Of a stretch of DNA of 64,000 nt, positions 1 to 64,000 are shown one piece after another. The position numbers and the translations under genes were made by a program. Below the pieces are notes generated by a model. That model did not search any database. It saw nothing but the letters and a program-made list of their open reading frames with translations, and had not been told where the DNA came from. Source of the DNA: Candidatus Kapaibacterium sp. (GTDB lineage: Bacteria; Bacteroidota; Ignavibacteria; Kapaibacteriales; UBA7675); NCBI GenBank assembly GCA_028284775.1, contig JANQRB010000132.1, positions 1-64,000 of the forward strand, read 5' to 3'. Position 1 is the stretch's first letter. Each line of letters starts with the position of its first letter.

Positions 1-3000
1 ATCTACCAGGATGCCGGCCTGAAGGCTCCCGCTGAGGTAGGGATCCGGGGAGACGGCCAGGTTGCCGTAGTGCTGGAGCACGAAACAGATCTTGTTGCCC
101 GGATCCGAGTAGCCGTTCGGATAGGGCAGGCCCATCCAGCGCGCCGGGGGGCTGCCCGCGTCAAAGGGCAGCTGCAGCGGCGTGTGTTCCAGCTTCCAGG
201 GGGCGGGGCTGAGACGCGGCATCGCAAAGTTCTCGGCGAGCAGGCGGAAGGATTCGTAATTGCGCATGCGGGGACGAACACGCGCCAGACCGTGGACCCA
301 GTCTTCCATCGCAAAGTCGGCGATATCGCCGTGCGCCAGAAAGTTGTCGCTATGATCGATGGCGTCGTTCATCAGGCTTTGCACCGATCCACCGGTCGGG
401 AAATCGCCCATGGAGAACAGCGGAATAAGCGTGAAGCTTTTGCCGAAGATGCCTTTGGCCGCTTCATGCCAGAGCTGCAGGGTCTTGGCATCGCTCAGGC
501 CGCCGCCGTTAATCTTGGCGAGGATTTTCTCCGTCGCGGCTTTACGCGCATTTAGTTCTTTTAACACCGAATCGGCCTGAGCCAACAAGCTCGAATAGGC
601 TGCCGAATCCTCATCAATAGCCGAAACCGGCGTCGCGTTAACAATGCCGTAACGGCCGCTATCGAGAAGCGCCTGGCGCAGGTCGATAAACAGTTGCTGC
701 GTAAACGGACCGTCTTCCGTCTGAGCGGCGAAGCCGTCGCGCTGGTCCTGCAGGTGATCGATCAACCAGCTCAAGCCATTAGTACAGGGACCGCCGCCCT
801 CGCAGAAGGCATCGTTGATACGCCCGGCAACATTGGCCAGGTCCACGCCCGGCTCAGTCTGGCTGAGAGGATTGTCATCGTCGACATCCTCAACCAGCGG
901 GGGGACAAAATCACGGGCATCCAGCGCGCGCGATCCGTTAATAATCGCAAAGAGCGGACGCAGCAATGCCGCAAGCTCGTAGACCGTCATGTCCTCATTC
1001 GACCAGCCGGGGTCGCGTTCCTTATAGCGAACTTCGATTGATTCGCTGTCCGGCAAATCCTCTTCCACCCGCACATAAAAGCCCAGCAGCTCGGAAAGCT
1101 GCGTCGCATCATTGTTGAGCTCGTCATTGACCAGGTAGAGCAAGTCCAGGTGGTCGATCGGCGCCGAATAAGGACTGGTGCCAGGCAGAATCAGATTGTT
1201 GAAACTCACTTCGACTTCCGTCTGTGATTCCGACGGACCGTAATACACCATGCACTTAACATTTTCGAGTGAATCGATCAGTTCCAGCAGGAAATTATTC
1301 AGCGTTGGTTCGGCGCTGGCGCGCGGCCCCAGACCGGACGATTCGGTAATGGGTTTCATGAGCATAGCCACGCGCTGCGTGATATTCTGACCGCTGCGCG
1401 GCGTCTCCAGCAGTTCCGGGCTGGGCGGGTTGCCGCCTTTGCTGAGCGCGTCACCGACGGCGCGCGCGCGCTCCTGATTGCCCAGGGCTGTGGCATAGAC
1501 GGATTCCGCTACGCCCAGGTCGGCGACGGCGTCCATCGCATCGGCCATCCGCTGCACCTCTTCTTGAATAATCGTCTTTTTGGCGGGGGGAATACTATTT
1601 AAGGCCGTTATACCATAGGGAAAGGGGCCGGCATTGAGCAACTTCATGCCATCGACTACATTGTTCGCTTCCAGTGTTTCCACCGCGCCGGTTGCGTTGG
1701 GATCGATGACATCCGCCACGAGCGGATATTTGGCGCGAATCAAGTGAATGTAGCTGTCCATCTCCTGCATGCGATCGTGCAGGCCGCGCTCGAACTGGTA
1801 GCCCAGCAAGGCGTTCATGGATTGGCCGCCGCGAATACCCTCGATGTAGTTTAAGGCAATTCGCACCCGCTCAGAGCTGATGTTAACCGCCAGCAGGTTT
1901 TCCTTGTCCGGCGTGTTTTCGGCATTGGCATGGTAGCCGCTGCGCAGAATAGCCCCGGCCACGGCGTGCGGTACGCTGGGACCGTGAATGAAACCCTGGT
2001 TCTTGGAATCATAGGCCAGCGTATCGTCATTCTCATAGCCCTTGGGTATCCGTTCGACGGGCACTGCGTCGCGGGTACCGGGCAGCAGGTTTTCAACCCA
2101 GGCGTAGGCGCCGAGATAAATGCCCGTCCGCTGGTCGCCGCGCTGCCGGCGCAAACGTTTATGTACCATCCCCATCTTCCAGGCGTCGATCCGATAGGAG
2201 CAGAGGTCGAGGTGCTCGGCGAAGAGCCTCTCCAACTTCGCGGTGGGGAGGTCCGCCAGTATGCCCATGGCTTTTTTAACTTCGCGCAGGTACTTTTTGG
2301 CGTTGGCATAAGTGTGACTCTCAAGGTGGTGCAGGAAGTAAGCGGTCGGTGAAATCGAAAGATCGCCGAATTCTTCGAAGCCCTTCACCGGCTTCAACAT
2401 GAATTCCCAGGCGCCGGGAGCGCTTACGCCGGCTTGCACTTCATGTTGATCCAGGTTGTGCGCGGCCAGTCTACCGACCGATTTGCGGGCTGCCGTACCG
2501 TAGCCATAGTCGGCTGTGATCGCGAGACCGGCGCCCAGCGCCTGCCCGTCGAACTCGCTGCTGGCGCTTTCATTAACAATATCGACTTCCACGAGATCGC
2601 CGCCGGCGTCCTGTACGTTTACAATCGGGAACACGCCATTGTAGGCAGCCTCGGAGGCGCCGCTGATGCGTATGAGCGAACCTTCCGTGTAGGACGCGGC
2701 ATCCTGCGTGGAAAAGTTAATCCGTACACGATCCAGGTGGCCTTCGTCAGGATTGTCCGGCAGCGTAGTAAAAGCCGCCGCCGATTCCTCCTGATTGTTG
2801 TCGAGAACGGCGATCTCGTCAAGCAGCGTCATGGTGCTGTCATAATTCTGAAACACCAGCGCCTGGCGCAGCAGGAGATAGAGCAGCGAGGTTTCCCTGG
2901 TAAACAAGCCCGGATAAATCTCGCCGCGAATGCCCGGCACCGTGGCGGCGCAGAGGCGTTCGATGTAATTCTGATTGTCGCTGCCTTCCGCCAGCGTGTG

Positions 3001-5607
3001 CAGCTCGGAATCGGGCAGCACTTCGATGCTGGGTCCGGTTAAGTGAATATTCTTACCGACGAAGACCGACTTCAGGATGTTCGAATCGCGCGAAAGGTAG
3101 GGGAAGGAGTTTTTAATGTCGAAAAGGATATCCTTGCCCAGCTTGGCGTAGTCGCCTTCCGTCAGCGACTCCACTTCGCCCAACTCGTTCTCGGCCGTAT
3201 ACATGAAATCGATGATATTACCGGTAGCGCCCTGCCCCACGGAGTTGCGCATAAAGTAGTCGATCGACGTGGGATTCAGGCCCATGATATTCAGAAATTT
3301 CTGCTGCGAAAACTTAAGCTTCTGCTCAGCCGACAGCCCCGGATCGGGCGCCAGGTCGATGTGCATCACCTTGCCAGTGTTAACAAAATTCTGCCACCAC
3401 TTGTAAAGGTTTTCCACATAGCAGGTATAGTTTTCCAGAAAGCCCCGGTAGGAGTTGGAAGCGCTGTCATTGCTGTTCCATTGCCAGCGTGTCCAGGCCG
3501 TCACCGGTACAACGCCGTAGGGTTGATCACCGACACGCAGAGCGGGAATAAAACCGCGGCCGCTGACGTGCATGGTGAAGAAGTCGCGCAGACGATTGAT
3601 GCTTGTCATGTCGGCGTCCAGAAACAGGTCATTCAGCAGCGTCTCCAGGTAATGGCCAAAGGTGGCCGGCCAGAGCGCCTGGTTCATGACAATACCGTCG
3701 CGCATGTCCAGGCCGTCGGCGTGAAGAATGTGTTGCATGACGCTGTAGTCGATACCGAGGGCATCGGCAAACCACTGGCCGTCGCGCATCAGGCAGTAGT
3801 CGGGATTGCTGAGCGGCTGCGGCACGAATAAGTCGCCGGAACATTCTGTGGCAAAGGAAATGGCATTGTCGTCATCCGGCTGTTTATAGCCGGCGCGCGC
3901 TTCACTCGTATTATTCGTGGGCGTTCCCTGGGGCAGCAGACTCATTCCGTCTACGGCATAATGATGTGTGTTTAACAGTGCTTCCAGGTCGCTTTGACCG
4001 ACAGAGGCGGCCGTGCCGGCAGCTTCGCTCAGACGCAGACCCAGCACCAGTATGCGGGCAAAACCGACATTCTGTTGGCCGTTTTCCAGCGGGATGCGAA
4101 TGCCCATGCCTTTGGCCACCGCCTGGCTGAAATCGCTCATCCATTCGATGTCGGCATCCATCACCAGCTCATTGTCGCCGTCCTGGGTATAAGCGCCGGG
4201 GTCGGTCAGCGCGGGATTAAAACCGACCTGTAACTCGCTGTCGACCGGGTTGCCGACGTGCTGCACCAGCGACATGTTGCGGGCCCAGGCGATAACGACA
4301 AAACGATCGGGCATAACGCGGGTTGTCGCCGGCGTGAGCCAGGTTTCGCTGCGCAGCGTCAGCGTGGGAAAACTGATGGGACCGGGGCTGCCCGCCTCCC
4401 AGCTCGCGACATTAGTGGGTGTCGTCTGTTGTTTAATGTAGGCCGCGCGCGGCGCGTCCGTCACGGCGAGCAGATCATCCCAGGCCGCTTTTAACACTGC
4501 GCTGTCGCCGGGACTGTCCCAGACGGCATTCCAGAATTTGTGACCCCAGCTTTCTTCAGGGGCGCTGAGTAGCTCTTCGTGCTGGGTAACGGCAATGTCA
4601 TCCGGGTAAATGCGCAGCCAGAGTTCATGCGCATCAGGCGGCGTAACCGGGTCGGCCCAGACGATATGACCCGGCCGGGTGCCGGTCGGGATATCGTTCT
4701 CGTGCAGCTCTTCTTCACCGACAACAACGGCTGACAGGTTTGTCATGGCGCTCTGAACGCCGGCGATGGCGTTCTGAAGACTGCTCTGCGCGGGCTGTGC
4801 CGTTTGCAGTTCGGCCAGCGTTTCGCTTATTTTGCCGGCCGCCGTCTGCTGCAAGGTACCATGAGCTTCAACAATCGCATCCTTCGTCTGGCTGATCAGG
4901 GCCATCAGGCTGTCGTCCAGCGTCGTAAGCGAGTCGAGCGTTTTGTTTAACTCGCAGATACTGAAGTGCGTATCCACCGTATCGCGCAGTGTTTCCGGCG
5001 CATCGGGCTCTTGCTTGTCATTCACCTTCGTGATTTCCGCCTGGATGCGCGGCATCAACTGTTGAATGTGAAATCCTTCCTGCTCCGGCGCCGGCTCGCC
5101 CACCCGGTTGCCCAGATCCGCTACTAAGTTTTCCAGCCTGCTGATTTCGTCGCCGCTGCTCGCATGGGTAGCGCCGGTATTGTCGTGTGTTGTCTGGACC
5201 GCCGTGATCCGCTCGGTCATGAGTTCGTCATAGCGCAAAGCGCGCGCACAGAGGAGATCGGTTTCACAACTGAGCTTTTCATACTCGGCGGGCGCGAGGC
5301 GGGCAATGCCCGTCAGCCCCTCAGCTACCTGGTTGATCGCCGGCACGAGCGTGTTGCTGACGATCGGATAGGAACTCAGCGAGGGCTCGCCGCCGTCAAA
5401 CAGCGTCTCGGTATGGCCCACGGTCGTTTCGATGTTCTGCAAGGACGTGACCATGTCCGAACTGAGCGTCCAGGTCTTCGGCTGCGTGTATTTGATGGTC
5501 ATAAAGCGTGTCTCGATCCGGACCGGCAACAGCAGGATCGGCGTGGCGTCGTCATAGGTCGCCAGCTTTTGTTTTATCTGATCGAGTAGTTGTTCGTTGC
5601 TTGGCAT
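1..5607 (-). CDS. Very large protein of unknown function (C-terminus cut by window edge)
   Basis: The frame is open from an ATG at 5607 to base 1, giving 1869 codons with no stop, so the C-terminus lies outside the window. I do not recognise a named domain. The N-terminus begins MPSNEQLLDQIKQKL and is followed by a PILLLPVRIETRF segment, which looks like the conserved opening of a family of giant bacterial proteins. There is no signal peptide or membrane segment. Residues about 80-270 are rich in helix and coiled coil; later parts are mixed alpha/beta. It starts 60 bp after the 973-aa gene on the same strand, so it is the last visible gene of a four-gene operon. Function unknown; a structural or scaffold role is only a guess from its size. 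Confidence 0.85.
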   Translation of the reverse strand, partial: MPSNEQLLDQIKQKLATYDDATPILLLPVRIETRFMTIKYTQPKTWTLSSDMVTSLQNIETTVGHTETLFDGGEPSLSSYPIVSNTLVPAINQVAEGLTGIARLAPAEYEKLSCETDLLCARALRYDELMTERITAVQTTHDNTGATHASSGDEISRLENLVADLGNRVGEPAPEQEGFHIQQLMPRIQAEITKVNDKQEPDAPETLRDTVDTHFSICELNKTLDSLTTLDDSLMALISQTKDAIVEAHGTLQQTAAGKISETLAELQTAQPAQSSLQNAIAGVQSAMTNLSAVVVGEEELHENDIPTGTRPGHIVWADPVTPPDAHELWLRIYPDDIAVTQHEELLSAPEESWGHKFWNAVWDSPGDSAVLKAAWDDLLAVTDAPRAAYIKQQTTPTNVASWEAGSPGPISFPTLTLRSETWLTPATTRVMPDRFVVIAWARNMSLVQHVGNPVDSELQVGFNPALTDPGAYTQDGDNELVMDADIEWMSDFSQAVAKGMGIRIPLENGQQNVGFARILVLGLRLSEAAGTAASVGQSDLEALLNTHHYAVDGMSLLPQGTPTNNTSEARAGYKQPDDDNAISFATECSGDLFVPQPLSNPDYCLMRDGQWFADALGIDYSVMQHILHADGLDMRDGIVMNQALWPATFGHYLETLLNDLFLDADMTSINRLRDFFTMHVSGRGFIPALRVGDQPYGVVPVTAWTRWQWNSNDSASNSYRGFLENYTCYVENLYKWWQNFVNTGKVMHIDLAPDPGLSAEQKLKFSQQKFLNIMGLNPTSIDYFMRNSVGQGATGNIIDFMYTAENELGEVESLTEGDYAKLGKDILFDIKNSFPYLSRDSNILKSVFVGKNIHLTGPSIEVLPDSELHTLAEGSDNQNYIERLCAATVPGIRGEIYPGLFTRETSLLYLLLRQALVFQNYDSTMTLLDEIAVLDNNQEESAAAFTTLPDNPDEGHLDRVRINFSTQDAASYTEGSLIRISGASEAAYNGVFPIVNVQDAGGDLVEVDIVNESASSEFDGQALGAGLAITADYGYGTAARKSVGRLAAHNLDQHEVQAGVSAPGAWEFMLKPVKGFEEFGDLSISPTAYFLHHLESHTYANAKKYLREVKKAMGILADLPTAKLERLFAEHLDLCSYRIDAWKMGMVHKRLRRQRGDQRTGIYLGAYAWVENLLPGTRDAVPVERIPKGYENDDTLAYDSKNQGFIHGPSVPHAVAGAILRSGYHANAENTPDKENLLAVNISSERVRIALNYIEGIRGGQSMNALLGYQFERGLHDRMQEMDSYIHLIRAKYPLVADVIDPNATGAVETLEANNVVDGMKLLNAGPFPYGITALNSIPPAKKTIIQEEVQRMADAMDAVADLGVAESVYATALGNQERARAVGDALSKGGNPPSPELLETPRSGQNITQRVAMLMKPITESSGLGPRASAEPTLNNFLLELIDSLENVKCMVYYGPSESQTEVEVSFNNLILPGTSPYSAPIDHLDLLYLVNDELNNDATQLSELLGFYVRVEEDLPDSESIEVRYKERDPGWSNEDMTVYELAALLRPLFAIINGSRALDARDFVPPLVEDVDDDNPLSQTEPGVDLANVAGRINDAFCEGGGPCTNGLSWLIDHLQDQRDGFAAQTEDGPFTQQLFIDLRQALLDSGRYGIVNATPVSAIDEDSAAYSSLLAQADSVLKELNARKAATEKILAKINGGGLSDAKTLQLWHEAAKGIFGKSFTLIPLFSMGDFPTGGSVQSLMNDAIDHSDNFLAHGDIADFAMEDWVHGLARVRPRMRNYESFRLLAENFAMPRLSPAPWKLEHTPLQLPFDAGSPPARWMGLPYPNGYSDPGNKICFVLQHYGNLAVSPDPYLSGSLQAGILVD

Positions 5608-5667
5608 AATTCTTGTATTTCTCTGGTTAACGTTTTGTTCAAGCGAATCACATAGCGGACGCAATTA

Positions 5668-8589
5668 TCAGGCCGGCAGCATCTTGGCGGCGTGCACAGC
5701 AACTCTGGCTGGTAACTGGTACATGATATAGGCCATATCGGCCGAATTGGCACCCCAGTTAACATCCATTTCCGGCGAATTCGGGATAGTCTCGTCCGGA
5801 TCTTTCCAAAGGGGAATCGCCGGCGGCGGGTCGAGCGCAGTTTCCGGATCAAAGAAATCGGTACCGTTGTCCAGGTATTCCCAGGCGAGGTCGTCCCATT
5901 TCTCAACGCCGGAACCGGGAGCCTGGCCGAGAATGTCCAGGCCGAAGCGCACTTCGCCGGGTCGCTCCTGAATTACGAAGTAATAGCCGCCGGGTGCGCC
6001 GACTTCGCCGTCTCTGGCGGTATCGGCCGACATGTCGAAACCGAAGAAAGTGATGTCCGGCGCGATACGACCTTTAAAGATGGGCGTTTTATACTTCACA
6101 GGATCGGCATAGGCCCGCGGCTCGCGCGGATTGGGGTCCGGGTCGGGTCTTGCGGCCGCGGCCTGGGCGTAAATTATTGCATTGGGAAATTTGCGCAGCA
6201 GCGAGCCGCGTATCAGCAGGACTACCTGCGAGCTCGTGGAGCCGGCATTGCGATGGTCGAGCGATCCCAGGGCGGAACTGTCTGGCCAGAGATCAATTTG
6301 TTTAATGTCATACAGCAGATTGGTCAGCTCATTGGCCGCAATGTAGTCCGGGTTGCCGTAGTCGCGTACATTCCAGAATTGCTTAAAATACGTGCCGCGC
6401 TGGTCGGTCGGATACTCGCGCCAGAGCAGTTCCCGCGACATTTCATGATTCAACCCCAGCATATAGGCGTCGATAAACTCGGGATTGGTTTCCAGCAGGG
6501 TGATCGACTCATTCGCCACGAGGTCGACATTCGGAATAATGTAGTCCTGCGACATATCCCGCAGATGTTCATACATAGCATAGGGGAATTGCGGCGCCGC
6601 CAGGATCGGAGCCTCGATCGTCGGTGCGAGGCCGTTAATCGATATCAGCGAGCCCAGACGACCCGTCATCGCCGTGTCCGGATTCAGTTTTGTGGTCAGC
6701 TTACCCGCAATGTCGGCGATATCGATGCCGTCGGCTGCGGGTGCCTCCGTCAGGTCGCCGAACCAGGTATCGAGCTCGGCAAAGGCGTTGTAATGAACAT
6801 CGGGATAAGTGCCGGTGTCGCTGGTGTAGCTCGGATTGTACACGGCCGTCGCTTCGATGTCGCTGACATAGTCGGACACCGGAGCCAGGTTGTTTTCGGC
6901 ATCAAAGTAGTAGATCGAATCCGCCTTAGGTTCGGCGGCCGTGATCGCAACCTCGGACACATTGTTGAGGTTGCTGATTAAGCTCTGTTGAAAACCCGGA
7001 CCGCTCACTACCGCCTCTTCGCTCAGATGACGGCCGACGCCTGCGGCCGGACGCGCCGCTTTGCGTAAAGTCGGCTGCGCTGCCGCACGTGGCAGATTGC
7101 TGTTGGCCACTCTCAGGCTGACCGTCTCCTGATCCATCAGATCCACGGTCGGGATCAGCGTGCGATCGTGGACCGCGCCGGAGACGGCGATAAAGCGGTC
7201 GTTATCGAATTTGAGCGCATGACGCGCATGGAGGCGCGCTGCCGCCAGACGGGCCAGGTGCAGCTCGCGGATGCGCTGGTTGGCTTCCACAATGCCTTCA
7301 ACCTTGCCCCAGGCAAACTCCATAAACTTTTCCTGGTTGCGGCGAATCACCTCCGAACCCAGGCCGCAGGTGGCGCGATGAGCGGGATTGGTATTTGCGT
7401 CCTTCACCCAGGGCGGCTCCGCGCCGTTCAGCTGGTCGACCATAGCGTGCCAGCGGCCATAGAGAGGAGCGGCAATTACCGGATCCTGCGTGCCGCCGCC
7501 GCTGGTCATCAGGGTTTTGGCCCGATTCACCTCACTTGTCAGCGCATTGGCTACCAGCGTGTCGTCGCCGGTTATCCAGTCGTAGTTAATAGTCTGCGGC
7601 GTTCGCAACGCGCCGCCCATCCCGATGAAGTTGGTCGTATAGCCGGTTTCCGTTTGATTGATCACATCGCTCGGGTGACGCACATCCAGCTTGCGTGAGC
7701 CAACATGTTCATCCAACACTCGCGGCACCAGCTTGTTAACCAGGTACTCGAAATCGCCGCGTTCGTCGGTGCTGAAGAACCACTCGTAGTAGACCGGAAA
7801 GCGCACGCTACCGGCGGCTCCGTTTTCCCAGGAAGGCTGCGTGGCGTCAATGGCTGCGAAGACGGCGGAGTCTTTTTCACCCAGGCCGGCGACTCGTCCG
7901 GTCTCGAAGCTGGGAATGACAAAGGCGCGGTACTTCGTGGTTGGCTCCAGCCGCCGCGGTCCAAGCAAACGCGCGATCACATTGTCGGGATTGTCGGCGC
8001 GAATGCCCTCAAGGCGCAGGGCGGGATCGCCGTCCTCATCCAGCTTGTCGTTAACATGCACGTGCGCCCAGGCCCAGATCTTGAGCGGGTCGCCGAAGAG
8101 CTCCCCCGCGTCGTTAATGTCCACATAGGGCAGCGGTCCGTCGGGGTTGGCGCTATAGCTGAACTCCGTGCCGTCATCCTTCAGGATCGCCAGAAAGATC
8201 CAGGGACGCAGCCGGTTGCCGTCCATACCGCCGGTGGTTTTGGCCAAGGCCGGCGTAAAGCGCCAGGGAAAATCTTCATCATAGAATTCGATGAAGGGCA
8301 GGTAGTTCGGCTCGAGGTCATTCGATCCGCGCGGCGGCTCCACCCGGATGATGGCCTTGGGGTTGATGCCGAGCACGTCGCCGGGACCCAGAAGCTGCAC
8401 CGTGTGACCGAAATTCGTGACCGGGCCGCTGCCGTCCTTCTGCAGATCGATGCTGACATTGAGGCTGCCGCGCTCCATAACACTGCTCAGTCCGTCCGTG
8501 TCTGAATTGTCCACGCTGAGCATGCTGAGCGACAGTCCCTCCTTAAACCAGGGCAGGAAGGAATAATTGGCTAAAACATCGATAGTCAT
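5668..8589 (-). CDS. Conserved hypothetical protein, 973 aa, DUF6603-operon partner
   Basis: Complete gene of 973 aa with no signal peptide. I recognise no characterised domain. The N-terminal third has FLPWFKEGLSL, a GDVLGINPKAIIRVEPP segment, LEPNYLPFIEFYDEDFPWRFTPA and RLRPWIFLAIL. These have the look of a conserved bacterial family that I recall from other large uncharacterised clusters, though I cannot verify this. The middle contains an alpha-helical stretch with HLARLAAARLHARHALKFD. The C-terminus contains GGYYFVIQERPGEVRFG. The gap to the upstream DUF6603-like gene is 92 bp and to the downstream giant 60 bp, both consistent with one transcript. Function unknown. Confidence 0.85.
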   Translation of the reverse strand: MTIDVLANYSFLPWFKEGLSLSMLSVDNSDTDGLSSVMERGSLNVSIDLQKDGSGPVTNFGHTVQLLGPGDVLGINPKAIIRVEPPRGSNDLEPNYLPFIEFYDEDFPWRFTPALAKTTGGMDGNRLRPWIFLAILKDDGTEFSYSANPDGPLPYVDINDAGELFGDPLKIWAWAHVHVNDKLDEDGDPALRLEGIRADNPDNVIARLLGPRRLEPTTKYRAFVIPSFETGRVAGLGEKDSAVFAAIDATQPSWENGAAGSVRFPVYYEWFFSTDERGDFEYLVNKLVPRVLDEHVGSRKLDVRHPSDVINQTETGYTTNFIGMGGALRTPQTINYDWITGDDTLVANALTSEVNRAKTLMTSGGGTQDPVIAAPLYGRWHAMVDQLNGAEPPWVKDANTNPAHRATCGLGSEVIRRNQEKFMEFAWGKVEGIVEANQRIRELHLARLAAARLHARHALKFDNDRFIAVSGAVHDRTLIPTVDLMDQETVSLRVANSNLPRAAAQPTLRKAARPAAGVGRHLSEEAVVSGPGFQQSLISNLNNVSEVAITAAEPKADSIYYFDAENNLAPVSDYVSDIEATAVYNPSYTSDTGTYPDVHYNAFAELDTWFGDLTEAPAADGIDIADIAGKLTTKLNPDTAMTGRLGSLISINGLAPTIEAPILAAPQFPYAMYEHLRDMSQDYIIPNVDLVANESITLLETNPEFIDAYMLGLNHEMSRELLWREYPTDQRGTYFKQFWNVRDYGNPDYIAANELTNLLYDIKQIDLWPDSSALGSLDHRNAGSTSSQVVLLIRGSLLRKFPNAIIYAQAAAARPDPDPNPREPRAYADPVKYKTPIFKGRIAPDITFFGFDMSADTARDGEVGAPGGYYFVIQERPGEVRFGLDILGQAPGSGVEKWDDLAWEYLDNGTDFFDPETALDPPPAIPLWKDPDETIPNSPEMDVNWGANSADMAYIMYQLPARVAVHAAKMLPA

Positions 8590-8681
8590 AATGCTGTATT
8601 GTTAATCGGTTATACTCTAATTATTGTGCGCTTATTACGATAAGCTTGTAAACTCTCCCACATTCGTCGGCCTTCGCACTA

Positions 8682-11600
8682 CTATACCGCGCAGCAATAC
8701 TCCGGCACCACCAGCAGCCGCCCCTGCAGCGATCGGTCCTGCTGAGTGACCTGCTCCATGTATTCCTCCGCCTCGGTTTGGGTAAAGGCCGTCGAGTCGG
8801 CGTCATAGGCCGTCAGCTTGTCGCTGTTAACGAGCACCCAGCGCTCCTGCGCCACCTTTACCCGTTCGCTCTCGTCCAGGCGATGCGGATTGGATGCAGC
8901 CGATAAGGGCGACTGCGCGGCGGAAGAGTCGGCCAGCCAGCCCCGGAATAACTGGTCGTCGTCCGGCTCGCCGGCGACCATGGTGAAGAGGCTGTGATCG
9001 GAATTGATAAACTGCTTGAAGGTCAGGACCGGATTATAGTCCAGCCGGACCTCGTCGAACACGATCTCGCGGCGCGCTATGTAGTCGTTAAAGGCGAAGC
9101 CCGTGTTACCGGGTTTCACGGTAACGCCGTTTTCAAACAGTTCGAAGGAAGGCGCCGAAAGTTTTTTGGCGTCGCTGAGCTTTTTGTATTCGCTGACGGC
9201 GAAGTAGTCGCGCTCGCGCGTCAGACTTGATCCGCTGAAGCTGCTGGAACCGATATGTACGGCTGTAATCGTAAATTTTTTAGCGCCCGATACCGATCGG
9301 TGACCGTACTTCTGAAGTTGCATGTTAAGCGGCACCGCTTTCTGACGAAAGCTGAGACTGCCGGAAGCTTCCAGAACCAAATCCTCACTGTCCACCTCAC
9401 GGAGCGCGACCAGGCGCTGGGCATTGCCCGCCAGTTCGGTTTCATAGTGCCCGGCTTCCTGGAAGGCCGGTTCGACAACCTTAACGTAGACATCGATCGG
9501 CGTATATTCGATCGATTGCTGTTCGCCGAATGTTTTGTCGAAGCGGAATTTGATTTTAACAAACAAAATTTTAAAGCCGGCGCTGGCCTTGACTTTCCAG
9601 GGCGTCGGTCCCTGAACTTCGCCGTCGACGAAGACGGAAAACAGGGTTTTGCTGCCTTTTTTCAGGGCCAGCATAGCGCCAAAGGAAAAGATGAAATAGA
9701 AGGGCGAAAACTGGAAGAGCGCGTCAAAGCCGACATAGCCGATAACAGTGAAGCCGGCCGCCGAGGCGTACAGATCCACACGAGCGCCGATCTGAACCGT
9801 ATTGGAAGTCAGCGCAAAGTAGTTTGTTAAAGTCAACTTCAGGTTTGAGCTGTCGATGATCGCCAACGTCAGGCGCCGCAGGGCGGGTAGCTGCAGCGGC
9901 GGCGGTTTGAATGCCGGGTGGAAGCCGCCGACAGTCAGTACGAATGCCGGGTTATCGCCCCAGGCCAGCCTGAAGGCCATATCGCCGGAAATCGCGAACG
10001 TCAGCAGTTTGGATTCGTAGAGACTGGCATCAAAAGTAATCAGCTTCTTCTCAAAATCGATCGTGCCGAGGAAGTTAATCTGAAGCTTGAGGATCGCGGC
10101 ATCTTCATCGGGCAGAATGGCACGGACGACGCCGAGGATAGCGATGCGGACCGGGTTGGGTATCTCGATCAGCAGGCCGAAGTCGACCGTGATCAGCGTC
10201 GGGGTGCCCCAGCCGATTTTTAACATCGGACCAAAGACGAACTGGCCCTTTTGAATCGGAAAGAAATCCTTCATGTCGCTTATAATGGCGGGCGCATTCG
10301 CAACGGGATCTTCGGGGAAGAGGATGCCTGCAATAGCGTTCGTGCGTACGCCATCGCGCAGCTTTTCCAGGCGCATCGTGCGGTGCAGCCCCAACAGGCC
10401 GCCGACACCGTTCAATGTAAAGCCGAAGCCGAGCTGAATCGGCGTGAACTCTGCCGTGATAATGATCAGCAGGGAAAATCCCTTCTCGCCGCCCGGCAGC
10501 TTGGTGTTAAGAATGCCGATGGCCTTGAGCGCAATCTTATCGAAGAGCATCAATTCCAGCGCACCGGCGTATTCGCCTTTGTCCCTGTCAAAGCTGAGAT
10601 AGCCGCCGCCTTTGAAGCCTTCGGAGTCGATCGAAAGTCCCAGCCCTGTCGGCGGACGGAAGAGCGCCGAAATGTCGATCGGACCGAGATTGCCGTCCTG
10701 TCCGCTGGGAAAAGTGATCGGCAGTTTTACGCCGATGCCTTCCAGCACGCCCGCCAACGCGCCCAACTCGATGCCGGCGTTAAGTCCGATTTCAGGCAGC
10801 AGCGAGCCGTTGCCGCCCGTGTTGGTGCCGAGTTTAAGCAGCAGACTCTTCAGGTCGATGCCCGCCAGCTTTTTGTGCAGGTCCAGCGATGTTTCCAGCG
10901 ATCCGCTGGCGCCGAAGAACCAGCCGCTTTCCGAGGACCAGCCCGCGACCAAATCGAAGGAAGCGCGGATGCCATCGGGCGGCAGGAGCGATGAAACGAA
11001 GGAGTCGCCTTCCGACGCTTCGATGACCACATAGCCGCGATTCACTTCCAGCCGAAAGCCGTAGTCGCCCGTAGCCACATTGCTGCCCGAGTCCCAGTTA
11101 AAACTTGTCGGCAGGCTGAGCTTGATTTCACCGGCTTCCAGCCGCGAGCTGCCGGTGCGGCCGGCGATCAGAACCGTATCTTCGCCGTCGCCGGGCTTGC
11201 GGATCACGCCCAGCGCAACCTCGCCGAAGACTTCCAACAGAGGCGTATCAATCTCGATACCGCGGTCGGAAAGGATATAAACCTTCGTTCCGGCCGCCCA
11301 TTCGGTATCGACATCCAGCGTGACGTCCCACTTGTCGAATGCAAAGGGCGTACCGTGAACACCCAACGGTATCTCTGCGTTGAATTCGAGCACCAGGCCG
11401 TTGTAAGTCTCGCTGCCGATGACTTCGTTAATGGCGGACAGGCTGCCGTAGAGGAATTCAATCGAGGCCAGATTGGGCGCGTCGGGCGGAACATGCCGGG
11501 CCGGCAGCGCCATCGATGCCATAATGCCGTAGATATGTTCGATCAGGAGTTCGCCGTCAAAGGTCGGTTGCCCCCAATCGTAGATTTCTTCAAAAAGGCC

Positions 11601-12212
11601 GCCCGGGTCCTGCAGGTATTCCGGCAAGCGCGCCAGGTTCAATTTGCGTTCGAGATAGGAAGGCAGCTTGTCGAGATCTTCGTCGCCGGTGAGTTCCGTA
11701 TATTCAACAATTCCCGCCAGCGTTAACAGATTCAGGCTGACCGGATGATGCCGCTCCAGAAAAACGATGACCGTGTAGTCGAGCAGGCGCTTGGCAAGAT
11801 TGGTGCCAAAGGCCGTGATGTCGGCGGCCTGAATGCCGTCGGGATCATTGCCGGGATTCAATGTGCTGGCCGATAAACTGTCGACCTGGGTCTTGATGTC
11901 GTCGATACCGTTCTTAACAGCCAGAACCGTGACGCTCATGTCGGAAACTTCGGCGGCAATGGCCGCCATGTCTTCGCTCTGCACGGCGCTCAGCAATTCG
12001 GTCAGATCTGTTGGCAGATTGTCGGCGGCGTCGAAGGTTGTCGAGAGGGCCGCATTGAGGGCCGAAACGGTGTCGAGTTCGGCGGGAAATTCCATTCCCA
12101 GCTCGCGGAAGAGTTCGCGAATCTGGCCGGCCTGCAGATAGGCTCTCAGCGGCGCCAGCGACTTGCCGATCTCCCGGGCAATGCTTTCAAGAGTTCCTGA
12201 TTTTTCTGCCAT
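8682..12212 (-). CDS. DUF6603-type beta-rich protein, 1176 aa
   Basis: Complete gene of 1176 aa. Residues 1-130 are helical and amphipathic. From about 270 to 980 the protein is a long succession of amphipathic beta strands rich in G, F, L and I. It carries signatures I associate with DUF6603: GFGFTLNGVGGLLGL at about 595-609, ILFPEDPVANAP at 630-641 and FGPMLKIGWGTPTLI at 660-674. The alternating pattern suggests an extended beta sheet or a hydrophobic groove, but this is inference. There is no signal peptide, so it probably starts in the cytoplasm. The family has no established function that I know of. It lies 33 bp downstream of the M14 peptidase gene and 92 bp upstream of the 973-aa gene. 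Confidence 0.85.
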   Translation of the reverse strand: MAEKSGTLESIAREIGKSLAPLRAYLQAGQIRELFRELGMEFPAELDTVSALNAALSTTFDAADNLPTDLTELLSAVQSEDMAAIAAEVSDMSVTVLAVKNGIDDIKTQVDSLSASTLNPGNDPDGIQAADITAFGTNLAKRLLDYTVIVFLERHHPVSLNLLTLAGIVEYTELTGDEDLDKLPSYLERKLNLARLPEYLQDPGGLFEEIYDWGQPTFDGELLIEHIYGIMASMALPARHVPPDAPNLASIEFLYGSLSAINEVIGSETYNGLVLEFNAEIPLGVHGTPFAFDKWDVTLDVDTEWAAGTKVYILSDRGIEIDTPLLEVFGEVALGVIRKPGDGEDTVLIAGRTGSSRLEAGEIKLSLPTSFNWDSGSNVATGDYGFRLEVNRGYVVIEASEGDSFVSSLLPPDGIRASFDLVAGWSSESGWFFGASGSLETSLDLHKKLAGIDLKSLLLKLGTNTGGNGSLLPEIGLNAGIELGALAGVLEGIGVKLPITFPSGQDGNLGPIDISALFRPPTGLGLSIDSEGFKGGGYLSFDRDKGEYAGALELMLFDKIALKAIGILNTKLPGGEKGFSLLIIITAEFTPIQLGFGFTLNGVGGLLGLHRTMRLEKLRDGVRTNAIAGILFPEDPVANAPAIISDMKDFFPIQKGQFVFGPMLKIGWGTPTLITVDFGLLIEIPNPVRIAILGVVRAILPDEDAAILKLQINFLGTIDFEKKLITFDASLYESKLLTFAISGDMAFRLAWGDNPAFVLTVGGFHPAFKPPPLQLPALRRLTLAIIDSSNLKLTLTNYFALTSNTVQIGARVDLYASAAGFTVIGYVGFDALFQFSPFYFIFSFGAMLALKKGSKTLFSVFVDGEVQGPTPWKVKASAGFKILFVKIKFRFDKTFGEQQSIEYTPIDVYVKVVEPAFQEAGHYETELAGNAQRLVALREVDSEDLVLEASGSLSFRQKAVPLNMQLQKYGHRSVSGAKKFTITAVHIGSSSFSGSSLTRERDYFAVSEYKKLSDAKKLSAPSFELFENGVTVKPGNTGFAFNDYIARREIVFDEVRLDYNPVLTFKQFINSDHSLFTMVAGEPDDDQLFRGWLADSSAAQSPLSAASNPHRLDESERVKVAQERWVLVNSDKLTAYDADSTAFTQTEAEEYMEQVTQQDRSLQGRLLVVPEYCCAV

Positions 12213-12245
12213 TATTCATCTATAGTTTAAGTTATTGGGGTCGTG

Positions 12246-13961
12246 TTAATCGCCGAAGAAGGCTTCGGCCAGGTCGGTGCTCCATCGCGAAGCGTAGGAA
12301 AGAAAACCGCGCATGGCGGCGAAGGTCTCGCGTTGGACTTTACGATATTGTTTGCGGTCGTCGTCGTTTTTCAGCGGAAACCATCGGCCGTCGCTGGCAT
12401 GTCCTACTTCGACGCTCAGAGCGATGACCGGAAAACGATCTTCGACAATCGCCGCGTCCGTCAAACTGCCGTCAGCCAACTTCAATTGCGTCGACAGGGC
12501 ATAATCCATTGCGGAGCCGGTCGCGGGATAGAGCCCGCCTTTCTGCTCGGGATTGACGAGCCTGTACTTGGCACGCTTCTTGGCATGTTCATCGCTGCCC
12601 GCGGCCTTGAATATGTTCCATGACATTAATGACGCCAGCATGTAATGTTTTAAGAGTAGGTGATGATTCGGCTTATGTGGAAAATATTCCCGATAGGTAC
12701 CCATGGCGCCGCCGATTTCGACTCCGCCAATGTCTCGGCCCACACCACCGCCGCCTACATCCAGGGTTTTGTTTAGCCAGGTGTCGGATACGGTACTCGA
12801 TTCGAAAGTGAGCTGATTCTGATTGAAGCCCCATGGCAGAATAATAACTCGAATGGCTGAGTGGATGTCCAGAAAATAGCGAATCTTATGCTCGTCTATC
12901 AGGCCCTGAATGTTAAGGGACTCGTTCTCCGACAGCGGATTCTCTCCCTGGTATGTATCGCGATCTTTGTAGGAGTTGATTCCCTTTACGCGGTGTTTAT
13001 TCCAGAACCTGATAGAGTACTTGTCATCATCGCAGGGAGTATCCGCCGTATGATTCTTGACATGATTTACGACGGATGCCTTGTAATAGGCGTCCATGTC
13101 AAATGCGACGGGGAAATTGCGGTTGATGTCAACGCCGATCGGCACTTCAGGCCCTTTGGAGCAGGGGTTGTAACTATTGATCACTTTCCTGTTCGTGCGC
13201 CAATACTTGCGATCGGGCTGACTTAAACTATAGTCGCGGCCGTCGGGGTTGGCGCATGGAACCAGGAATATTTTGAGCTTCGAAACCATTGCCTTCAGTT
13301 CATCCTGAGGGATCGCCATCGATTGGTAATCGATTTTTTTGGAGTAAATGTCCTGATACTCATAATCTTCGTCGTGGACTTTGCTGGTAAACGGACCGTC
13401 GACGAATTCGGTTTCAATGGTGTCGCCGAAGCTTGCATAGCAGGCCATTAACTTTTCCGCGAAGGCGATGACGGCATCCGGGGGGGCCAGTTCACGGGCA
13501 TGCAGACCCGCGACGATCAGGACCGGAATGTCGCCTGTGCCGATGCGTATGGCTTTAATGTCTTTCGGACTGTCGATCGGAAGCGGGCCGCCGCTGCTTT
13601 TATTCGGTAGTTTGAAGACTTCAAAATCGCCGTCCGGGCCGTGGCTGAGAGTCGCGCTGTACGTCGTTTTTAGATTGTCCAGCGCCGCATTCAACTGAGC
13701 TGAATCGCCATAGGAGGTTCCGAGCGCAATCTCTGCGTCGAGTTTGGCATCATGCGCATTAATCTCCGTTTCGGGTATGACGGCCGTAACGATTAAGCCC
13801 AGTGCGCTGAGAGCTGTTTGTGCGTCTGCAGTTGCAAGTCCGTCGACGGCAAACTTCCCATTCGGGAGTTCGCGGGAACTTCTTCTGAATATGTTAAAGT
13901 CGGGGACCGACAGTGCAGCCTCGAGTTGCGACTGCGTGCCTTCTATAGTTATATAGTCCAT
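12246..13961 (-). CDS. M14-family zinc carboxypeptidase
   Basis: 571 aa counted from the ATG at 13961. The frame is open further upstream, but those residues look non-coding. The M14 hallmarks are present in order: HARE at 154-157 (zinc ligands His and Glu), NPDGR at 238-242, INRNFP at 279-284 (the substrate-binding Asn-Arg pair), DIHS at 365-368 (third zinc ligand His367), GSAMDYA near 482-488, and SVEVG at 516-520 with Glu518 as the expected general base. About 130 residues precede the catalytic domain. No clear signal peptide is visible with this start, which is unusual for a degradative M14 enzyme and may indicate processing of a partner protein. It is the first gene of the operon with the DUF6603-like and giant proteins (33 bp gap). 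Confidence 0.9.
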   Translation of the reverse strand: MDYITIEGTQSQLEAALSVPDFNIFRRSSRELPNGKFAVDGLATADAQTALSALGLIVTAVIPETEINAHDAKLDAEIALGTSYGDSAQLNAALDNLKTTYSATLSHGPDGDFEVFKLPNKSSGGPLPIDSPKDIKAIRIGTGDIPVLIVAGLHARELAPPDAVIAFAEKLMACYASFGDTIETEFVDGPFTSKVHDEDYEYQDIYSKKIDYQSMAIPQDELKAMVSKLKIFLVPCANPDGRDYSLSQPDRKYWRTNRKVINSYNPCSKGPEVPIGVDINRNFPVAFDMDAYYKASVVNHVKNHTADTPCDDDKYSIRFWNKHRVKGINSYKDRDTYQGENPLSENESLNIQGLIDEHKIRYFLDIHSAIRVIILPWGFNQNQLTFESSTVSDTWLNKTLDVGGGGVGRDIGGVEIGGAMGTYREYFPHKPNHHLLLKHYMLASLMSWNIFKAAGSDEHAKKRAKYRLVNPEQKGGLYPATGSAMDYALSTQLKLADGSLTDAAIVEDRFPVIALSVEVGHASDGRWFPLKNDDDRKQYRKVQRETFAAMRGFLSYASRWSTDLAEAFFGD

Positions 13962-14913
13962 AATTGATTCCGAATTGAGGTACGGTAAAACTCCAGACAG
14001 CGCTCCGCCGCAAGGGCGCTGACGGCCAACTGCTTGTCTCTGAAGCAGAAGAGTCTCGTCATCTGCAGCGGCACGAATATTATTGTCGGGCAACAGCAGG
14101 CTGCACGGCTGAAGATTCACCCGTCGAGTTAATGTTTGATAAAGCGTACACGCTTATACCGGTTTCACATGCGTTCAGATAATTGTACCAGGAGCCTGGT
14201 TCAAATTAAACAGCGTATGTAAAACCATGCTGCGCCTTCTCACCGTACCGGCGATCTTGCGCAATATCGCGGGAATTACAGGTTCCTCGCGGTGGCAGCA
14301 GGCCTTGCAGCCCGATGTGAATACGGTCTCGTATAGTGCCCTCGTTGCCGGGCAGAAGGTCCGCGCATTCAAATGAGGATAAAACAACAGAATAACTGAT
14401 CTTCAACAACTGGTCCGCCGTTGCGGCTCCCCAGCACTTACTCTATGGCAGTAATCGTAAATGCGTGATCTGACCTTGTTCCTGATCGCTGTGTTCTCTC
14501 AATGGCTGCCAAATTACATGCTTGGTTACAACATGCAAGGGAAATTTTATCGTCCGTCGAAAATTAAGGCTCAGGGGGAATTTGGGCCTAAAAAAACTGC
14601 TGCAACTTAACTTCGTTATGATTCATAAAACTGAAGTCTGGTGGTCGAGGCCGCCAGGTTTTCACGAATGTATTGTTCAATTTTTCGGCTGCGCTGCCAG
14701 CATATCTTTTTGGGTTCTGTTCAACCTCTTGTACAAGCGATTCCCCTTCAGTTCGGCATTAAGACAACATCAATGGCAGTTGATGTCGAACATCTATAGT
14801 GTAGTTGTACCTGGCCGCTTCGGACCCGGCACTGAAAGGCGAGCAAGGAATTCACAACACAATAAATCCGATCCCGTGTCCCACTGGCGTTGCACTTGCA
14901 TCAGAACATCAAC
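13962..14913. other. Intergenic region without a convincing gene
   Basis: About 950 bp between the peptidase operon start and the arsM end. Only short frames with atypical composition occur. A small inverted repeat (CCAGG-AG-CCTGG) lies near 14190. The promoter of the minus-strand operon should lie just above 13961, but I see no clear TAnnTTTG box. Confidence 0.5.
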
Positions 14914-15666
14914 CTAAGCCGCTTTCCGCGCAAAAACCGTAATGCTGTAAATCTGAAAGTCATCCGACGGCAGGTAGGCGGCTCGCAGGGACTGCGGTAA
15001 GTCAAGCTGCCGCTCCTTTTGGATTTCGATGTCGACAAGACCGGCTCCGGCGATCGTCTGCAGGTAGTCGCCTTTGGGCATGGCCCCCGCGATGCAGCTG
15101 GCAAAAAAGCCGGCGTCACCGCGCAGGGCCGCAGGAGCTTCGCCGACCGTCACCACATCGGCGATGCTCATGTGTCCGCCGACGGCAAGCACCCGCCGGA
15201 TCTGCGCAAACACGCGCGCTTTGTCGGGAACCAGGTTGAGGACGCAATTACTGATGACAACGTCGACACTCGCTGCCGGCAGCGGAATATCCTCGATATC
15301 GCCGGTGATAAATTCGACGTTCGACAATCCCAGTTGGGCGGCGTTGTGCCGCGCTTTTAGCGTCATTTGTTCGGTAAAATCCAGGCCGTAGACCTTACCT
15401 TCTGCGCCGACTTCCGCGCTCGCCACAAAACAGTCATTACCCGCGCCGGACCCGAGATCGAGCACGGTCTGCCCTCGTCTGATACGCGCACTTTCCGTTG
15501 GCAGTCCGCAGCCCAGGCCGTAGTCGGCCTGCGCATAATATCCGCTCAGCGCCGAGTAATCCTGGTTAAAGCCTTCACCGCAGCAAGCAGCACTGCAACA
15601 ACCATCGGCTTGCTCGACTACTTTTGAATATTGCTGTTTAACGTGTTCTTTCATGCTCTTTATCAT
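14914..15666 (-). CDS. arsM: Arsenite S-adenosylmethionine methyltransferase
   Basis: 250 aa cytoplasmic enzyme that methylates As(III) using S-adenosylmethionine, producing methylated arsenicals, some volatile. The SAM-binding motif DLGSGAGND is at 70-78, with the acidic ribose contact in GLDF at 94-97. The cysteines expected to hold arsenic are present in LGCG (Cys53), SNCVLN (Cys141) and ASCIAG (Cys191). An additional cysteine-rich N-terminus (GCCSAACCG, 22-30) could bind metalloid. The start overlaps the end of the upstream membrane-protein gene by 29 nt, so the two are probably translationally coupled. An AAGGAG sequence lies about 10 nt upstream of the chosen ATG; a second ATG four codons in is possible. 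No arsR or arsB is visible nearby. Confidence 0.93.
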   Translation of the reverse strand: MIKSMKEHVKQQYSKVVEQADGCCSAACCGEGFNQDYSALSGYYAQADYGLGCGLPTESARIRRGQTVLDLGSGAGNDCFVASAEVGAEGKVYGLDFTEQMTLKARHNAAQLGLSNVEFITGDIEDIPLPAASVDVVISNCVLNLVPDKARVFAQIRRVLAVGGHMSIADVVTVGEAPAALRGDAGFFASCIAGAMPKGDYLQTIAGAGLVDIEIQKERQLDLPQSLRAAYLPSDDFQIYSITVFARKAA

Positions 15667-16177
15667 TGTCAGCTACTCCTTCCGTAATACAGGAATTTTT
15701 GTCCGGTGAACAGCCCGCCGGATCGCAAGACTGCATTGATCCTTGTTCGCATGTATCCGACGAACAGGCAGGCGCCGCGCCGGCGCTGTTGAAATTGCCG
15801 ATGATAGCATAGCCATACACTATCACCGAGAGCAGGAGACTCAGCCAATAGACCCTTCGTTTGAAGCCGGAACCTTGGCCCTCGGTGGCGGCTGTCTCGC
15901 TCCCGCCGTCACAACATGCAGGCGTCCCGCTTTGTCGATAGATCGAGTAATAGCCGACGGTAAAGGCGGCCGCGCTCAGGGCGGTTAATATCGGCAGCGC
16001 GCCGTTCATCCAGGCGCCGAGGGCGGCGGAGGAAATGCCGAATACGGAAGCAAGCGGCGCGGCGCACAGTGCACCGCAGGTACCGGCGCATCCCGCGCCG
16101 CACACCGTTCCCATTGTTGACAAGGCGGCTCCGGCGCCTCCCGCGAACAGGCTTCTGGTCGATTTTCTTTCTGTCAT
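15638..16177 (-). CDS. Cysteine-rich MerT-like membrane protein
   Basis: 179 aa with three or four hydrophobic segments (about 12-30, 36-56, 60-80 and 110-128). The order of features resembles mercuric transporter MerT: a SLFAGG opening, a cysteine-bearing first helix, a GAWM turn, then a helix ending in YYSIYR. Eleven cysteines occur, at 26, 30, 34 and 38 in the first helical region, a CC pair at 88-89, and five in a hydrophilic C-terminal tail (138-163). The i+4 spacing of the first four places them on one helix face. By context with arsM it may move As(III), Hg(II) or another thiophilic metal(loid) across the inner membrane, but substrate and direction are not determined by the sequence. 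Its stop lies inside the arsM start region. Confidence 0.75.
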   Translation of the reverse strand: MTERKSTRSLFAGGAGAALSTMGTVCGAGCAGTCGALCAAPLASVFGISSAALGAWMNGALPILTALSAAAFTVGYYSIYRQSGTPACCDGGSETAATEGQGSGFKRRVYWLSLLLSVIVYGYAIIGNFNSAGAAPACSSDTCEQGSMQSCDPAGCSPDKNSCITEGVADNDKEHERTR

Positions 16178-16178
16178 A

Positions 16179-16198
16179 AGCTCAGGCTTTTTTGAGCT
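16179..16198 (-). promoter_or_regulatory. Short inverted repeat next to the start codon of the MerT-like gene
   Basis: AGCTCA (16179-16184) is repeated inverted as TGAGCT (16193-16198) with a T-rich spacer, immediately upstream of the ATG at 16177. It could hide the ribosome-binding site or serve as an operator. Only 6 bp per arm, so weak. Confidence 0.25.
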
Positions 16199-16492
16199 AA
16201 GACTGCCGGGAAATCGAAAAGACGCAGAGTGACAAAAAATAAATTGCGGACAGCGTTAGGCAGTCCGGCAGAGGCGGTCCGTGATCGGAGCATCGAGCAG
16301 CGGGGCAGGGCTTTTTCGATTTCAGCCTGAAGCCAGGTGTGCGTTCCTAGTAAGAGGCACTGACACCTTGAAAAGGAAATGTCAGGCGTTTTGGCGGCTG
16401 CCATTTGCAAGGGCTGCGCCAGGTCGGACATGAAAGAGATTCTTTGATATTCTGCCGATATTTGACTTTCTATTCCATTTCTACGCTCAGGA

Positions 16493-16521
16493 TCGCGGCG
16501 TCCTCGATGAGGAAGCCGCGA
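16493..16521. terminator. Strong hairpin after the propeller gene
   Basis: TCGCGGC-G-TCCTC (16493-16505) and GAGGA-A-GCCGCGA (16509-16521) form a 13-position stem with one mismatch and a 3-nt loop, about 30 nt beyond the stop of the minus-strand gene. There is no U-tract on the minus strand, so it may end or protect the transcript without being a classical intrinsic terminator. Confidence 0.45.
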
Positions 16522-16549
16522 CCCTGCCTCACAGCTCTATCCGTCCCAA

Positions 16550-17515
16550 TCAGTAAACTACGACACTGGGATTGTAGTTCGATTCCGGGTTGATACTGCC
16601 GGCCTGGCTGTTGATCAGCGTATTGCCATCCCAGGTGTTGCCATCGAATTCAGCCGAGGACATTTCTTCACTCCCGACGGAATCATAGACGAGGTACATT
16701 CTATCCCTGTACACTGCTACGCCGGGATTCGTGTCGGAGACAGGATCAATCTGACCCGGCTGTAGTTTGATTGCTCCGTAGTCTTTCCAGGACTGACCGT
16801 CATAGCTGCATGTTCGCAGATCTGCTGCGATCGGGTCTCTGTACGACAGATACAGCAGATCTTTAAACACCGCAATTCCCGGGCTGTATTGAGACTGTGC
16901 AACGATGCCACCGGGTTGACTGTGGATGGCCGTGTTGCCTTGCCAGTCGTTACCGTCGAACCAGGCCGTATACAAGTTGTTCGAGCTGGAGTTTGCTTCC
17001 GGGTAGACAATATACAGCTTGTCGTTGAACACACATACGGCGGGATTAACCTGGGATTGCGGGGTGCCGCCATTTTGCAATGAAATCGGAATGTTGCCAA
17101 ACCACTTGCCGCCCTTGAACCAGGCCACGTATACATCGGTTGACTGGGGGTTCTGGGCGTCGTAGTAGCGGTAGACAATGTAGAGGCTGTCCCTGTACAC
17201 TGCCACGCCGGGTCCGTAAATAGACTCGGGACTGATGCCGCCCGGCTGAGACTTAATGGGAATGTCACCGGTCCATGAGTTGCCGTCGAACACCGCGGTA
17301 TACAATTCTTCATTGTGAATAACTCCGGCGCGTTTGTATACGAGATAAAGGAGGCCGTTTAAGACGCCTGCGCCGGGTGTTCGATCAGATTTCGGACTGA
17401 TGCTTCCAGGCTGCTTCTTTATCGCTGTGTTGCCATACCAGGTTGTTTGGTCCAGATACGCCGTGTACAAATCATCGCTGCTTTTGCCTTTGTAAGCCAG
17501 GTACATGTTACTCAT
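16550..17515 (-). CDS. Six-repeat beta-propeller protein, possibly lectin-like
   Basis: 321 aa from the ATG at 17515, chosen because GGAAGG lies 7 nt upstream; ten extra codons upstream are also open. The protein consists of about 50-residue repeats with the pattern sQPGgIsPeSxxxPGVAVYxDxLYIVY, a variable turn, then LYTAxFDGxxWxGNxxI. Five full repeats are present. The C-terminus stops in NPSVVVY, in mid-repeat, and the N-terminus begins MYLAYKG, exactly the missing half. The chain ends therefore complete a sixth blade, the velcro closure of a propeller. No signal peptide. Similar repeats occur in sugar-binding propellers, but no ligand can be assigned here. A GGGCC/GGCCC hairpin (17549-17566) lies in its leader. 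Confidence 0.8.
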   Translation of the reverse strand: MSNMYLAYKGKSSDDLYTAYLDQTTWYGNTAIKKQPGSISPKSDRTPGAGVLNGLLYLVYKRAGVIHNEELYTAVFDGNSWTGDIPIKSQPGGISPESIYGPGVAVYRDSLYIVYRYYDAQNPQSTDVYVAWFKGGKWFGNIPISLQNGGTPQSQVNPAVCVFNDKLYIVYPEANSSSNNLYTAWFDGNDWQGNTAIHSQPGGIVAQSQYSPGIAVFKDLLYLSYRDPIAADLRTCSYDGQSWKDYGAIKLQPGQIDPVSDTNPGVAVYRDRMYLVYDSVGSEEMSSAEFDGNTWDGNTLINSQAGSINPESNYNPSVVVY

Positions 17516-17687
17516 TACAAATCCTTCCATGATAGTATTAAACAATGAGGGCCTTAGAGTCGGCCCTTTTCTGAATTCGTGAATGCGATTATTATTGCTC
17601 CAATATCATCGCGCGCTGATCTCTTAGGTCATGTCCGTGGATTCTTCACTAAACTTTGGCAGGTAAAGCTTAATAGGCATGACAAAG

Positions 17688-17808
17688 CCTCCCGGCTACC
17701 GCTGCCGGTACCATTAGACGTCCTTTCGGTGATCCCGAAAGTATCGGCAAAAGGAAAAAACGGACAAGCGGTAGCCAGCGGTCGTTCTTTTGAACGACCG
17801 GCGGGAGG
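17688..17808. repeat. Structured intergenic element with three paired arms
   Basis: Arms CCTCCCG (17688-17694) and CGGGAGG (17802-17808) enclose two perfect hairpins: CTTTCGG/CCGAAAG (17723-17729/17735-17741) and a 9-bp stem CGGTCGTTC/GAACGACCG (17779-17787/17792-17800). GGCTACCGCT (17694-17703) also pairs with AGCGGTAGCC (17767-17776) as an alternative. This resembles a folded RNA or a palindromic mobile repeat. An open frame crosses it (17579-17890) but looks spurious. Confidence 0.5.
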
Positions 17809-17918
17809 TAGCCATGTCGGGCTAATCCTGTGTCAGTTGCCCCTCATGACCGTAGATGCGAGGCTGGAGCTTCTGCAATCCGTGTTGTGACGGGACAGCC
17901 AGTGCAGAAGATCAGAGA

Positions 17919-18434
17919 CTACGTGGATTCACAGGCCATAAACTGGGGATCTATTATACTGATATCGGCCTCGCCGATAGTCCACTGAGTCGTTAAGTAT
18001 TGTTGAATCTGCAATGTCATCTCGCTGCTACCTTGCTGCGGAGACCTGAGCGTTAAACAAAGGCCGGCACTCGGTATCGATGAAATTCTGAATCGTTCGC
18101 ATTCCGGCTGGGTCGCGCGGAGCTGTCCGCAGTCCGGCGGCGTATCGCAGGCTGCCAGGTCATCGCTAAATGGAATGGTATTGACGGACGTGGGTACGTC
18201 GAGGTCCAGACAGGCGTTTAACAAAAGAATACGCTGCCACTCAGGTTTCCCGTGCGCAAGCAGGTAGAGTTGAGTGTTGTATTTACCGCTTTCCTGCTCG
18301 TAACGAACCGTGGCGTAAAACATACTCGAAATCATCGGATCAATTCCGAAGTAATATTCGTCTAAGACCGCATTGCCCTGCGGTTCGGTGACGGATCGTT
18401 TCGCCGTCACATTCTGAGGCTTGATATTCGACAT
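17919..18434 (-). CDS. Hypothetical protein, 171 aa
   Basis: The start at 18434 is chosen because GAGG lies 5 nt upstream; the frame is open for 39 further codons, which look less protein-like. No domain is recognised. The body contains a beta-rich segment with DEYYFGIDPMISSMFYATVRY and QLYLLAHGKPEWQRILLL. A cysteine-containing central part follows (AACDTPPDCGQLRATQPEC), then LCLTLRSPQQGS. No signal peptide. The cytoplasmic location and possible ties to the propeller gene downstream on the same strand are inferred from position only. Confidence 0.65.
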   Translation of the reverse strand: MSNIKPQNVTAKRSVTEPQGNAVLDEYYFGIDPMISSMFYATVRYEQESGKYNTQLYLLAHGKPEWQRILLLNACLDLDVPTSVNTIPFSDDLAACDTPPDCGQLRATQPECERFRISSIPSAGLCLTLRSPQQGSSEMTLQIQQYLTTQWTIGEADISIIDPQFMACEST

Positions 18435-18749
18435 GACTACCTCGTTGTTGAAAGAGAATTGATAGCTGACAGATACCATCTTGAACGGCGGCAAGTTATG
18501 CAGATCGCGAACGGTAAAAAGTGCAGCTTTTTGATTTGATCGATAATTCAAGCAAGCTTGAAGACTATCTTATTCATCCATAAGGGCTGTTTTTGTGCGA
18601 AAAAAGCGGATTTGGAAACTCTCGAACTCGAGTATTTGTGATTAGTTTGTCCGGTGTAATATGTGACGCTATTTTAATCTGACCTGTAGATGCAATTTGG
18701 GCAGGTGCTGTCTCTTCTTTCCTAAGATTAGATCTCCGGTACATAATCA

Positions 18750-20285
18750 ATGCGTGGAACACAAGATCTGTTTGACCTGATCAAATCGCTCACGCCCCAG
18801 GAGAAGCGTCAGTTTAAGCTGAATGTTAAAACCTATGGCAAAGGACAGGCTAATAAGTCGATTAAGCTGTTCGACCTGATCGACAAGCAGGAACAATACA
18901 GTGAAGACCGGCTTCAGGCGCTGGTTGAAAAGCACGGCATTGTTGATAATGTCAGCTCGGCCAAGTATCGTCTTTATGCTCTGATACTGGAAAACCTGGT
19001 TGTCGCCAGAGCTCGCAAGACCATCAGCAGCGACATCAGAAGCGCATTGCAATCCGTCGAAGCCCTGTACAACAAACGCTTGTATTCGCAATGCCGGAAA
19101 CTTCTACAAAAAGCGCGAAGGAAGGCCGAAAAGTATGAACGCTTCGAGTTTATGACGGAGATCTTCTTCTGGGAAAGAAAGTACCTGCTGCGCGAGTCGG
19201 GCAAAACAGGCGCCGAGGAGCTTGCCGATTTTTATGGCGGTTTTCGCGAAAGCATTCATAATGTCAAGACAACAGTAGCATATCTGGAACTGTTGGATAA
19301 AGTCCAAACACGCTGCGCCCGTTTTCTTAAGTTACATCAGGCAGAGGATCGCGATGCTCTCGAAAGGCTTGTAAACAATGATCTGCTTAACGACCCCGCC
19401 AGGGCCACGACCTTCGTCGCGAAAGTGTCACGACTGGAAACACTCGGATTCTATCAGCAAATCATGGGCAATCACGATGCAGCCTTCGCATATTATTATG
19501 AGGCAATAAGCTTGTGGGAACAAAATGAGTCTTACATCAATGATAACCTGGATCGGTATAAAGACTACCTCAACAATTACCTTACCTGCTGTATTATTCT
19601 CAAAAAGTTTGCCGAGTTCGAGCTGGCTCTTGCCAAGTTAAAAGCATTGCCGGCGGCCTCACGTACCGCGGAAATACGAAGCTTCGAAAATCTTCCTTTT
19701 CTGGAGTTGTACTACGCACTAAACCGTGGTCGTCTGGATGAGGGGCTTCAGATTGCAAGCGGCATCGAAAAGCAATTGCCTGCCTACGAATCCGATCTGC
19801 GTCCCAATCGGCTCATCACGCTCTGTCACAACTGTGCAATCCTGTATTTTTTATCCGGTGAATTTGGCAGAGCGCTTGAGATGTTGCATCGAATTATCAA
19901 TCGGAATGAAGTGACTTCACGACAGGATATCCAGGTGGCAAGTCGCATTTTTCGTTTGATCATTCACTACGAGCTGAACGACTGGGATGTACTCGAGAAT
20001 GCCTGTGTCGCCACGGAACGTTACCTCAGCAAACTCGCCGGTCGCTTCGACTACGAAAAATGCGTCCTGACCACAATGCGTAAACTGCTGAGAGCGCGTG
20101 ATGCCGATGAGCGCAGGATGCACTACCATGCGCTGAAGGACCGGCTTGAGCGCTTCGTGCGTGACAATGAGGGCGCGCATTTATCCGGCTTGAATGAAAT
20201 TCTGATCTGGACGGAGAGTAAAATCAAGGCGCTACCTATTCAAGTGGTATACCGAGATCGTGTTAACTCCGACCGGACGGATTAA
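18750..20285 (+). CDS. Alpha-helical repeat (TPR-like) protein of Bacteroidota type
   Basis: 511 aa, almost entirely helical. The opening DLFDLIKSLTPQEKRQFKL matches the start of a Bacteroidota protein family (commonly IKSLxxxEKRYFKL) of unknown function. Later segments such as LCHNCAILYFLSGEFGRALEMLHRII show the TPR-like pattern of small and large residues. There is no HTH, no signal peptide and no membrane helix, so it is probably a cytoplasmic scaffold. It is transcribed divergently from the 171-aa gene and stands alone. Confidence 0.8.
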   Translation: MRGTQDLFDLIKSLTPQEKRQFKLNVKTYGKGQANKSIKLFDLIDKQEQYSEDRLQALVEKHGIVDNVSSAKYRLYALILENLVVARARKTISSDIRSALQSVEALYNKRLYSQCRKLLQKARRKAEKYERFEFMTEIFFWERKYLLRESGKTGAEELADFYGGFRESIHNVKTTVAYLELLDKVQTRCARFLKLHQAEDRDALERLVNNDLLNDPARATTFVAKVSRLETLGFYQQIMGNHDAAFAYYYEAISLWEQNESYINDNLDRYKDYLNNYLTCCIILKKFAEFELALAKLKALPAASRTAEIRSFENLPFLELYYALNRGRLDEGLQIASGIEKQLPAYESDLRPNRLITLCHNCAILYFLSGEFGRALEMLHRIINRNEVTSRQDIQVASRIFRLIIHYELNDWDVLENACVATERYLSKLAGRFDYEKCVLTTMRKLLRARDADERRMHYHALKDRLERFVRDNEGAHLSGLNEILIWTESKIKALPIQVVYRDRVNSDRTD

Positions 20286-20559
20286 TAGGCGCAAGTGTTG
20301 AATTTCAACGGTCTAAGGCTTGCGGGATAGATTCATATGCTTAAACCGGCCAAAAATAGTCTGGCTAAGAGCATCGATTCCGGAATGCCGGCCGGACGGC
20401 CTTCACCGAAATACTTTTCCTGGGTAGTAAGTTCCTGAAACTCAGGCCGGTTCTTTGAAGATAATGAGTGCTTCACAAGCAATGCGTGAATGGCGCATAA
20501 ATACGAAGCGCGACACAAGGCAGCGACGTCGCGGCTGTTCAGAATAAGAATGAATACTC

Positions 20560-20592
20560 AAGAGGCTCCACTGGATTAAAGTGGAACCTCTT
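20560..20592. terminator. Hairpin between convergent genes
   Basis: AAGAGGCTCCACT and AGTGGAACCTCTT pair with one internal mismatch around a 7-nt loop, followed on the plus strand by TTGTTGAATTTTTT. It sits between the ends of the plus-strand helical protein gene and the minus-strand secreted protein gene, so it may serve either or both. Confidence 0.55.
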
Positions 20593-20637
20593 TGTTGAAT
20601 TTTTTGCCTCAGCAAATCGACTTTGCAGCGTTCCTGC

Positions 20638-22311
20638 TCAGCGTTGCACAGCCAATGTTGTCACAGTCTCAATCTCGCCGAGCTGCACGCGCAGTTGATA
20701 CATGCCGGGCGCCAGTCCGTCAAGCGTCAGTGGCAGAACGGAGTTGCCGGCATCGAGCGGTGAGGGCGTCATCCTCTGAACGATGCGGCCGAGTACATCG
20801 ACAAGCGTGATATGGGCGAAGCCGCCCGGCGAATTGCCGATATGCAGCGTTGCCGCGTCACTCGCGGGATTAGGCCGTAATTCGAGCTGAAGAGAGGGCA
20901 GCATGGCACGCTGCATCGCTACGCCGGTTAAACGCGCGTCATAGTAGTCTTGCACTGTCCGGACCAGGTTGACCAGGTTAAGCAGATCGTCTTTGGAACC
21001 TGTAGGTACGGTGGTTTTGCCCTCATCGGTCGCGGCGTCGGCGAAGACAAGCGCATAGACCAGGCTGGCCGATTCGCCGGGCTGCAGGTCGAACGGACCA
21101 GAGGACAGCAACATGCGTTTGTCGCCCGCACCGAAGTCGGAATCCATCTGCGCGGCAGCCATGAATTGATAACGCTCGCTATCGTCCGTCGGATCATTTT
21201 GAATCTGCCAGTTGCGAAACGCCGCCAGACCCAGTTGTTCCGAACGGTCGTATTCTTGTTTGTCGCCGCGAAGACGACCAGTGGCATCGACGGCCGGTGA
21301 CTCGAGGATGCTGATGCCCATGTAGCCGAAGCCTTTGCCTGATTCGCCCTGAAAACCCTCAGTCCACGAAAGCGCGAGGTTAAGCAGAGGGTCTTCATAA
21401 TAGTAGCGAACACGGTCATTGTCGGAGCCATCGCGTCCGATGTCACGCGTCGTATGATCGATGTCAAAGACCGGAGCCAGCCAGCAGTTTTCCAGTATAT
21501 CCGAAGAAGTATTGCTGACCTTATAGCGGACCATGATCACATCCTGCAATGGACCGCTGCCCCATGAGTAGACCGCCTGTTCATACTGCATGCGAAGGGG
21601 GTGGCCTCGCTGTTTAAGTTCATCAGGGCTGTCTTCATACAGGCTAAGATCCGTATCCTTAAAATAAGCGATGAAATCTTCGTCCGAAATAAAGCCGGGG
21701 CCCTCGGGCCAGTCTGCAGTGCTTCGCGACTCTTTGTCGGCAACATAAGAGCCGAAGTACCTGCCATGATGGGCCAAGCGGTCCGCTTGCTTATACCACA
21801 AGGGCCATGCCGGATCTTCGACCGGATTCTGCGGCTGGCCGTCAGCGTTGTATGCGCTGGAACTATACACGCGGGCGTAGGCAACGGCTTCCTGATCGTG
21901 CAAAACATTGTCGCCGTCTTCGATACGGCCCGGTGCAAGCCAGGAAAGACCGGAGTTAGGATTGTAGGAAATCGTGACCAGCGGCCTTGGTGTTTCATCA
22001 GCCCCGATGCGCTTAACAGCGCCGAACCAGAGTCCCGCTCCATAAAGGTAGCGATTGTCCGAGGTACGCGGCCAGTAAACGCCGCCGTCGAAGCTTGCGA
22101 GGTCGCGCCCGAGTATGCCGTAATTCGAAACACTAAACGCAACGTTTGATACCGAATTCGGCAGCAGGTCAAATACCTGGGCTTGCCGTTGGAGCTCATC
22201 TGTTGTTTTGGCAGGCTTCATGCCTGCATACAACTCACCGACTATTCCCCACGCCGGTGCCAACAGGACCAGACAGACCGTAAGTATAATGCCATTTGTT
22301 ATACTCTTCAC
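20638..22311 (-). CDS. Secreted protein with T9SS type A sorting domain
   Basis: 557 aa from a GTG start at 22311. This start is supported by a strong GGAGG 4 nt upstream and by the signal peptide that directly follows (KSITNGIILTVCLVLL, probable cleavage near AWG). The mature part has a conserved look (GIVGELYAGMKPAKT, DLASFDGGVYWPRTSDNRYLYGAGLWFG, GAGDKRMLLSSGPFDLQPGES), but no enzyme motif was recognised. The last ~80 residues form a sorting domain: LRPNPASDAATLHI, ITLVDVLGRIV and GLAPGMYQLRV. Such domains direct export across the outer membrane by the type IX system, with anchoring or release. The gene stands alone with a hairpin about 45 nt beyond its stop. Confidence 0.85.
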   Translation of the reverse strand: MKSITNGIILTVCLVLLAPAWGIVGELYAGMKPAKTTDELQRQAQVFDLLPNSVSNVAFSVSNYGILGRDLASFDGGVYWPRTSDNRYLYGAGLWFGAVKRIGADETPRPLVTISYNPNSGLSWLAPGRIEDGDNVLHDQEAVAYARVYSSSAYNADGQPQNPVEDPAWPLWYKQADRLAHHGRYFGSYVADKESRSTADWPEGPGFISDEDFIAYFKDTDLSLYEDSPDELKQRGHPLRMQYEQAVYSWGSGPLQDVIMVRYKVSNTSSDILENCWLAPVFDIDHTTRDIGRDGSDNDRVRYYYEDPLLNLALSWTEGFQGESGKGFGYMGISILESPAVDATGRLRGDKQEYDRSEQLGLAAFRNWQIQNDPTDDSERYQFMAAAQMDSDFGAGDKRMLLSSGPFDLQPGESASLVYALVFADAATDEGKTTVPTGSKDDLLNLVNLVRTVQDYYDARLTGVAMQRAMLPSLQLELRPNPASDAATLHIGNSPGGFAHITLVDVLGRIVQRMTPSPLDAGNSVLPLTLDGLAPGMYQLRVQLGEIETVTTLAVQR

Positions 22312-23121
22312 ACTACCTCCATACGTGGCGACGCGCGCACTAACCGTCAGTGCTAAAGCGAATCGCGTCGGGATTATTGAATTACATCTGGTCGCGGCCG
22401 ACATCGATTTGTATCCGTCCGAGTACCCCGACAGGAGCTCGGGAGCAGGATTTTGGACACTTCCACGTGCAAGCAGCATAGGGAACACAATACTCGCGAC
22501 AAGAGCCGAGAAAGCGCTGTTAATCTTTTGTTGCCGAGTTAAGAGTATTGCAACAATCCTCCATTAGCTCTGCGATCGAACGATAGTTCGGCAGATCGAT
22601 GCCATCGTGGAGCATCGCAATTTTCCACGACATCAAATCAATTATTAGTCGCCGAATGTGCTGCACACCCGCCAACTTGCTGCGGACTAAACGCCATAGA
22701 ATACCGACGAGAGATTCAGCAACGGCAAATTGAGTTACAACTTCGATGAATTGCTGATTGGTGGGCAGACACAATTCACCTGTACGGGTTCAGGCCCGTT
22801 AACGCTTCAATTGTCGAGCATTGCTTCCCGGATAATCTGATCTTTTTTGTTTTCTCGCTAGTTCACCGAAATGTACCGATAGTTGAACAGTTGGCCTGAG
22901 TTTGGTCAGACCTACCAAGAGTGCAAGCGCAATTCCATTTTTGTGTTTGAAAGGCGTCGTTTGCCGCCGAGCAAAAACATCCACATCAATGGTGACCAAT
23001 TCATTTATTTTCGTATTGTTGACATTGCATTCAGATAGGCCCGGCAGCCAGCACAAGGCCGCCCTCGGGAAATCAAGGTATTTAAGATCTTATTTTTTTG
23101 GACACAAACAGAGCATGAGCA
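22312..23121. other. Intergenic region, entry to AT-rich patch
   Basis: About 800 bp with no convincing gene. Two short minus-strand frames (22520-22774 and 22799-23056) lack a ribosome-binding site and family resemblance. Base composition shifts to AT-rich from about 22800 onward. Confidence 0.5.
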
Positions 23122-24048
23122 ATGACCTTGACCGAAAAACTCGAAAGTATTGCTGAATGGACAATGAAGAATGTCTCTCGGGAAACAAATCATCTGAGGA
23201 GAGCGAATGTCGGATCCACCATTGCAAGCATTGAAGAGATGATTGAAGAGACTCTGCCTGAGGAATTCAGGGAAGTCTATCACCAGGTTAATGGCGAAAC
23301 TGGCGAATCCGGGGGAGTATTCTTTGGAAACGGCTTTATGTCGACAGAAGAAATAATTGGCCAATTGGAGTTTGGACTGAGCCTGAAAAAGCCGCCGGAA
23401 AGAAGAGTGATAGATAAAGAAGCCTCCGATCGAAAGCTTGGCGAGATAGCTGAGCTGTACTTCAAGTCGATTCCAGCTAAGAAGAGCTTCGGATTGTTCA
23501 GCAAAAAACGGGCAAAAGCAGAATTCGAATGTTCAGCCGAATCATATAGCGGGTTGACTATTGACTATGAAAATGGAGACAGTGAGACCGCTCTACTTGA
23601 TAAGCAATTTTCAGACAGAGTCTTTAAACTAAGTAGAGAACTTCATGAAATGGAGAGGCTATCTTACAATTGGGACAGTTTACAGTTTACCCTTTTCTAT
23701 GATGGAGACTATTCTGTCGAAAGAGCCGATTTCAATTGGGACGAGGATTTTGATTTTTCCTCTTGTCCTGAAGCGGCGATTAAGAAAAAATATTTTAACT
23801 ACAAGTGGATTCCGATATTTCAAGACTATGGCGGAAATTACATCGGAATTGACCTTGACCCGGACAAGAAGGGCCGGAAGGGACAGATTATAACTTTCGG
23901 ACGCGACGAAGAAGATATGGTCGTGCTCGCCAATGACTTATCAGGCTTGTTTGACATGTCGATTAAAGAAATGACAGAAAATCCTGATCGGTTTCTGGCT
24001 GAAAAACACTTGCACGAAGTGTTAAAGGAAGTAAGAAACTGTGCCTGA
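23122..24048 (+). CDS. SMI1/KNR4 (SUKH) family protein, likely immunity protein
   Basis: 308 aa. Residues about 35-75 read SIEEMIEETLPEEFREVYHQVNG, then GGVFFGNGFMSTEEIIGQLE. The later part has WIPIFQDYGGNYIGIDLDP, then GQIITFGRDEEDMVVLANDL. This is the classic order of the SUKH superfamily (an LPxxYxxxxxxxNG-type opening, a central variable region, and a WIPIxxDxxGNxIxxDxxP strand pair). SUKH proteins commonly neutralise toxins of contact-dependent or polymorphic toxin systems by direct binding in the cytoplasm. No toxin gene is visible nearby, so this may be an orphan immunity gene. Codon use and base composition are clearly more AT-rich than the flanking genes, suggesting recent transfer. 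Confidence 0.85.
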   Translation: MTLTEKLESIAEWTMKNVSRETNHLRRANVGSTIASIEEMIEETLPEEFREVYHQVNGETGESGGVFFGNGFMSTEEIIGQLEFGLSLKKPPERRVIDKEASDRKLGEIAELYFKSIPAKKSFGLFSKKRAKAEFECSAESYSGLTIDYENGDSETALLDKQFSDRVFKLSRELHEMERLSYNWDSLQFTLFYDGDYSVERADFNWDEDFDFSSCPEAAIKKKYFNYKWIPIFQDYGGNYIGIDLDPDKKGRKGQIITFGRDEEDMVVLANDLSGLFDMSIKEMTENPDRFLAEKHLHEVLKEVRNCA

Positions 24049-24141
24049 CATTGTGCCTCACACAAAGTTGTGATGCCTTACTGCAGTGCGCACTTCACAT
24101 GACCCTTAGCTGTCATAACGATTCTAAAAGTACGAATTCAA

Positions 24142-25281
24142 ATGGCAAAGCAGAAACGAATCGATAATAGAATGAGATACATGTATTCACGCCTTAAAGA
24201 CTATTCTCTGCTTTTCTCTTTCATTTTCATTACTGCTTGTAATGGTCAGGACAAAACTCATGCGCCGCAAGACCACGCGCTTGATTCACTTATAAGACCT
24301 GGCGATATAACGGCAAAGAGAAGCCAACAAATTAAGCAACCTTCTAGCGATCGTCTTTTCTTCATTGATGGACAGCTATGCCAGCATGTACGCAGGATAT
24401 TTCAAGATAAAAGTGGAAATCTCTGGTTTGGCACTAATGTCTATAATCTCATGCGATACAATGGAGATACGCTGGAATATTTTTCTGAAAAAGATGGACT
24501 CGGCGGCGGTCGGATAACCGGAATTGTGGAGGATAGGGATGCTAATGTTTGGTTCGGTACTTACGGAGGGTTAACCAGGTACGATGGTCATTCATTCAGA
24601 AATTTTGTCGTGCAAGATGGCCTGATTGATAATAACATCTGGAGTTTAATCATTGATAGAAACGGAATATTGTGGCTAGGCACATTGGAAGGAGTGATTC
24701 GATTCGATGGGAATGACTTTACTTCCTTTCCTATTCCACAGGCTGAAGTGAAGGAGCCAAAACCAATATTGTCACACAGACGAGTTTCGTGTATCATAGA
24801 AGACAAAATGGGAAACCTTTGGTTTGGAACGGATAGCTACGGCATTTGCATATACAATGGAAAGTCCTTTACTCATCTTACAAAGAGTGACGGCCTTTGC
24901 GATAATAATATTCATGACCTTATGGAAGATTCCCAGGGAAATATCTGGATCGGCACTATGTATGGAGGCCTAAGCCGATACGATGGCAGGTCTTTTAGCA
25001 ATTTCACCGAGAACGGAGTAATCAGTGGAAAGGAAGTCGGTGGTTTTTGTGAAGATAAAAGCGGCAATATCTGGTTTGCCGCAGAGAACTTTGGTGTTTA
25101 TCGCTTTAACGGAACATCATTTGCCAATTTCAACACAGAAGATGGTCTTAACAGCAATGGAATACTTTGCATCTTTGAGGATAATGAAGGACGATTCTGG
25201 CTTGGGGGTTGGGGTGGATTGTTTCGTTATAATGGTACATCCTTTTTTAGTGTAACAAAGGATGGTCCTTGGGCCGAATAA
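24142..25281 (+). CDS. Propeller lipoprotein with two-component-regulator-type repeats
   Basis: 379 aa. An N-terminal hydrophobic segment ends in FIFITACNG, a lipobox with Cys as the expected lipidated residue. The start is uncertain: ATGs at 24142, 24172 and 24181 are in frame, and the last gives the most typical lipoprotein signal. The body contains about seven repeats of the Reg_prop type, with the pattern IxxDxxGNxWFGTxxGGLxRYDGxSF followed by F(T/N)xxDGLxxNxI. Such repeats form seven-bladed propellers and usually sit in the periplasmic sensor half of hybrid histidine kinases. Here there is no kinase, only a lipidated propeller. It belongs to the same AT-rich patch as the SUKH gene. Confidence 0.85.
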   Translation: MAKQKRIDNRMRYMYSRLKDYSLLFSFIFITACNGQDKTHAPQDHALDSLIRPGDITAKRSQQIKQPSSDRLFFIDGQLCQHVRRIFQDKSGNLWFGTNVYNLMRYNGDTLEYFSEKDGLGGGRITGIVEDRDANVWFGTYGGLTRYDGHSFRNFVVQDGLIDNNIWSLIIDRNGILWLGTLEGVIRFDGNDFTSFPIPQAEVKEPKPILSHRRVSCIIEDKMGNLWFGTDSYGICIYNGKSFTHLTKSDGLCDNNIHDLMEDSQGNIWIGTMYGGLSRYDGRSFSNFTENGVISGKEVGGFCEDKSGNIWFAAENFGVYRFNGTSFANFNTEDGLNSNGILCIFEDNEGRFWLGGWGGLFRYNGTSFFSVTKDGPWAE

Positions 25282-25461
25282 GCAAGCAAAACGAATCTAC
25301 GGAAAGAGTTAAGCAATCTTACCTGCCAAGTGACAGACTACACGCTAGCGTTTCTTATCCCGTGTTCGCAGTGAGATTGGAACTTAGGGTCGATTATCCA
25401 AGACAATTTGTCCCACAGGATCCAATCACTTGTGAGGCTTGTCTCCATACATCTTGCTCCA

Positions 25462-26784
25462 TTAAGCCAGACTGCCGATCGTAATTGTGACGGAAGTTGT
25501 GGCAGTCAGTCCGATGGACGGATTCTGTTCGCAGACGTCGTCGTAGGCAAATCCGTAGGCCAGTTTGTTAATGCTGTAGTCGTGAAACATCTGCGACCAT
25601 TCATTCCAGGTGCCGCCTTCCGGATAAAAATTTTCCGCGTCTGCCTGACAGGTAGCGTCATCCATCGTATTGCTGACAACACCGCGGTTGAAGGCGGCCG
25701 CGATCATCTTGCCGACGTTTAACTGCGGGTCGCCGTCGCTGCTGTTGGCCAGCGTTCCCGTGCACTGCCAGATATCATAACTGGTGACTTTACCCAGGAC
25801 GAATGCAAGTGCCGGATCGGCGGCTTTTAACTCATTAAGCGTGGCGTAATTGCCCTGATAAAACACCAGCTCGCCCTTGTTGCTGCCGGAAACAGGGACA
25901 ATGCCCGTATAGTATTCGGTTGATTGATCGTAGGTGACAAGCGGCGTTGTCTCCCAGACTTTGTACCATTTGCTGATCTCGTCGTCAAAGAAAGAAAGAA
26001 GCTCGCCGCTGTAGGGCGCCGCCGTCAGGGTTTTAGGCGAAATGACTCGCAGGTCACCGACTCCGGCAGGGTAGGCCGGCGCGGCTGCGGCGGGAATCGC
26101 GAACTGTAAACTCCCCTGACCGAGCGGCCCGCTGAGTCCAGCGCCGAAGGCAGTCATAATCTCCGAACGCGAGGTGTTCAGCGCGCCCTGCAGGCTGCCG
26201 CCGGGCGTGCCGTCGAGTGTCAGGGGAAAGCCGAACTGATCGACCTGCGTCGTATTGCCGTTAAAGTTTGTTTCCGAATCGAAAGAGAATTCGATCCAGT
26301 CGAAGAGCGTAAGATGGCCGGGAGGATGGTCGAAGACCGGCGCGGTGTAGCCCGTTGCGGGCGATCCGATGGGAGAAAAGGGCAGGCGCGGAATGCCGAT
26401 CGAAAGGTATATACGCCCGCTGAAAGCCGCCGTACCGGTTCCGAGCCCGGGGCAATTGTCTGGGTTGATATTCGCCAGGTTGATGATGCTTGGTTTATCG
26501 AGAGCGACCGGGATGCTGTAGTCCGCCCAGGCATTGGGATAATTCGGTTTGACGGCATCGGCCGCGGCCGGGTCGAGTTCATTGGAATCCGGAAAACTGT
26601 TGGCGGGCTGGCTGTTGTCGCTCGCGTCCATCACGCGCGGGATGCCGTTCGTATCGAGTCTGTAATAGGTATCGCCACTGTCGGTACTGACGAGGCCGAC
26701 AATATACATATAAACCCTGGTGTCGGCAGGAAGCCCCGCCCCGGTCGCGTCTATGCTGAGATTGATCGTATTCGCGCTGGTCAT
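25462..26784 (-). CDS. Glycoside hydrolase family 64 (beta-1,3-glucanase)
   Basis: 440 aa from the ATG at 26784, chosen because GGAG lies upstream and the sequence starts to look like protein there. GH64 enzymes cleave beta-1,3-glucans such as laminarin or fungal wall glucan, releasing laminaripentaose. Family features: GRIYLSIGIPRLPF, VFDHPPGHLTLFDWIEFSF and NTTQVDQFGFPLTL. By analogy with Streptomyces laminaripentaose-producing enzyme, the catalytic pair should be Glu165 (in WIEF) and Asp182 (in VDQFG), 17 residues apart. The C-terminal part (GTWNEWSQMFHDYSINKLAYGFAYDD) closes the fold. Remarkably no signal peptide, lipobox or sorting domain is visible, although the substrate is extracellular. 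Confidence 0.88.
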   Translation of the reverse strand: MTSANTINLSIDATGAGLPADTRVYMYIVGLVSTDSGDTYYRLDTNGIPRVMDASDNSQPANSFPDSNELDPAAADAVKPNYPNAWADYSIPVALDKPSIINLANINPDNCPGLGTGTAAFSGRIYLSIGIPRLPFSPIGSPATGYTAPVFDHPPGHLTLFDWIEFSFDSETNFNGNTTQVDQFGFPLTLDGTPGGSLQGALNTSRSEIMTAFGAGLSGPLGQGSLQFAIPAAAAPAYPAGVGDLRVISPKTLTAAPYSGELLSFFDDEISKWYKVWETTPLVTYDQSTEYYTGIVPVSGSNKGELVFYQGNYATLNELKAADPALAFVLGKVTSYDIWQCTGTLANSSDGDPQLNVGKMIAAAFNRGVVSNTMDDATCQADAENFYPEGGTWNEWSQMFHDYSINKLAYGFAYDDVCEQNPSIGLTATTSVTITIGSLA

Positions 26785-27998
26785 CAGAAATCTCCAAGTG
26801 CTTTTCCGCGTGAAAAAGATGCGGCCGAAAATCAATGTCTGGTAACACTGTCATTCGGAAGTGTGGGTAATAGCTGAATTTCAATCAAGCGCGCAATATG
26901 GCGATAAACAGACAATGTATCAAAACCGGCGGCCTGTTCTTCGCGCTGACAACGGGCGAATCCAGGGCTGACGCGGCAATCGCAGGTGAGGCTCGATGGT
27001 TTCGGGCAGAGTCGTCGCGTACTCTCCGGGTTAATCGCCGGGCATCGAAACAATTGAAGACGAAGCATTGTCCAGGCCGACGGCTTGCCCTTGATCGATT
27101 CAGTATCGAAGAGGAATGATTGTCGCAGAATCAAGTGACAGGTCAAATCGGAATCCGGATTGAGAAAGTTTTGATGAAGATCCTCGCTCTAGCTTCCCGT
27201 CAGCGGAATTGACACGATTGCTATCAACACTGCAGGACATTAACCTTTGTATCGCAATCGGAGATTCAAGGGAAGGACAGCAGGAATAAGCCGCAGATTG
27301 CCTTAATATTACCGTTGAGAACCGCAATAACCAGAATCAGTGCGATTGTTGAATACAGCAACAGAGGGGGAATATTGTTTAGCGTTTTACTATGTATGCC
27401 GCTCATATAATTGGCTCCAGGTTCATCCGGATCGCAACAGGACAAAAGTGGAAACTGAACTTAAAACATTGATGCAATTGTCGGCAGAAAATAAAGACAA
27501 ATTCTAAGCATATCGCAATCTAAGCATTTTCGCCAAAATTTACGGATCCCCATAGCTCATCATTCGGACCGACCTTCCTCACTTACTTGCCGTCGGCGAT
27601 CGGCAGCCACGTACTCTTGAAAAGCCAGGACACGGGGCGGCCATCGACGCAGATCAATCCGCATGCCCGGAACGATGCGACTTCTTTATGGACAAGGGCA
27701 TTTACAGGGACAATGACCGGATACGCTCTTCGGCCCGAAATCGCGGGCGGTTGTCGGATCAATGAACGGGCTCCGTGAGCGTTGCCGCTTAGCTCAGGCG
27801 CCCGGAGCCCCTGCCCGGCCTGCAAAGCGAGCTGTACGTCGGAGCTCATGCGCTGCCGATCAATCACCGCAAGCACAGGCAGAAAAATCACTAAGCAGCA
27901 GATTCTCGTCACAATGAAGAATGTGCGCCATCGTCACATCGGGCTGTACGATCGCTTGTACTACTGTTTTTTCACCCAATAGCCCGGAGAGTAGAGGT
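26785..27998. other. Intergenic region with at most one small gene
   Basis: About 1.2 kb between the GH64 start and the DinB-like gene. One plausible small membrane-protein frame is listed separately (27266-27406). A minus-strand 109-aa frame from a GTG at 27912 has a hydrophobic start but no ribosome-binding site. Confidence 0.4.
27266..27406 (-). CDS. Possible small membrane protein, 46 aa
   Basis: ATG at 27406 is preceded by GGAG at 8 nt spacing. The product starts MSGIHSKTLNN, then has one hydrophobic segment (about residues 12-31, PPLLLYSTIALILVIAVLNG), followed by a short tail and a TGA stop. The combination of a well-placed ribosome-binding site and a single membrane helix supports a real gene. 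No homologue is known to me, so this remains tentative. Confidence 0.35.
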   Translation of the reverse strand: MSGIHSKTLNNIPPLLLYSTIALILVIAVLNGNIKAICGLFLLSFP

Positions 27999-28481
27999 AT
28001 GTACACAAAGGAAGCTTTGTTAGATATGCATACGCGTACGCACGCCGTACTGAAAAAATTGCTCGCACATTGTCGCAGTCTGACCGCCGAGGAGCTGAAT
28101 CGCGAGATCGCGGGATTCGGTTATCCCACGGTGAGGCTGCAGTTTCATCACGAAATCGGGGCGGAAGAGTATTGGATCGGTGTCTTGAGATCGAATTTCT
28201 CCGTCGAAGACAACGAGTCGGAATTTACCACGGTCGAATCCCTGGAAGCATATCGTGAACAGGTCTGCCGGGTGACGGAAGAGTATCTCGGCAGCGCTTC
28301 AACGGACGAACTGAATACAAGACGGTCCATGATGACCTTTGGCAACAATGAGCGGCACCTGGTCCCGGCGCATGTAGTCGTTCGAACGATGACGCACCTG
28401 TTTCAGCACCAGGGGGAGATTACCTCGATGTGCAGACTGATCGGCAAGCGGGTCGCGGGAACGGATTTTCCCTTGAATTGA
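27999..28481 (+). CDS. DinB/YfiT-fold four-helix protein
   Basis: 160 aa from the ATG at 27999, chosen because AGAGG precedes it and family homology begins there (MYTKEALLDMHTRTHAVLKKLL). DinB-fold proteins are four-helix bundles that usually hold a metal with three histidines; many are thiol-dependent transferases or of unknown role. Candidate metal ligands are the His in FHHEIGAEEYW (first pair) and the HxxxH in THLFQHQGEI near residue 140. The name comes from a DNA-damage-inducible Bacillus gene and does not imply a DNA polymerase. No partner gene is evident. Confidence 0.82.
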   Translation: MYTKEALLDMHTRTHAVLKKLLAHCRSLTAEELNREIAGFGYPTVRLQFHHEIGAEEYWIGVLRSNFSVEDNESEFTTVESLEAYREQVCRVTEEYLGSASTDELNTRRSMMTFGNNERHLVPAHVVVRTMTHLFQHQGEITSMCRLIGKRVAGTDFPLN

Positions 28482-28558
28482 GATGAAGGAATGCATTGCG
28501 TCGCTACGGCGAACCACGCCGTCGATTAACACGTCCTTGCCGCAGCAGAAATAAAAAG

Positions 28559-28587
28559 AATCCGGCGAATGCTGCCTTCGCCGGATT
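28559..28587 (-). terminator. Intrinsic terminator of the beta-helix giant gene
   Basis: A perfect 11-bp stem, AATCCGGCGAA/TTCGCCGGATT, with a 7-nt loop. On the minus strand it is followed by CTTTTTATTT, a U-rich tail. It lies about 95 nt beyond the stop at 28682. Confidence 0.85.
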
Positions 28588-28681
28588 TCATGGGACAGTT
28601 ACCGAAGTATCACCGCCGATCGATTGAGTTGCTCCTTGCGTGCTCAAATGACGGTCGGCCTCAGCGAGCAACAGATTAAAG

Positions 28682-31600
28682 CTAACGCAGGATATTTAGC
28701 GGAACACTTCCAATCCTTGTAGGATCGGCTGCGCTGTATGCCTGTAACAGAAGCACGTAGCTGCCCTGGCTGAGTCGCGCGCCCGATTCAGTACTCACAT
28801 TCCATGGAATCCTGTGTCCCCCGGCCTTCAGCTCCATCTCGGGGAGTCCGCCGACAAGACGACCCTGCGCGTCATACATACGAATCCGGACTTGCGCGTC
28901 TTCGGGCAGGTTGAATTCGATGTTAACAAGCTCGCGAGCCGGATTGGGGCTGACCGCAAGTGGTATCGAGGCTGGAGACGCTTGTCGAACATCGCCTGCA
29001 TTTTCAGTGCCCGGAATAGCTGATTTTACCAGCTGTTCAACAACTCTGATGGTATGTGTCGTCGTGCCGTTGGCATTCTCCAGCGTGTAGCTAAAGGCAT
29101 CCGGAAAATCATTGACGACAACGTCGTACTTAAACGTGAAGCTCTTGGAAGTCGGCGAGAGCGACAGCTCATTCCACAGCGTCACATTCCCGAATGTGCC
29201 TGATGTCTGCCCCTGCAGCGTGACGGGAAGATCGGCGGGAAACTGCGACTGGACGGTGACGAAGATAGTCGACTCCGACCGCAAGCGGCTTACCGTCTTT
29301 GATTCGCCATTCGGCAGTATCAGCAGTTCGAAGGCGGCCAGGGCATTATCGCCCCTGCCCGCGGCGTAGATGTGTTTACTATCGTCCGTTACCGTCAGGG
29401 CGCGTAGCTGCCGGAGGCCGTCGACGCCGTCCCGGCCGTCTTGGAGTTTATGGGCCGGGGTCAGCTCGCCGCTGTTGAGGTCGCGGGTGAATACCGTCAG
29501 CGCATTATCGCTTTCACCCGCAACGTAGAGATTCGCGCCGTCCTTGCTTATCGCTAGGTCGCTCGCCCGCGCCAGCCCATTCACGCCGGGCGCCCCGTCG
29601 CGTATGCGTTGCAGGAAGGAGAGGTTGCCCGTGGATTCCGTTCGCCGGAAGGTCGCCACGGCGTTGTCGTTGCTGCCCGCCACGTAGACAAAGCGCGTGT
29701 CCGGGGAGACAACTACGGATGCGGCGCCTGCCAGGCCGTCGATACCGCTAGCGCCGTCTTTGAAACATTGCCGATAGCTCAGGCTGCCGTCGCTCAGCGC
29801 GCGGTCGAACTGCGCCAGTGCGTCGTCGCTATGGCCGGCGACGAAGACGCTGAGTCCGTCGAGACTGACCGTGACGTCAAGGGCACCGTTCAATCCGTCG
29901 ACGCTGCCACTGTTGTCTTGGAAATGTTCGATGAAACGTAAGGCGCCGCTCGACAGATCGCGGCCGAAAACGGCAAGGGCATCACCGCTGAAGGCCGCTA
30001 CATAGACATTGCTGCCGTCGGGACTGATCGCCAGCCCGCGCGGCCGCTGCATTCCCAGGACGCCGTTTTGTCCGTGACGCAAATGATCAACATAGCTCAG
30101 CGTGCCGTCGCTGGCATTGCGACTGAAAACCACGATCGCATTGTCTCGATAGGCGACCGCATAGAGGTGGCGTCCGTCCGGGCTGAGCGCGAGCGCCGCC
30201 GGATAGCGCATGCGCGTTACGCCCCTGCGTCCATGCCGTACGCGGCCGATATAGCGTAGGGTACCGCTCGTGACCGTCCGTTCAAACATGGCAATCGAGT
30301 TATCCGACCAGCCGGCGGCATAAACGTGTTTACCGTCGGGACTCGCCGCCACGTCATTGACGCGTCGCAGCCCGCGTACCCCGCCCCTGCGGTCTTTTTC
30401 GCGTTCGATGAACTCCAGGTTGACATAGTTAACAATTGCAGGTTGGACGGCGACGATCACGGCTCCCGTTGCTACGCAGCCGTCGCTATTCTCGATGCTG
30501 TAGTTGAAACTTTCACAGCCGGCCGAGCTGGCCGCGGCGGTATACAGCAGCGTGCCGGCCGAGCTAATCGTTACGCTGCCGATCGTGGGATTCCCGGCCG
30601 CCAGCAGGCTCAGACTACCGCCGGTATCGTTGGCGAGAACGTCGATCTCGACCATTTGGCCCGAGCTCACGCTGGCGTGGTCCATTGCGGCGAAGACTAC
30701 GGCCTCGAAGCTCATGCTCGTCGAGCGAACGCCGCCCAGCGAGAGTGTTTCGGTCAGCGTGACGCCGCCGCCGGCCAGCGCCTGAATCTTTACCGATGCA
30801 CAGGTGCTATTCTGACCACTCGCGACCTCGCCATTAAATACGGACCAGCTATAGCTCGCTCCCGGCAGCGGCGTATCGAGTGTCACCTTGGCGGGTGTTC
30901 CCAGGCAGACCGAGGCTGGCGCAATGATGGTCAGCGGCACAGATAACTCAAAAGCGCCGATATCGGGCACATCGAGGCGCGGCTCGCCGCGCTGATCCAG
31001 GAGCGCGATGCCCGCGGTGGTCGAAGCGCCGAAGGCCGGACTGCACAGTTGCAGGGCATGGGTCTGGCCAAAGCCGCCGTTGTCGGCCAGCGCTTCGAGC
31101 TTGGCATCGATGACCGTGGCCGATTCCAGCGCTCCGGGATTCGGCGTCACCACCCCGTTGGGATCGCCGTACTGATCGCCGGTCGTGTTCGAGCTGAAAT
31201 TAAACTGTCCCACGTCGCCGATCAGGTTAAAACCGTCCGAACCGCTCACCACCCCGACGTCCGGGCATTCGCCGCCGCGGTCGGTATTGCCGGCGATTAG
31301 ATTGGAGAACAGGATATCCGTCGTGGCCCAGATGCCGCCGCCGTCGCCTGTACCATTGTTGTCGCTGTCGGCGATATTGCCGGTGATCGTGCAGAAGGCA
31401 ATATCCAGACCGGGCGCGCTGCTGTAGACGCCGCCGCCCAGGTTGCCGGCTTCATTGCCGGAAAAAGTGCAATTAAACAGATCGGCAAAGATAGCGTTGG
31501 CCGCAAAACCGCCGCCATTGTCGCTGGCCGTGTTGGCCGAAAAGCTCGAGCTCGTTACGCGCGTGATGCCGCCCCAGTGTAGAATACCGCCGCCGCGACC

Positions 31601-33694
31601 GTCCCGCGCCACGTTGCCTCGGAAGGAACAATGCGCGACGTCCATGGTGCCGCCGCGTTTGAAGATCGCGCCGCCGTTAAAGTTGGAGCGATTATTTGCA
31701 AAGGTAGTGCTGTGAAATTCCGCGGTGCCGCCCCACATGGACAGCGCGCCGCCTTCGGTGCCGCTGGCTGCGCGATTATTGACAAAGCTACAGGATGTCA
31801 CGTTCAAAATACCGTTGCCCATGTAAATCGCGCCGCCCTCGGAGCTGGTGGCATTGTCTTCGATGTGGACGCCGTCGAGCGTCAGGTTGATATTCGCATT
31901 CGGCAGATGGAATACACCGCCGCGGCAACACGTACCATTGGTCACTATCTCACTATCGATAAATCTGACAATAGACGGACCGCCGCCGTTAAAATACCCG
32001 ACGCTACCGATAATCGCCTTGCTCTTGCGAATACTGCAGTCGATTGCATCCAGCGTACCCTGGTTAACAAAAAATACCCCGCCGCTCGAAGCCGACGTAT
32101 TGCCGACGAAGGAGCAGGACGCAGCGGTCAACACCCCATCAGCCAGATAGATTGCTCCGCCGTTGCTGGCCGCCGAGTTGCCGGTTATGGTAGCAGAAGT
32201 GATCAGCAGTTGAGGGGCACTGCTGTAAATGCCCCCGCCATGCAGCGAAGTCGAGCGATTGCTGGCTATTGTGCAGGATGCGATGGTCACATTCTGCGCG
32301 ACTGCACTGGCAAAAATGCCGCCGCCTTCATCGAGACTGCGGTTGTTGCTGATGATACAGTTTTCAACGAGTGAGCTTTTAACGGAGTTGTAGGCAATCC
32401 CGCCGCCGGCGTTCGCCGTTGCACTGTTGTTTTCAATCAGACAGCCGCGGATGTTGACGATATTGTTGAAGCCGTTTACCCGAACACCACCACCTACGTT
32501 GGAATTGACCCGGTTGTTAAAAATGTTCGTATTAAGGATGTCGATGACCGCACCGGGCGTTGCAGCACCAACCCGTATACCTCCTGCATCGTCGTCCTCA
32601 TTATCGTAGACGTCGCACTCCTCGATCAGGACAAGTCCGCCATCGGACACGATGTCGATTCCACTTCCCGCATTATTTGCAAAGGTGGACTGTTGCACAA
32701 TAAGCTCACTGACTTGCGGACCTTGAGAATCGAATTCAAGGCCTTCGCCACCGTTGCCGGCGCCCGATTGACCAAACTCACAAAAACTGATGCTCGCAGT
32801 GATGCGGGCGCCGCTGTAACCATTAAATTCCACGGCACTGCCGCTGCCAACGGTATGCGAGGTGACGCGCGTATATGTCATATCGAGCGATGCCGTAGTA
32901 TTATCCGCCTCGAAGAACAGACCGCGGCCGCCGCCGAAACCCTTATTTTCCCAGATGTTGCAGTTGGCAATGGTTGCGGCAACATCCCTTAAATGGAGCC
33001 CTCCGCCCGAGCCATTCGACGCGTTACGTGTAAATAGCGAATGCGAAATCAGGTAATCTCCGTTGACTCCAAAGATCGCGCCGCCCCGCGTTTCGTCGAA
33101 GTCCCCGTTGAAGCGGAAGGTGCTGGAGGTAACAACGACATCCGTGCCATCTAAATACAACCCTCCGCCGAAACCAAGGCCGATGTTGCCTGTCAGCGTG
33201 CAGCCGCGAATAGACAGAGTGCCGCCCGTGATATGTATCCCGCCGCCATCTTCAAGAGTTAAATTATCTCTTATCACGCAATTGTCCAGCTCCAGATCGC
33301 AATTGATGCCGCGCACGGCGCCACCTCCTCCTAACAGCAAGAAGCTGTTCTGCAGTTGCAGGCGCGCCAGGGTAACCGCCACCGCGCCGACCTCAAAAAT
33401 GCGAGCGCCGAAACCGCTTTCGAGAATTGCCGTGGCGTTGCTTTGCGCCCGGATCGTGAGCATCGTGCTGATACTGATCTGGCCCTTCGTCAATACGATC
33501 GTTGCGCCGGTCGTAATATCGATAATGTCGCCGTCCTGTGACTGGCCAATTTCGTGGCGCAAGGTTCCCGGACTGCCGTCGTCGGCGTGCTTGTCCACCG
33601 TTCGTATAGCCGCCGTCGTGGCGGGCGGCAAGGCCTGAGTGCAGACAAACAGCAGTGCAGTCAATACCATGCCCAAAGGTCTTCGAAGTTTCAC
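28682..33694 (-). CDS. Giant secreted beta-helix/propeller protein with T9SS sorting domain
   Basis: 1670 aa from a GTG at 33694. GAGG lies 6 nt upstream and a standard signal peptide follows directly (KLRRPLGMVLTALLFVCTQAL, cleavage near TTAA), so this start is preferred to a TTG four codons earlier. Residues ~30-915 form a right-handed parallel beta-helix, opening SPGTLRHEIGQSQDGDII and full of GGGIH/GGAIY turns, as in polymorphic outer-membrane proteins. Next come a PKD/Ig-like domain (~930-1010) and a cadherin-like domain (~1010-1090). Residues ~1090-1458 hold seven lactonase-like propeller blades with SPDGxxVYVAGxxDNA. The end has VSPNPARELVNIEF, MYDAQGRLVGG and GSYVLLL, a type A sorting domain. 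Probably a surface-attached adhesin or matrix protein. A TPR-LuxR gene and a shared promoter-like motif lie directly upstream. Confidence 0.9.
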   Translation of the reverse strand: MKLRRPLGMVLTALLFVCTQALPPATTAAIRTVDKHADDGSPGTLRHEIGQSQDGDIIDITTGATIVLTKGQISISTMLTIRAQSNATAILESGFGARIFEVGAVAVTLARLQLQNSFLLLGGGGAVRGINCDLELDNCVIRDNLTLEDGGGIHITGGTLSIRGCTLTGNIGLGFGGGLYLDGTDVVVTSSTFRFNGDFDETRGGAIFGVNGDYLISHSLFTRNASNGSGGGLHLRDVAATIANCNIWENKGFGGGRGLFFEADNTTASLDMTYTRVTSHTVGSGSAVEFNGYSGARITASISFCEFGQSGAGNGGEGLEFDSQGPQVSELIVQQSTFANNAGSGIDIVSDGGLVLIEECDVYDNEDDDAGGIRVGAATPGAVIDILNTNIFNNRVNSNVGGGVRVNGFNNIVNIRGCLIENNSATANAGGGIAYNSVKSSLVENCIISNNRSLDEGGGIFASAVAQNVTIASCTIASNRSTSLHGGGIYSSAPQLLITSATITGNSAASNGGAIYLADGVLTAASCSFVGNTSASSGGVFFVNQGTLDAIDCSIRKSKAIIGSVGYFNGGGPSIVRFIDSEIVTNGTCCRGGVFHLPNANINLTLDGVHIEDNATSSEGGAIYMGNGILNVTSCSFVNNRAASGTEGGALSMWGGTAEFHSTTFANNRSNFNGGAIFKRGGTMDVAHCSFRGNVARDGRGGGILHWGGITRVTSSSFSANTASDNGGGFAANAIFADLFNCTFSGNEAGNLGGGVYSSAPGLDIAFCTITGNIADSDNNGTGDGGGIWATTDILFSNLIAGNTDRGGECPDVGVVSGSDGFNLIGDVGQFNFSSNTTGDQYGDPNGVVTPNPGALESATVIDAKLEALADNGGFGQTHALQLCSPAFGASTTAGIALLDQRGEPRLDVPDIGAFELSVPLTIIAPASVCLGTPAKVTLDTPLPGASYSWSVFNGEVASGQNSTCASVKIQALAGGGVTLTETLSLGGVRSTSMSFEAVVFAAMDHASVSSGQMVEIDVLANDTGGSLSLLAAGNPTIGSVTISSAGTLLYTAAASSAGCESFNYSIENSDGCVATGAVIVAVQPAIVNYVNLEFIEREKDRRGGVRGLRRVNDVAASPDGKHVYAAGWSDNSIAMFERTVTSGTLRYIGRVRHGRRGVTRMRYPAALALSPDGRHLYAVAYRDNAIVVFSRNASDGTLSYVDHLRHGQNGVLGMQRPRGLAISPDGSNVYVAAFSGDALAVFGRDLSSGALRFIEHFQDNSGSVDGLNGALDVTVSLDGLSVFVAGHSDDALAQFDRALSDGSLSYRQCFKDGASGIDGLAGAASVVVSPDTRFVYVAGSNDNAVATFRRTESTGNLSFLQRIRDGAPGVNGLARASDLAISKDGANLYVAGESDNALTVFTRDLNSGELTPAHKLQDGRDGVDGLRQLRALTVTDDSKHIYAAGRGDNALAAFELLILPNGESKTVSRLRSESTIFVTVQSQFPADLPVTLQGQTSGTFGNVTLWNELSLSPTSKSFTFKYDVVVNDFPDAFSYTLENANGTTTHTIRVVEQLVKSAIPGTENAGDVRQASPASIPLAVSPNPARELVNIEFNLPEDAQVRIRMYDAQGRLVGGLPEMELKAGGHRIPWNVSTESGARLSQGSYVLLLQAYSAADPTRIGSVPLNILR

Positions 33695-33829
33695 TACGTA
33701 CCTCAAGCTTGTATACTAAATTTTTTAATTATGACGGATTGAAACGAGCAACTCCCGGCAGACGGCCCGGCTCCGTGGATTCGAGCCGGCGATTGAAGCC
33801 GCCGGCCGCGCTGCCGGGGTTGTTCGAGT

Positions 33830-33869
33830 GTAAACTATTATCCTGTCAGAGTCCGGGCAACACGACAAA
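33830..33869 (-). promoter_or_regulatory. Composite promoter-like motif, copy at the beta-helix giant
   Basis: On the minus strand TTTGTCGT (33869-33862) is followed, 32 nt from its first base, by TAGTTTAC (33837-33830), close to the Bacteroidota -7 box TAnnTTTG. The spacing is identical to the four copies upstream of the long-signal genes. The gene start is about 136 nt downstream. Confidence 0.55.
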
Positions 33870-34054
33870 TCCACGACAAGGGGAAATCGCAGCGGAAATG
33901 GGAGTTGGAATGCGCAGCCGGCGGAAGCAGAAAGGCCCTGCATGCCCTCAACTCTCTCCCTTCTTCGATCTAATCACGTCTCGCTCTGCTTAACTGCGGC
34001 GAAGGGCTGTGAATCAACGAATCTCTGATGATGAAAGCGCTTGCCGGCGTCGAC

Positions 34055-36121
34055 TTAAAAAAGGTTAACAATGAACAGGATCAGGTCGGTATCGGCGTCG
34101 AGTTGCATTTTACGGCGGATGCGATAGCGATAGGTCTCGATGGTGCGAGGCGAAACGTGCAGAATTTTGCAGATATCCTTGCTGCCGGCACCGGCCTTGA
34201 TCAGGGCACAGACTTTGCGTTCCGTCTGCGAAAGCGCCGGATAGGTCTCTGCCAGACGTCGGTTGAAATCTTCCTGACCACTGAGCTCTGTGTCCAGATG
34301 ATCGCCGGTTTTTGCGGATAGGGCTTCATTAATGCTGTTCTGCAGTTTGCGATTTACGTTGTCGTTCAGGTTCGACGTCTTGTACTGATTATGACGCAGC
34401 TCCTCACGCCATTCGCGGGCAAGGTTGCGGAGGTATTCCAGTTGAAGGGCATTGGCATGCGCGGCATTCTTCAGTTTCTCATGTTCCTGCTGCAGCGTTT
34501 CCAGCTCTCGGCGCGCTTCATTGCGCTCGAGGCGCAGCCGCTTAAACTCGATTTCCTGAAAAGAGCCGGCCACGATATCATGGTTGCGCCGCGTAAATCG
34601 TGATTGCTGGACCTGCTGAAGTTTTTGAAGATAACGAAATGCCTGCCGGTAGTCACCGCGCTGTTCATGAATTCGCAGCATAGATTCGGCAATACGTTTG
34701 TAATTGCTGGCGTTAACACCCTGTTTAAACAGGCCCTCGGCCTCCTGCGCAAATTCGAGCGCTTCTTCCGTTTTATGTTCCGTCAGGAGCAATTCGGCAA
34801 GCATCAGGAGGACGCGAATCGTTAAATAGTCCATCCTGCGTTCGCGCGCCGTGGCGAGGCCCTCGTCCAAAACAGACCGGGCTTCCGCCCTCCGCCCCAG
34901 TTTCATATAGGCTGACCCAAGGCTCATAGAGACGTTGGTCAGGAAATCGCTTCCCGGAAATTGATCGGCCATATCCCTGGCCTTCAAGGCATAGGCGATG
35001 GCATTTTCGAGATCGGCCTCATCCCAGCAATCCACGCGCAGCATACTGCTAAGCGAAACAAAGATCAGGGGATCAGGATCCTGTCGCATGGCAAGCTTGA
35101 AGGCTCGGCGCAGCACCTGCCGGCCGCGATCGCTGTCCTCGAAGTCGAGATGCAAAAGACCGGTCTGTTCGATTGCGCAGATGTGACCCGGGTGATCGCC
35201 CATTTGTTCGTAGAGTTCCTCGCAGCGATGCAGGTATTCCAAAGCACGCGCAAAATTGCCTATGTATTTCATGTAACCGCCAAGTTCCTGCGTAAAGGCG
35301 GCTTCCAGCCAGGTTACTCCGGATTCCCTGGCGTGGCGGTAGCCGTCCTGCAGCGTCGGAAGCAGTTTATCGCGTTGTTCCGTTAAGCGGTAGCAAAAGT
35401 TTAACTGCCAGTGGATCGTGGCCTGCAAGCGATAATTTTTGTCGACGGCGGCCAACGCAATCACCTTATTGTAGAAGTCGATGGCCATATCAAACATCCG
35501 TGCCTGATAGAAGCGCTCCGCCAACAATGCATAGGCGCTTATGCGCTCGGCATTACTGCGGCAATCGTCCAGCAGATCGAGGGCCGCGTCGGTATCCGCC
35601 GCGGCGGCATCAGTATTTCCCATACGCGTATGAACCGTAGCCCGTGCTGCATGCAGGCGGCAGCGCTGCGCCGGCAGTTTAAGCGTCTCGGCCAGCGCGA
35701 GCGCACGTTCCACGACCGCCAGAGATTCCGGCAGCCGGGCGTACTGGCGGTGGTTGAGCGCCAGCCTGTCGAGTGTTTCGAAGAGTTTGTCCCAATCGCC
35801 GATTTCTTCGAGCAGTTCGGCCGCCTCCTCAAATAACTGCCAGTCCTGCTCGGAGTCAATCTTGACTTGCATACAGTTGGCGTACGCTGCAAGCGCATAG
35901 GCCAGCGTTTTGACGTATTCCCTGCGATTGCCGGCTCCTTCGGGCAGCTTGTGCATCAGGCTGCGCGCACGCTCAGCGGCGTCGGCGGCCATGCTGCGTG
36001 CCTCGGCCGGATTGATGTTGACGATGTATTCCGCCAGCTCGGCCATTGCCAGTACCTTGCGGCGCCCGTTCAAATAGCCAACTTTATTGCGGAGTTTATC
36101 GAGTTTTTCTTGTGGCTGCAT
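34055..36121 (-). CDS. TPR-coiled-coil-LuxR transcriptional regulator (paralog 1)
   Basis: 688 aa from the ATG at 36121. This start places LR nine residues after Met exactly as in the four paralogs in this window (M-x8-[LR]-R-x2-[VL]). About 520 residues of TPR-like helical repeats follow (for example YLHRCEELYEQMGDHPGHICAIEQTG). Then comes a charged coiled coil (FKRLRLERNEARRELETLQQ, roughly 540-600) and a C-terminal LuxR/GerE helix-turn-helix at 626-688 (LSQTERKVCALIKAG, SKDICKILHVSPRTIETYRYRIRRK). No receiver, kinase or membrane part, so a cytoplasmic DNA-binding sensor whose ligand or partner would bind the TPR region. It lies upstream of, and on the same strand as, the beta-helix giant gene. 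Confidence 0.88.
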   Translation of the reverse strand: MQPQEKLDKLRNKVGYLNGRRKVLAMAELAEYIVNINPAEARSMAADAAERARSLMHKLPEGAGNRREYVKTLAYALAAYANCMQVKIDSEQDWQLFEEAAELLEEIGDWDKLFETLDRLALNHRQYARLPESLAVVERALALAETLKLPAQRCRLHAARATVHTRMGNTDAAAADTDAALDLLDDCRSNAERISAYALLAERFYQARMFDMAIDFYNKVIALAAVDKNYRLQATIHWQLNFCYRLTEQRDKLLPTLQDGYRHARESGVTWLEAAFTQELGGYMKYIGNFARALEYLHRCEELYEQMGDHPGHICAIEQTGLLHLDFEDSDRGRQVLRRAFKLAMRQDPDPLIFVSLSSMLRVDCWDEADLENAIAYALKARDMADQFPGSDFLTNVSMSLGSAYMKLGRRAEARSVLDEGLATARERRMDYLTIRVLLMLAELLLTEHKTEEALEFAQEAEGLFKQGVNASNYKRIAESMLRIHEQRGDYRQAFRYLQKLQQVQQSRFTRRNHDIVAGSFQEIEFKRLRLERNEARRELETLQQEHEKLKNAAHANALQLEYLRNLAREWREELRHNQYKTSNLNDNVNRKLQNSINEALSAKTGDHLDTELSGQEDFNRRLAETYPALSQTERKVCALIKAGAGSKDICKILHVSPRTIETYRYRIRRKMQLDADTDLILFIVNLF

Positions 36122-36572
36122 TGGTCTTCTCTTGATTAGCGGCAAATTAGCAAATTCCGGCGTCAAAAGTTCGACGGCGAAACGCTGCCGCTGCCGCGAC
36201 AGGAGCTGTAAGTTTCGAGTGTACGGCTGATGATGACCGGGGAGGCATTTCGACGGCGACGATCCGGGTTGGTCGCGTCCAATCGAAATTGGCGGCGGAT
36301 CTTTCCGTGACAGCTCGGGCCAGTAGCGCAGTGGAAGTAACAGACCTGCCGGATTTGATCTGTCCCCCAAAGCCCTTCTACGGCAATAAAAGGATTTGAA
36401 AAAATACTAAATGAACAAGCACTGCCGAGACCTATGAGCAGGCCTGGGCCGCGACTGATCAAAAGCGGTCTTTAGTTCATCGCAGCGGCCGCAGTCCGGG
36501 TTTGATTGGAAGATTAAATAAATACTGCGTCACTTATCGTTTGGCAAACTAATACCCAAGGAGTTTGATGGT

Positions 36573-36914
36573 ATGACTCTCCAAAATGAAGCCGAGCAAC
36601 TTGCCCGGGCCTGGATCGATGGCTGGAATGCCGGAAAACCGGACGACATACCGCTTGCGCCTGATTTCACGCACTCAAGTCCCTTCGGTGTGGTCACGGG
36701 ACGCGAGACATACCTCGAGTGGGTCAAGCCGCTGGCGGCTGCGAACGTGACATCTCTCGAAATTGTGAAGGTCATGGGCAGGGACGGCGATGCAGTCATC
36801 TGGTATAAAATGACGACATCGGGCCGCGTGCTTGCCTGTTGCGACTGGGTGCAATCGGCGAAGGGTCTGATCCTCGCTGTCACCTCGTTTTACGACGCCA
36901 CGGACCTGCGCTGA
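36573..36914 (+). CDS. NTF2-like / SnoaL-type protein
   Basis: 113 aa with a good ribosome-binding site (AAGGAG about 10 nt upstream). Sequence features are AEQLARAWIDGWNAGKPDDI, APDFTHSSPFG, GRETYLEWVKPL and AVIWYKMTTSGRVL, the usual order of the NTF2-like cone fold (SnoaL-type). Such proteins are small-molecule-binding enzymes, often isomerases or cyclases, or simply of unknown role. The residues do not reveal a substrate. It stands alone between two TPR-LuxR genes that point away from each other. Confidence 0.8.
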   Translation: MTLQNEAEQLARAWIDGWNAGKPDDIPLAPDFTHSSPFGVVTGRETYLEWVKPLAAANVTSLEIVKVMGRDGDAVIWYKMTTSGRVLACCDWVQSAKGLILAVTSFYDATDLR

Positions 36915-37055
36915 CGCAGTGAGAATTTGCCGCATCGATTCTCTGGTACGAAGCCTGCCGGTACGCGTCGGCGTGAAGTCCCGGTGAAGATGTCATGTGC
37001 TGTTGTTGGCTAGATGTGTTGGGTGGACGATGATGAGAGGCGGGGGAACGGGTTT

Positions 37056-37179
37056 CGGCTGCGCTCAACCTTCAGAGTTGCGGAACAGGTTTGGTAAGCG
37101 GAACAGGATTTGTAATCGGCTGCGCTCAACCTTCAGAGTTGCGGAACAGGTTTGGTAATCGGCTGCGCTCAAGCCTCAG
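37056..37179. repeat. Tandem direct repeats upstream of TPR-LuxR paralog 2
   Basis: Two identical 42-bp copies (37056-37097 and 37117-37158), each starting CGGCTGCGCTCAACC and ending GGTTTGGTAA. They are separated by a partial copy of the GCGGAACAGG part and followed by a truncated third copy (37160-37179). The array ends about 110 bp before the chosen gene start. It may be replication slippage or a regulator-binding array. Confidence 0.75.
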
Positions 37180-37287
37180 CGCGCTGGGGCGAATCAGTAT
37201 GTGCCGAATCCTGAACTCAGCAAATATTTCATTAGATTCGCCGGTAGTGATTGCAATCGATTACTAACTGCACATCGTGAATTACCA

Positions 37288-39363
37288 GTGTCCAGGGAAC
37301 TGATCGCCAAACAACGCCGAAAGGTTGAAACCTATCGCGGCCTGCGAAAGATACGCGCTGAAGCGGAGCTGGTGAAGCTGCTGGTAGATGACAGCAATGC
37401 CGAAGCTCTGGCAATCGCGGAGCAATCCATTGAACGCGCGCGCGGCCTTTTGAAGCGGGCGCAGGAGCGCGCTATGGCAACCGGACAATACGAAAGCGCC
37501 CTGGCATGGATTTTGCGCGCCAAAGCGCAGGCCTTGAGGAACAATTCCCGTATTGAAGATAGCCTGCAAGTCTTGGATGAGGCGATGCTTCTGTTTCGCA
37601 GGACCGGCGAAGAGCGCGAGTTGTTCCATTCGCATCTGTTCAAACACGTTCTGTTTCGCGACAGGAAAAAGCTTCCCGCGGCGCGGAGCGAGCTGGAATA
37701 CGCACTCGAACTTGGGCGCCAGCTTGGTATGGACTGGGAAGAAGCTGAAATACTGGGCGACCTGGGAACAATCAATCATTTTCTGGAAAATTACGCTACC
37801 GCGCGGGAGCAGTTTGAGCAGGCGCTGGAGCGTTTTCGCGTTCAGAAGGAGCGAAACTGGCATTCGGAAGTTACCGTTATTTATCACCTTGGCTATGTTT
37901 TCGAGTGTACAGGCGAATTGAACAAAGCCATTGCCCACTACGAGAAGGCGCTCGAGTTGGGCAAGAAGCATCCGGAAGCCGATCTCCTTTTGGTACTGCT
38001 GCACATGACCTGGATGTACGCCGGAGCCCGCATCAGCCTTGGCGAAACGACGCAGGCCCTGGAAATACTGGAGGAATGGGGAGCAGTGTCCCGGCAGGCA
38101 ACCCTGGTGTATCCGGAGGCAAGCTTTCTGGAGCTGACATCAAAGCTGTGCATAAGCACCGGCCGCTATGTTAAAGCATACCGGAGCGCGGCCCGGGCGC
38201 GTAGCCTTTACGAGGGGATTGGCAATGAGGGGGGCATAGCGATGACTCAGGTTGCAATCGGCAGAATTTACGCCAGCTGCGGCGAAGAGGATATCGCGGA
38301 TATCTATTTTTCTGCCGGCATCACACTCTTCGATGACATTTATGCGCGTCACCGTGGCGAAGACATGAGCATGCTCTGTACTTCGTTGTCGACCCTGGCG
38401 CACTTTGCGAGCCATCATATTGATGTTGACAGATACCTGTCGCTTTTGAGTGAAAAAATCGACAACTATTCCCTTCAGGCTGATAAACGCAAAGATATTC
38501 TCCTTCGGCAATGCGTCGGCCTGTTGCGAGCCCTGAAGGGCGACGCCGACTCTGCCTGCGCTGAGCTGGAAAAGGTCATTGAAATGAGCATCAGGCTCGG
38601 TTACGTTGAATTTCAATGCGACAATCGTTACCACCTGGGCTGTCTTCTTGCCGATCGCGGCGACATCGACAAGGCGGCCACACATCTGGAGGAGGCCTTG
38701 AAGCTGGCGCAGCGCTCCGGTCGCAGGGACACGGAACGACACATCCACCGGCGTTTAGGGCAATTATATGCAAAGAGCGGCGACACAGATAAGGCGCGGC
38801 AGCACCGACAAAGCGAACAATCGCTGATGGATCAGACCTATAGTCCGCAGGTGCGCCTGCAGCTCAAACTACTTCACTGCGAAGCGGAGCTGGAACGCAA
38901 CAGGCACGACATGCAGCACTTAAGGACAGAGCTCGCGAGTGCGCAGGAAAACGCCGCTGCCCGGCAGCGCCTGCTCGATTCGAAAAACGAGCATACGGCG
39001 CACCTGAAAAAAGTACTCGGCAAGGTTGCCGCCGCCTTGCGCCAGCGTGACAAAGACTCGACCTTCCGTCCGCTCATTGCCGATATCGAAGCGGCGACAG
39101 CCGACGAAAGCTGGCAGGAATTCGAAGAAGAAGTTCGCGACCACGATGAAGCCTTTATGCAGCGTCTGTTACAGAAGTATCCCAAGCTTACCAGCGCGGA
39201 GCAGCGTGTTTGCGCTCTGATTCGTATTAACACTACCACGCGGAATCTGAGCCAAATGTTAAACGTCTCGACACGAACGGTGCAGGACTACCGTTATCGC
39301 ATTCGCAGGAAAATGAATTTGCCGCCGGATGAAGATCTGAATGCTGCAATTCTGGCGATCTGA
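37288..39363 (+). CDS. TPR-coiled-coil-LuxR transcriptional regulator (paralog 2)
   Basis: 691 aa. The GTG start at 37288 is preferred over a GTG at 37201 because it restores the conserved M-x8-[LR]-R spacing of the paralogs (SRELIAKQ then RRKV); translation from 37201 would add 29 residues with no paralog counterpart. TPR-type repeats span most of the protein (YATAREQFEQALERFRVQKE, ELNKAIAHYEKALELGKKHP and DKAATHLEEALKLAQRSGR are clear units). Then follows a coiled coil (LLHCEAELERNRHDMQHLRTE) and a HTH ending in TRTVQDYRYRIRRKMNL. Cytoplasmic regulator. The motif pair and the 4446-aa giant gene follow on the same strand. Confidence 0.87.
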   Translation: MSRELIAKQRRKVETYRGLRKIRAEAELVKLLVDDSNAEALAIAEQSIERARGLLKRAQERAMATGQYESALAWILRAKAQALRNNSRIEDSLQVLDEAMLLFRRTGEERELFHSHLFKHVLFRDRKKLPAARSELEYALELGRQLGMDWEEAEILGDLGTINHFLENYATAREQFEQALERFRVQKERNWHSEVTVIYHLGYVFECTGELNKAIAHYEKALELGKKHPEADLLLVLLHMTWMYAGARISLGETTQALEILEEWGAVSRQATLVYPEASFLELTSKLCISTGRYVKAYRSAARARSLYEGIGNEGGIAMTQVAIGRIYASCGEEDIADIYFSAGITLFDDIYARHRGEDMSMLCTSLSTLAHFASHHIDVDRYLSLLSEKIDNYSLQADKRKDILLRQCVGLLRALKGDADSACAELEKVIEMSIRLGYVEFQCDNRYHLGCLLADRGDIDKAATHLEEALKLAQRSGRRDTERHIHRRLGQLYAKSGDTDKARQHRQSEQSLMDQTYSPQVRLQLKLLHCEAELERNRHDMQHLRTELASAQENAAARQRLLDSKNEHTAHLKKVLGKVAAALRQRDKDSTFRPLIADIEAATADESWQEFEEEVRDHDEAFMQRLLQKYPKLTSAEQRVCALIRINTTTRNLSQMLNVSTRTVQDYRYRIRRKMNLPPDEDLNAAILAI

Positions 39364-39442
39364 CGCAGTCCCGCTGCAACATGCGCCGATTCCGATGTAC
39401 AAAGTGCGCAACCTGAAAGCTCCACCAGTATGCTTCAGACGT

Positions 39443-39482
39443 TTTGTCGTAGCAATGTTACGGCCATTGCATCATAGTTTTG
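39443..39482 (+). promoter_or_regulatory. Composite promoter-like motif, first copy at the FG-GAP giant
   Basis: TTTGTCGTAGCA, three bases, TTACG, 12 bases, then TAGTTTTG (39475-39482), a full match to TAnnTTTG. It lies 80 bp beyond the end of TPR-LuxR paralog 2. Confidence 0.65.
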
Positions 39483-39880
39483 TATTCAGGAACCCGGTGG
39501 ACTTGTTACGGTAGCTGAAGCCGAATTCGGCAACGGTGTCCGAACCTCTTCCGCATCCTTGTTGTCTGGTCAAAGGCCGGGCGGTGCAACAGGAATATTC
39601 TTCATGTATTCTCGAGTGGAAGGTCTTAACCGGCCGTCGCCTCCTGCGTCGCGCTGCGGGATTTCCCTTGCTCCTTGCACTTTGCCGGCTCTTTGGCCGG
39701 GCTCTTAATGCAACGGTCAGCCCCGCCGTATTGTCGGGCCCGGGCTCTGCGGCGCTCGCAGCGGAAAATGAAATTCTACGAACGGACTCCGCTCAGATCA
39801 TAGCGTAAGGGGCGACGCGCGCAGCCTGAGTGACGTCCGTTTCGTTGACGGACTTGCATTCCTTATCAAACTACAGTCCA

Positions 39881-39920
39881 TTTGTCGTGACAGTGTTACA
39901 TCGAGGATGATCTAGCTTTG
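39881..39920 (+). promoter_or_regulatory. Composite promoter-like motif, second copy at the FG-GAP giant
   Basis: TTTGTCGTGACA, three bases, TTACA, 12 bases, then TAGCTTTG (39913-39920), a full match to TAnnTTTG. TGT-N12-ACA gives the upstream part dyad symmetry. The gene start is about 670 nt downstream, so the leader would be long. Confidence 0.65.
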
Positions 39921-40194
39921 CGGATACTTAAAGACAACTGAAACTCGGCAGATAGGCTCCGATGGCACGGCGCTGATCATACCGGCACGGATCATCCCGG
40001 TGCTTTCGAACCTTCTGCCGGGTTTCCTTTCTCTCGCGATCCTAAGGGCGGGAGTTCCAGGCTCCCGGAATAATTCTCATTAACAAACCCGCGTACCCTT
40101 TCGGCCGGCGTCACAGACCTCGCGCCGCGGCTATCCGCTTGTCTTCAGCAAATGGCCGGGCTCACTGCTGGTGCTTTTTAGACAAATAATAAGT

Positions 40195-40502
40195 TTCTGC
40201 TCCTCCCTTTGGGGCAAGGGGTGAGGCGCGGACTGAGCGCCGAACGAGGAAGGCTTATGAGAATTTAAGGGCTTGTTAACACCCCTAACCTCTCTTTCAA
40301 AACGAGGGGAATCTGAAAGGAATCAACTTGAATGACCATAAGCTTTTTTAACAAAGTTTCTTACATGTTTTTCTCCCCTTGAGGTAAGGGTGTGGGTCGT
40401 GGCTGAGCGCCGAACGAGGAGGGATTATGAGTATTTAATGACTTCCTAATTCCCCTAACTCCTCTTTCAAAAAGAAGGGAAGCTGAAAACAACTTATTTG
40501 AA
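40195..40502. repeat. 170-bp-spaced duplication in the leader of the FG-GAP giant gene
   Basis: Two imperfect copies (about 40195-40332 and 40369-40502) share order and sequence. Each has a CTCCC(C/T)TT start, an identical TGAGCGCCGAACGAGGA core (40234 and 40404), a TTATGAG(A/T)ATTTAA segment, CCCCTAAC and CTCTTTCAAAA near the end, and an AGGG-A-type close. The C-rich start and G-rich end are inverted relative to each other, as in short palindromic MITE-like intergenic elements. No protein is encoded. Confidence 0.65.
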
Positions 40503-40592
40503 AAAGTGCGAGTCTGGAAATCTCTGGGATCCTGCAGCTGCTCCAATACGCGGATGTTAAGCGATCCAGCTACAGAATTAAGGTGAATGACT

Positions 40593-43500
40593 ATGAAGTT
40601 TAATAAACATCAAATCCATGCCCGTCTCCTGCGCCGTTTGCGGAAAACCATCCGGCGCCTGGCGCGTTATTGCTTTGCGGCAAACGGGCGTCAAACGATC
40701 ATCCGTGCCATTGCGCGTCTGAAAAAACGTCTCGCTAAACTGACTTCCAGGCTCAATCCTCTCAGGCGACCGCTCCAGTTGACCCTCCCCGCCCTTGCTC
40801 TCTGGCTGGGAACTCACCAGGCGCTGCAGGCCCAGACGCCGATAATCTCCAGCGTAGGTCCCCAAGCCAATGATCCGAGCGTTGTCAGCACGGCCAATAT
40901 CCAGGTCGTGTTTAACACCACAATGAAGTCCTCGTCGATTACCGGGTCCACGATACGTATTTACGGCTCGCAGAGCGGATTCCTGAGTGCGAGCGGCGTA
41001 TTCAGCGGCAACAGCCTGCGCGTCTTTGATCCCGATGTCGACTTTAAAGCGAATGAAACAATTTCCATCACAGTAACGACCGATGCTGAAAGTTCCGGTG
41101 GCGATAATCTGGCCGCTCCCGAGGTCTGGCGCTTCCGCGCGGGCGTGGAACGCGGCTCGGGGCTGTTTAAGGAAGTATCGTTAACGGCCATCAGGCGCAG
41201 CGCTATTGCCCTGGGCGATCTTGACGGCGACGGTGATATCGACGCCATTGCGGCGCGTGAATCCAGTAACACTCAGGAGATTTTATTAAACAATGGCGAT
41301 GCAAGCTTCAGCTCGACTTCCCTTGGCGGACGCCACAGCCGCGATATCGTGCTGGACGACTTTAACGGCGACGGCGCGCTGGATGCCGTGATCGCCAATG
41401 AAAACATCGGTTTGCAGGAGATTTGGCTGGGCAATGGCGACGGTACCTTTGCGACCTCAGCCATTGGCGGCTCGGACAGCTTTGGCGTTGCTTCGGGCGA
41501 CCTCGACGGCGATGGCGATCAGGATGTGGTTATCGCCAATGACGATGATCAAAGCCAGAAAATCTGGTTAAACAACGGCGACGGCAGCTTTAGCATCAGC
41601 AGCTTCGGTGGGGGGAAAAGCAGGGGCGTAGCCATCGGCGATCTTGACGGCGATCAAGACCTCGATGTCATTATCAGCAATCGCGGCAACAGCAATAACG
41701 CCCAGGAAATATGGTTGAACAACGGCGACGGCACATTTACGAGCAGCAGCTTCGGCGGCGGCAACAGTCGGCGCGTCGCTTTAGGCGACCTGGATGATGA
41801 CGGCGATCTGGATGCAATCATCGCCAATTACAACGAGGCGCAGGAAGTCTGGTTAAACAACGGCAATGCCAGTTTTCAGAGTTTTACCTTCGGGGCGGGC
41901 AAAAGCGAAGACGTCGCCCTGGGTGACCTGGATGCCGACGGTGATCTCGATGCCGTGATTGCCAATTACAATGAAGCCCAGGAGATCTGGATCAATGACG
42001 GCGAAGCTGCCTTTTCCAGCCGGGATTTCGGCGGTGGCAAGTCCCGTGGTGTCGACATCGCCGATCTGGACGGCGACGGCGACCTGGATGTTTTCCTGGC
42101 CAACTACTCGACCTCTTCGCAATCGCAGGGCAGTCTCTGGCTGAATTTCTCCGATATGCCGGAAGTTGTTAATGTCGACCCGGCCGCGAACGCTAGCGCC
42201 GCGCCTCGTAACGCCGACATCGTCATCGAATTCGACGACAGCATGGACAATAGCACGCTGACGACGGCGACCCTCCCCTGGGATGGCAACCTGATTGTGC
42301 GCGGCCGGCAAAGCGGTTATCGTTCGGGCGATGCCGTGATAAGCTACGGCGGCAAGAGCGTCACCATCAATCCCGCCGCCGACTTTTATCCCGGTGAAAA
42401 AATTACCGTCAGCGTCAAGGAAGCTCGTAACTCGCTCTGCGCGCCGCAGCTTGAAACGGAAATTTTCAGCTTCCGGGCCACGGTGGAAGGCGGCTCGGGT
42501 GTTTTTAGCGAATCGACCTTTGATATTGCCGCCATGTCGGATGTCACCCTGGGCGATCTTGACGGCGACGGCGATCTCGATGCTGTCCTCACCTCCGATA
42601 GCCACGAGCACCATATCTGGCTGAATAACGGCGACGGCAGCTTCACGAGCTCTGCATTCGGCAACGGACAATATCGCCGCGCCGAGCTGGGCGATCTTGA
42701 CGGCGACGGCGATCTCGATGTCATCCAGATCGCGTATCTCAGCAACACCAATGCTATCTGGCTCAATAACGGCGACGCCACCTTTAGCAGTTCGCGGTTC
42801 GGCGGCAATTCCAATACCAAGGACTTTGACCTGGGCGACCTTGACGGCGACGGCGATCTCGATGTGCTCTTTGCCAATCAGAGCAACAGTTTTGGCAACG
42901 AGATGTGGTTAAACAACGGCGATGGCAGCTTTGCCACATCATCCTTCCACACAGGCATCAGCCAGGCTGTGGCCATCGGTGACCTTGACGGCGACGGCGA
43001 TCTTGATGCGTTAATCGGCAGCAAATCCGGCGAAGCACATGAAATCTGGTTGAATAACGGCGACGCGAGTTTTAGCATCGCCACCTTCGCCGACGGCGGC
43101 ATACTAAGAGAAATCGTCCTGGGCGACCTTGACGGCGACGGCGATCTGGACGCCCTTACTGCTCTGGCGACGGGGCAGGGGATCTGGATAAACAACGGTG
43201 ACGCAAGCTTTAGCAGCAGCTCCGCCGGAAGCTATGACAGCCGGGGAGTGGAGCTGGGCGATCTCGACGGCGACGGCGACCTGGACGCCGTCATCTCCAA
43301 TCGGGATAATCCTCAGGAAATCTGGTTGAACAATGGTGATGCCAGTTTTGCTGTGCGCACTCTCGGCTCGGGTCGAACCGACGGACTTGACATCGGCGAT
43401 CTGGATGGCGACGGCGACCTGGATGTCGTCATTGCCCATGAAAACGTTTCGGGCGAGACCAAGCAGCCGGCCGATATCTGGTTTAACCAATCGCCGCCGA

Positions 43501-46500
43501 AGCTGGTCTCGACACTGCCGAGCGAAAATGATATCGATGTGGCGCATAACGCATCCATCACGCTCAACTTTGACAAGGCGCTCGACGCGGCCAACTTTGC
43601 GGCCGATACACCGCCGGCAGACGGCGATGTGATAGTCTACGGCCGGCAAAGCGGCTTTTTCGATCCGGGCGACGATTTTACTTTTTTCAGCGGCGACACA
43701 AAAGTACGATTCGAGGCGGCCACGTCATTTCGTCCCGGCGAGGAAATTACAGTCACCGTTAAAGACGCTCCTAATACGAAGGGCGAGACAATGCCGGCGC
43801 CCTATTCCTTCGGTTTTCGCGCGGCGGTCGACGGCGGATCGGGTGAGTTCCTGGAGCGGGCCTTTCACACGGACGGCAGCCGGGACGTTGCTCTGGGCGA
43901 CCTCGACGGCGACGGCGACCTTGATGCTTTAATCGTTCAGCGCCATGACAATAATCACATGCACCTCTGGCTGAATAATGGCGACGGCAGCTTTGCCAGC
44001 TCGACATTACAACTGGTTACCTTTGCGCAGAACGCCGCTCTCGGCGATCTTGACGCGGACGGCGACCTCGATGCCGTCGTGAGCCAGGGCGGCGGATTCA
44101 CAAATCTCGTATTCTGGAACAACGGCGATGCGACATTCTCAACAGCTTCTATCGGCAGCAACAGCAATACTCGCGGCCTTGCGCTCGGCGACCTGGATGG
44201 CGACGGTCACCTGGATGTCATTTTCGCCAGTCAGAGCAATAAACAGCAGCTTATCTGGTACAACAATGGCGATGGCAGCTTCAACACCGCCGTCTTCGGC
44301 ACGCATTCCAGTAATGACGTCGCCCTGGGCGACCTTGACAGCGATGGCGACCTCGACGCGATTATTGCCAACGGCGATGATCAGGCGCAGGAAATCTGGC
44401 TGAACAACGGCGACCGCAGCTTCACCAGCTCGACCTTCGGTGGAGGCAACAGTAAAGGCGTTGCGCTTGGCGACCTTGACGGCGACGGCGACCTCGACGC
44501 GGTCGTCACCAACAGCGACGGCCTCAGCGGGCAGGAAATCTGGCTGAATAACGGCGACGCGAGCTTTGCATCGAGCTCCTATCATATCGCAAACGCGGTC
44601 AGTGTCGCCTTTGGCGATCTCGATGATGACAAGGATCTCGATGTCATCCTGGCCAATAGCAATGAACCCCAGTCCATCTGGTTCAACAACGGTGATGCCA
44701 CCTTCACGAGTAGCAGCGGGGGCAACAGCACGGGCAGCAGTACTGGCCTCGCCCTGGGCGATCTTGACGGCGACGGCGATCTGGATGCCATCATCACTAA
44801 TCACGTCGGCTCGAATCCCCACGAAGATGAAATCTGGATCAACCGCGAAGCGCCGCGAATTATCAGCCTCAACCCGACGACCAACAGCAATTCGGCGGTG
44901 AGTGAAAGCGATATCGACATCGTCTTCAGCGAATGGATGCAGAGCACGACCGTGGTCACTGCCGTCGATCCGGCTGACGCAACTATCCTGGTCCACGGCA
45001 GCCAGAGCGGCAATATCTCGACCAATGCCGTCCTGAGCGCCACGGACAACCATTCCCGTGTTAACATCGACCTTGCCGGCGCTTTCAAGCCGGGCGAGCT
45101 TATCACTCTAACGCTCAGTGGCATCGTCTCCGTTGAGGAATTAGCCCTCCCAAAGTCCCTGTCCTCATTTCGCGCCGCCACTGCACCGGCCTCCGGCTTC
45201 TTTGCCGGACCGACCTTCAGCGGCGGTAATCAGGATGTCGATTTCGGCGACCTTGACGGCGACGGCGACCTGGATGCCTTTGTCGTTAACTCTTTTTCAC
45301 AGGACATCTGGCTTAACAACGGTGACGGAACTTTCGCAAGCAATGCCGTCGGTACTTCGCGCGGTGTAGCTGCGGCCCTTGGCGACCTCGATGGCGACGG
45401 CGATCTGGATGCCGTGGTTGCCAATGAAAGTTTTAATCGCAGCACAATCTGGCTGAATAATGGCGATGCAAGTTTTGTGACCTCCGAGTTCGGCCAAACA
45501 GATCCCAGCGCTGATGTCGCGCTTGGCGATCTCGACGGCGACGGTTTTCTCGATGTAATTGTTCTGTCCGGCACCAATAGTGCCGGCAATGAGCTCTGGC
45601 TGAATAATGGCGATGCCAGTTTCAGCAGCAGCGAATTTTCGACCAGGGCCGAAGCGGTCGAAATCGGCGACCTCGATGGCGACGGCGATCTGGACTTCGT
45701 CCTGGCCGATGCGGATTTTCCCAATGAGCTCTGGCTGAACAATGGCGACGCAAGCTTTGCGAGCAGCACCCTGGGCTCTGACGATAACAGAGACGTCGCC
45801 ATTGGCGACCTTGACGGCGATGGCGATCTCGATATGATCTTCGCCAAATTTTCGGCCGATGGCGCTGTTCTCCATTCCAATAATGGCGATGCGAGCTTCA
45901 GCATTTCGACCCTGCCCGGCAGCGACTTTATGAACGCGGTCAAACTGGGTGATATCGATGGCGACGGCGATCTCGATGCGATTCTCGGCGCCAACCTGGG
46001 TGAACCGATTGCCTTGCTGAATATCGGCGCGGGAGCCTTCGTGCAGCGCAGTGTTTCTTCTTCTCGCCGCACACGTGATCTGGATCTCGGCGATCTCAAC
46101 GGCGACGGCGTCCTCGACCTGGTGCTGGCGAACTATTTCAGCACATCGGATATTCTCCTCGGTCAGCCGACCCCGCTGATTGTCGACGTCGATCCGCAGA
46201 TCAACGCCGTTGCCGCATCGACCGGCGCCAATATTGAAATCGAATTCAGCGTGCCGATGGACACGGCCACCCTGCGCAGCTCGACTGCCAGCACAAAGGC
46301 CAATCTCTTTGTTTACAGTGCGCAGAGCGGTCAGATCACGACCCAGGCGACCATCTCGTATGCCAGTGGCAATACGATCGTTGTCATCGATCCGGCGGAA
46401 AGCTTTAAGCCCGGTGAAGAAATCATGGTGACGGTCACCGGCGCGCAGAGCGCGATCAATGCGCCGCTTGCCAATGCCTATGTTTTTGCTTTTCGCGCCG

Positions 46501-49500
46501 CCGCGCAGAGCCGCGTAGGCGACTTCTCAAGCTCTACATTCAGCGGCAGCCAGAGTCAGGGCGTGGCGGTCGGTGACCTCGACGGCGACGGCGACCTGGA
46601 CGCCGTTATCGCGAACGATGCCGATCAGGCTCAGGAAATCTGGCTCAATGAAGGCAGGGGCTGTTTTACCACTGACAGCTTCGGTGCCGGCAACAGCCGG
46701 GACATCGCACTTGGCGATCTCGACGGTGATGGTGATCTGGATGCTGTCGTTGCCAATTATGTCAACCAGGCCCAGGAAATCTGGCTGAATAATGGTGACG
46801 CGACTTTCAGCAGCTCCACCCTTGCTTCGGGCAGCAGTACCGGCGTGGCCCTGGGCGATCTGGACGGCGACGGCGATCTGGATGTCGCTATCGCCAACGG
46901 CAACAACCTCGACAGCGAACTGTGGTTAAACAACGGCGATGCGAGCTTCAGTACTTCGGACGCCTTCGATGCCCTCGCCCTTGATCTGGCCCTTGGCGAC
47001 CTGGACGGTGACGGTGACCTGGATGCCGTTTTTGCCAAGAATTTCGGGCAAGCCCAGGAAATCTGGTTCAACCAGGGCGATGCGAGTTTTGTTAAGGAGA
47101 CCCTGGGCGGCGGATTCAGTCGGGGCCTTGCTCTCGGCGACCTGGACGGTGACGGTGATCTGGATGCCATTGTCGCGAATGACAATCAGGCCGACGAGAT
47201 TTGGTTGAATAATGGCGACGGCAGCTTTACGAGCAGCAGTTTCGGCGCGAGCGGCAGCCGCGATGTCAGGCTCGGCGATCTCGACGGCGATGGCGATCTG
47301 GATGCGATAATTGCCAAGCACAATGCCGCGGAGGAGATCTGGACCAATAATGGCGACGGTAGCTTCAGCAGTTCTAGTTTCGGCAGCGCCGCGGCAAGCA
47401 CTGCGTTGGCCATCGGCGATCTGGACGGCGACGGCGTGCTCGATATCATTGTGGCCAATGGCGGCGACAATCGGAATGATATCTGGTTTTCCGCGGCCCA
47501 ACCGCGTGTTACGGCCTTCAGTCCTTCGACGCATGCCATTGCCGTTGCACGGGACGCCGACATTGTGATTGACTTCAGCACGGCGGTCGACAGCGCCGCA
47601 TTGACGAGCGCAAGTATTCCAACCCAGGCCAGCTTGATCGTTTACGGCATGCAGTCGGGCTACCTGAACACTACGGCAAGTATCTCATCCACCAATGGTG
47701 ATACCCGCATCATCATCGATCCTGCCGCTGAGTTTTATCCCGGTGAACAAATCGATGTTACGATCAAAGACATCACCGGCTGGCCCGGCGGCGGGCTGAT
47801 GAAAGATCCCGTCAGCTTCGGCTTTCGCGCCGCAGTCGATGGCGGTCCGGCTACATTTAACCTTGTCGCGCTCAGCGGCGGTGACTTCCCGGTGGCGGCG
47901 CGCTTCGGCGACCTGGACGGCGACGGCGACCTGGACATCTTTCTCGCCAATAACAGTTATGAACCCTCGAATGTCCTGCTTAATAATGGCGACGGTAGTT
48001 TTGTCACGGTAGCCAATACTTATAAAATGTTCGGCACGGATGTCGCGCTGGGCGATTTGGACGGCGACGGCGATCTGGATGCCCTCATTGTCAGTGGCTA
48101 TGGCGAACCGGCCTTGCTGTATGTGAACGACGGAAGCGGCTCTTTCAGCGAAAGCGAGATCGGCGGCAGACTGGACAGACGCGGCGTGGAATTCGGCGAC
48201 CTTGACAGCGACGGCGATCTGGATGTAGTCGTGGCAAACTATGGTGGGGGGCCCTATAACGGCGGGACGGAAATCTGGCTCAATGAAGGTAACCTGAACT
48301 TCACGCAACGCTATGTCGGCGGCGACGGCGCAAGCCTGGACGCGGCCGTGGGCGACCTGGATAAGGACGGCGACCTCGACCTCGTCATTGTCAACAAATA
48401 TGAAGCGCATCAGCTATTATTAAACAACGGCGACGGAATCTTTAACGACGCAAGCTTCGGCCCGATCGGCGGACTGGACATTGCCCTGGGCGATCTTGAC
48501 AGCGACGGTGATCTCGACTTTGTCGTAGCCAATAAAAATCAAGCCCAGGAGCTCTGGCTGAACAACGGCGACGCGACTTTTGCCTCAAGCCTTTTCGGAG
48601 ATGTCGGCAGCGACAGCCAGGGCGCCGATTTCGGCGATGTGGACGGCGACGGCGATCTCGATGTCATCGTAGCCAACAAAAATCAGGCGCAGGAGCTCTG
48701 GCTTAATAATGGCGACGCGACTTTTACGAGCACTACCATCGGAACGGGTCAGAGCGTAGGCCTTACAATGGGCGATGTGGACGGCGACGGCGACCTGGAC
48801 GCGCTAGTGGTTAACAGATTCGGTTCGCCAATGGAGCTCTGGTTTAATCATCCCACGCTGCAGATCACTAACCTGAGTCCCTCTACCAATGCAAATGCCG
48901 CGCCGCGCGACGGGGATGTCGTCATTGAATTTAACGATGCCGTGGACGCGTCCACGGTAACAGGCGCCACGATTACGACCAACGCCAATTTGATCCTCTT
49001 CGCTTCACAGACCGGACATATCACGACCTCGGCGAGCATCACGCTCAGCAACGGCAACACCCGCGTGATCATCGATCCGGCCGAAGATTTTCGTGCGGGC
49101 GAAGAGATTGCACTGACGATCAGGGACGTCCGGAATGAATTGGCCGGCCTGCCGATTCCGGCGCCTGTTGTTCACAGTTTTCGCGCAGCGGTCGATGCCG
49201 GTTCGGCCCTCTTTGCCCCGCGGCCGCTTGCGCTAGGCACTAATACAAACGATATAGCGTTTGGCGACTTTGACGGCGACGGCGATCTGGATTTTGTCAC
49301 TTCCTCCTATACGGCCAGCGAATCACGCGTCTTTCTTAATTATGGCGATGGAAGTTTTACGCCCCAGCTCCAGACATTCAACACCTGGACAAATGTGGCT
49401 GCCGGTGATCTTAACGGCGACGGCAAGCTGGATATCATCGCTTCCGGTAACAAGTTAATCGACAACCTGAACGTGGAGGTATTGCTGAATAATGGTGACG

Positions 49501-52500
49501 GCAGCTTTGCGCTGGTGGGCTACAAGGCGCCTTCATTCATTACGGATATCGAACTTGGCGACCTGGACGGTGACGGCGACCTCGATGCAATTGCCAGCTC
49601 CGATTTAAATAATAAGATAACGCTTCTGCTTAACAAGGGCGACGGCTTCTTCTGCACCAGCGCTATTACGCCTGCTGTGGCCGGTTTTGGCGGTCACGAG
49701 ATCGGCGATCTTGACAATGACGGCGATCTCGATCTTGTCGTCGCAGTCTACAATGGACCGCAGGCGCTCTTCTTCAACAACGGCGACGCAAGTTTCCAGC
49801 ACAGCAGTCTCGCGTCGGCAAGTCCGAATGACCTGGATATGGGCGACTTTGACGGCGACGGCGACCTGGATCTTGTTACTGTCGACGAGAACGGCCCGGA
49901 CGCACTCTGGTTCAATAATGGCGACGGCAGTTTCAGCAGCAGCAGCTTTGTCTCAGGTATCAATACTGCTATTGCGGTTGGTGATCTGGATGCCGATGGC
50001 GATCTCGATTTTATGACTGCCAACCAGTATGGCATTTTTTATGGCGAGAGCAACCAGCTCTGGCTGAATAATGGCGACGGCAGCTTCAGCAGCAGCAGCT
50101 ACGACTCTGTCAGCAGTACGATTGCCGAAATGGGCGATCTCGATGGCGACGGCGATCTCGATCTCGTTCTGTTCGACGATAGTAATACGACGGCGCTATG
50201 GTTTAACCTGGCGCCGCCGCTTATCAGCGCGGTCTCGCCTAACAGCACGACCGCCAGTCTGGCGCCGGCCACTATCGAAGTCCGGGGCGCCGAGCTGGGA
50301 GCGCTCGATGTTCAACTGTCAACGCTCGATGAATTCGGCGTAACGAGCGGGTCCATTGCTGTGCCGGTTACCGAGGAATCGCTGAGCAGCTTTACCGCCG
50401 ATTTGCCTGCCGGCGCATTGGCGACGCGCGGTACCCTGACGCTCACGGTCACGACGCCGGCCGGTTCGACCAGCACGAGCCTGACCGTGCTGAATGACCG
50501 GCCTGTCATTACCACAACGCAGAGTCAGATTAGCATCGCGGAAGATCAGTCGCGGATCCTGCGACTTTCTTTGGGCGATGCCTCGCCGGGCATTGACGGC
50601 CTGACTGTGATACCGCCGGCGGCGGATTTAACGACAATCGCTTCGATTACACAAATCTCCGCGACCGCGGCGACGACCGAATTCCGCATCGTTCCGGTGA
50701 CAAATGTCAATGGCAGCGTCGATCTGACATTCCGAGTCAGCGACGGCGAGCTCGAAAGCTCGACGAGCATCAGCATCGTGGTGGATCCGGTCAACGATCC
50801 GCCGACGATAGCTACGAGCAATACGGCAGTCACTACGCAGGAAGATACGCCTGTCGCCCTGCCTTTTGCGCTGGCCGATATCGATACGCCCTTTGCGAAT
50901 CTAATTTTAACGGCAACGTCGGCCAATCAATCGCTCCTGCCGAATGCCGGGCTCAGCTTCGGCGCGACGGGCGCAACGACGACTCTGTTTGTCGATCCGG
51001 CGACCAATGCTAACGGTACAGCCCCGATTACAGTATTTGTCAACGATGGTGAATTCCTTCGCTCGACGAGTTTTAACCTGACGGTTAATCCGGTTAATGA
51101 TCCGCCGCTAATCAGCACGAACAATACGGCCGTCAGTACTGACGAAGACACTCCTGTCGTGCTGACTTTTGTCCTGGACGATATCGACACGCCCTTCGCA
51201 AATCTGTTGTTAAGCGCGACATCGAGCGATCCGTCCCTGATTGCCGACAGCGGTTTGAGTCTTGGAGCGACCGGGGCGACGACGAGCCTCTTTATCGACC
51301 CGTCGGCCGACGCCAATGGACAGGCGGACATTACAGTGACGGTTGATGACGGGATCTCGACAAGCTCGACCACTTTTACGGTGAAGATTAATCCGGTGGA
51401 CGATCCGCCGCTGATAAGGGTGGCAAACAATCTGGTCCACTGCAACGAGAATGGCGCTACCAGTCTTTCCCTCAGCCTGAGCGATATCGATACACCTGTT
51501 GTGCAATTGCAGATCACCGCCAATTCGGCCGATCCATCCCTGCTCGACAATGGTGGAATTAGTTTAAGCGCCACTGCTGCAACGATGAGTTTGACCCTCA
51601 TTCCGGAATGCGGGCGGAGCGGAATGACGGAAGTGGCATTGACAGTGTCGGATGCCGAATCCAGCCATTCCACGAATTTCACCCTTAACGTCCTGCCGGT
51701 AACATTGCGCATCACGGGCGCCACCTGTGCCTGCCCTAATATTCCTTTAACATACACGGCGGAACCTGGCGAGCCGACAGCAAGCCACGACTGGACTGTC
51801 AGCGGCGGTACGATTATCAGCGGCCAGGGCAGCGGCAGCGTGCAGGTCGTCTGGGAGCAGAATACAAGCGCTTCGCTTACGGTTGTAAGGACGCCACTCG
51901 TTGGCTGCAGTTCTTCGACGCTGATCAATTTCACATCCAAGGAGCTCATCGCCCTGATGGACTACTACCACGCGACCGCCGCGAATCTACCGGTCGCCGA
52001 CAACGATCTCGGCCCCGCCCTGACGCTGCAATCGGTCGGGCAGCCCTACGGCGGCACGGCCTCGATTGTCGACGGCGAGCTACGCTATGAGGAAGACGAA
52101 GGCTTCGCCGGCCTGGAGATCCTTCCCTATATCGTCGACAGCGACGCCTGCCGTTCCACCGGCGCTGTTGTCATTGCCGTCGAAGGCGCTTATGCGCCGG
52201 TTAACACCGAATATCTCGGCATGGTGAAAGATCGCGTCGACGGCGTGCGCGGCCTGCGTGGGGCCTATGCCGTTGCAGTCGCACCCGACGGCCGCTTTGC
52301 TTATGTGGCCGGACGCAGCGATCACTCGATCGCGATCTTTGAGCGCAAGCTCACGACGGCATCGCTGGAGTATCAGGGGCGCGCGCAGAATAACGCCGGC
52401 GGGGTCAAGGGAATTAAATATGTCATGGATCTGGCCATCAGCCCGGACGGCCGTCACCTCTATGCGGCGGGATATGGCGACAATGCCGTAGCGGTCTTTG

Positions 52501-53933
52501 CCATTAACAGTTCCACTGGCGCGCTGAGCTTCCTGGAATCTATTAAACAGGGGCAGACGCTCGGAGGAGAGACGGTCGACGGCCTGACGCGGCCACGCGC
52601 ACTGACGATCAGCCCGGACGGCCGCAACGTCTATGTTAACGCCTACTCCGGTCATTCGCTGGCTGTCTTCCAACGCCTGACGAATGGACGCCTGCTCTTT
52701 CTCGAGCATTTCAAAGACGGCGTCGATGGCGTCGACGGCCTCAGAAGCGCGATCGATGTGGCGGTCAGCCCCGACGGCACTTCCGTTTACACTACGGGCT
52801 ACGGTGATCACGCGCTGGTCCTGTTCAGCCGCAGTCTCGTCGACGGTCGGCTGCGCTACGAAGAGCGCTACAAAGAAGGCAGCGGGGGCATCGACGGACT
52901 TGCCGGGGCGATCGCCGTAGCCATCAGTCCTGACGGTCGCCATGTGTATGCGGCCGGCAAGTCCGACGACGCGCTGGCCTTGTTTAAGCGCGATGTCAGT
53001 ACGGGCACGCTGAGTTATGTGAAGCGATACAAGGACGGCGTGAGTGGAGTGGACGGCCTGAATGGCGTACGAAACCTGCTGGTTTGTCCCGACGGCCGAC
53101 ACGTCTGGGCGGCCGGGACGGATGACAATGCGGTGGCGCTCTTCGATCGCGATCCGGCGTCGGGTGAACTGAGCTGGAGAGAGATGGTCCGGGACGGCGT
53201 CGATGGAGTGGAGGGCCTGAATCAGGTCATCGCCCTGGCGAGCGATCCTTTAAGCGAATGGATCCTTGGCGCGGCCTATCGGGACTATGCGGTGGCGACG
53301 CTGTTCCGTAACCGTGTTCCGGTTGCCGTCAGCGACAATGAAGGCAACATTGCAGTTAACGCGACGGCAACGATCGCTGCGCTGGACAACGATACGGACC
53401 CCGACGAGCACATCTTAACAATTACGCAGGTCAGCGGGGCGACTCTCGGGACGGCGACGATCGCGGGCGGTGGTGCGGAGATCAGCTATTCGGCAGGCGC
53501 GGCAACGGGTGTAGAGAGTATCGATTATACGATCAGCGACGGCCACGGCGGCGAGTCGACGGCGACCGTCAGTATTAGTCTCGTGTTGCCGAAGCAAGGG
53601 ACAGCGCCATTGAATTGGACATCACTCGTAACAGCCGGTTCCGCTATCACGGACCTGGCGTTGCGGCCCAACCCGGTAGTTAAGCAGGGGCGGATTGAAT
53701 TAAGCCTGTCGCGCGCCGTCGAGCTGCGCATCGCCATCGCCGATGTGCACGGTCGGCTCCTAACGACCATCGAAGAGCGCGAATTCAGCGCCGGACGGCA
53801 TTCGCTGCTCTGGCAGGCCGGATTGGAAAGCGGTGCGCGGCTGGCAGCCGGCAGCTACCTGCTGCTTGTGGAAGAATGGAGCGATGATGGGGAGTCTCAG
53901 CGGCTGAGTTTACCCTTCGTGCTTCTGAAATGA
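40593..53933 (+). CDS. Giant secreted FG-GAP propeller protein with T9SS sorting domain
   Basis: 4446 aa. The ATG at 40593 is chosen over 40587 because it aligns with the gene at 63750 and has AAGG at about 9 nt. Residues 1-80 are an unusually long signal: about 60 Arg/Lys-rich residues, then a hydrophobic core ending ALQA before QTP. Seven modules of about 445 residues follow (starting ~83, 521, 968, 1419, 1859, 2302 and 2753). Each is one Big_5/SbsA-like Ig domain plus seven FG-GAP repeats carrying GDLDGDGDLD calcium loops, 49 loops in all, as for integrin-type propellers. Then come an IPT/TIG-like domain (~3208), four cadherin-like domains (~3303-3699), a PKD-like domain, a seven-bladed lactonase-like propeller (~3869-4239), a cadherin-like domain and a type A sorting domain (LALRPNPVV, GSYLLLVEEW). 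Probably a calcium-stabilised surface adhesin. Confidence 0.92.
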   Translation: MKFNKHQIHARLLRRLRKTIRRLARYCFAANGRQTIIRAIARLKKRLAKLTSRLNPLRRPLQLTLPALALWLGTHQALQAQTPIISSVGPQANDPSVVSTANIQVVFNTTMKSSSITGSTIRIYGSQSGFLSASGVFSGNSLRVFDPDVDFKANETISITVTTDAESSGGDNLAAPEVWRFRAGVERGSGLFKEVSLTAIRRSAIALGDLDGDGDIDAIAARESSNTQEILLNNGDASFSSTSLGGRHSRDIVLDDFNGDGALDAVIANENIGLQEIWLGNGDGTFATSAIGGSDSFGVASGDLDGDGDQDVVIANDDDQSQKIWLNNGDGSFSISSFGGGKSRGVAIGDLDGDQDLDVIISNRGNSNNAQEIWLNNGDGTFTSSSFGGGNSRRVALGDLDDDGDLDAIIANYNEAQEVWLNNGNASFQSFTFGAGKSEDVALGDLDADGDLDAVIANYNEAQEIWINDGEAAFSSRDFGGGKSRGVDIADLDGDGDLDVFLANYSTSSQSQGSLWLNFSDMPEVVNVDPAANASAAPRNADIVIEFDDSMDNSTLTTATLPWDGNLIVRGRQSGYRSGDAVISYGGKSVTINPAADFYPGEKITVSVKEARNSLCAPQLETEIFSFRATVEGGSGVFSESTFDIAAMSDVTLGDLDGDGDLDAVLTSDSHEHHIWLNNGDGSFTSSAFGNGQYRRAELGDLDGDGDLDVIQIAYLSNTNAIWLNNGDATFSSSRFGGNSNTKDFDLGDLDGDGDLDVLFANQSNSFGNEMWLNNGDGSFATSSFHTGISQAVAIGDLDGDGDLDALIGSKSGEAHEIWLNNGDASFSIATFADGGILREIVLGDLDGDGDLDALTALATGQGIWINNGDASFSSSSAGSYDSRGVELGDLDGDGDLDAVISNRDNPQEIWLNNGDASFAVRTLGSGRTDGLDIGDLDGDGDLDVVIAHENVSGETKQPADIWFNQSPPKLVSTLPSENDIDVAHNASITLNFDKALDAANFAADTPPADGDVIVYGRQSGFFDPGDDFTFFSGDTKVRFEAATSFRPGEEITVTVKDAPNTKGETMPAPYSFGFRAAVDGGSGEFLERAFHTDGSRDVALGDLDGDGDLDALIVQRHDNNHMHLWLNNGDGSFASSTLQLVTFAQNAALGDLDADGDLDAVVSQGGGFTNLVFWNNGDATFSTASIGSNSNTRGLALGDLDGDGHLDVIFASQSNKQQLIWYNNGDGSFNTAVFGTHSSNDVALGDLDSDGDLDAIIANGDDQAQEIWLNNGDRSFTSSTFGGGNSKGVALGDLDGDGDLDAVVTNSDGLSGQEIWLNNGDASFASSSYHIANAVSVAFGDLDDDKDLDVILANSNEPQSIWFNNGDATFTSSSGGNSTGSSTGLALGDLDGDGDLDAIITNHVGSNPHEDEIWINREAPRIISLNPTTNSNSAVSESDIDIVFSEWMQSTTVVTAVDPADATILVHGSQSGNISTNAVLSATDNHSRVNIDLAGAFKPGELITLTLSGIVSVEELALPKSLSSFRAATAPASGFFAGPTFSGGNQDVDFGDLDGDGDLDAFVVNSFSQDIWLNNGDGTFASNAVGTSRGVAAALGDLDGDGDLDAVVANESFNRSTIWLNNGDASFVTSEFGQTDPSADVALGDLDGDGFLDVIVLSGTNSAGNELWLNNGDASFSSSEFSTRAEAVEIGDLDGDGDLDFVLADADFPNELWLNNGDASFASSTLGSDDNRDVAIGDLDGDGDLDMIFAKFSADGAVLHSNNGDASFSISTLPGSDFMNAVKLGDIDGDGDLDAILGANLGEPIALLNIGAGAFVQRSVSSSRRTRDLDLGDLNGDGVLDLVLANYFSTSDILLGQPTPLIVDVDPQINAVAASTGANIEIEFSVPMDTATLRSSTASTKANLFVYSAQSGQITTQATISYASGNTIVVIDPAESFKPGEEIMVTVTGAQSAINAPLANAYVFAFRAAAQSRVGDFSSSTFSGSQSQGVAVGDLDGDGDLDAVIANDADQAQEIWLNEGRGCFTTDSFGAGNSRDIALGDLDGDGDLDAVVANYVNQAQEIWLNNGDATFSSSTLASGSSTGVALGDLDGDGDLDVAIANGNNLDSELWLNNGDASFSTSDAFDALALDLALGDLDGDGDLDAVFAKNFGQAQEIWFNQGDASFVKETLGGGFSRGLALGDLDGDGDLDAIVANDNQADEIWLNNGDGSFTSSSFGASGSRDVRLGDLDGDGDLDAIIAKHNAAEEIWTNNGDGSFSSSSFGSAAASTALAIGDLDGDGVLDIIVANGGDNRNDIWFSAAQPRVTAFSPSTHAIAVARDADIVIDFSTAVDSAALTSASIPTQASLIVYGMQSGYLNTTASISSTNGDTRIIIDPAAEFYPGEQIDVTIKDITGWPGGGLMKDPVSFGFRAAVDGGPATFNLVALSGGDFPVAARFGDLDGDGDLDIFLANNSYEPSNVLLNNGDGSFVTVANTYKMFGTDVALGDLDGDGDLDALIVSGYGEPALLYVNDGSGSFSESEIGGRLDRRGVEFGDLDSDGDLDVVVANYGGGPYNGGTEIWLNEGNLNFTQRYVGGDGASLDAAVGDLDKDGDLDLVIVNKYEAHQLLLNNGDGIFNDASFGPIGGLDIALGDLDSDGDLDFVVANKNQAQELWLNNGDATFASSLFGDVGSDSQGADFGDVDGDGDLDVIVANKNQAQELWLNNGDATFTSTTIGTGQSVGLTMGDVDGDGDLDALVVNRFGSPMELWFNHPTLQITNLSPSTNANAAPRDGDVVIEFNDAVDASTVTGATITTNANLILFASQTGHITTSASITLSNGNTRVIIDPAEDFRAGEEIALTIRDVRNELAGLPIPAPVVHSFRAAVDAGSALFAPRPLALGTNTNDIAFGDFDGDGDLDFVTSSYTASESRVFLNYGDGSFTPQLQTFNTWTNVAAGDLNGDGKLDIIASGNKLIDNLNVEVLLNNGDGSFALVGYKAPSFITDIELGDLDGDGDLDAIASSDLNNKITLLLNKGDGFFCTSAITPAVAGFGGHEIGDLDNDGDLDLVVAVYNGPQALFFNNGDASFQHSSLASASPNDLDMGDFDGDGDLDLVTVDENGPDALWFNNGDGSFSSSSFVSGINTAIAVGDLDADGDLDFMTANQYGIFYGESNQLWLNNGDGSFSSSSYDSVSSTIAEMGDLDGDGDLDLVLFDDSNTTALWFNLAPPLISAVSPNSTTASLAPATIEVRGAELGALDVQLSTLDEFGVTSGSIAVPVTEESLSSFTADLPAGALATRGTLTLTVTTPAGSTSTSLTVLNDRPVITTTQSQISIAEDQSRILRLSLGDASPGIDGLTVIPPAADLTTIASITQISATAATTEFRIVPVTNVNGSVDLTFRVSDGELESSTSISIVVDPVNDPPTIATSNTAVTTQEDTPVALPFALADIDTPFANLILTATSANQSLLPNAGLSFGATGATTTLFVDPATNANGTAPITVFVNDGEFLRSTSFNLTVNPVNDPPLISTNNTAVSTDEDTPVVLTFVLDDIDTPFANLLLSATSSDPSLIADSGLSLGATGATTSLFIDPSADANGQADITVTVDDGISTSSTTFTVKINPVDDPPLIRVANNLVHCNENGATSLSLSLSDIDTPVVQLQITANSADPSLLDNGGISLSATAATMSLTLIPECGRSGMTEVALTVSDAESSHSTNFTLNVLPVTLRITGATCACPNIPLTYTAEPGEPTASHDWTVSGGTIISGQGSGSVQVVWEQNTSASLTVVRTPLVGCSSSTLINFTSKELIALMDYYHATAANLPVADNDLGPALTLQSVGQPYGGTASIVDGELRYEEDEGFAGLEILPYIVDSDACRSTGAVVIAVEGAYAPVNTEYLGMVKDRVDGVRGLRGAYAVAVAPDGRFAYVAGRSDHSIAIFERKLTTASLEYQGRAQNNAGGVKGIKYVMDLAISPDGRHLYAAGYGDNAVAVFAINSSTGALSFLESIKQGQTLGGETVDGLTRPRALTISPDGRNVYVNAYSGHSLAVFQRLTNGRLLFLEHFKDGVDGVDGLRSAIDVAVSPDGTSVYTTGYGDHALVLFSRSLVDGRLRYEERYKEGSGGIDGLAGAIAVAISPDGRHVYAAGKSDDALALFKRDVSTGTLSYVKRYKDGVSGVDGLNGVRNLLVCPDGRHVWAAGTDDNAVALFDRDPASGELSWREMVRDGVDGVEGLNQVIALASDPLSEWILGAAYRDYAVATLFRNRVPVAVSDNEGNIAVNATATIAALDNDTDPDEHILTITQVSGATLGTATIAGGGAEISYSAGAATGVESIDYTISDGHGGESTATVSISLVLPKQGTAPLNWTSLVTAGSAITDLALRPNPVVKQGRIELSLSRAVELRIAIADVHGRLLTTIEEREFSAGRHSLLWQAGLESGARLAAGSYLLLVEEWSDDGESQRLSLPFVLLK

Positions 53934-53960
53934 TGAAGAAATGATCTGAGGAAGGCAGAG

Positions 53961-53999
53961 CAGCGCCGATGGGATGCAATTTCTTCGGCGCTGTTTTTT
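53961..53999 (+). terminator. Intrinsic terminator of the FG-GAP giant gene
   Basis: CAGCGCCGA (53961-53969) pairs perfectly with TCGGCGCTG (53985-53993) and is followed at once by TTTTTT, 28 nt beyond the stop codon. Confidence 0.92.
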
Positions 54000-54394
54000 A
54001 GGAGGACCGATCTGCTATTCGTTCAAATATGACTGCGAAGCATACCAGGCAATGTAAGGAGAAAACGCGCAGAAGCACAGGGTGAGATCGCCGTCCAGGC
54101 TCACACATTGTTGAAACAATCTATTTGCGCGATGCCAGCAGGCCGCCGCCTGCCTTGTGTGCAGGGAGACAATTTCACGTGCAGCACTTTAGCTCGATGG
54201 GGAATTCACACCTGTTTGAGGCTCGTTTGGAATTATATTAATGCTTCAGGGGCCGAATATCGCCTGACAAACGATGACGGCGGGTGCAGTCTCATAGCAT
54301 GTTTCGAGAACACAATGTTTTTGTAACTTAGCCAGCCGGATGTTGAAGACTTACAGCCCGCCGGCAGAGGCCTAATCACTTTGGCTGATACACA
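54000..54394. other. Intergenic region, nothing recognised
   Basis: Short frames only, none with a ribosome-binding site or family resemblance. The promoter of the TenA-like gene should be here but is not obvious. Confidence 0.5.
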
Positions 54395-55084
54395 ATGAAA
54401 AACAACCGAAGCATCAATGTCGACGCGAATTTTATTGCCCGACACGGCATATCCACGCAGCGGCCCTCGGACAACACCCTGTTTTGGAGAATGTGGGATG
54501 CTTGCCTGGATACGGCGCACAACACACTTAACACCCGCTTTCTGCAGGGAATCAGAAACGGCGATCTTTCTCCGTTGGTTTATGGCGGTTTCAACGTACT
54601 GGACGCTTATTACTGTTTTCACGCCGCGCAGGATTATGTACGGGCGGCGAGTAAGGCCGACGACCCGACCTTGAAAGCTTTCCTGCAGAGAAAGTACAGT
54701 GGCTATCAAAAATACAATGAGACATTCCCCGCGCAGTGGCACATTAAAGATGCCAGTGGAATCGTGCCGGGTGAAACCTGCCAACGCTATTCGGAATTTG
54801 AGTCTCGCGTGGCATCGACTGAAGAAGCGATTTATTGTTTAATCAGCATGATCCCCTGTGAATATTTATGGGCCTGGCTGGGGAAGGAATTGAGCTCCTT
54901 TGCTAGCGAAAGGAATCTCTATGCTCCCTGGATAAGAGGGAATAATGATCCGAACGGCGCATTTGCGATGGGTAATTTTTTAGAGCACTATTGCCAGCAC
55001 CATGTCATTGACGAAAATAAAGCACAGCGGCTGTACAGGCAGGCTATTGAATTCGAATACCAGAACTTCGCAACGGCAACCTAG
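54395..55084 (+). CDS. TenA/THI-4/PQQC-family (thiaminase II-like) protein
   Basis: 229 aa, all helical. The pattern fits the TenA superfamily with a haem-oxygenase-like bundle: NTRFLQGIRNGDLSPLVYGGF near the start, a tyrosine-rich second helix (VLDAYYCFHAAQDYV), an E-rich helix (STEEAIYCLISMIPCEYLWAWLG) and ERNLYAPWI near the end. Classical TenA hydrolyses aminopyrimidine breakdown products of thiamine. Here the active-site Cys/Glu/Tyr set cannot be assigned with certainty, so the substrate may differ. No thiamine gene is adjacent. A related activity or a pure salvage role are both possible. Confidence 0.72.
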   Translation: MKNNRSINVDANFIARHGISTQRPSDNTLFWRMWDACLDTAHNTLNTRFLQGIRNGDLSPLVYGGFNVLDAYYCFHAAQDYVRAASKADDPTLKAFLQRKYSGYQKYNETFPAQWHIKDASGIVPGETCQRYSEFESRVASTEEAIYCLISMIPCEYLWAWLGKELSSFASERNLYAPWIRGNNDPNGAFAMGNFLEHYCQHHVIDENKAQRLYRQAIEFEYQNFATAT

Positions 55085-55441
55085 GAGCTTCAATTCAGGT
55101 CTCGAAAGGAAGCGGGCCGGCCGGCATGCTATCAGTTACATGCTACTGTCGACAGACTTGCAAAGCCAAGGTCCATTTAAACTGCTGACGAAATTTTTCA
55201 CACTGCTGCCTGAGCGAATTCCACCAGAGCGCATTTGGTAATAGAACGTGATTGTGGAAAGTTGGCCATGTAAGCACCAGACCTGAACATTATAATTTTT
55301 GCGGCGAAGTCAAAAATGCAGTGGAGAGAGGAACCGGTGTGGTTCACCCAAAAATAGCCAAACTATGGCGGACGGTTGATAGGAAGTTTCTCTTTAGGTG
55401 CAACCTGTCTTTAGTCGAATGTAATGCAACGCGGCAAAGCT
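55085..55441. other. Intergenic region between convergent genes, nothing recognised
   Basis: No convincing frame, hairpin or repeat. Small frames cross it without ribosome-binding sites. Confidence 0.5.
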
Positions 55442-56155
55442 TCAACTCTTGGCATCGTGAAAAATAATCCCCAGGGTATGGCGCTCGCCGCTGTGGACCC
55501 TGCTGACGCCGTGTTTCATGTTTAATCGGTGATAACCCCGGCTACCCGGCGCCGGCCGGAAACTGGTCGCGAAAATGAGCATGTCACCCTTGCGCGGCTG
55601 CAGCACAATCGCTTCGGATTGCGCCCGCGGGTTTTGCTGTGTAAGGACAAACTCGCCGCCCGTGTAGTCTGCTTCGGGTTCATTCAAAAAGAGCGCCGCC
55701 TGGAGCGGGAAGAAAATGTCGCCGTAGAGATCCTGGTGCAGCGTGTTAAAACCGCCGGGGCCGTATTTCAGGATCAGTGCTGTCGGCAGCTTTTGTTCCT
55801 GTGCGTGACAGAGCATCTGAAACTCCGTGAATCCGGACGGATAGCGCTGATCCAGGCTGAGCATGTCCATCCAGTTGTTGGCCAGGGGGGCAAGCTGCGG
55901 GTAGATGGCGCTGCGTAAACGGTCGACAATATCTGGAAGCGGGTAGCTGTAATACTTGTATTCACCCTGTCCGTAACGGTGCCGTTCCATGATAACCGTC
56001 TTGCGGAAACCTAGCGTGTCGTCGAAGCCCGCAATCAAGTTTCGGCATTCGTCGCCGGGCAAAATTCCGGGCAGAAGAACGTATCCCGACTCGTGGATGT
56101 GATCTCTGGTCGTCTGCCAGTCTAGCGCCGCAATATTAGCTAATGTATCGTTCAT
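55442..56155 (-). CDS. 2-oxoglutarate/Fe(II)-dependent oxygenase
   Basis: 237 aa from the ATG at 56155 (frame open for 40 codons upstream, less protein-like). The iron triad is visible: HQD in FNTLHQDLYGD and the distal His in MKHGVSRVHSG, followed by ERHTLGIIFHD with the Arg expected to bind 2-oxoglutarate. Other family features are GGEFVLTQQNPR, a GD-x-LIFAT strand and FRPAPGSRGYHRL. Such enzymes couple oxidation of 2-oxoglutarate to hydroxylation of protein or small-molecule substrates (the prolyl-4-hydroxylase-like branch). Cytoplasmic. The substrate is unknown and no partner gene is adjacent on the same strand. Confidence 0.88.
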   Translation of the reverse strand: MNDTLANIAALDWQTTRDHIHESGYVLLPGILPGDECRNLIAGFDDTLGFRKTVIMERHRYGQGEYKYYSYPLPDIVDRLRSAIYPQLAPLANNWMDMLSLDQRYPSGFTEFQMLCHAQEQKLPTALILKYGPGGFNTLHQDLYGDIFFPLQAALFLNEPEADYTGGEFVLTQQNPRAQSEAIVLQPRKGDMLIFATSFRPAPGSRGYHRLNMKHGVSRVHSGERHTLGIIFHDAKS

Positions 56156-56549
56156 AGGAATAATGTTTCCGGGCGCAAATCTACGCATAATCGCCACACT
56201 TTGCGATCCGAATATAGCTTCGCTTCCGGGGATTGAATTGAACTCCCGATTCTCCTCCGCGACCAGGTTTTCCACTCAGCGTATTAATCAGTCGGCACTG
56301 TTGTTTTTCATCAGGATGGGTGGCACCCTCAGGTACTGAAGCGAATCAAATTGGTGCATTGACATCGCCGCCGGTCAGACCCGGCCATGCCTGCTAGTGC
56401 TCGTTTCGGTAGATTTATTGTGCTATGACGGAGCTGATCCTCCGCACGAGAGCCTAAGGAAGCCGGCGCCAATAATCATTCGGTGTCGGTTTTTTTAGCT
56501 AATTTTCCGTCACGACACAGAAATGCCGGCACAGATCGTACAGTTGCAA

Positions 56550-58616
56550 ATGACACGCACCCCCTCCATCGCCCAATTGCGCAAGAAGGTAGCCTACACC
56601 AACGGCCGCCGGCAGGTTCTGGCGGTGGCGGAGCTGGCCGACCACCTTTCGCAGCAGCATCCGGATGAGGCGCGTTCGCTCGCCCGGGATAACGTGGAAC
56701 GCGCGCGGGTTCTGCTGGCCAAAAAGGGCGCCGATTCGCCGAAACTGCTGCTGTATCGGCAGGCGCTGGCCAATGCGTTGATGTCGAATGCCGGCTGCCT
56801 CCATGCGGCCTCCGAATACGATGCCGCCGCCCGGCAGTTTGTAGAAGCCGCGACTTTGCTGGAAAGCGCGTCCGACTGGAAAATGCTCCTTGTCGTGCTC
56901 GACAAGCTGGCGCTGCTGTACCGCCAGCTCGGCAAACTGACGGAGGTGTTGACGACGATCGATCGGGCATTGTTCATTGCGCGGGACCAGGATATGCCGC
57001 AGTATCTTGCCCGCCTCTATGCGGGCCGCGCGTCCGTCTACATCCGTCAAGGCAATGAGCAGGGCGCCAGAGACGCGATCGAACAGGCCTTGCAGGCAGA
57101 TAATCGCAGCGCCGGCGCCGAAGAACTACTACAGACTAAAGCTGCGCTGGGCGAAGTCTATTTCAATCTGCAAGAGTGGAAACCGGGAATTTCCTGGTAT
57201 CGCAAAGCGCTGCCCTATGCGCTGCAGTTGAAGGATCATCGGGCGGCAGCGGTTCTGTACTGGCAGCTTGCGTTAATTTACCTTTATACGGAGGAACACG
57301 ACAAGCGCTATGAAGCGCTGCTGGAGGGTCAGAAGCAGGCAGAGAAGGGCCGGCTGAAGAAATCCGAAGCCGACATATTGGTGGAGCTGGGCACCCATTC
57401 CCAGTATTTCGGCAATTTTGCGGCTGCCCTCGATTATTTCCGCCGCTCCGAACGCATCTTCGAAGAAATCGGCGATGAAGTCGGCTGGGTCATGAGCCAT
57501 TCCTTCCTCGGCCATACCTTTCTGGAGTTCGGCGACCGCCGCAATGGCGAACGCGCCCTGCGGCGCAGTCTGCGCACGATACTCGGGCTCACGCCAGAGC
57601 ATAAACTGGTCATTACATTGGGCACGCTGCTCGATAAGATAACGCTGAATACGGAGGGCTGGCGCGAAGTGCTCGATTTTTTGCTGCGGGCGCGCGAACT
57701 GCATGAGGCCCAAACCTGGGCCGGTTTCATTATCGATTGCAACCAGGCGCTTGGCAGAGTTTATGCAAAGCTCGGCCTGTCTGAACAGGCGGAAGAGCAT
57801 CTTCTTGTAGCCCTGGAGAATAGCCGGCTCGGCAAAACGAACAATCGCATTTCTTCTTCGCTCTTCCTCCTTGGCAACCTGTATGCGGGGCTCGGCAGGC
57901 ATCGCGAGGCAATCAAGCTTCTGCACGAAGCGCTGGCACTCGCGGAGGAGCGCAACTATGAAAAGAGTCAGTTCAAAATTCTCGCGCTGCTGCAGGAGCT
58001 GCACGAAGCAGCCGGCCAGCCGGAGCAAGCCTTGCTGTTTTTGCGCCGTCTGTACGAACTCGAACAGAAACGCCATACGCGGCGCAACCAGGAAATTGTC
58101 GGCAGGTCCGTGTTGCAGCACGAATTCAAACGCATTCGCAATGAACGTGAAGAAGCGTTGCGCGCCGTCGAACACTGGAAAGAGCATTCCGCCGCGCTCC
58201 GCCGGGAACAACGCGAAGATGCGCTGCGCATCGAACGATTTAACAATGCCGCTCGCACCTGGCGCGATTCCCTGCGCGCTATGCTGGCGGGCGCAGGCGG
58301 GCCTGACGCTGCCGACCTGCGTTCGTTGATCGTCGCGATCGAAGCAACGCTCGAGTCTGCCGACGAAACGCAGCTAATGACAACGCTGGATGATGACGAT
58401 GCCCACTTTCTGCACGTGCTGCGAGAACGCTTTCCGGATTTGTCGCAAACCGAGCTCAAGGTCTGCACTTTCATTCGGTCCGGATTAGGCAGCAAAGAGA
58501 TTTGCCAGGTTTTGAATGTTGCCCCGCGCACCGTCGAAACCTATCGTTATCGCATCCGCAAGAAAGTGCTGTTGGATGCAGAAAAGGATCTTAACGCCTT
58601 CCTTGCGGACCTGTAG
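56550..58616 (+). CDS. TPR-coiled-coil-LuxR transcriptional regulator (paralog 3)
   Basis: 688 aa from the ATG at 56550, the start that fits the M-x8-LR spacing of the paralogs; an ATG nine codons earlier (56523) is the alternative. Same length as paralog 1. TPR-type repeats fill the first ~530 residues (QQYFGN-type units and AIKLLHEALALAEERN are clear). A coiled coil follows (FKRIRNEREEALRAVEHWKE), then the HTH (LSQTELKVCTFIRSG, SKEICQVLNVAPRTVETYRYRIRKK). It resembles paralog 1 more than paralog 2 across the HTH, suggesting a recent duplication of that pair. First of three such genes in a row; no giant gene directly follows it. Confidence 0.88.
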   Translation: MTRTPSIAQLRKKVAYTNGRRQVLAVAELADHLSQQHPDEARSLARDNVERARVLLAKKGADSPKLLLYRQALANALMSNAGCLHAASEYDAAARQFVEAATLLESASDWKMLLVVLDKLALLYRQLGKLTEVLTTIDRALFIARDQDMPQYLARLYAGRASVYIRQGNEQGARDAIEQALQADNRSAGAEELLQTKAALGEVYFNLQEWKPGISWYRKALPYALQLKDHRAAAVLYWQLALIYLYTEEHDKRYEALLEGQKQAEKGRLKKSEADILVELGTHSQYFGNFAAALDYFRRSERIFEEIGDEVGWVMSHSFLGHTFLEFGDRRNGERALRRSLRTILGLTPEHKLVITLGTLLDKITLNTEGWREVLDFLLRARELHEAQTWAGFIIDCNQALGRVYAKLGLSEQAEEHLLVALENSRLGKTNNRISSSLFLLGNLYAGLGRHREAIKLLHEALALAEERNYEKSQFKILALLQELHEAAGQPEQALLFLRRLYELEQKRHTRRNQEIVGRSVLQHEFKRIRNEREEALRAVEHWKEHSAALRREQREDALRIERFNNAARTWRDSLRAMLAGAGGPDAADLRSLIVAIEATLESADETQLMTTLDDDDAHFLHVLRERFPDLSQTELKVCTFIRSGLGSKEICQVLNVAPRTVETYRYRIRKKVLLDAEKDLNAFLADL

Positions 58617-59255
58617 TCAATCCAGGCATATTCCTATCCTGCTCTCCCTCCAGGGGCGCGGCGCAGCAGAAATACGGGGGTCGGCAGCCGTTTTTTCACT
58701 CCCGCCCGACCATGTCGACACACTATCCTAGTATGCGAGCAACTGACATCCCTTAGTATTGCATTGTCTCTACGTTAGGGCGTCTGGCTGCCTCAGATTG
58801 CGGTTAACCAGGCACGGAGCCGGGCCGACTGCTGGATCTTTTATGCCCACGCCTTCCGTCGCCGGGATTGTATCTCTGATCCGGAGAAAGTGTGTGAAAT
58901 ATCTGTCCGTAATTAATACGTATTTCTGTCAAGTCTTTGAAGATAGCAGCTCCGGCCTTATTGAAGAATAACGCGGGCAACGTCGATGATCTTGCAGGTG
59001 CAGCGATGGAGCGTGAACGCATCGACAATACAATCGCGGCAATTGTTTTCTCTTCGATTAAGCCCTTTTTGGCTGATGAGATTTTCATCAGGCGATTATT
59101 CGTATCATTTTCCGAAGAGTTCTTTATCATCACTTCACGTCACCCAGCAGGGCGCTTGCCGCTCACATTCAGAGATTTCACTATATTCCGGTCAGTAGTA
59201 AAAGTGTTCAGGAGTGCGCCAGTACTTTTTCCTGCTCCAGGTCTCCCGAAATGCC
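58617..59255. other. Intergenic region with two overlapping opposite frames
   Basis: About 640 bp. A plus-strand frame (58937-59293) and a minus-strand frame (58804-59133) overlap each other and lack ribosome-binding sites, so neither is called. Base composition is a little more AT-rich than in the regulators. Confidence 0.45.
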
Positions 59256-60668
59256 ATGGCGGAATCACCTGCTCTCATCGAATTGCGTCGTAGAGTTTCG
59301 CAAGCGGAATCAGCTCCGCAAGATGTGGCTGCGCTCGTTAACTACTTGGCCTATATCGACCCGACCGAAGCGTGTCGTTTGACCCAGAGCGCTATCGACA
59401 GCAAGATCGAAGCTGCCGATGAAGCGCACTTGCAGTTGCTGCGCTGCCGCCTGGAAATCCGTCGCGGCGAAACCGATCCGGCATCGGTCGCCATTGCGCG
59501 CTCGCTCGAGCTCTACCGTCACAAAGCCGACCTGACCGGCACACTGCAGGCGACCGCCGAGTCCGCGCGCATCAATTTCGAAGTCGGCGATCGGGAATTG
59601 GGCAATAAACAAATCCGCGAATGTTTGACCTTGTTCCGCAATGGTGAAACAGGGCCTGCCGATCCCGATTCGGTTGAAATACTCCTCTGCTACGCTCCCG
59701 CGCTGAGTGCATCTATTGATCTGCTGGACATCCTGAACACAATGAAAGGGGCAGTGCCCGAAATGGAGCCGCCGTCGACCGGGATTCGCATCCGGCTGGC
59801 GCGATCGGCTGTCTTGATGCGAGGCTCGCAGTTTGAAAAAGCGCAGCAGGAACTGGCGCAGGTCCGGGCGCTGATCGATTTACACAAGCTGTTTTCTCTT
59901 TTGCCTGCTTTTCACATACATCAGGCGGAATTGTCGGAGCTGCGTGGCGAAAGTGATGACGCACTTAGGCATCTGAGCGCTGCCTGTGATACTGCCGCCG
60001 ATAGTCCTGATTGGCTTTTGCTGCGGCGCCTGCTGTTAAAGCGCGCGCGCTTGTATGAAGATGCGGGCGAGCATCGTTCCGCCCTGGACTGTCATCGCAA
60101 GGTCTATGCGCTGCTGAGCAATCGCCGCCAGGAACAGTCCCGCCGACGCATCGAAGGCTATCGGAGGGAGTATGAACTGGAGACGCTCCGCGCAGAGCTC
60201 GCGGGCTTACGCGAAAGGCTGCGAATCGAACAACACGAGAATGAATCGCTCCGCGCAACGCAGCAATTCTATCGGGACCGAAGCGCGACGAGTCTGACGG
60301 CGCTTGCTTCGCTGCAAGCCATCTTGCGGGAGCAATCAGCTTCCGTAGATGCCGGGCTTGCGCTGCGCCTTCAATCAACGCTGCGACAGATTGAAGCTCT
60401 GGCGCAGACAGATGACCCGGGCGCGGTCACAGATGCGCAGGAGAGTATGGCTCAGGAGTTTATCGAACTGCTGCTGGAAAGCTATCCGAGCTTAACAAAG
60501 TCGGAGCGGAGATTTTGCTCACTCCTGCGTATCGGCATTGCCGGGAAAAAGCTGGCGGAGACGCTTCACATTTCGCAGCGCTCCATGCAGACCTACCGCC
60601 ATCGCATTCGGCGCAAATTCGGTATCGGCCCGGAAGAAGATCTTGACGCTTTTATTAAACAACTGTAG
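59256..60668 (+). CDS. TPR-coiled-coil-LuxR transcriptional regulator, short (paralog 4)
   Basis: 470 aa from the ATG at 59256, aligned with the paralogs by M-x8-LRRRV; a GTG at 59214 is the alternative. About 200 residues shorter than the others: fewer TPR units (roughly residues 40-300), then a long coiled coil (EYELETLRAELAGLRERLRI) and the HTH (LTKSERRFCSLLRIG, GKKLAETLHISQRSMQTYRHRIRRK). Cytoplasmic regulator. It lies 105 bp ahead of paralog 5 on the same strand, possibly in one transcript. Confidence 0.85.
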   Translation: MAESPALIELRRRVSQAESAPQDVAALVNYLAYIDPTEACRLTQSAIDSKIEAADEAHLQLLRCRLEIRRGETDPASVAIARSLELYRHKADLTGTLQATAESARINFEVGDRELGNKQIRECLTLFRNGETGPADPDSVEILLCYAPALSASIDLLDILNTMKGAVPEMEPPSTGIRIRLARSAVLMRGSQFEKAQQELAQVRALIDLHKLFSLLPAFHIHQAELSELRGESDDALRHLSAACDTAADSPDWLLLRRLLLKRARLYEDAGEHRSALDCHRKVYALLSNRRQEQSRRRIEGYRREYELETLRAELAGLRERLRIEQHENESLRATQQFYRDRSATSLTALASLQAILREQSASVDAGLALRLQSTLRQIEALAQTDDPGAVTDAQESMAQEFIELLLESYPSLTKSERRFCSLLRIGIAGKKLAETLHISQRSMQTYRHRIRRKFGIGPEEDLDAFIKQL

Positions 60669-60773
60669 TCAACGAGGGAAACAGACCGGCAGACGAGGGC
60701 AAAAGATCCCCGGGCACGGGCGCTAGAGCCAGTCCGCCGTTGTACCAACCCATGTATTCGTTAAGGAGCCTGA

Positions 60774-62813
60774 ATGTCGGAGAATGCGGCCGTCGTCCGT
60801 TTGCGCAAACAACTCAATTATGCGCGTGGCCTACGGCGGGTTAACGTCCTTTCGAAATTGGCGCTGGCGATTCACACATCCGACATCGTGCAGGCGGATA
60901 TCCATGCGCAGGAAGCCTTAAGCCGGATCCAAAGCTTAATGAAGCACGTCAGGCCTGAAAACAGGCGCTACGAATTGTATCGTCGCTCTCTGGCAAGGGC
61001 TTTGTGCAGTCGCGGCGCATGCCTTTTGATGAAACGGGAGCTGTCGCAGGCCAAGGCCGCTATATCCGAAGCGATCGAGCTGTTTAAAGAGCTCGAAGAT
61101 TGGTCGGGGTTGCTGAACGCGCTGGAAATTCTGGATGCCATCCATGAAGGAACGGGTGACTACGAGGCCTACCTGGCGCAGATCGACCATGCCATCGCTA
61201 TCTCCGAGCACATCGGCAGATCCAGCTTCCTTGCCAGATTGCATGCCTGGAAGGCCGCCAAATTGCAGGAAGTCGGCAGAGTCGAGGAGGCCGCTGCTGA
61301 AATGCGTATCAGCAGAACAAAGCTGGATAGCTTAACAGTTCGCAGGGAACGCCTGCCCTTGATGACAACGATCGCACGATTTTATCAGGACGCGGGAGAG
61401 TATCGCCTGGCGGCCGAATGGTACGAGCAGAGCGCCGTGTTGTCGCGACAGGGCGACGATGCATACAATTACATGGTTCTGCTGCATAATGCCGCTACGA
61501 ATTACACGGCGCTCAACGACTATCAAGGGGCACTCAGCAGCTATAAAGAATGTGCCCGCATCGCCCGCGAACATCACTTTGATCGCTATCTCCCCCGGAT
61601 TCTCAGTAAAACGGCCCGCATCTATTTGCGCCTCGGGGACTATGTCAGAGCTCACGTCGTCCTGACGGAAGCCCTGAATATCGCGCTATCCTTGGAGACA
61701 CAAAGCGATCTGCTGTTAATTACGGCGATGCTCGGAGACTTGTGTGTCAAGATCGGCGATGTACTGTCCGGCAAGCGCTATCTGAATGAGGCCGGAGCGC
61801 TTTTGCTGCAGCTCGGCAGCAGCCAATCTCATATTATCGTGCTGGAAATCCTGATCAGGCATCAGTTAGAGACTTGCCCGAGTGACCGTCTGATCGCTAT
61901 GCTCGAGAGTCTGCGAGACGAGTCCATGCCGCCGGGAATGACCTGGCCTGTTAACAATGCGATCCTCCTGGGAATTGCCTACGAGAAGTCTGAAAATCTG
62001 GCGGCAGCGTCAGCGGAATATGAAAAGGCCCGCAGCCTGGCGCAAAACTTCACGCATCGCTGCATTCATGCCAGGGTAAACTATCAGCTCGGATTGATTA
62101 AACAAAAACAAGGCCAGGCGGAACAAACGCTTCCGCTGCTGCAACAAGCCTTGGAGCATGCCAGGCGATGCCCGGAATGGAAGATTCGGCAAAACATCGA
62201 GAAGGCGCTGGCGGATGAATATGCGAGAACGCAGGACTATCGGGCAGCGCTTAAACACTTCAAGGCAATGTCGAATATTGAAAACAGCAATGAGCTTGCC
62301 AACTCGATGCGGTTGACCGAGCGCCTGCACATCCTTAACGAACTGGAACAGACACGGGCGGAAATCAGCAGGGTCAGGGAAGAAATTGAGGGTCAACACA
62401 CTTTGCGCGAGCAACTGCGCGCCGCCGTTCACCGGCTTGCTACCCGCGATTCGCAACTGATGGAACGATGGCACGACATAAGCACCAGCCTGGCGGCGAC
62501 TGCACCAGCGGGCGACGCGAAAGTGCAACAAAGTATCGACGATTGTGTAGCTGCATTCGAGAGGGAGATCGGACTATCGCACAAGCAGACAAGTGAAGAT
62601 GGCTTTCAGGCGCGACTCAGAGCGCGTTGTCCCAGCCTGACAGATGTGGAATGTCGCTTCTGTGCTCTTGTACGAATAAATATCAGCGGAAAGGAATTGT
62701 CGCGCTTTCTCGATATCAGCCCGCGGTCGGTTCAGGTCTATCGCAGCCGCATTCGCAAGAAGATGGGAATAGCGCCGGACCTTGATTTTCCGCGCTTTAT
62801 TCAGCAAATCTGA
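60774..62813 (+). CDS. TPR-coiled-coil-LuxR transcriptional regulator (paralog 5)
   Basis: 679 aa. AAGGAG lies 7 nt before the ATG, and M-x8-LR is conserved. TPR-like repeats run to about residue 520 (YQGALSSYKECARIAREHHFDR and LPLLQQALEHARR are clear units). A coiled coil follows (LEQTRAEISRVREEIEGQ), then the HTH (LTDVECRFCALVRIN, GKELSRFLDISPRSVQVYRSRIRKKMG). It is directly followed on the same strand by two motif copies and the long-signal gene at the right edge, matching the order at the other two loci. Confidence 0.87.
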   Translation: MSENAAVVRLRKQLNYARGLRRVNVLSKLALAIHTSDIVQADIHAQEALSRIQSLMKHVRPENRRYELYRRSLARALCSRGACLLMKRELSQAKAAISEAIELFKELEDWSGLLNALEILDAIHEGTGDYEAYLAQIDHAIAISEHIGRSSFLARLHAWKAAKLQEVGRVEEAAAEMRISRTKLDSLTVRRERLPLMTTIARFYQDAGEYRLAAEWYEQSAVLSRQGDDAYNYMVLLHNAATNYTALNDYQGALSSYKECARIAREHHFDRYLPRILSKTARIYLRLGDYVRAHVVLTEALNIALSLETQSDLLLITAMLGDLCVKIGDVLSGKRYLNEAGALLLQLGSSQSHIIVLEILIRHQLETCPSDRLIAMLESLRDESMPPGMTWPVNNAILLGIAYEKSENLAAASAEYEKARSLAQNFTHRCIHARVNYQLGLIKQKQGQAEQTLPLLQQALEHARRCPEWKIRQNIEKALADEYARTQDYRAALKHFKAMSNIENSNELANSMRLTERLHILNELEQTRAEISRVREEIEGQHTLREQLRAAVHRLATRDSQLMERWHDISTSLAATAPAGDAKVQQSIDDCVAAFEREIGLSHKQTSEDGFQARLRARCPSLTDVECRFCALVRINISGKELSRFLDISPRSVQVYRSRIRKKMGIAPDLDFPRFIQQI

Positions 62814-62977
62814 TTATGCGAGCTCTTAGATTCATCATCTGCACTGCGAGATGGTAGCGCCCTCTCCGTATTGCCCTTGATCAAGACCCTCACCAGCAGT
62901 GCCGTATCGCCGCAAGATTTGCAGCAGCGTGGCCGCCATCGACCTTTGATGCTCTTCGGCCGCTACTCTGTTGCATC

Positions 62978-63017
62978 TTTGTCGTAGCATAGTGACAAAT
63001 ACCCCGGCGTAAATTGT
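62978..63017 (+). promoter_or_regulatory. Composite promoter-like motif, first copy at the right-edge gene
   Basis: TTTGTCGTAGCA, three bases, TGACA, 12 bases, then TAAATTGT (63010-63017). The last box is degenerate (TAnnTTTG with two mismatches). It lies 165 bp after paralog 5. TGT-N12-ACA dyad. Confidence 0.5.
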
Positions 63018-63558
63018 CGCATAGTCAATTCGAAAGGGCGGCTCCTTGGGGAAAGTGACGACGACCTGAGGGGGATGACGCGCCCTTTGCGGTCATTCGA
63101 TCGACCCGCCGGAAATCGGGATCAGGAGCTAACACGCGCAGCCAGGGTTGCGGAGATTCTCAAGCGCAGGATTGCGCTGTCTCCCTTGATGCCCCGGGGG
63201 CTCGAGTCGAAAGTGACAACTTTCGATGCGCCGCACATTAGACAATCAAATTCAATAGGCAGGCGCCGGATGATCGGCGGATTCGAAGGGTTCTCAATGG
63301 AGAATCCTGCGGGCGGTGCAGGCTGGACCAATTCTCATTGCGAAGCAGAGACAGGCGCGAAAACGCCGATAGTCGCAAATTTCTGCGGAGATCCAAACAG
63401 ATTCGGCAGCCCAGTTATGCGCTTCGCTATGCCGGCAAACGGGCGAAGACGAACGGGCTGCCGGTCTTTTTTCCGGCTGTGTCGGGCGACGCCGTTGGCT
63501 GAGCTTTAGCGTCGCTGCGATAATCTCTTTGTGTCGGAATAATAATACCTGTTGTACC

Positions 63559-63598
63559 TTTGTCGTAGCACGATGACAGAATTCCGCACCTAGTTTTG
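63559..63598 (+). promoter_or_regulatory. Composite promoter-like motif, second copy at the right-edge gene
   Basis: TTTGTCGTAGCA, three bases, TGACA, 12 bases, then TAGTTTTG (63591-63598), a full match to TAnnTTTG. It starts about 190 nt before the ATG at 63750. This is the best-matching copy. Confidence 0.7.
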
Positions 63599-63749
63599 AG
63601 GTGAAGCGATTTTCGCGCTTTATCGCAGGCGGGCAATTCGGACCAGCCGATTGTTCTCGGCGCGCGCGAGACGAGCCCGCAATCTTTCAACGATTCGATC
63701 TCTCGACTACAGTTTCGATCAACATACAGTGATTCCCGAGGATTAGCCC

Positions 63750-64000
63750 ATGCGAATACGTATCAATTCTTCGTTTGCAAGGTATCTGCGACAGTGGCGC
63801 AAAACCTTCCGCCGGCTGGCGCGGCTGCGGCTTTCACCCCGGCAAAAGAATGCGGGCACGTCGCGAGGCTTGCGTCTGCTCAAACGCCTGAGCAAACTGA
63901 CCCGCTTGTTGTATTCCGCAGGCGGACGGGGCTTTGGCACGGGCTTCGCTTCCCTTGTGTTTGCCCTCTCCGGCTTCAGCACTCTTTCCGCTCAAACGCC
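63750..64000 (+). CDS. N-terminus of a long-signal secreted protein (cut by window edge)
   Basis: The frame is open from the ATG at 63750 to the end of the window, 83 full codons. The product is an Arg/Lys-rich stretch followed by a hydrophobic core (GFASLVFALSGFSTLSA) and AQT at the edge, a probable signal-peptide cleavage site. RKTFRRLAR at 17-25 and KRLSKLT at 45-51 match RKTIRRLAR at 17-25 and KRLAKLT at 45-51 of the 4446-aa protein. AQT is offset by one. This indicates a second member of the same surface-protein family. Its mature domains lie beyond the window. Confidence 0.8.
   Translation, partial: MRIRINSSFARYLRQWRKTFRRLARLRLSPRQKNAGTSRGLRLLKRLSKLTRLLYSAGGRGFGTGFASLVFALSGFSTLSAQT

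Follow-up and report, generated by a model that had tools for sequence, protein, structure and literature searches.

TPR-LuxR regulator genes and genes for giant secreted proteins form a cassette that looks like a genuine and hitherto undescribed system for the control of proteins at the cell surface. The window (the whole stretch of 64,000 nucleotides that was analysed) belongs to contig C93 in the 7.9 Mb draft genome (G000) of an uncultured bacterium from the Ignavibacteria/Kapaibacteria group and carries three such units, each composed of a regulator, a motif and a secreted target, at the places claimed by an earlier note (Table 1). The cassette has a defined anatomy with rigid spacing in its promoter, a leader hairpin that covaries and a specificity for secreted genes, and it recurs in other genera. 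It is probably a local unit, in which a MalT-like activator devoid of an ATPase domain binds a SARP-like operator and switches on the neighbouring type IX-secreted giant. A one-component activator beside its target is an arrangement known in kind, of which this system would be a variant; its RNA hairpin has no counterpart in Rfam.

Table 1. Features of the three cassettes in the window.
Feature	Position	Strand	Basis
Beta-helix + lactonase-propeller secreted protein P0004, 1674 aa, short signal, FlgD/Por_Secre-like tail	28682..33706	-	Pfam
Cassette 1 leader hairpin, CCCGGCAG...CTGCCGGG	33754..33819	-	Aligned to three related leaders (mean column identity 82%)
Cassette 1 promoter: TGTCGTG heptamers 33872-33878 and 33861-33867, -7 box TAGTTTAC 33830-33837	33830..33878	-	Read directly
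TPR-coiled coil-LuxR regulator P0001, cassette 1	34055..36121 (alternative 36370)	-	Pfam TPR_12 2e-16, GerE 5e-12
TPR-coiled coil-LuxR regulator P0002, cassette 2	37201..39363, start possibly 37288	+	Pfam, AlphaFold2
Promoter 2a: TTTGTCGTAGCAATGTTACG + TAGTTTTG, 30-bp spacing	39443..39482	+	Profile E 1.7e-4
Promoter 2b: TTTGTCGTGACAGTGTTACA + TAGCTTTG, 30-bp spacing	39881..39920	+	Profile E 6e-4
Cassette 2 leader hairpin	39937..40033	+	R1 61.9 bits, E 2.5e-14; used in training
FG-GAP/Big_5 giant, ~4446 aa, ~80-aa extended signal, C-terminal sorting-like tail	40593 (or 40587)..53933	+	Pfam
Additional TPR-LuxR regulator 5′ of cassette 3	56523..58616	+	Pfam GerE 3e-9, TPR
Additional, shorter TPR-LuxR regulator immediately 5′ of 60774	59214..60668	+	Pfam TPR_12 7e-5, GerE 1e-4; profile A2 match
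TPR-coiled coil-LuxR regulator P0003, cassette 3	60774..62813	+	Pfam
Promoter 3a: TTTGTCGTAGCATAGTGACA + TAAATTGT	62978..63017	+	Profile E 4.9e-4
Cassette 3 leader hairpin, then U tract	63395..63476	+	R1 57.6 bits, E 5e-13; used in training
Promoter 3b: three 11-bp repeats CTGTTGTACCTTTGTCGTAGCACGATGACA + TAGTTTTG	63549..63598	+	Profile E 1.7e-4
FG-GAP/Big_5 extended-signal giant, 1637 aa	63750..64000 in window (contig 63750-68663)	+	ORF

The earlier description of the cassettes as defined regulator-target units largely holds. Promoter and hairpin are present in all three, and nothing lies between the parts except short ORFs that are likely to be spurious (e.g., one at 63075-63509 overlapping the leader hairpin). 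Two details change. The extended signal ascribed to the targets is found in those on the plus strand, but the minus-strand target has a short one. The third cassette has the regulator assigned to it, but two more TPR-LuxR genes precede that gene. A small SnoaL-like gene (36573-36914) lies between the two divergent cassettes and does not obviously belong to either, and an imperfect tandem repeat (GGCTGCGCTCAACCTTCAGAGTTGCGGAACAGGTTTGGTAA) occupies positions 37060-37165 just 5′ of P0002.

The regulators P0001-P0003 combine TPR repeats with a C-terminal GerE/LuxR HTH in Pfam searches, which also bear out the claim that they lack receiver and kinase domains; ATPase domains are absent as well, and no obvious membrane segment is seen. 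Modelled with AlphaFold2 (mean pLDDT 88.9), the protein of 37288-39363 comprises a TPR superhelix, a 68-residue coiled coil and the HTH. P0002 matches Pfam TPR_MalT (PF17874, 4e-18), and among the matches listed for its model the closest solved bacterial transcription factor is MalT domain III (1hz4, TMt 0.76), although the fold match is not specific, as other (eukaryotic) TPR proteins score equally. The regulators resemble the MalT/LAL activators in joining a MalT-like TPR superhelix to a C-terminal LuxR HTH, and MalT also binds direct repeats near -35. In contrast to these activators they have no N-terminal NOD/STAND ATPase: there is no NB-ARC/AAA match and TPR-type helices begin at residue 2 of the model. 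They further differ from MalT by the coiled coil between TPR and HTH and by their targets, which are giant secreted proteins instead of maltose genes. The missing receiver domain separates them from the NarL-type two-component response regulators. Elsewhere in the genome up to five short (~570 aa) TPR-LuxR genes stand in tandem runs (C74, C46), interspersed in C74 with secreted genes of ~575 aa, and a 1145-aa Reprolysin-like metallopeptidase with RCC1 repeats is encoded downstream of a TPR-LuxR gene (C103:6406 onward, L252).

The composite motif reported earlier is real (TTTGTCGTNNCANNGTNACA at 39443, 39881, 62978 and 63559) and represents one half of a promoter. The promoter consists of two or three direct heptamers (TGYMGTR) separated by N4 spacers with an exact 11-bp period, sometimes with a TGTTACA-like last copy, and of the Bacteroidota -7 box TAnnTTTG (TAnnTT(T/G)G) exactly 30 or 41 bp after a heptamer. 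No TTTG -33 element is recognised at the usual position. Since heptamer pairs lie exactly 11 bp apart (10 observed vs. 0.01 expected) and the heptamers occur on the coding strand only, the reading of the motif as a lux-box-like dyad was dropped for direct repeats. The heptamer precedes the -7 box by 30 bp in 15 cases and by 41 bp in six, and the only other distances within 70 bp are 33 bp (once) and 5 bp (four times). Cassette 1 has both distances, with a TGTCGTG pair 11 bp apart located 41 and 30 bp before a -7 box common to three related cassettes.

De novo motif search in 30 upstream regions recovers the box unprompted, with an information score of 396 vs. at most 208 in shuffles. In the whole 7.9 Mb genome a 47-position profile yields 23 matches at E ≤10, most of them before giants and almost exclusively before secreted genes, and the promoter recurs some 20-30 times. 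The 886 kb surrounding the TPR-LuxR loci contain 36 boxes compared with 5.7 in shuffled sequence; nearly all are intergenic, and they lie mostly 5′ of secreted genes and not of the regulators, the one exception belonging to a giant remnant in C64. Because part of the sites served to train the box matrix, weight is carried by the untrained sites found before other secreted genes (C170:50051, C102:1872, C153:27925 and C3:21449). The motif is thus not found equally before unrelated genes, the outcome that the earlier note had named as speaking against it. The enrichment it had expected applies to the refined model of heptamer and -7 box, which is specific, but not to the literal motif, which in a genome-wide scan at two mismatches performs no better than a reversed control and was abandoned as a specific signal. 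The box is absent beside most of the ~87-93 TPR-LuxR genes of the genome, and a clear box or hairpin is missing from about a third of the extended-signal giants.

The geometry of this promoter is that of the operators of SARP activators (AfsR, PimR), which have heptameric direct repeats with an 11-bp period at a fixed distance before the -10 element (PMC10936776, PMC5930380), including an operator of three heptamers with 4-bp spacers (PMC5930380), and at which activation proceeds by ‘sigma adaptation’ (PMC10936776). Repeats, period and fixed spacing are shared; the TGYMGTR sequence and the Bacteroidota -7 box in place of -10 are not. P0001-P0003 also lack the OmpR-type winged helix and BTAD of the SARPs in Pfam searches; the binder here would be a GerE/LuxR domain. 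The likeness raises the doubtful alternative that one shared regulator of another family (an OmpR/SARP winged helix or an alternative sigma factor) reads the array and controls all giants while the adjacent TPR-LuxR proteins do something else. The box is nearly identical across cassettes whose regulators are only 20-45% identical, it is also found at several giants with no adjacent regulator (e.g., C93:90167, C101:7886 and C165:9966), and G001 and G011 carry one clear BTAD/SARP-type protein each, a known reader of such operators. However, the common box would be explained by the recognition helices of the TPR-LuxR proteins, which are strongly conserved (R..VE/Q.YRYRIRKK), and the joint recurrence of promoter, regulator and giant in another family argues against a shared reader. 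A SARP protein as reader was rejected, as the window genome, the richest in boxes, yields only weak and partial BTAD matches (best E 5.5e-6). The relative G002, from the family of the window genome, points the same way: TPR-LuxR genes are missing there, extended-signal giants are present, and none of these giants has a convincing promoter box. Two R2 matches in G002 look spurious, one within a coding gene and the other before an unrelated HTH gene. The TPR-LuxR proteins remain the better candidates for binder and activator, probably acting on the motif as the earlier note supposed, and the boxes at giants with no neighbouring regulator suggest that one regulator may serve several targets.

The 5′ leader contains a hairpin of ~80 nt, usually ~20 bp past the -7 box and in a few leaders several hundred bp beyond it. 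The commoner class has a conserved internal loop, GGCUnCG/CGAACC; the copy of cassette 1 misses the E cut-off of the covariance model R1. Among 19 distinct sequences 93% of cells pair and both sides change in 11 of 16 pairs, and all five measures beat all 500 shuffles and every slid version. This alignment was fitted to the model, and a MAFFT alignment of 11 sequences gives the same result. Frequent G-U pairs point to an RNA rather than a DNA palindrome. Strong R1 matches occur only before giants or giant remnants in two whole genomes, and likewise in the 10 genomes searched, and Rfam holds no match up to E 10 that concerns the hairpin. With its conserved structure and, in some copies, a U tract, the leader resembles Rfam leader hairpins and attenuators. 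As the U tract follows the hairpin in about a third of copies only, a plain intrinsic terminator was discarded; it may act as a terminator or attenuator in some leaders but not as a rule. A NusG paralogue that would work on it by processive antitermination likewise finds no support, the genome having a single NusG gene and no RfaH/LoaP-type paralogue.

Two of the window targets belong to one family with an ~80-residue N-terminal extension, a Big_5 domain, FG-GAP repeats and a sorting-like tail. The extension has a core, LLRRxRKxxRRLARL, and is followed by a normal signal peptide. The larger giant scores 2e-81 for FG-GAP_3 and 2e-27 for Big_5; its extended signal appears in alignment A1 and its tail is similar to a sorting domain by eye. 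P0004 contains Lactonase (3e-46) and Beta_helix (1e-20) domains together with Big_9 and, above its own cut-off, FlgD_ig, while its Por_Secre_tail score is 25.4 bits against a cut-off of 27. The genome encodes SprA, the component searched for as a marker of the type IX secretion (T9SS) machinery (SprA_N 3e-38), and at least 150 T9SS-tail genes; the giants are presumably exported by this route. In layout the extended signal resembles the ESPR of type V autotransporters, another long and conserved N-terminal stretch that precedes an ordinary signal peptide in exported proteins of very large size; here it has ~80 aa with the motif given above and occurs on T9SS-tail proteins. In the leader of the ~4446-aa giant two imperfect copies of ~120 bp (CCTTTGGGGCAAGGGG...GCTGAGCGCCGAACGAGGA...) at 40190-40490 possibly represent a small dispersed element.

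Regulators adjoin giants at a frequency far above chance, the point on which the earlier note had staked its proposal. In the window genome the nearest gene upstream on the same strand is a TPR-LuxR gene for 12 of 19 extended-signal giants, where 0.26 are expected, and in G001, of a second genus, for 6 of 11, where 0.07 are expected (binomial p ~2e-18 and ~2e-11, respectively). The expectation is based on ~93 TPR-LuxR profile matches (87 genes by census), ~6900 genes and the 19 extended-signal starts whose neighbours could be examined. ORFs of less than 150 aa were ignored, as were one opposite-strand ORF of 167 aa at C101:23668 and one of 158 aa at C78 of G001. Coincidence in a genome with ~93 TPR-LuxR matches and at least 150 T9SS-tail genes is already refuted by these counts and has a negligible claim, promoter and hairpin being independent of gene numbers. 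Of the 60 TPR-LuxR genes with a downstream gene on the same strand, 34 stand before a giant (extended-signal/Big_5), a gene with a T9SS tail or some other gene of secreted appearance (classes assigned by an automatic rule), 15 before another TPR-LuxR gene and 11 before something else. Regulator and giant are reciprocal nearest neighbours across genera (C170/g1C72 and C102/g1C71) and within the genome (C106b/C165), and the similarities of regulators and giants are correlated (Mantel r 0.34, p 0.007); similarity of the HTH alone does not track that of the giants (Mantel p 0.18).

Block copying by recombination could also keep a regulator beside a giant that it does not control. Giant starts and leaders are indeed similar among copies, and a truncated remnant of promoter, hairpin and signal adjoins a cassette in C64. 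This explanation is nonetheless very improbable, as promoter and hairpin are conserved between genera with compensatory changes, flanking intergenic DNA is not, and the exact spacing is kept while the sequence varies, all of which indicates selection on function. The remnant itself (C64:357-756) comprises the promoter, the leader hairpin and the extended-signal start of a giant interrupted by a stop codon; it lies directly 5′ of an intact TPR-LuxR/giant cassette, looks recombination-derived and is related to C101:7886-8106.

Relatives are found in MAGs labelled Ignavibacteria, Kapaibacterium, Neomarinimicrobiota and Bacteroidota, among others. The cassette of P0001 and P0004 has relatives in G000:C3 and in G001:C29, where a P0001-like regulator with the same target type lies at 96325-98415. 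G001:C71 (L195) also encodes a related target, behind the same box and hairpin; the gene upstream of it lies outside the view. The complete cassettes looked for in related genomes occur in a third genome from another GTDB family: UBA7675 (G011, Ignavibacteria bacterium) carries two, in the order TPR-LuxR gene, heptamer + N23 + TAnnTT, hairpin with CGGCAG/CTGCCG-like arms and FG-GAP secreted protein. The chance of a composite promoter in both gaps is ~1e-6. In Neomarinimicrobiota and others (L183-L212) LuxR-HTH proteins of ~1000 aa often precede, on the same strand, a large secreted-looking protein with a T9SS-like C-terminus (e.g., L197, L200, L203 and L207), which points to a broader theme.

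In the mechanism proposed for the local unit, the TPR-coiled coil-LuxR protein would be a one-component activator with the build of MalT minus its ATPase domain. With the TPR superhelix in its active state, GerE-type HTHs would bind next to one another, on an array of two or three direct heptamers. The heptamer array would stand in for the -33 element at its fixed distance of 30 or 41 bp from the -7 box, and the array-bound activator would recruit the housekeeping RNA polymerase to a transcript that begins with the conserved hairpin and continues into the coding region of the giant surface protein. A more elaborate version, which we consider rather unlikely, is a private switchboard: a large set of paralogous TPR-LuxR proteins, each tied to its own giant, would monitor export status or a surface signal through the TPR superhelix, with the hairpin as a second, RNA-level checkpoint before a message of 5-13 kb is made.

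PorX, PorY and SigP control T9SS proteins; they act on the secretion machinery via a two-component system and an ECF sigma factor, whereas here individual one-component regulators stand beside individual secreted proteins. To our knowledge, the regulation of individual giant T9SS surface proteins in Bacteroidota/Ignavibacteria is largely unknown, and in the literature searched, whose coverage is incomplete, no module of TPR-LuxR protein, promoter, hairpin and giant was found. The module brings together a regulator and its target gene, a predicted binding site whose geometry is exact, a -7 box and an RNA leader. It thereby becomes directly testable which targets belong to this class of orphan regulators and what the RNA element, hitherto undescribed, does. 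If the predicted binding is true, LuxR-type domains can use an operator layout known from the SARP activators.
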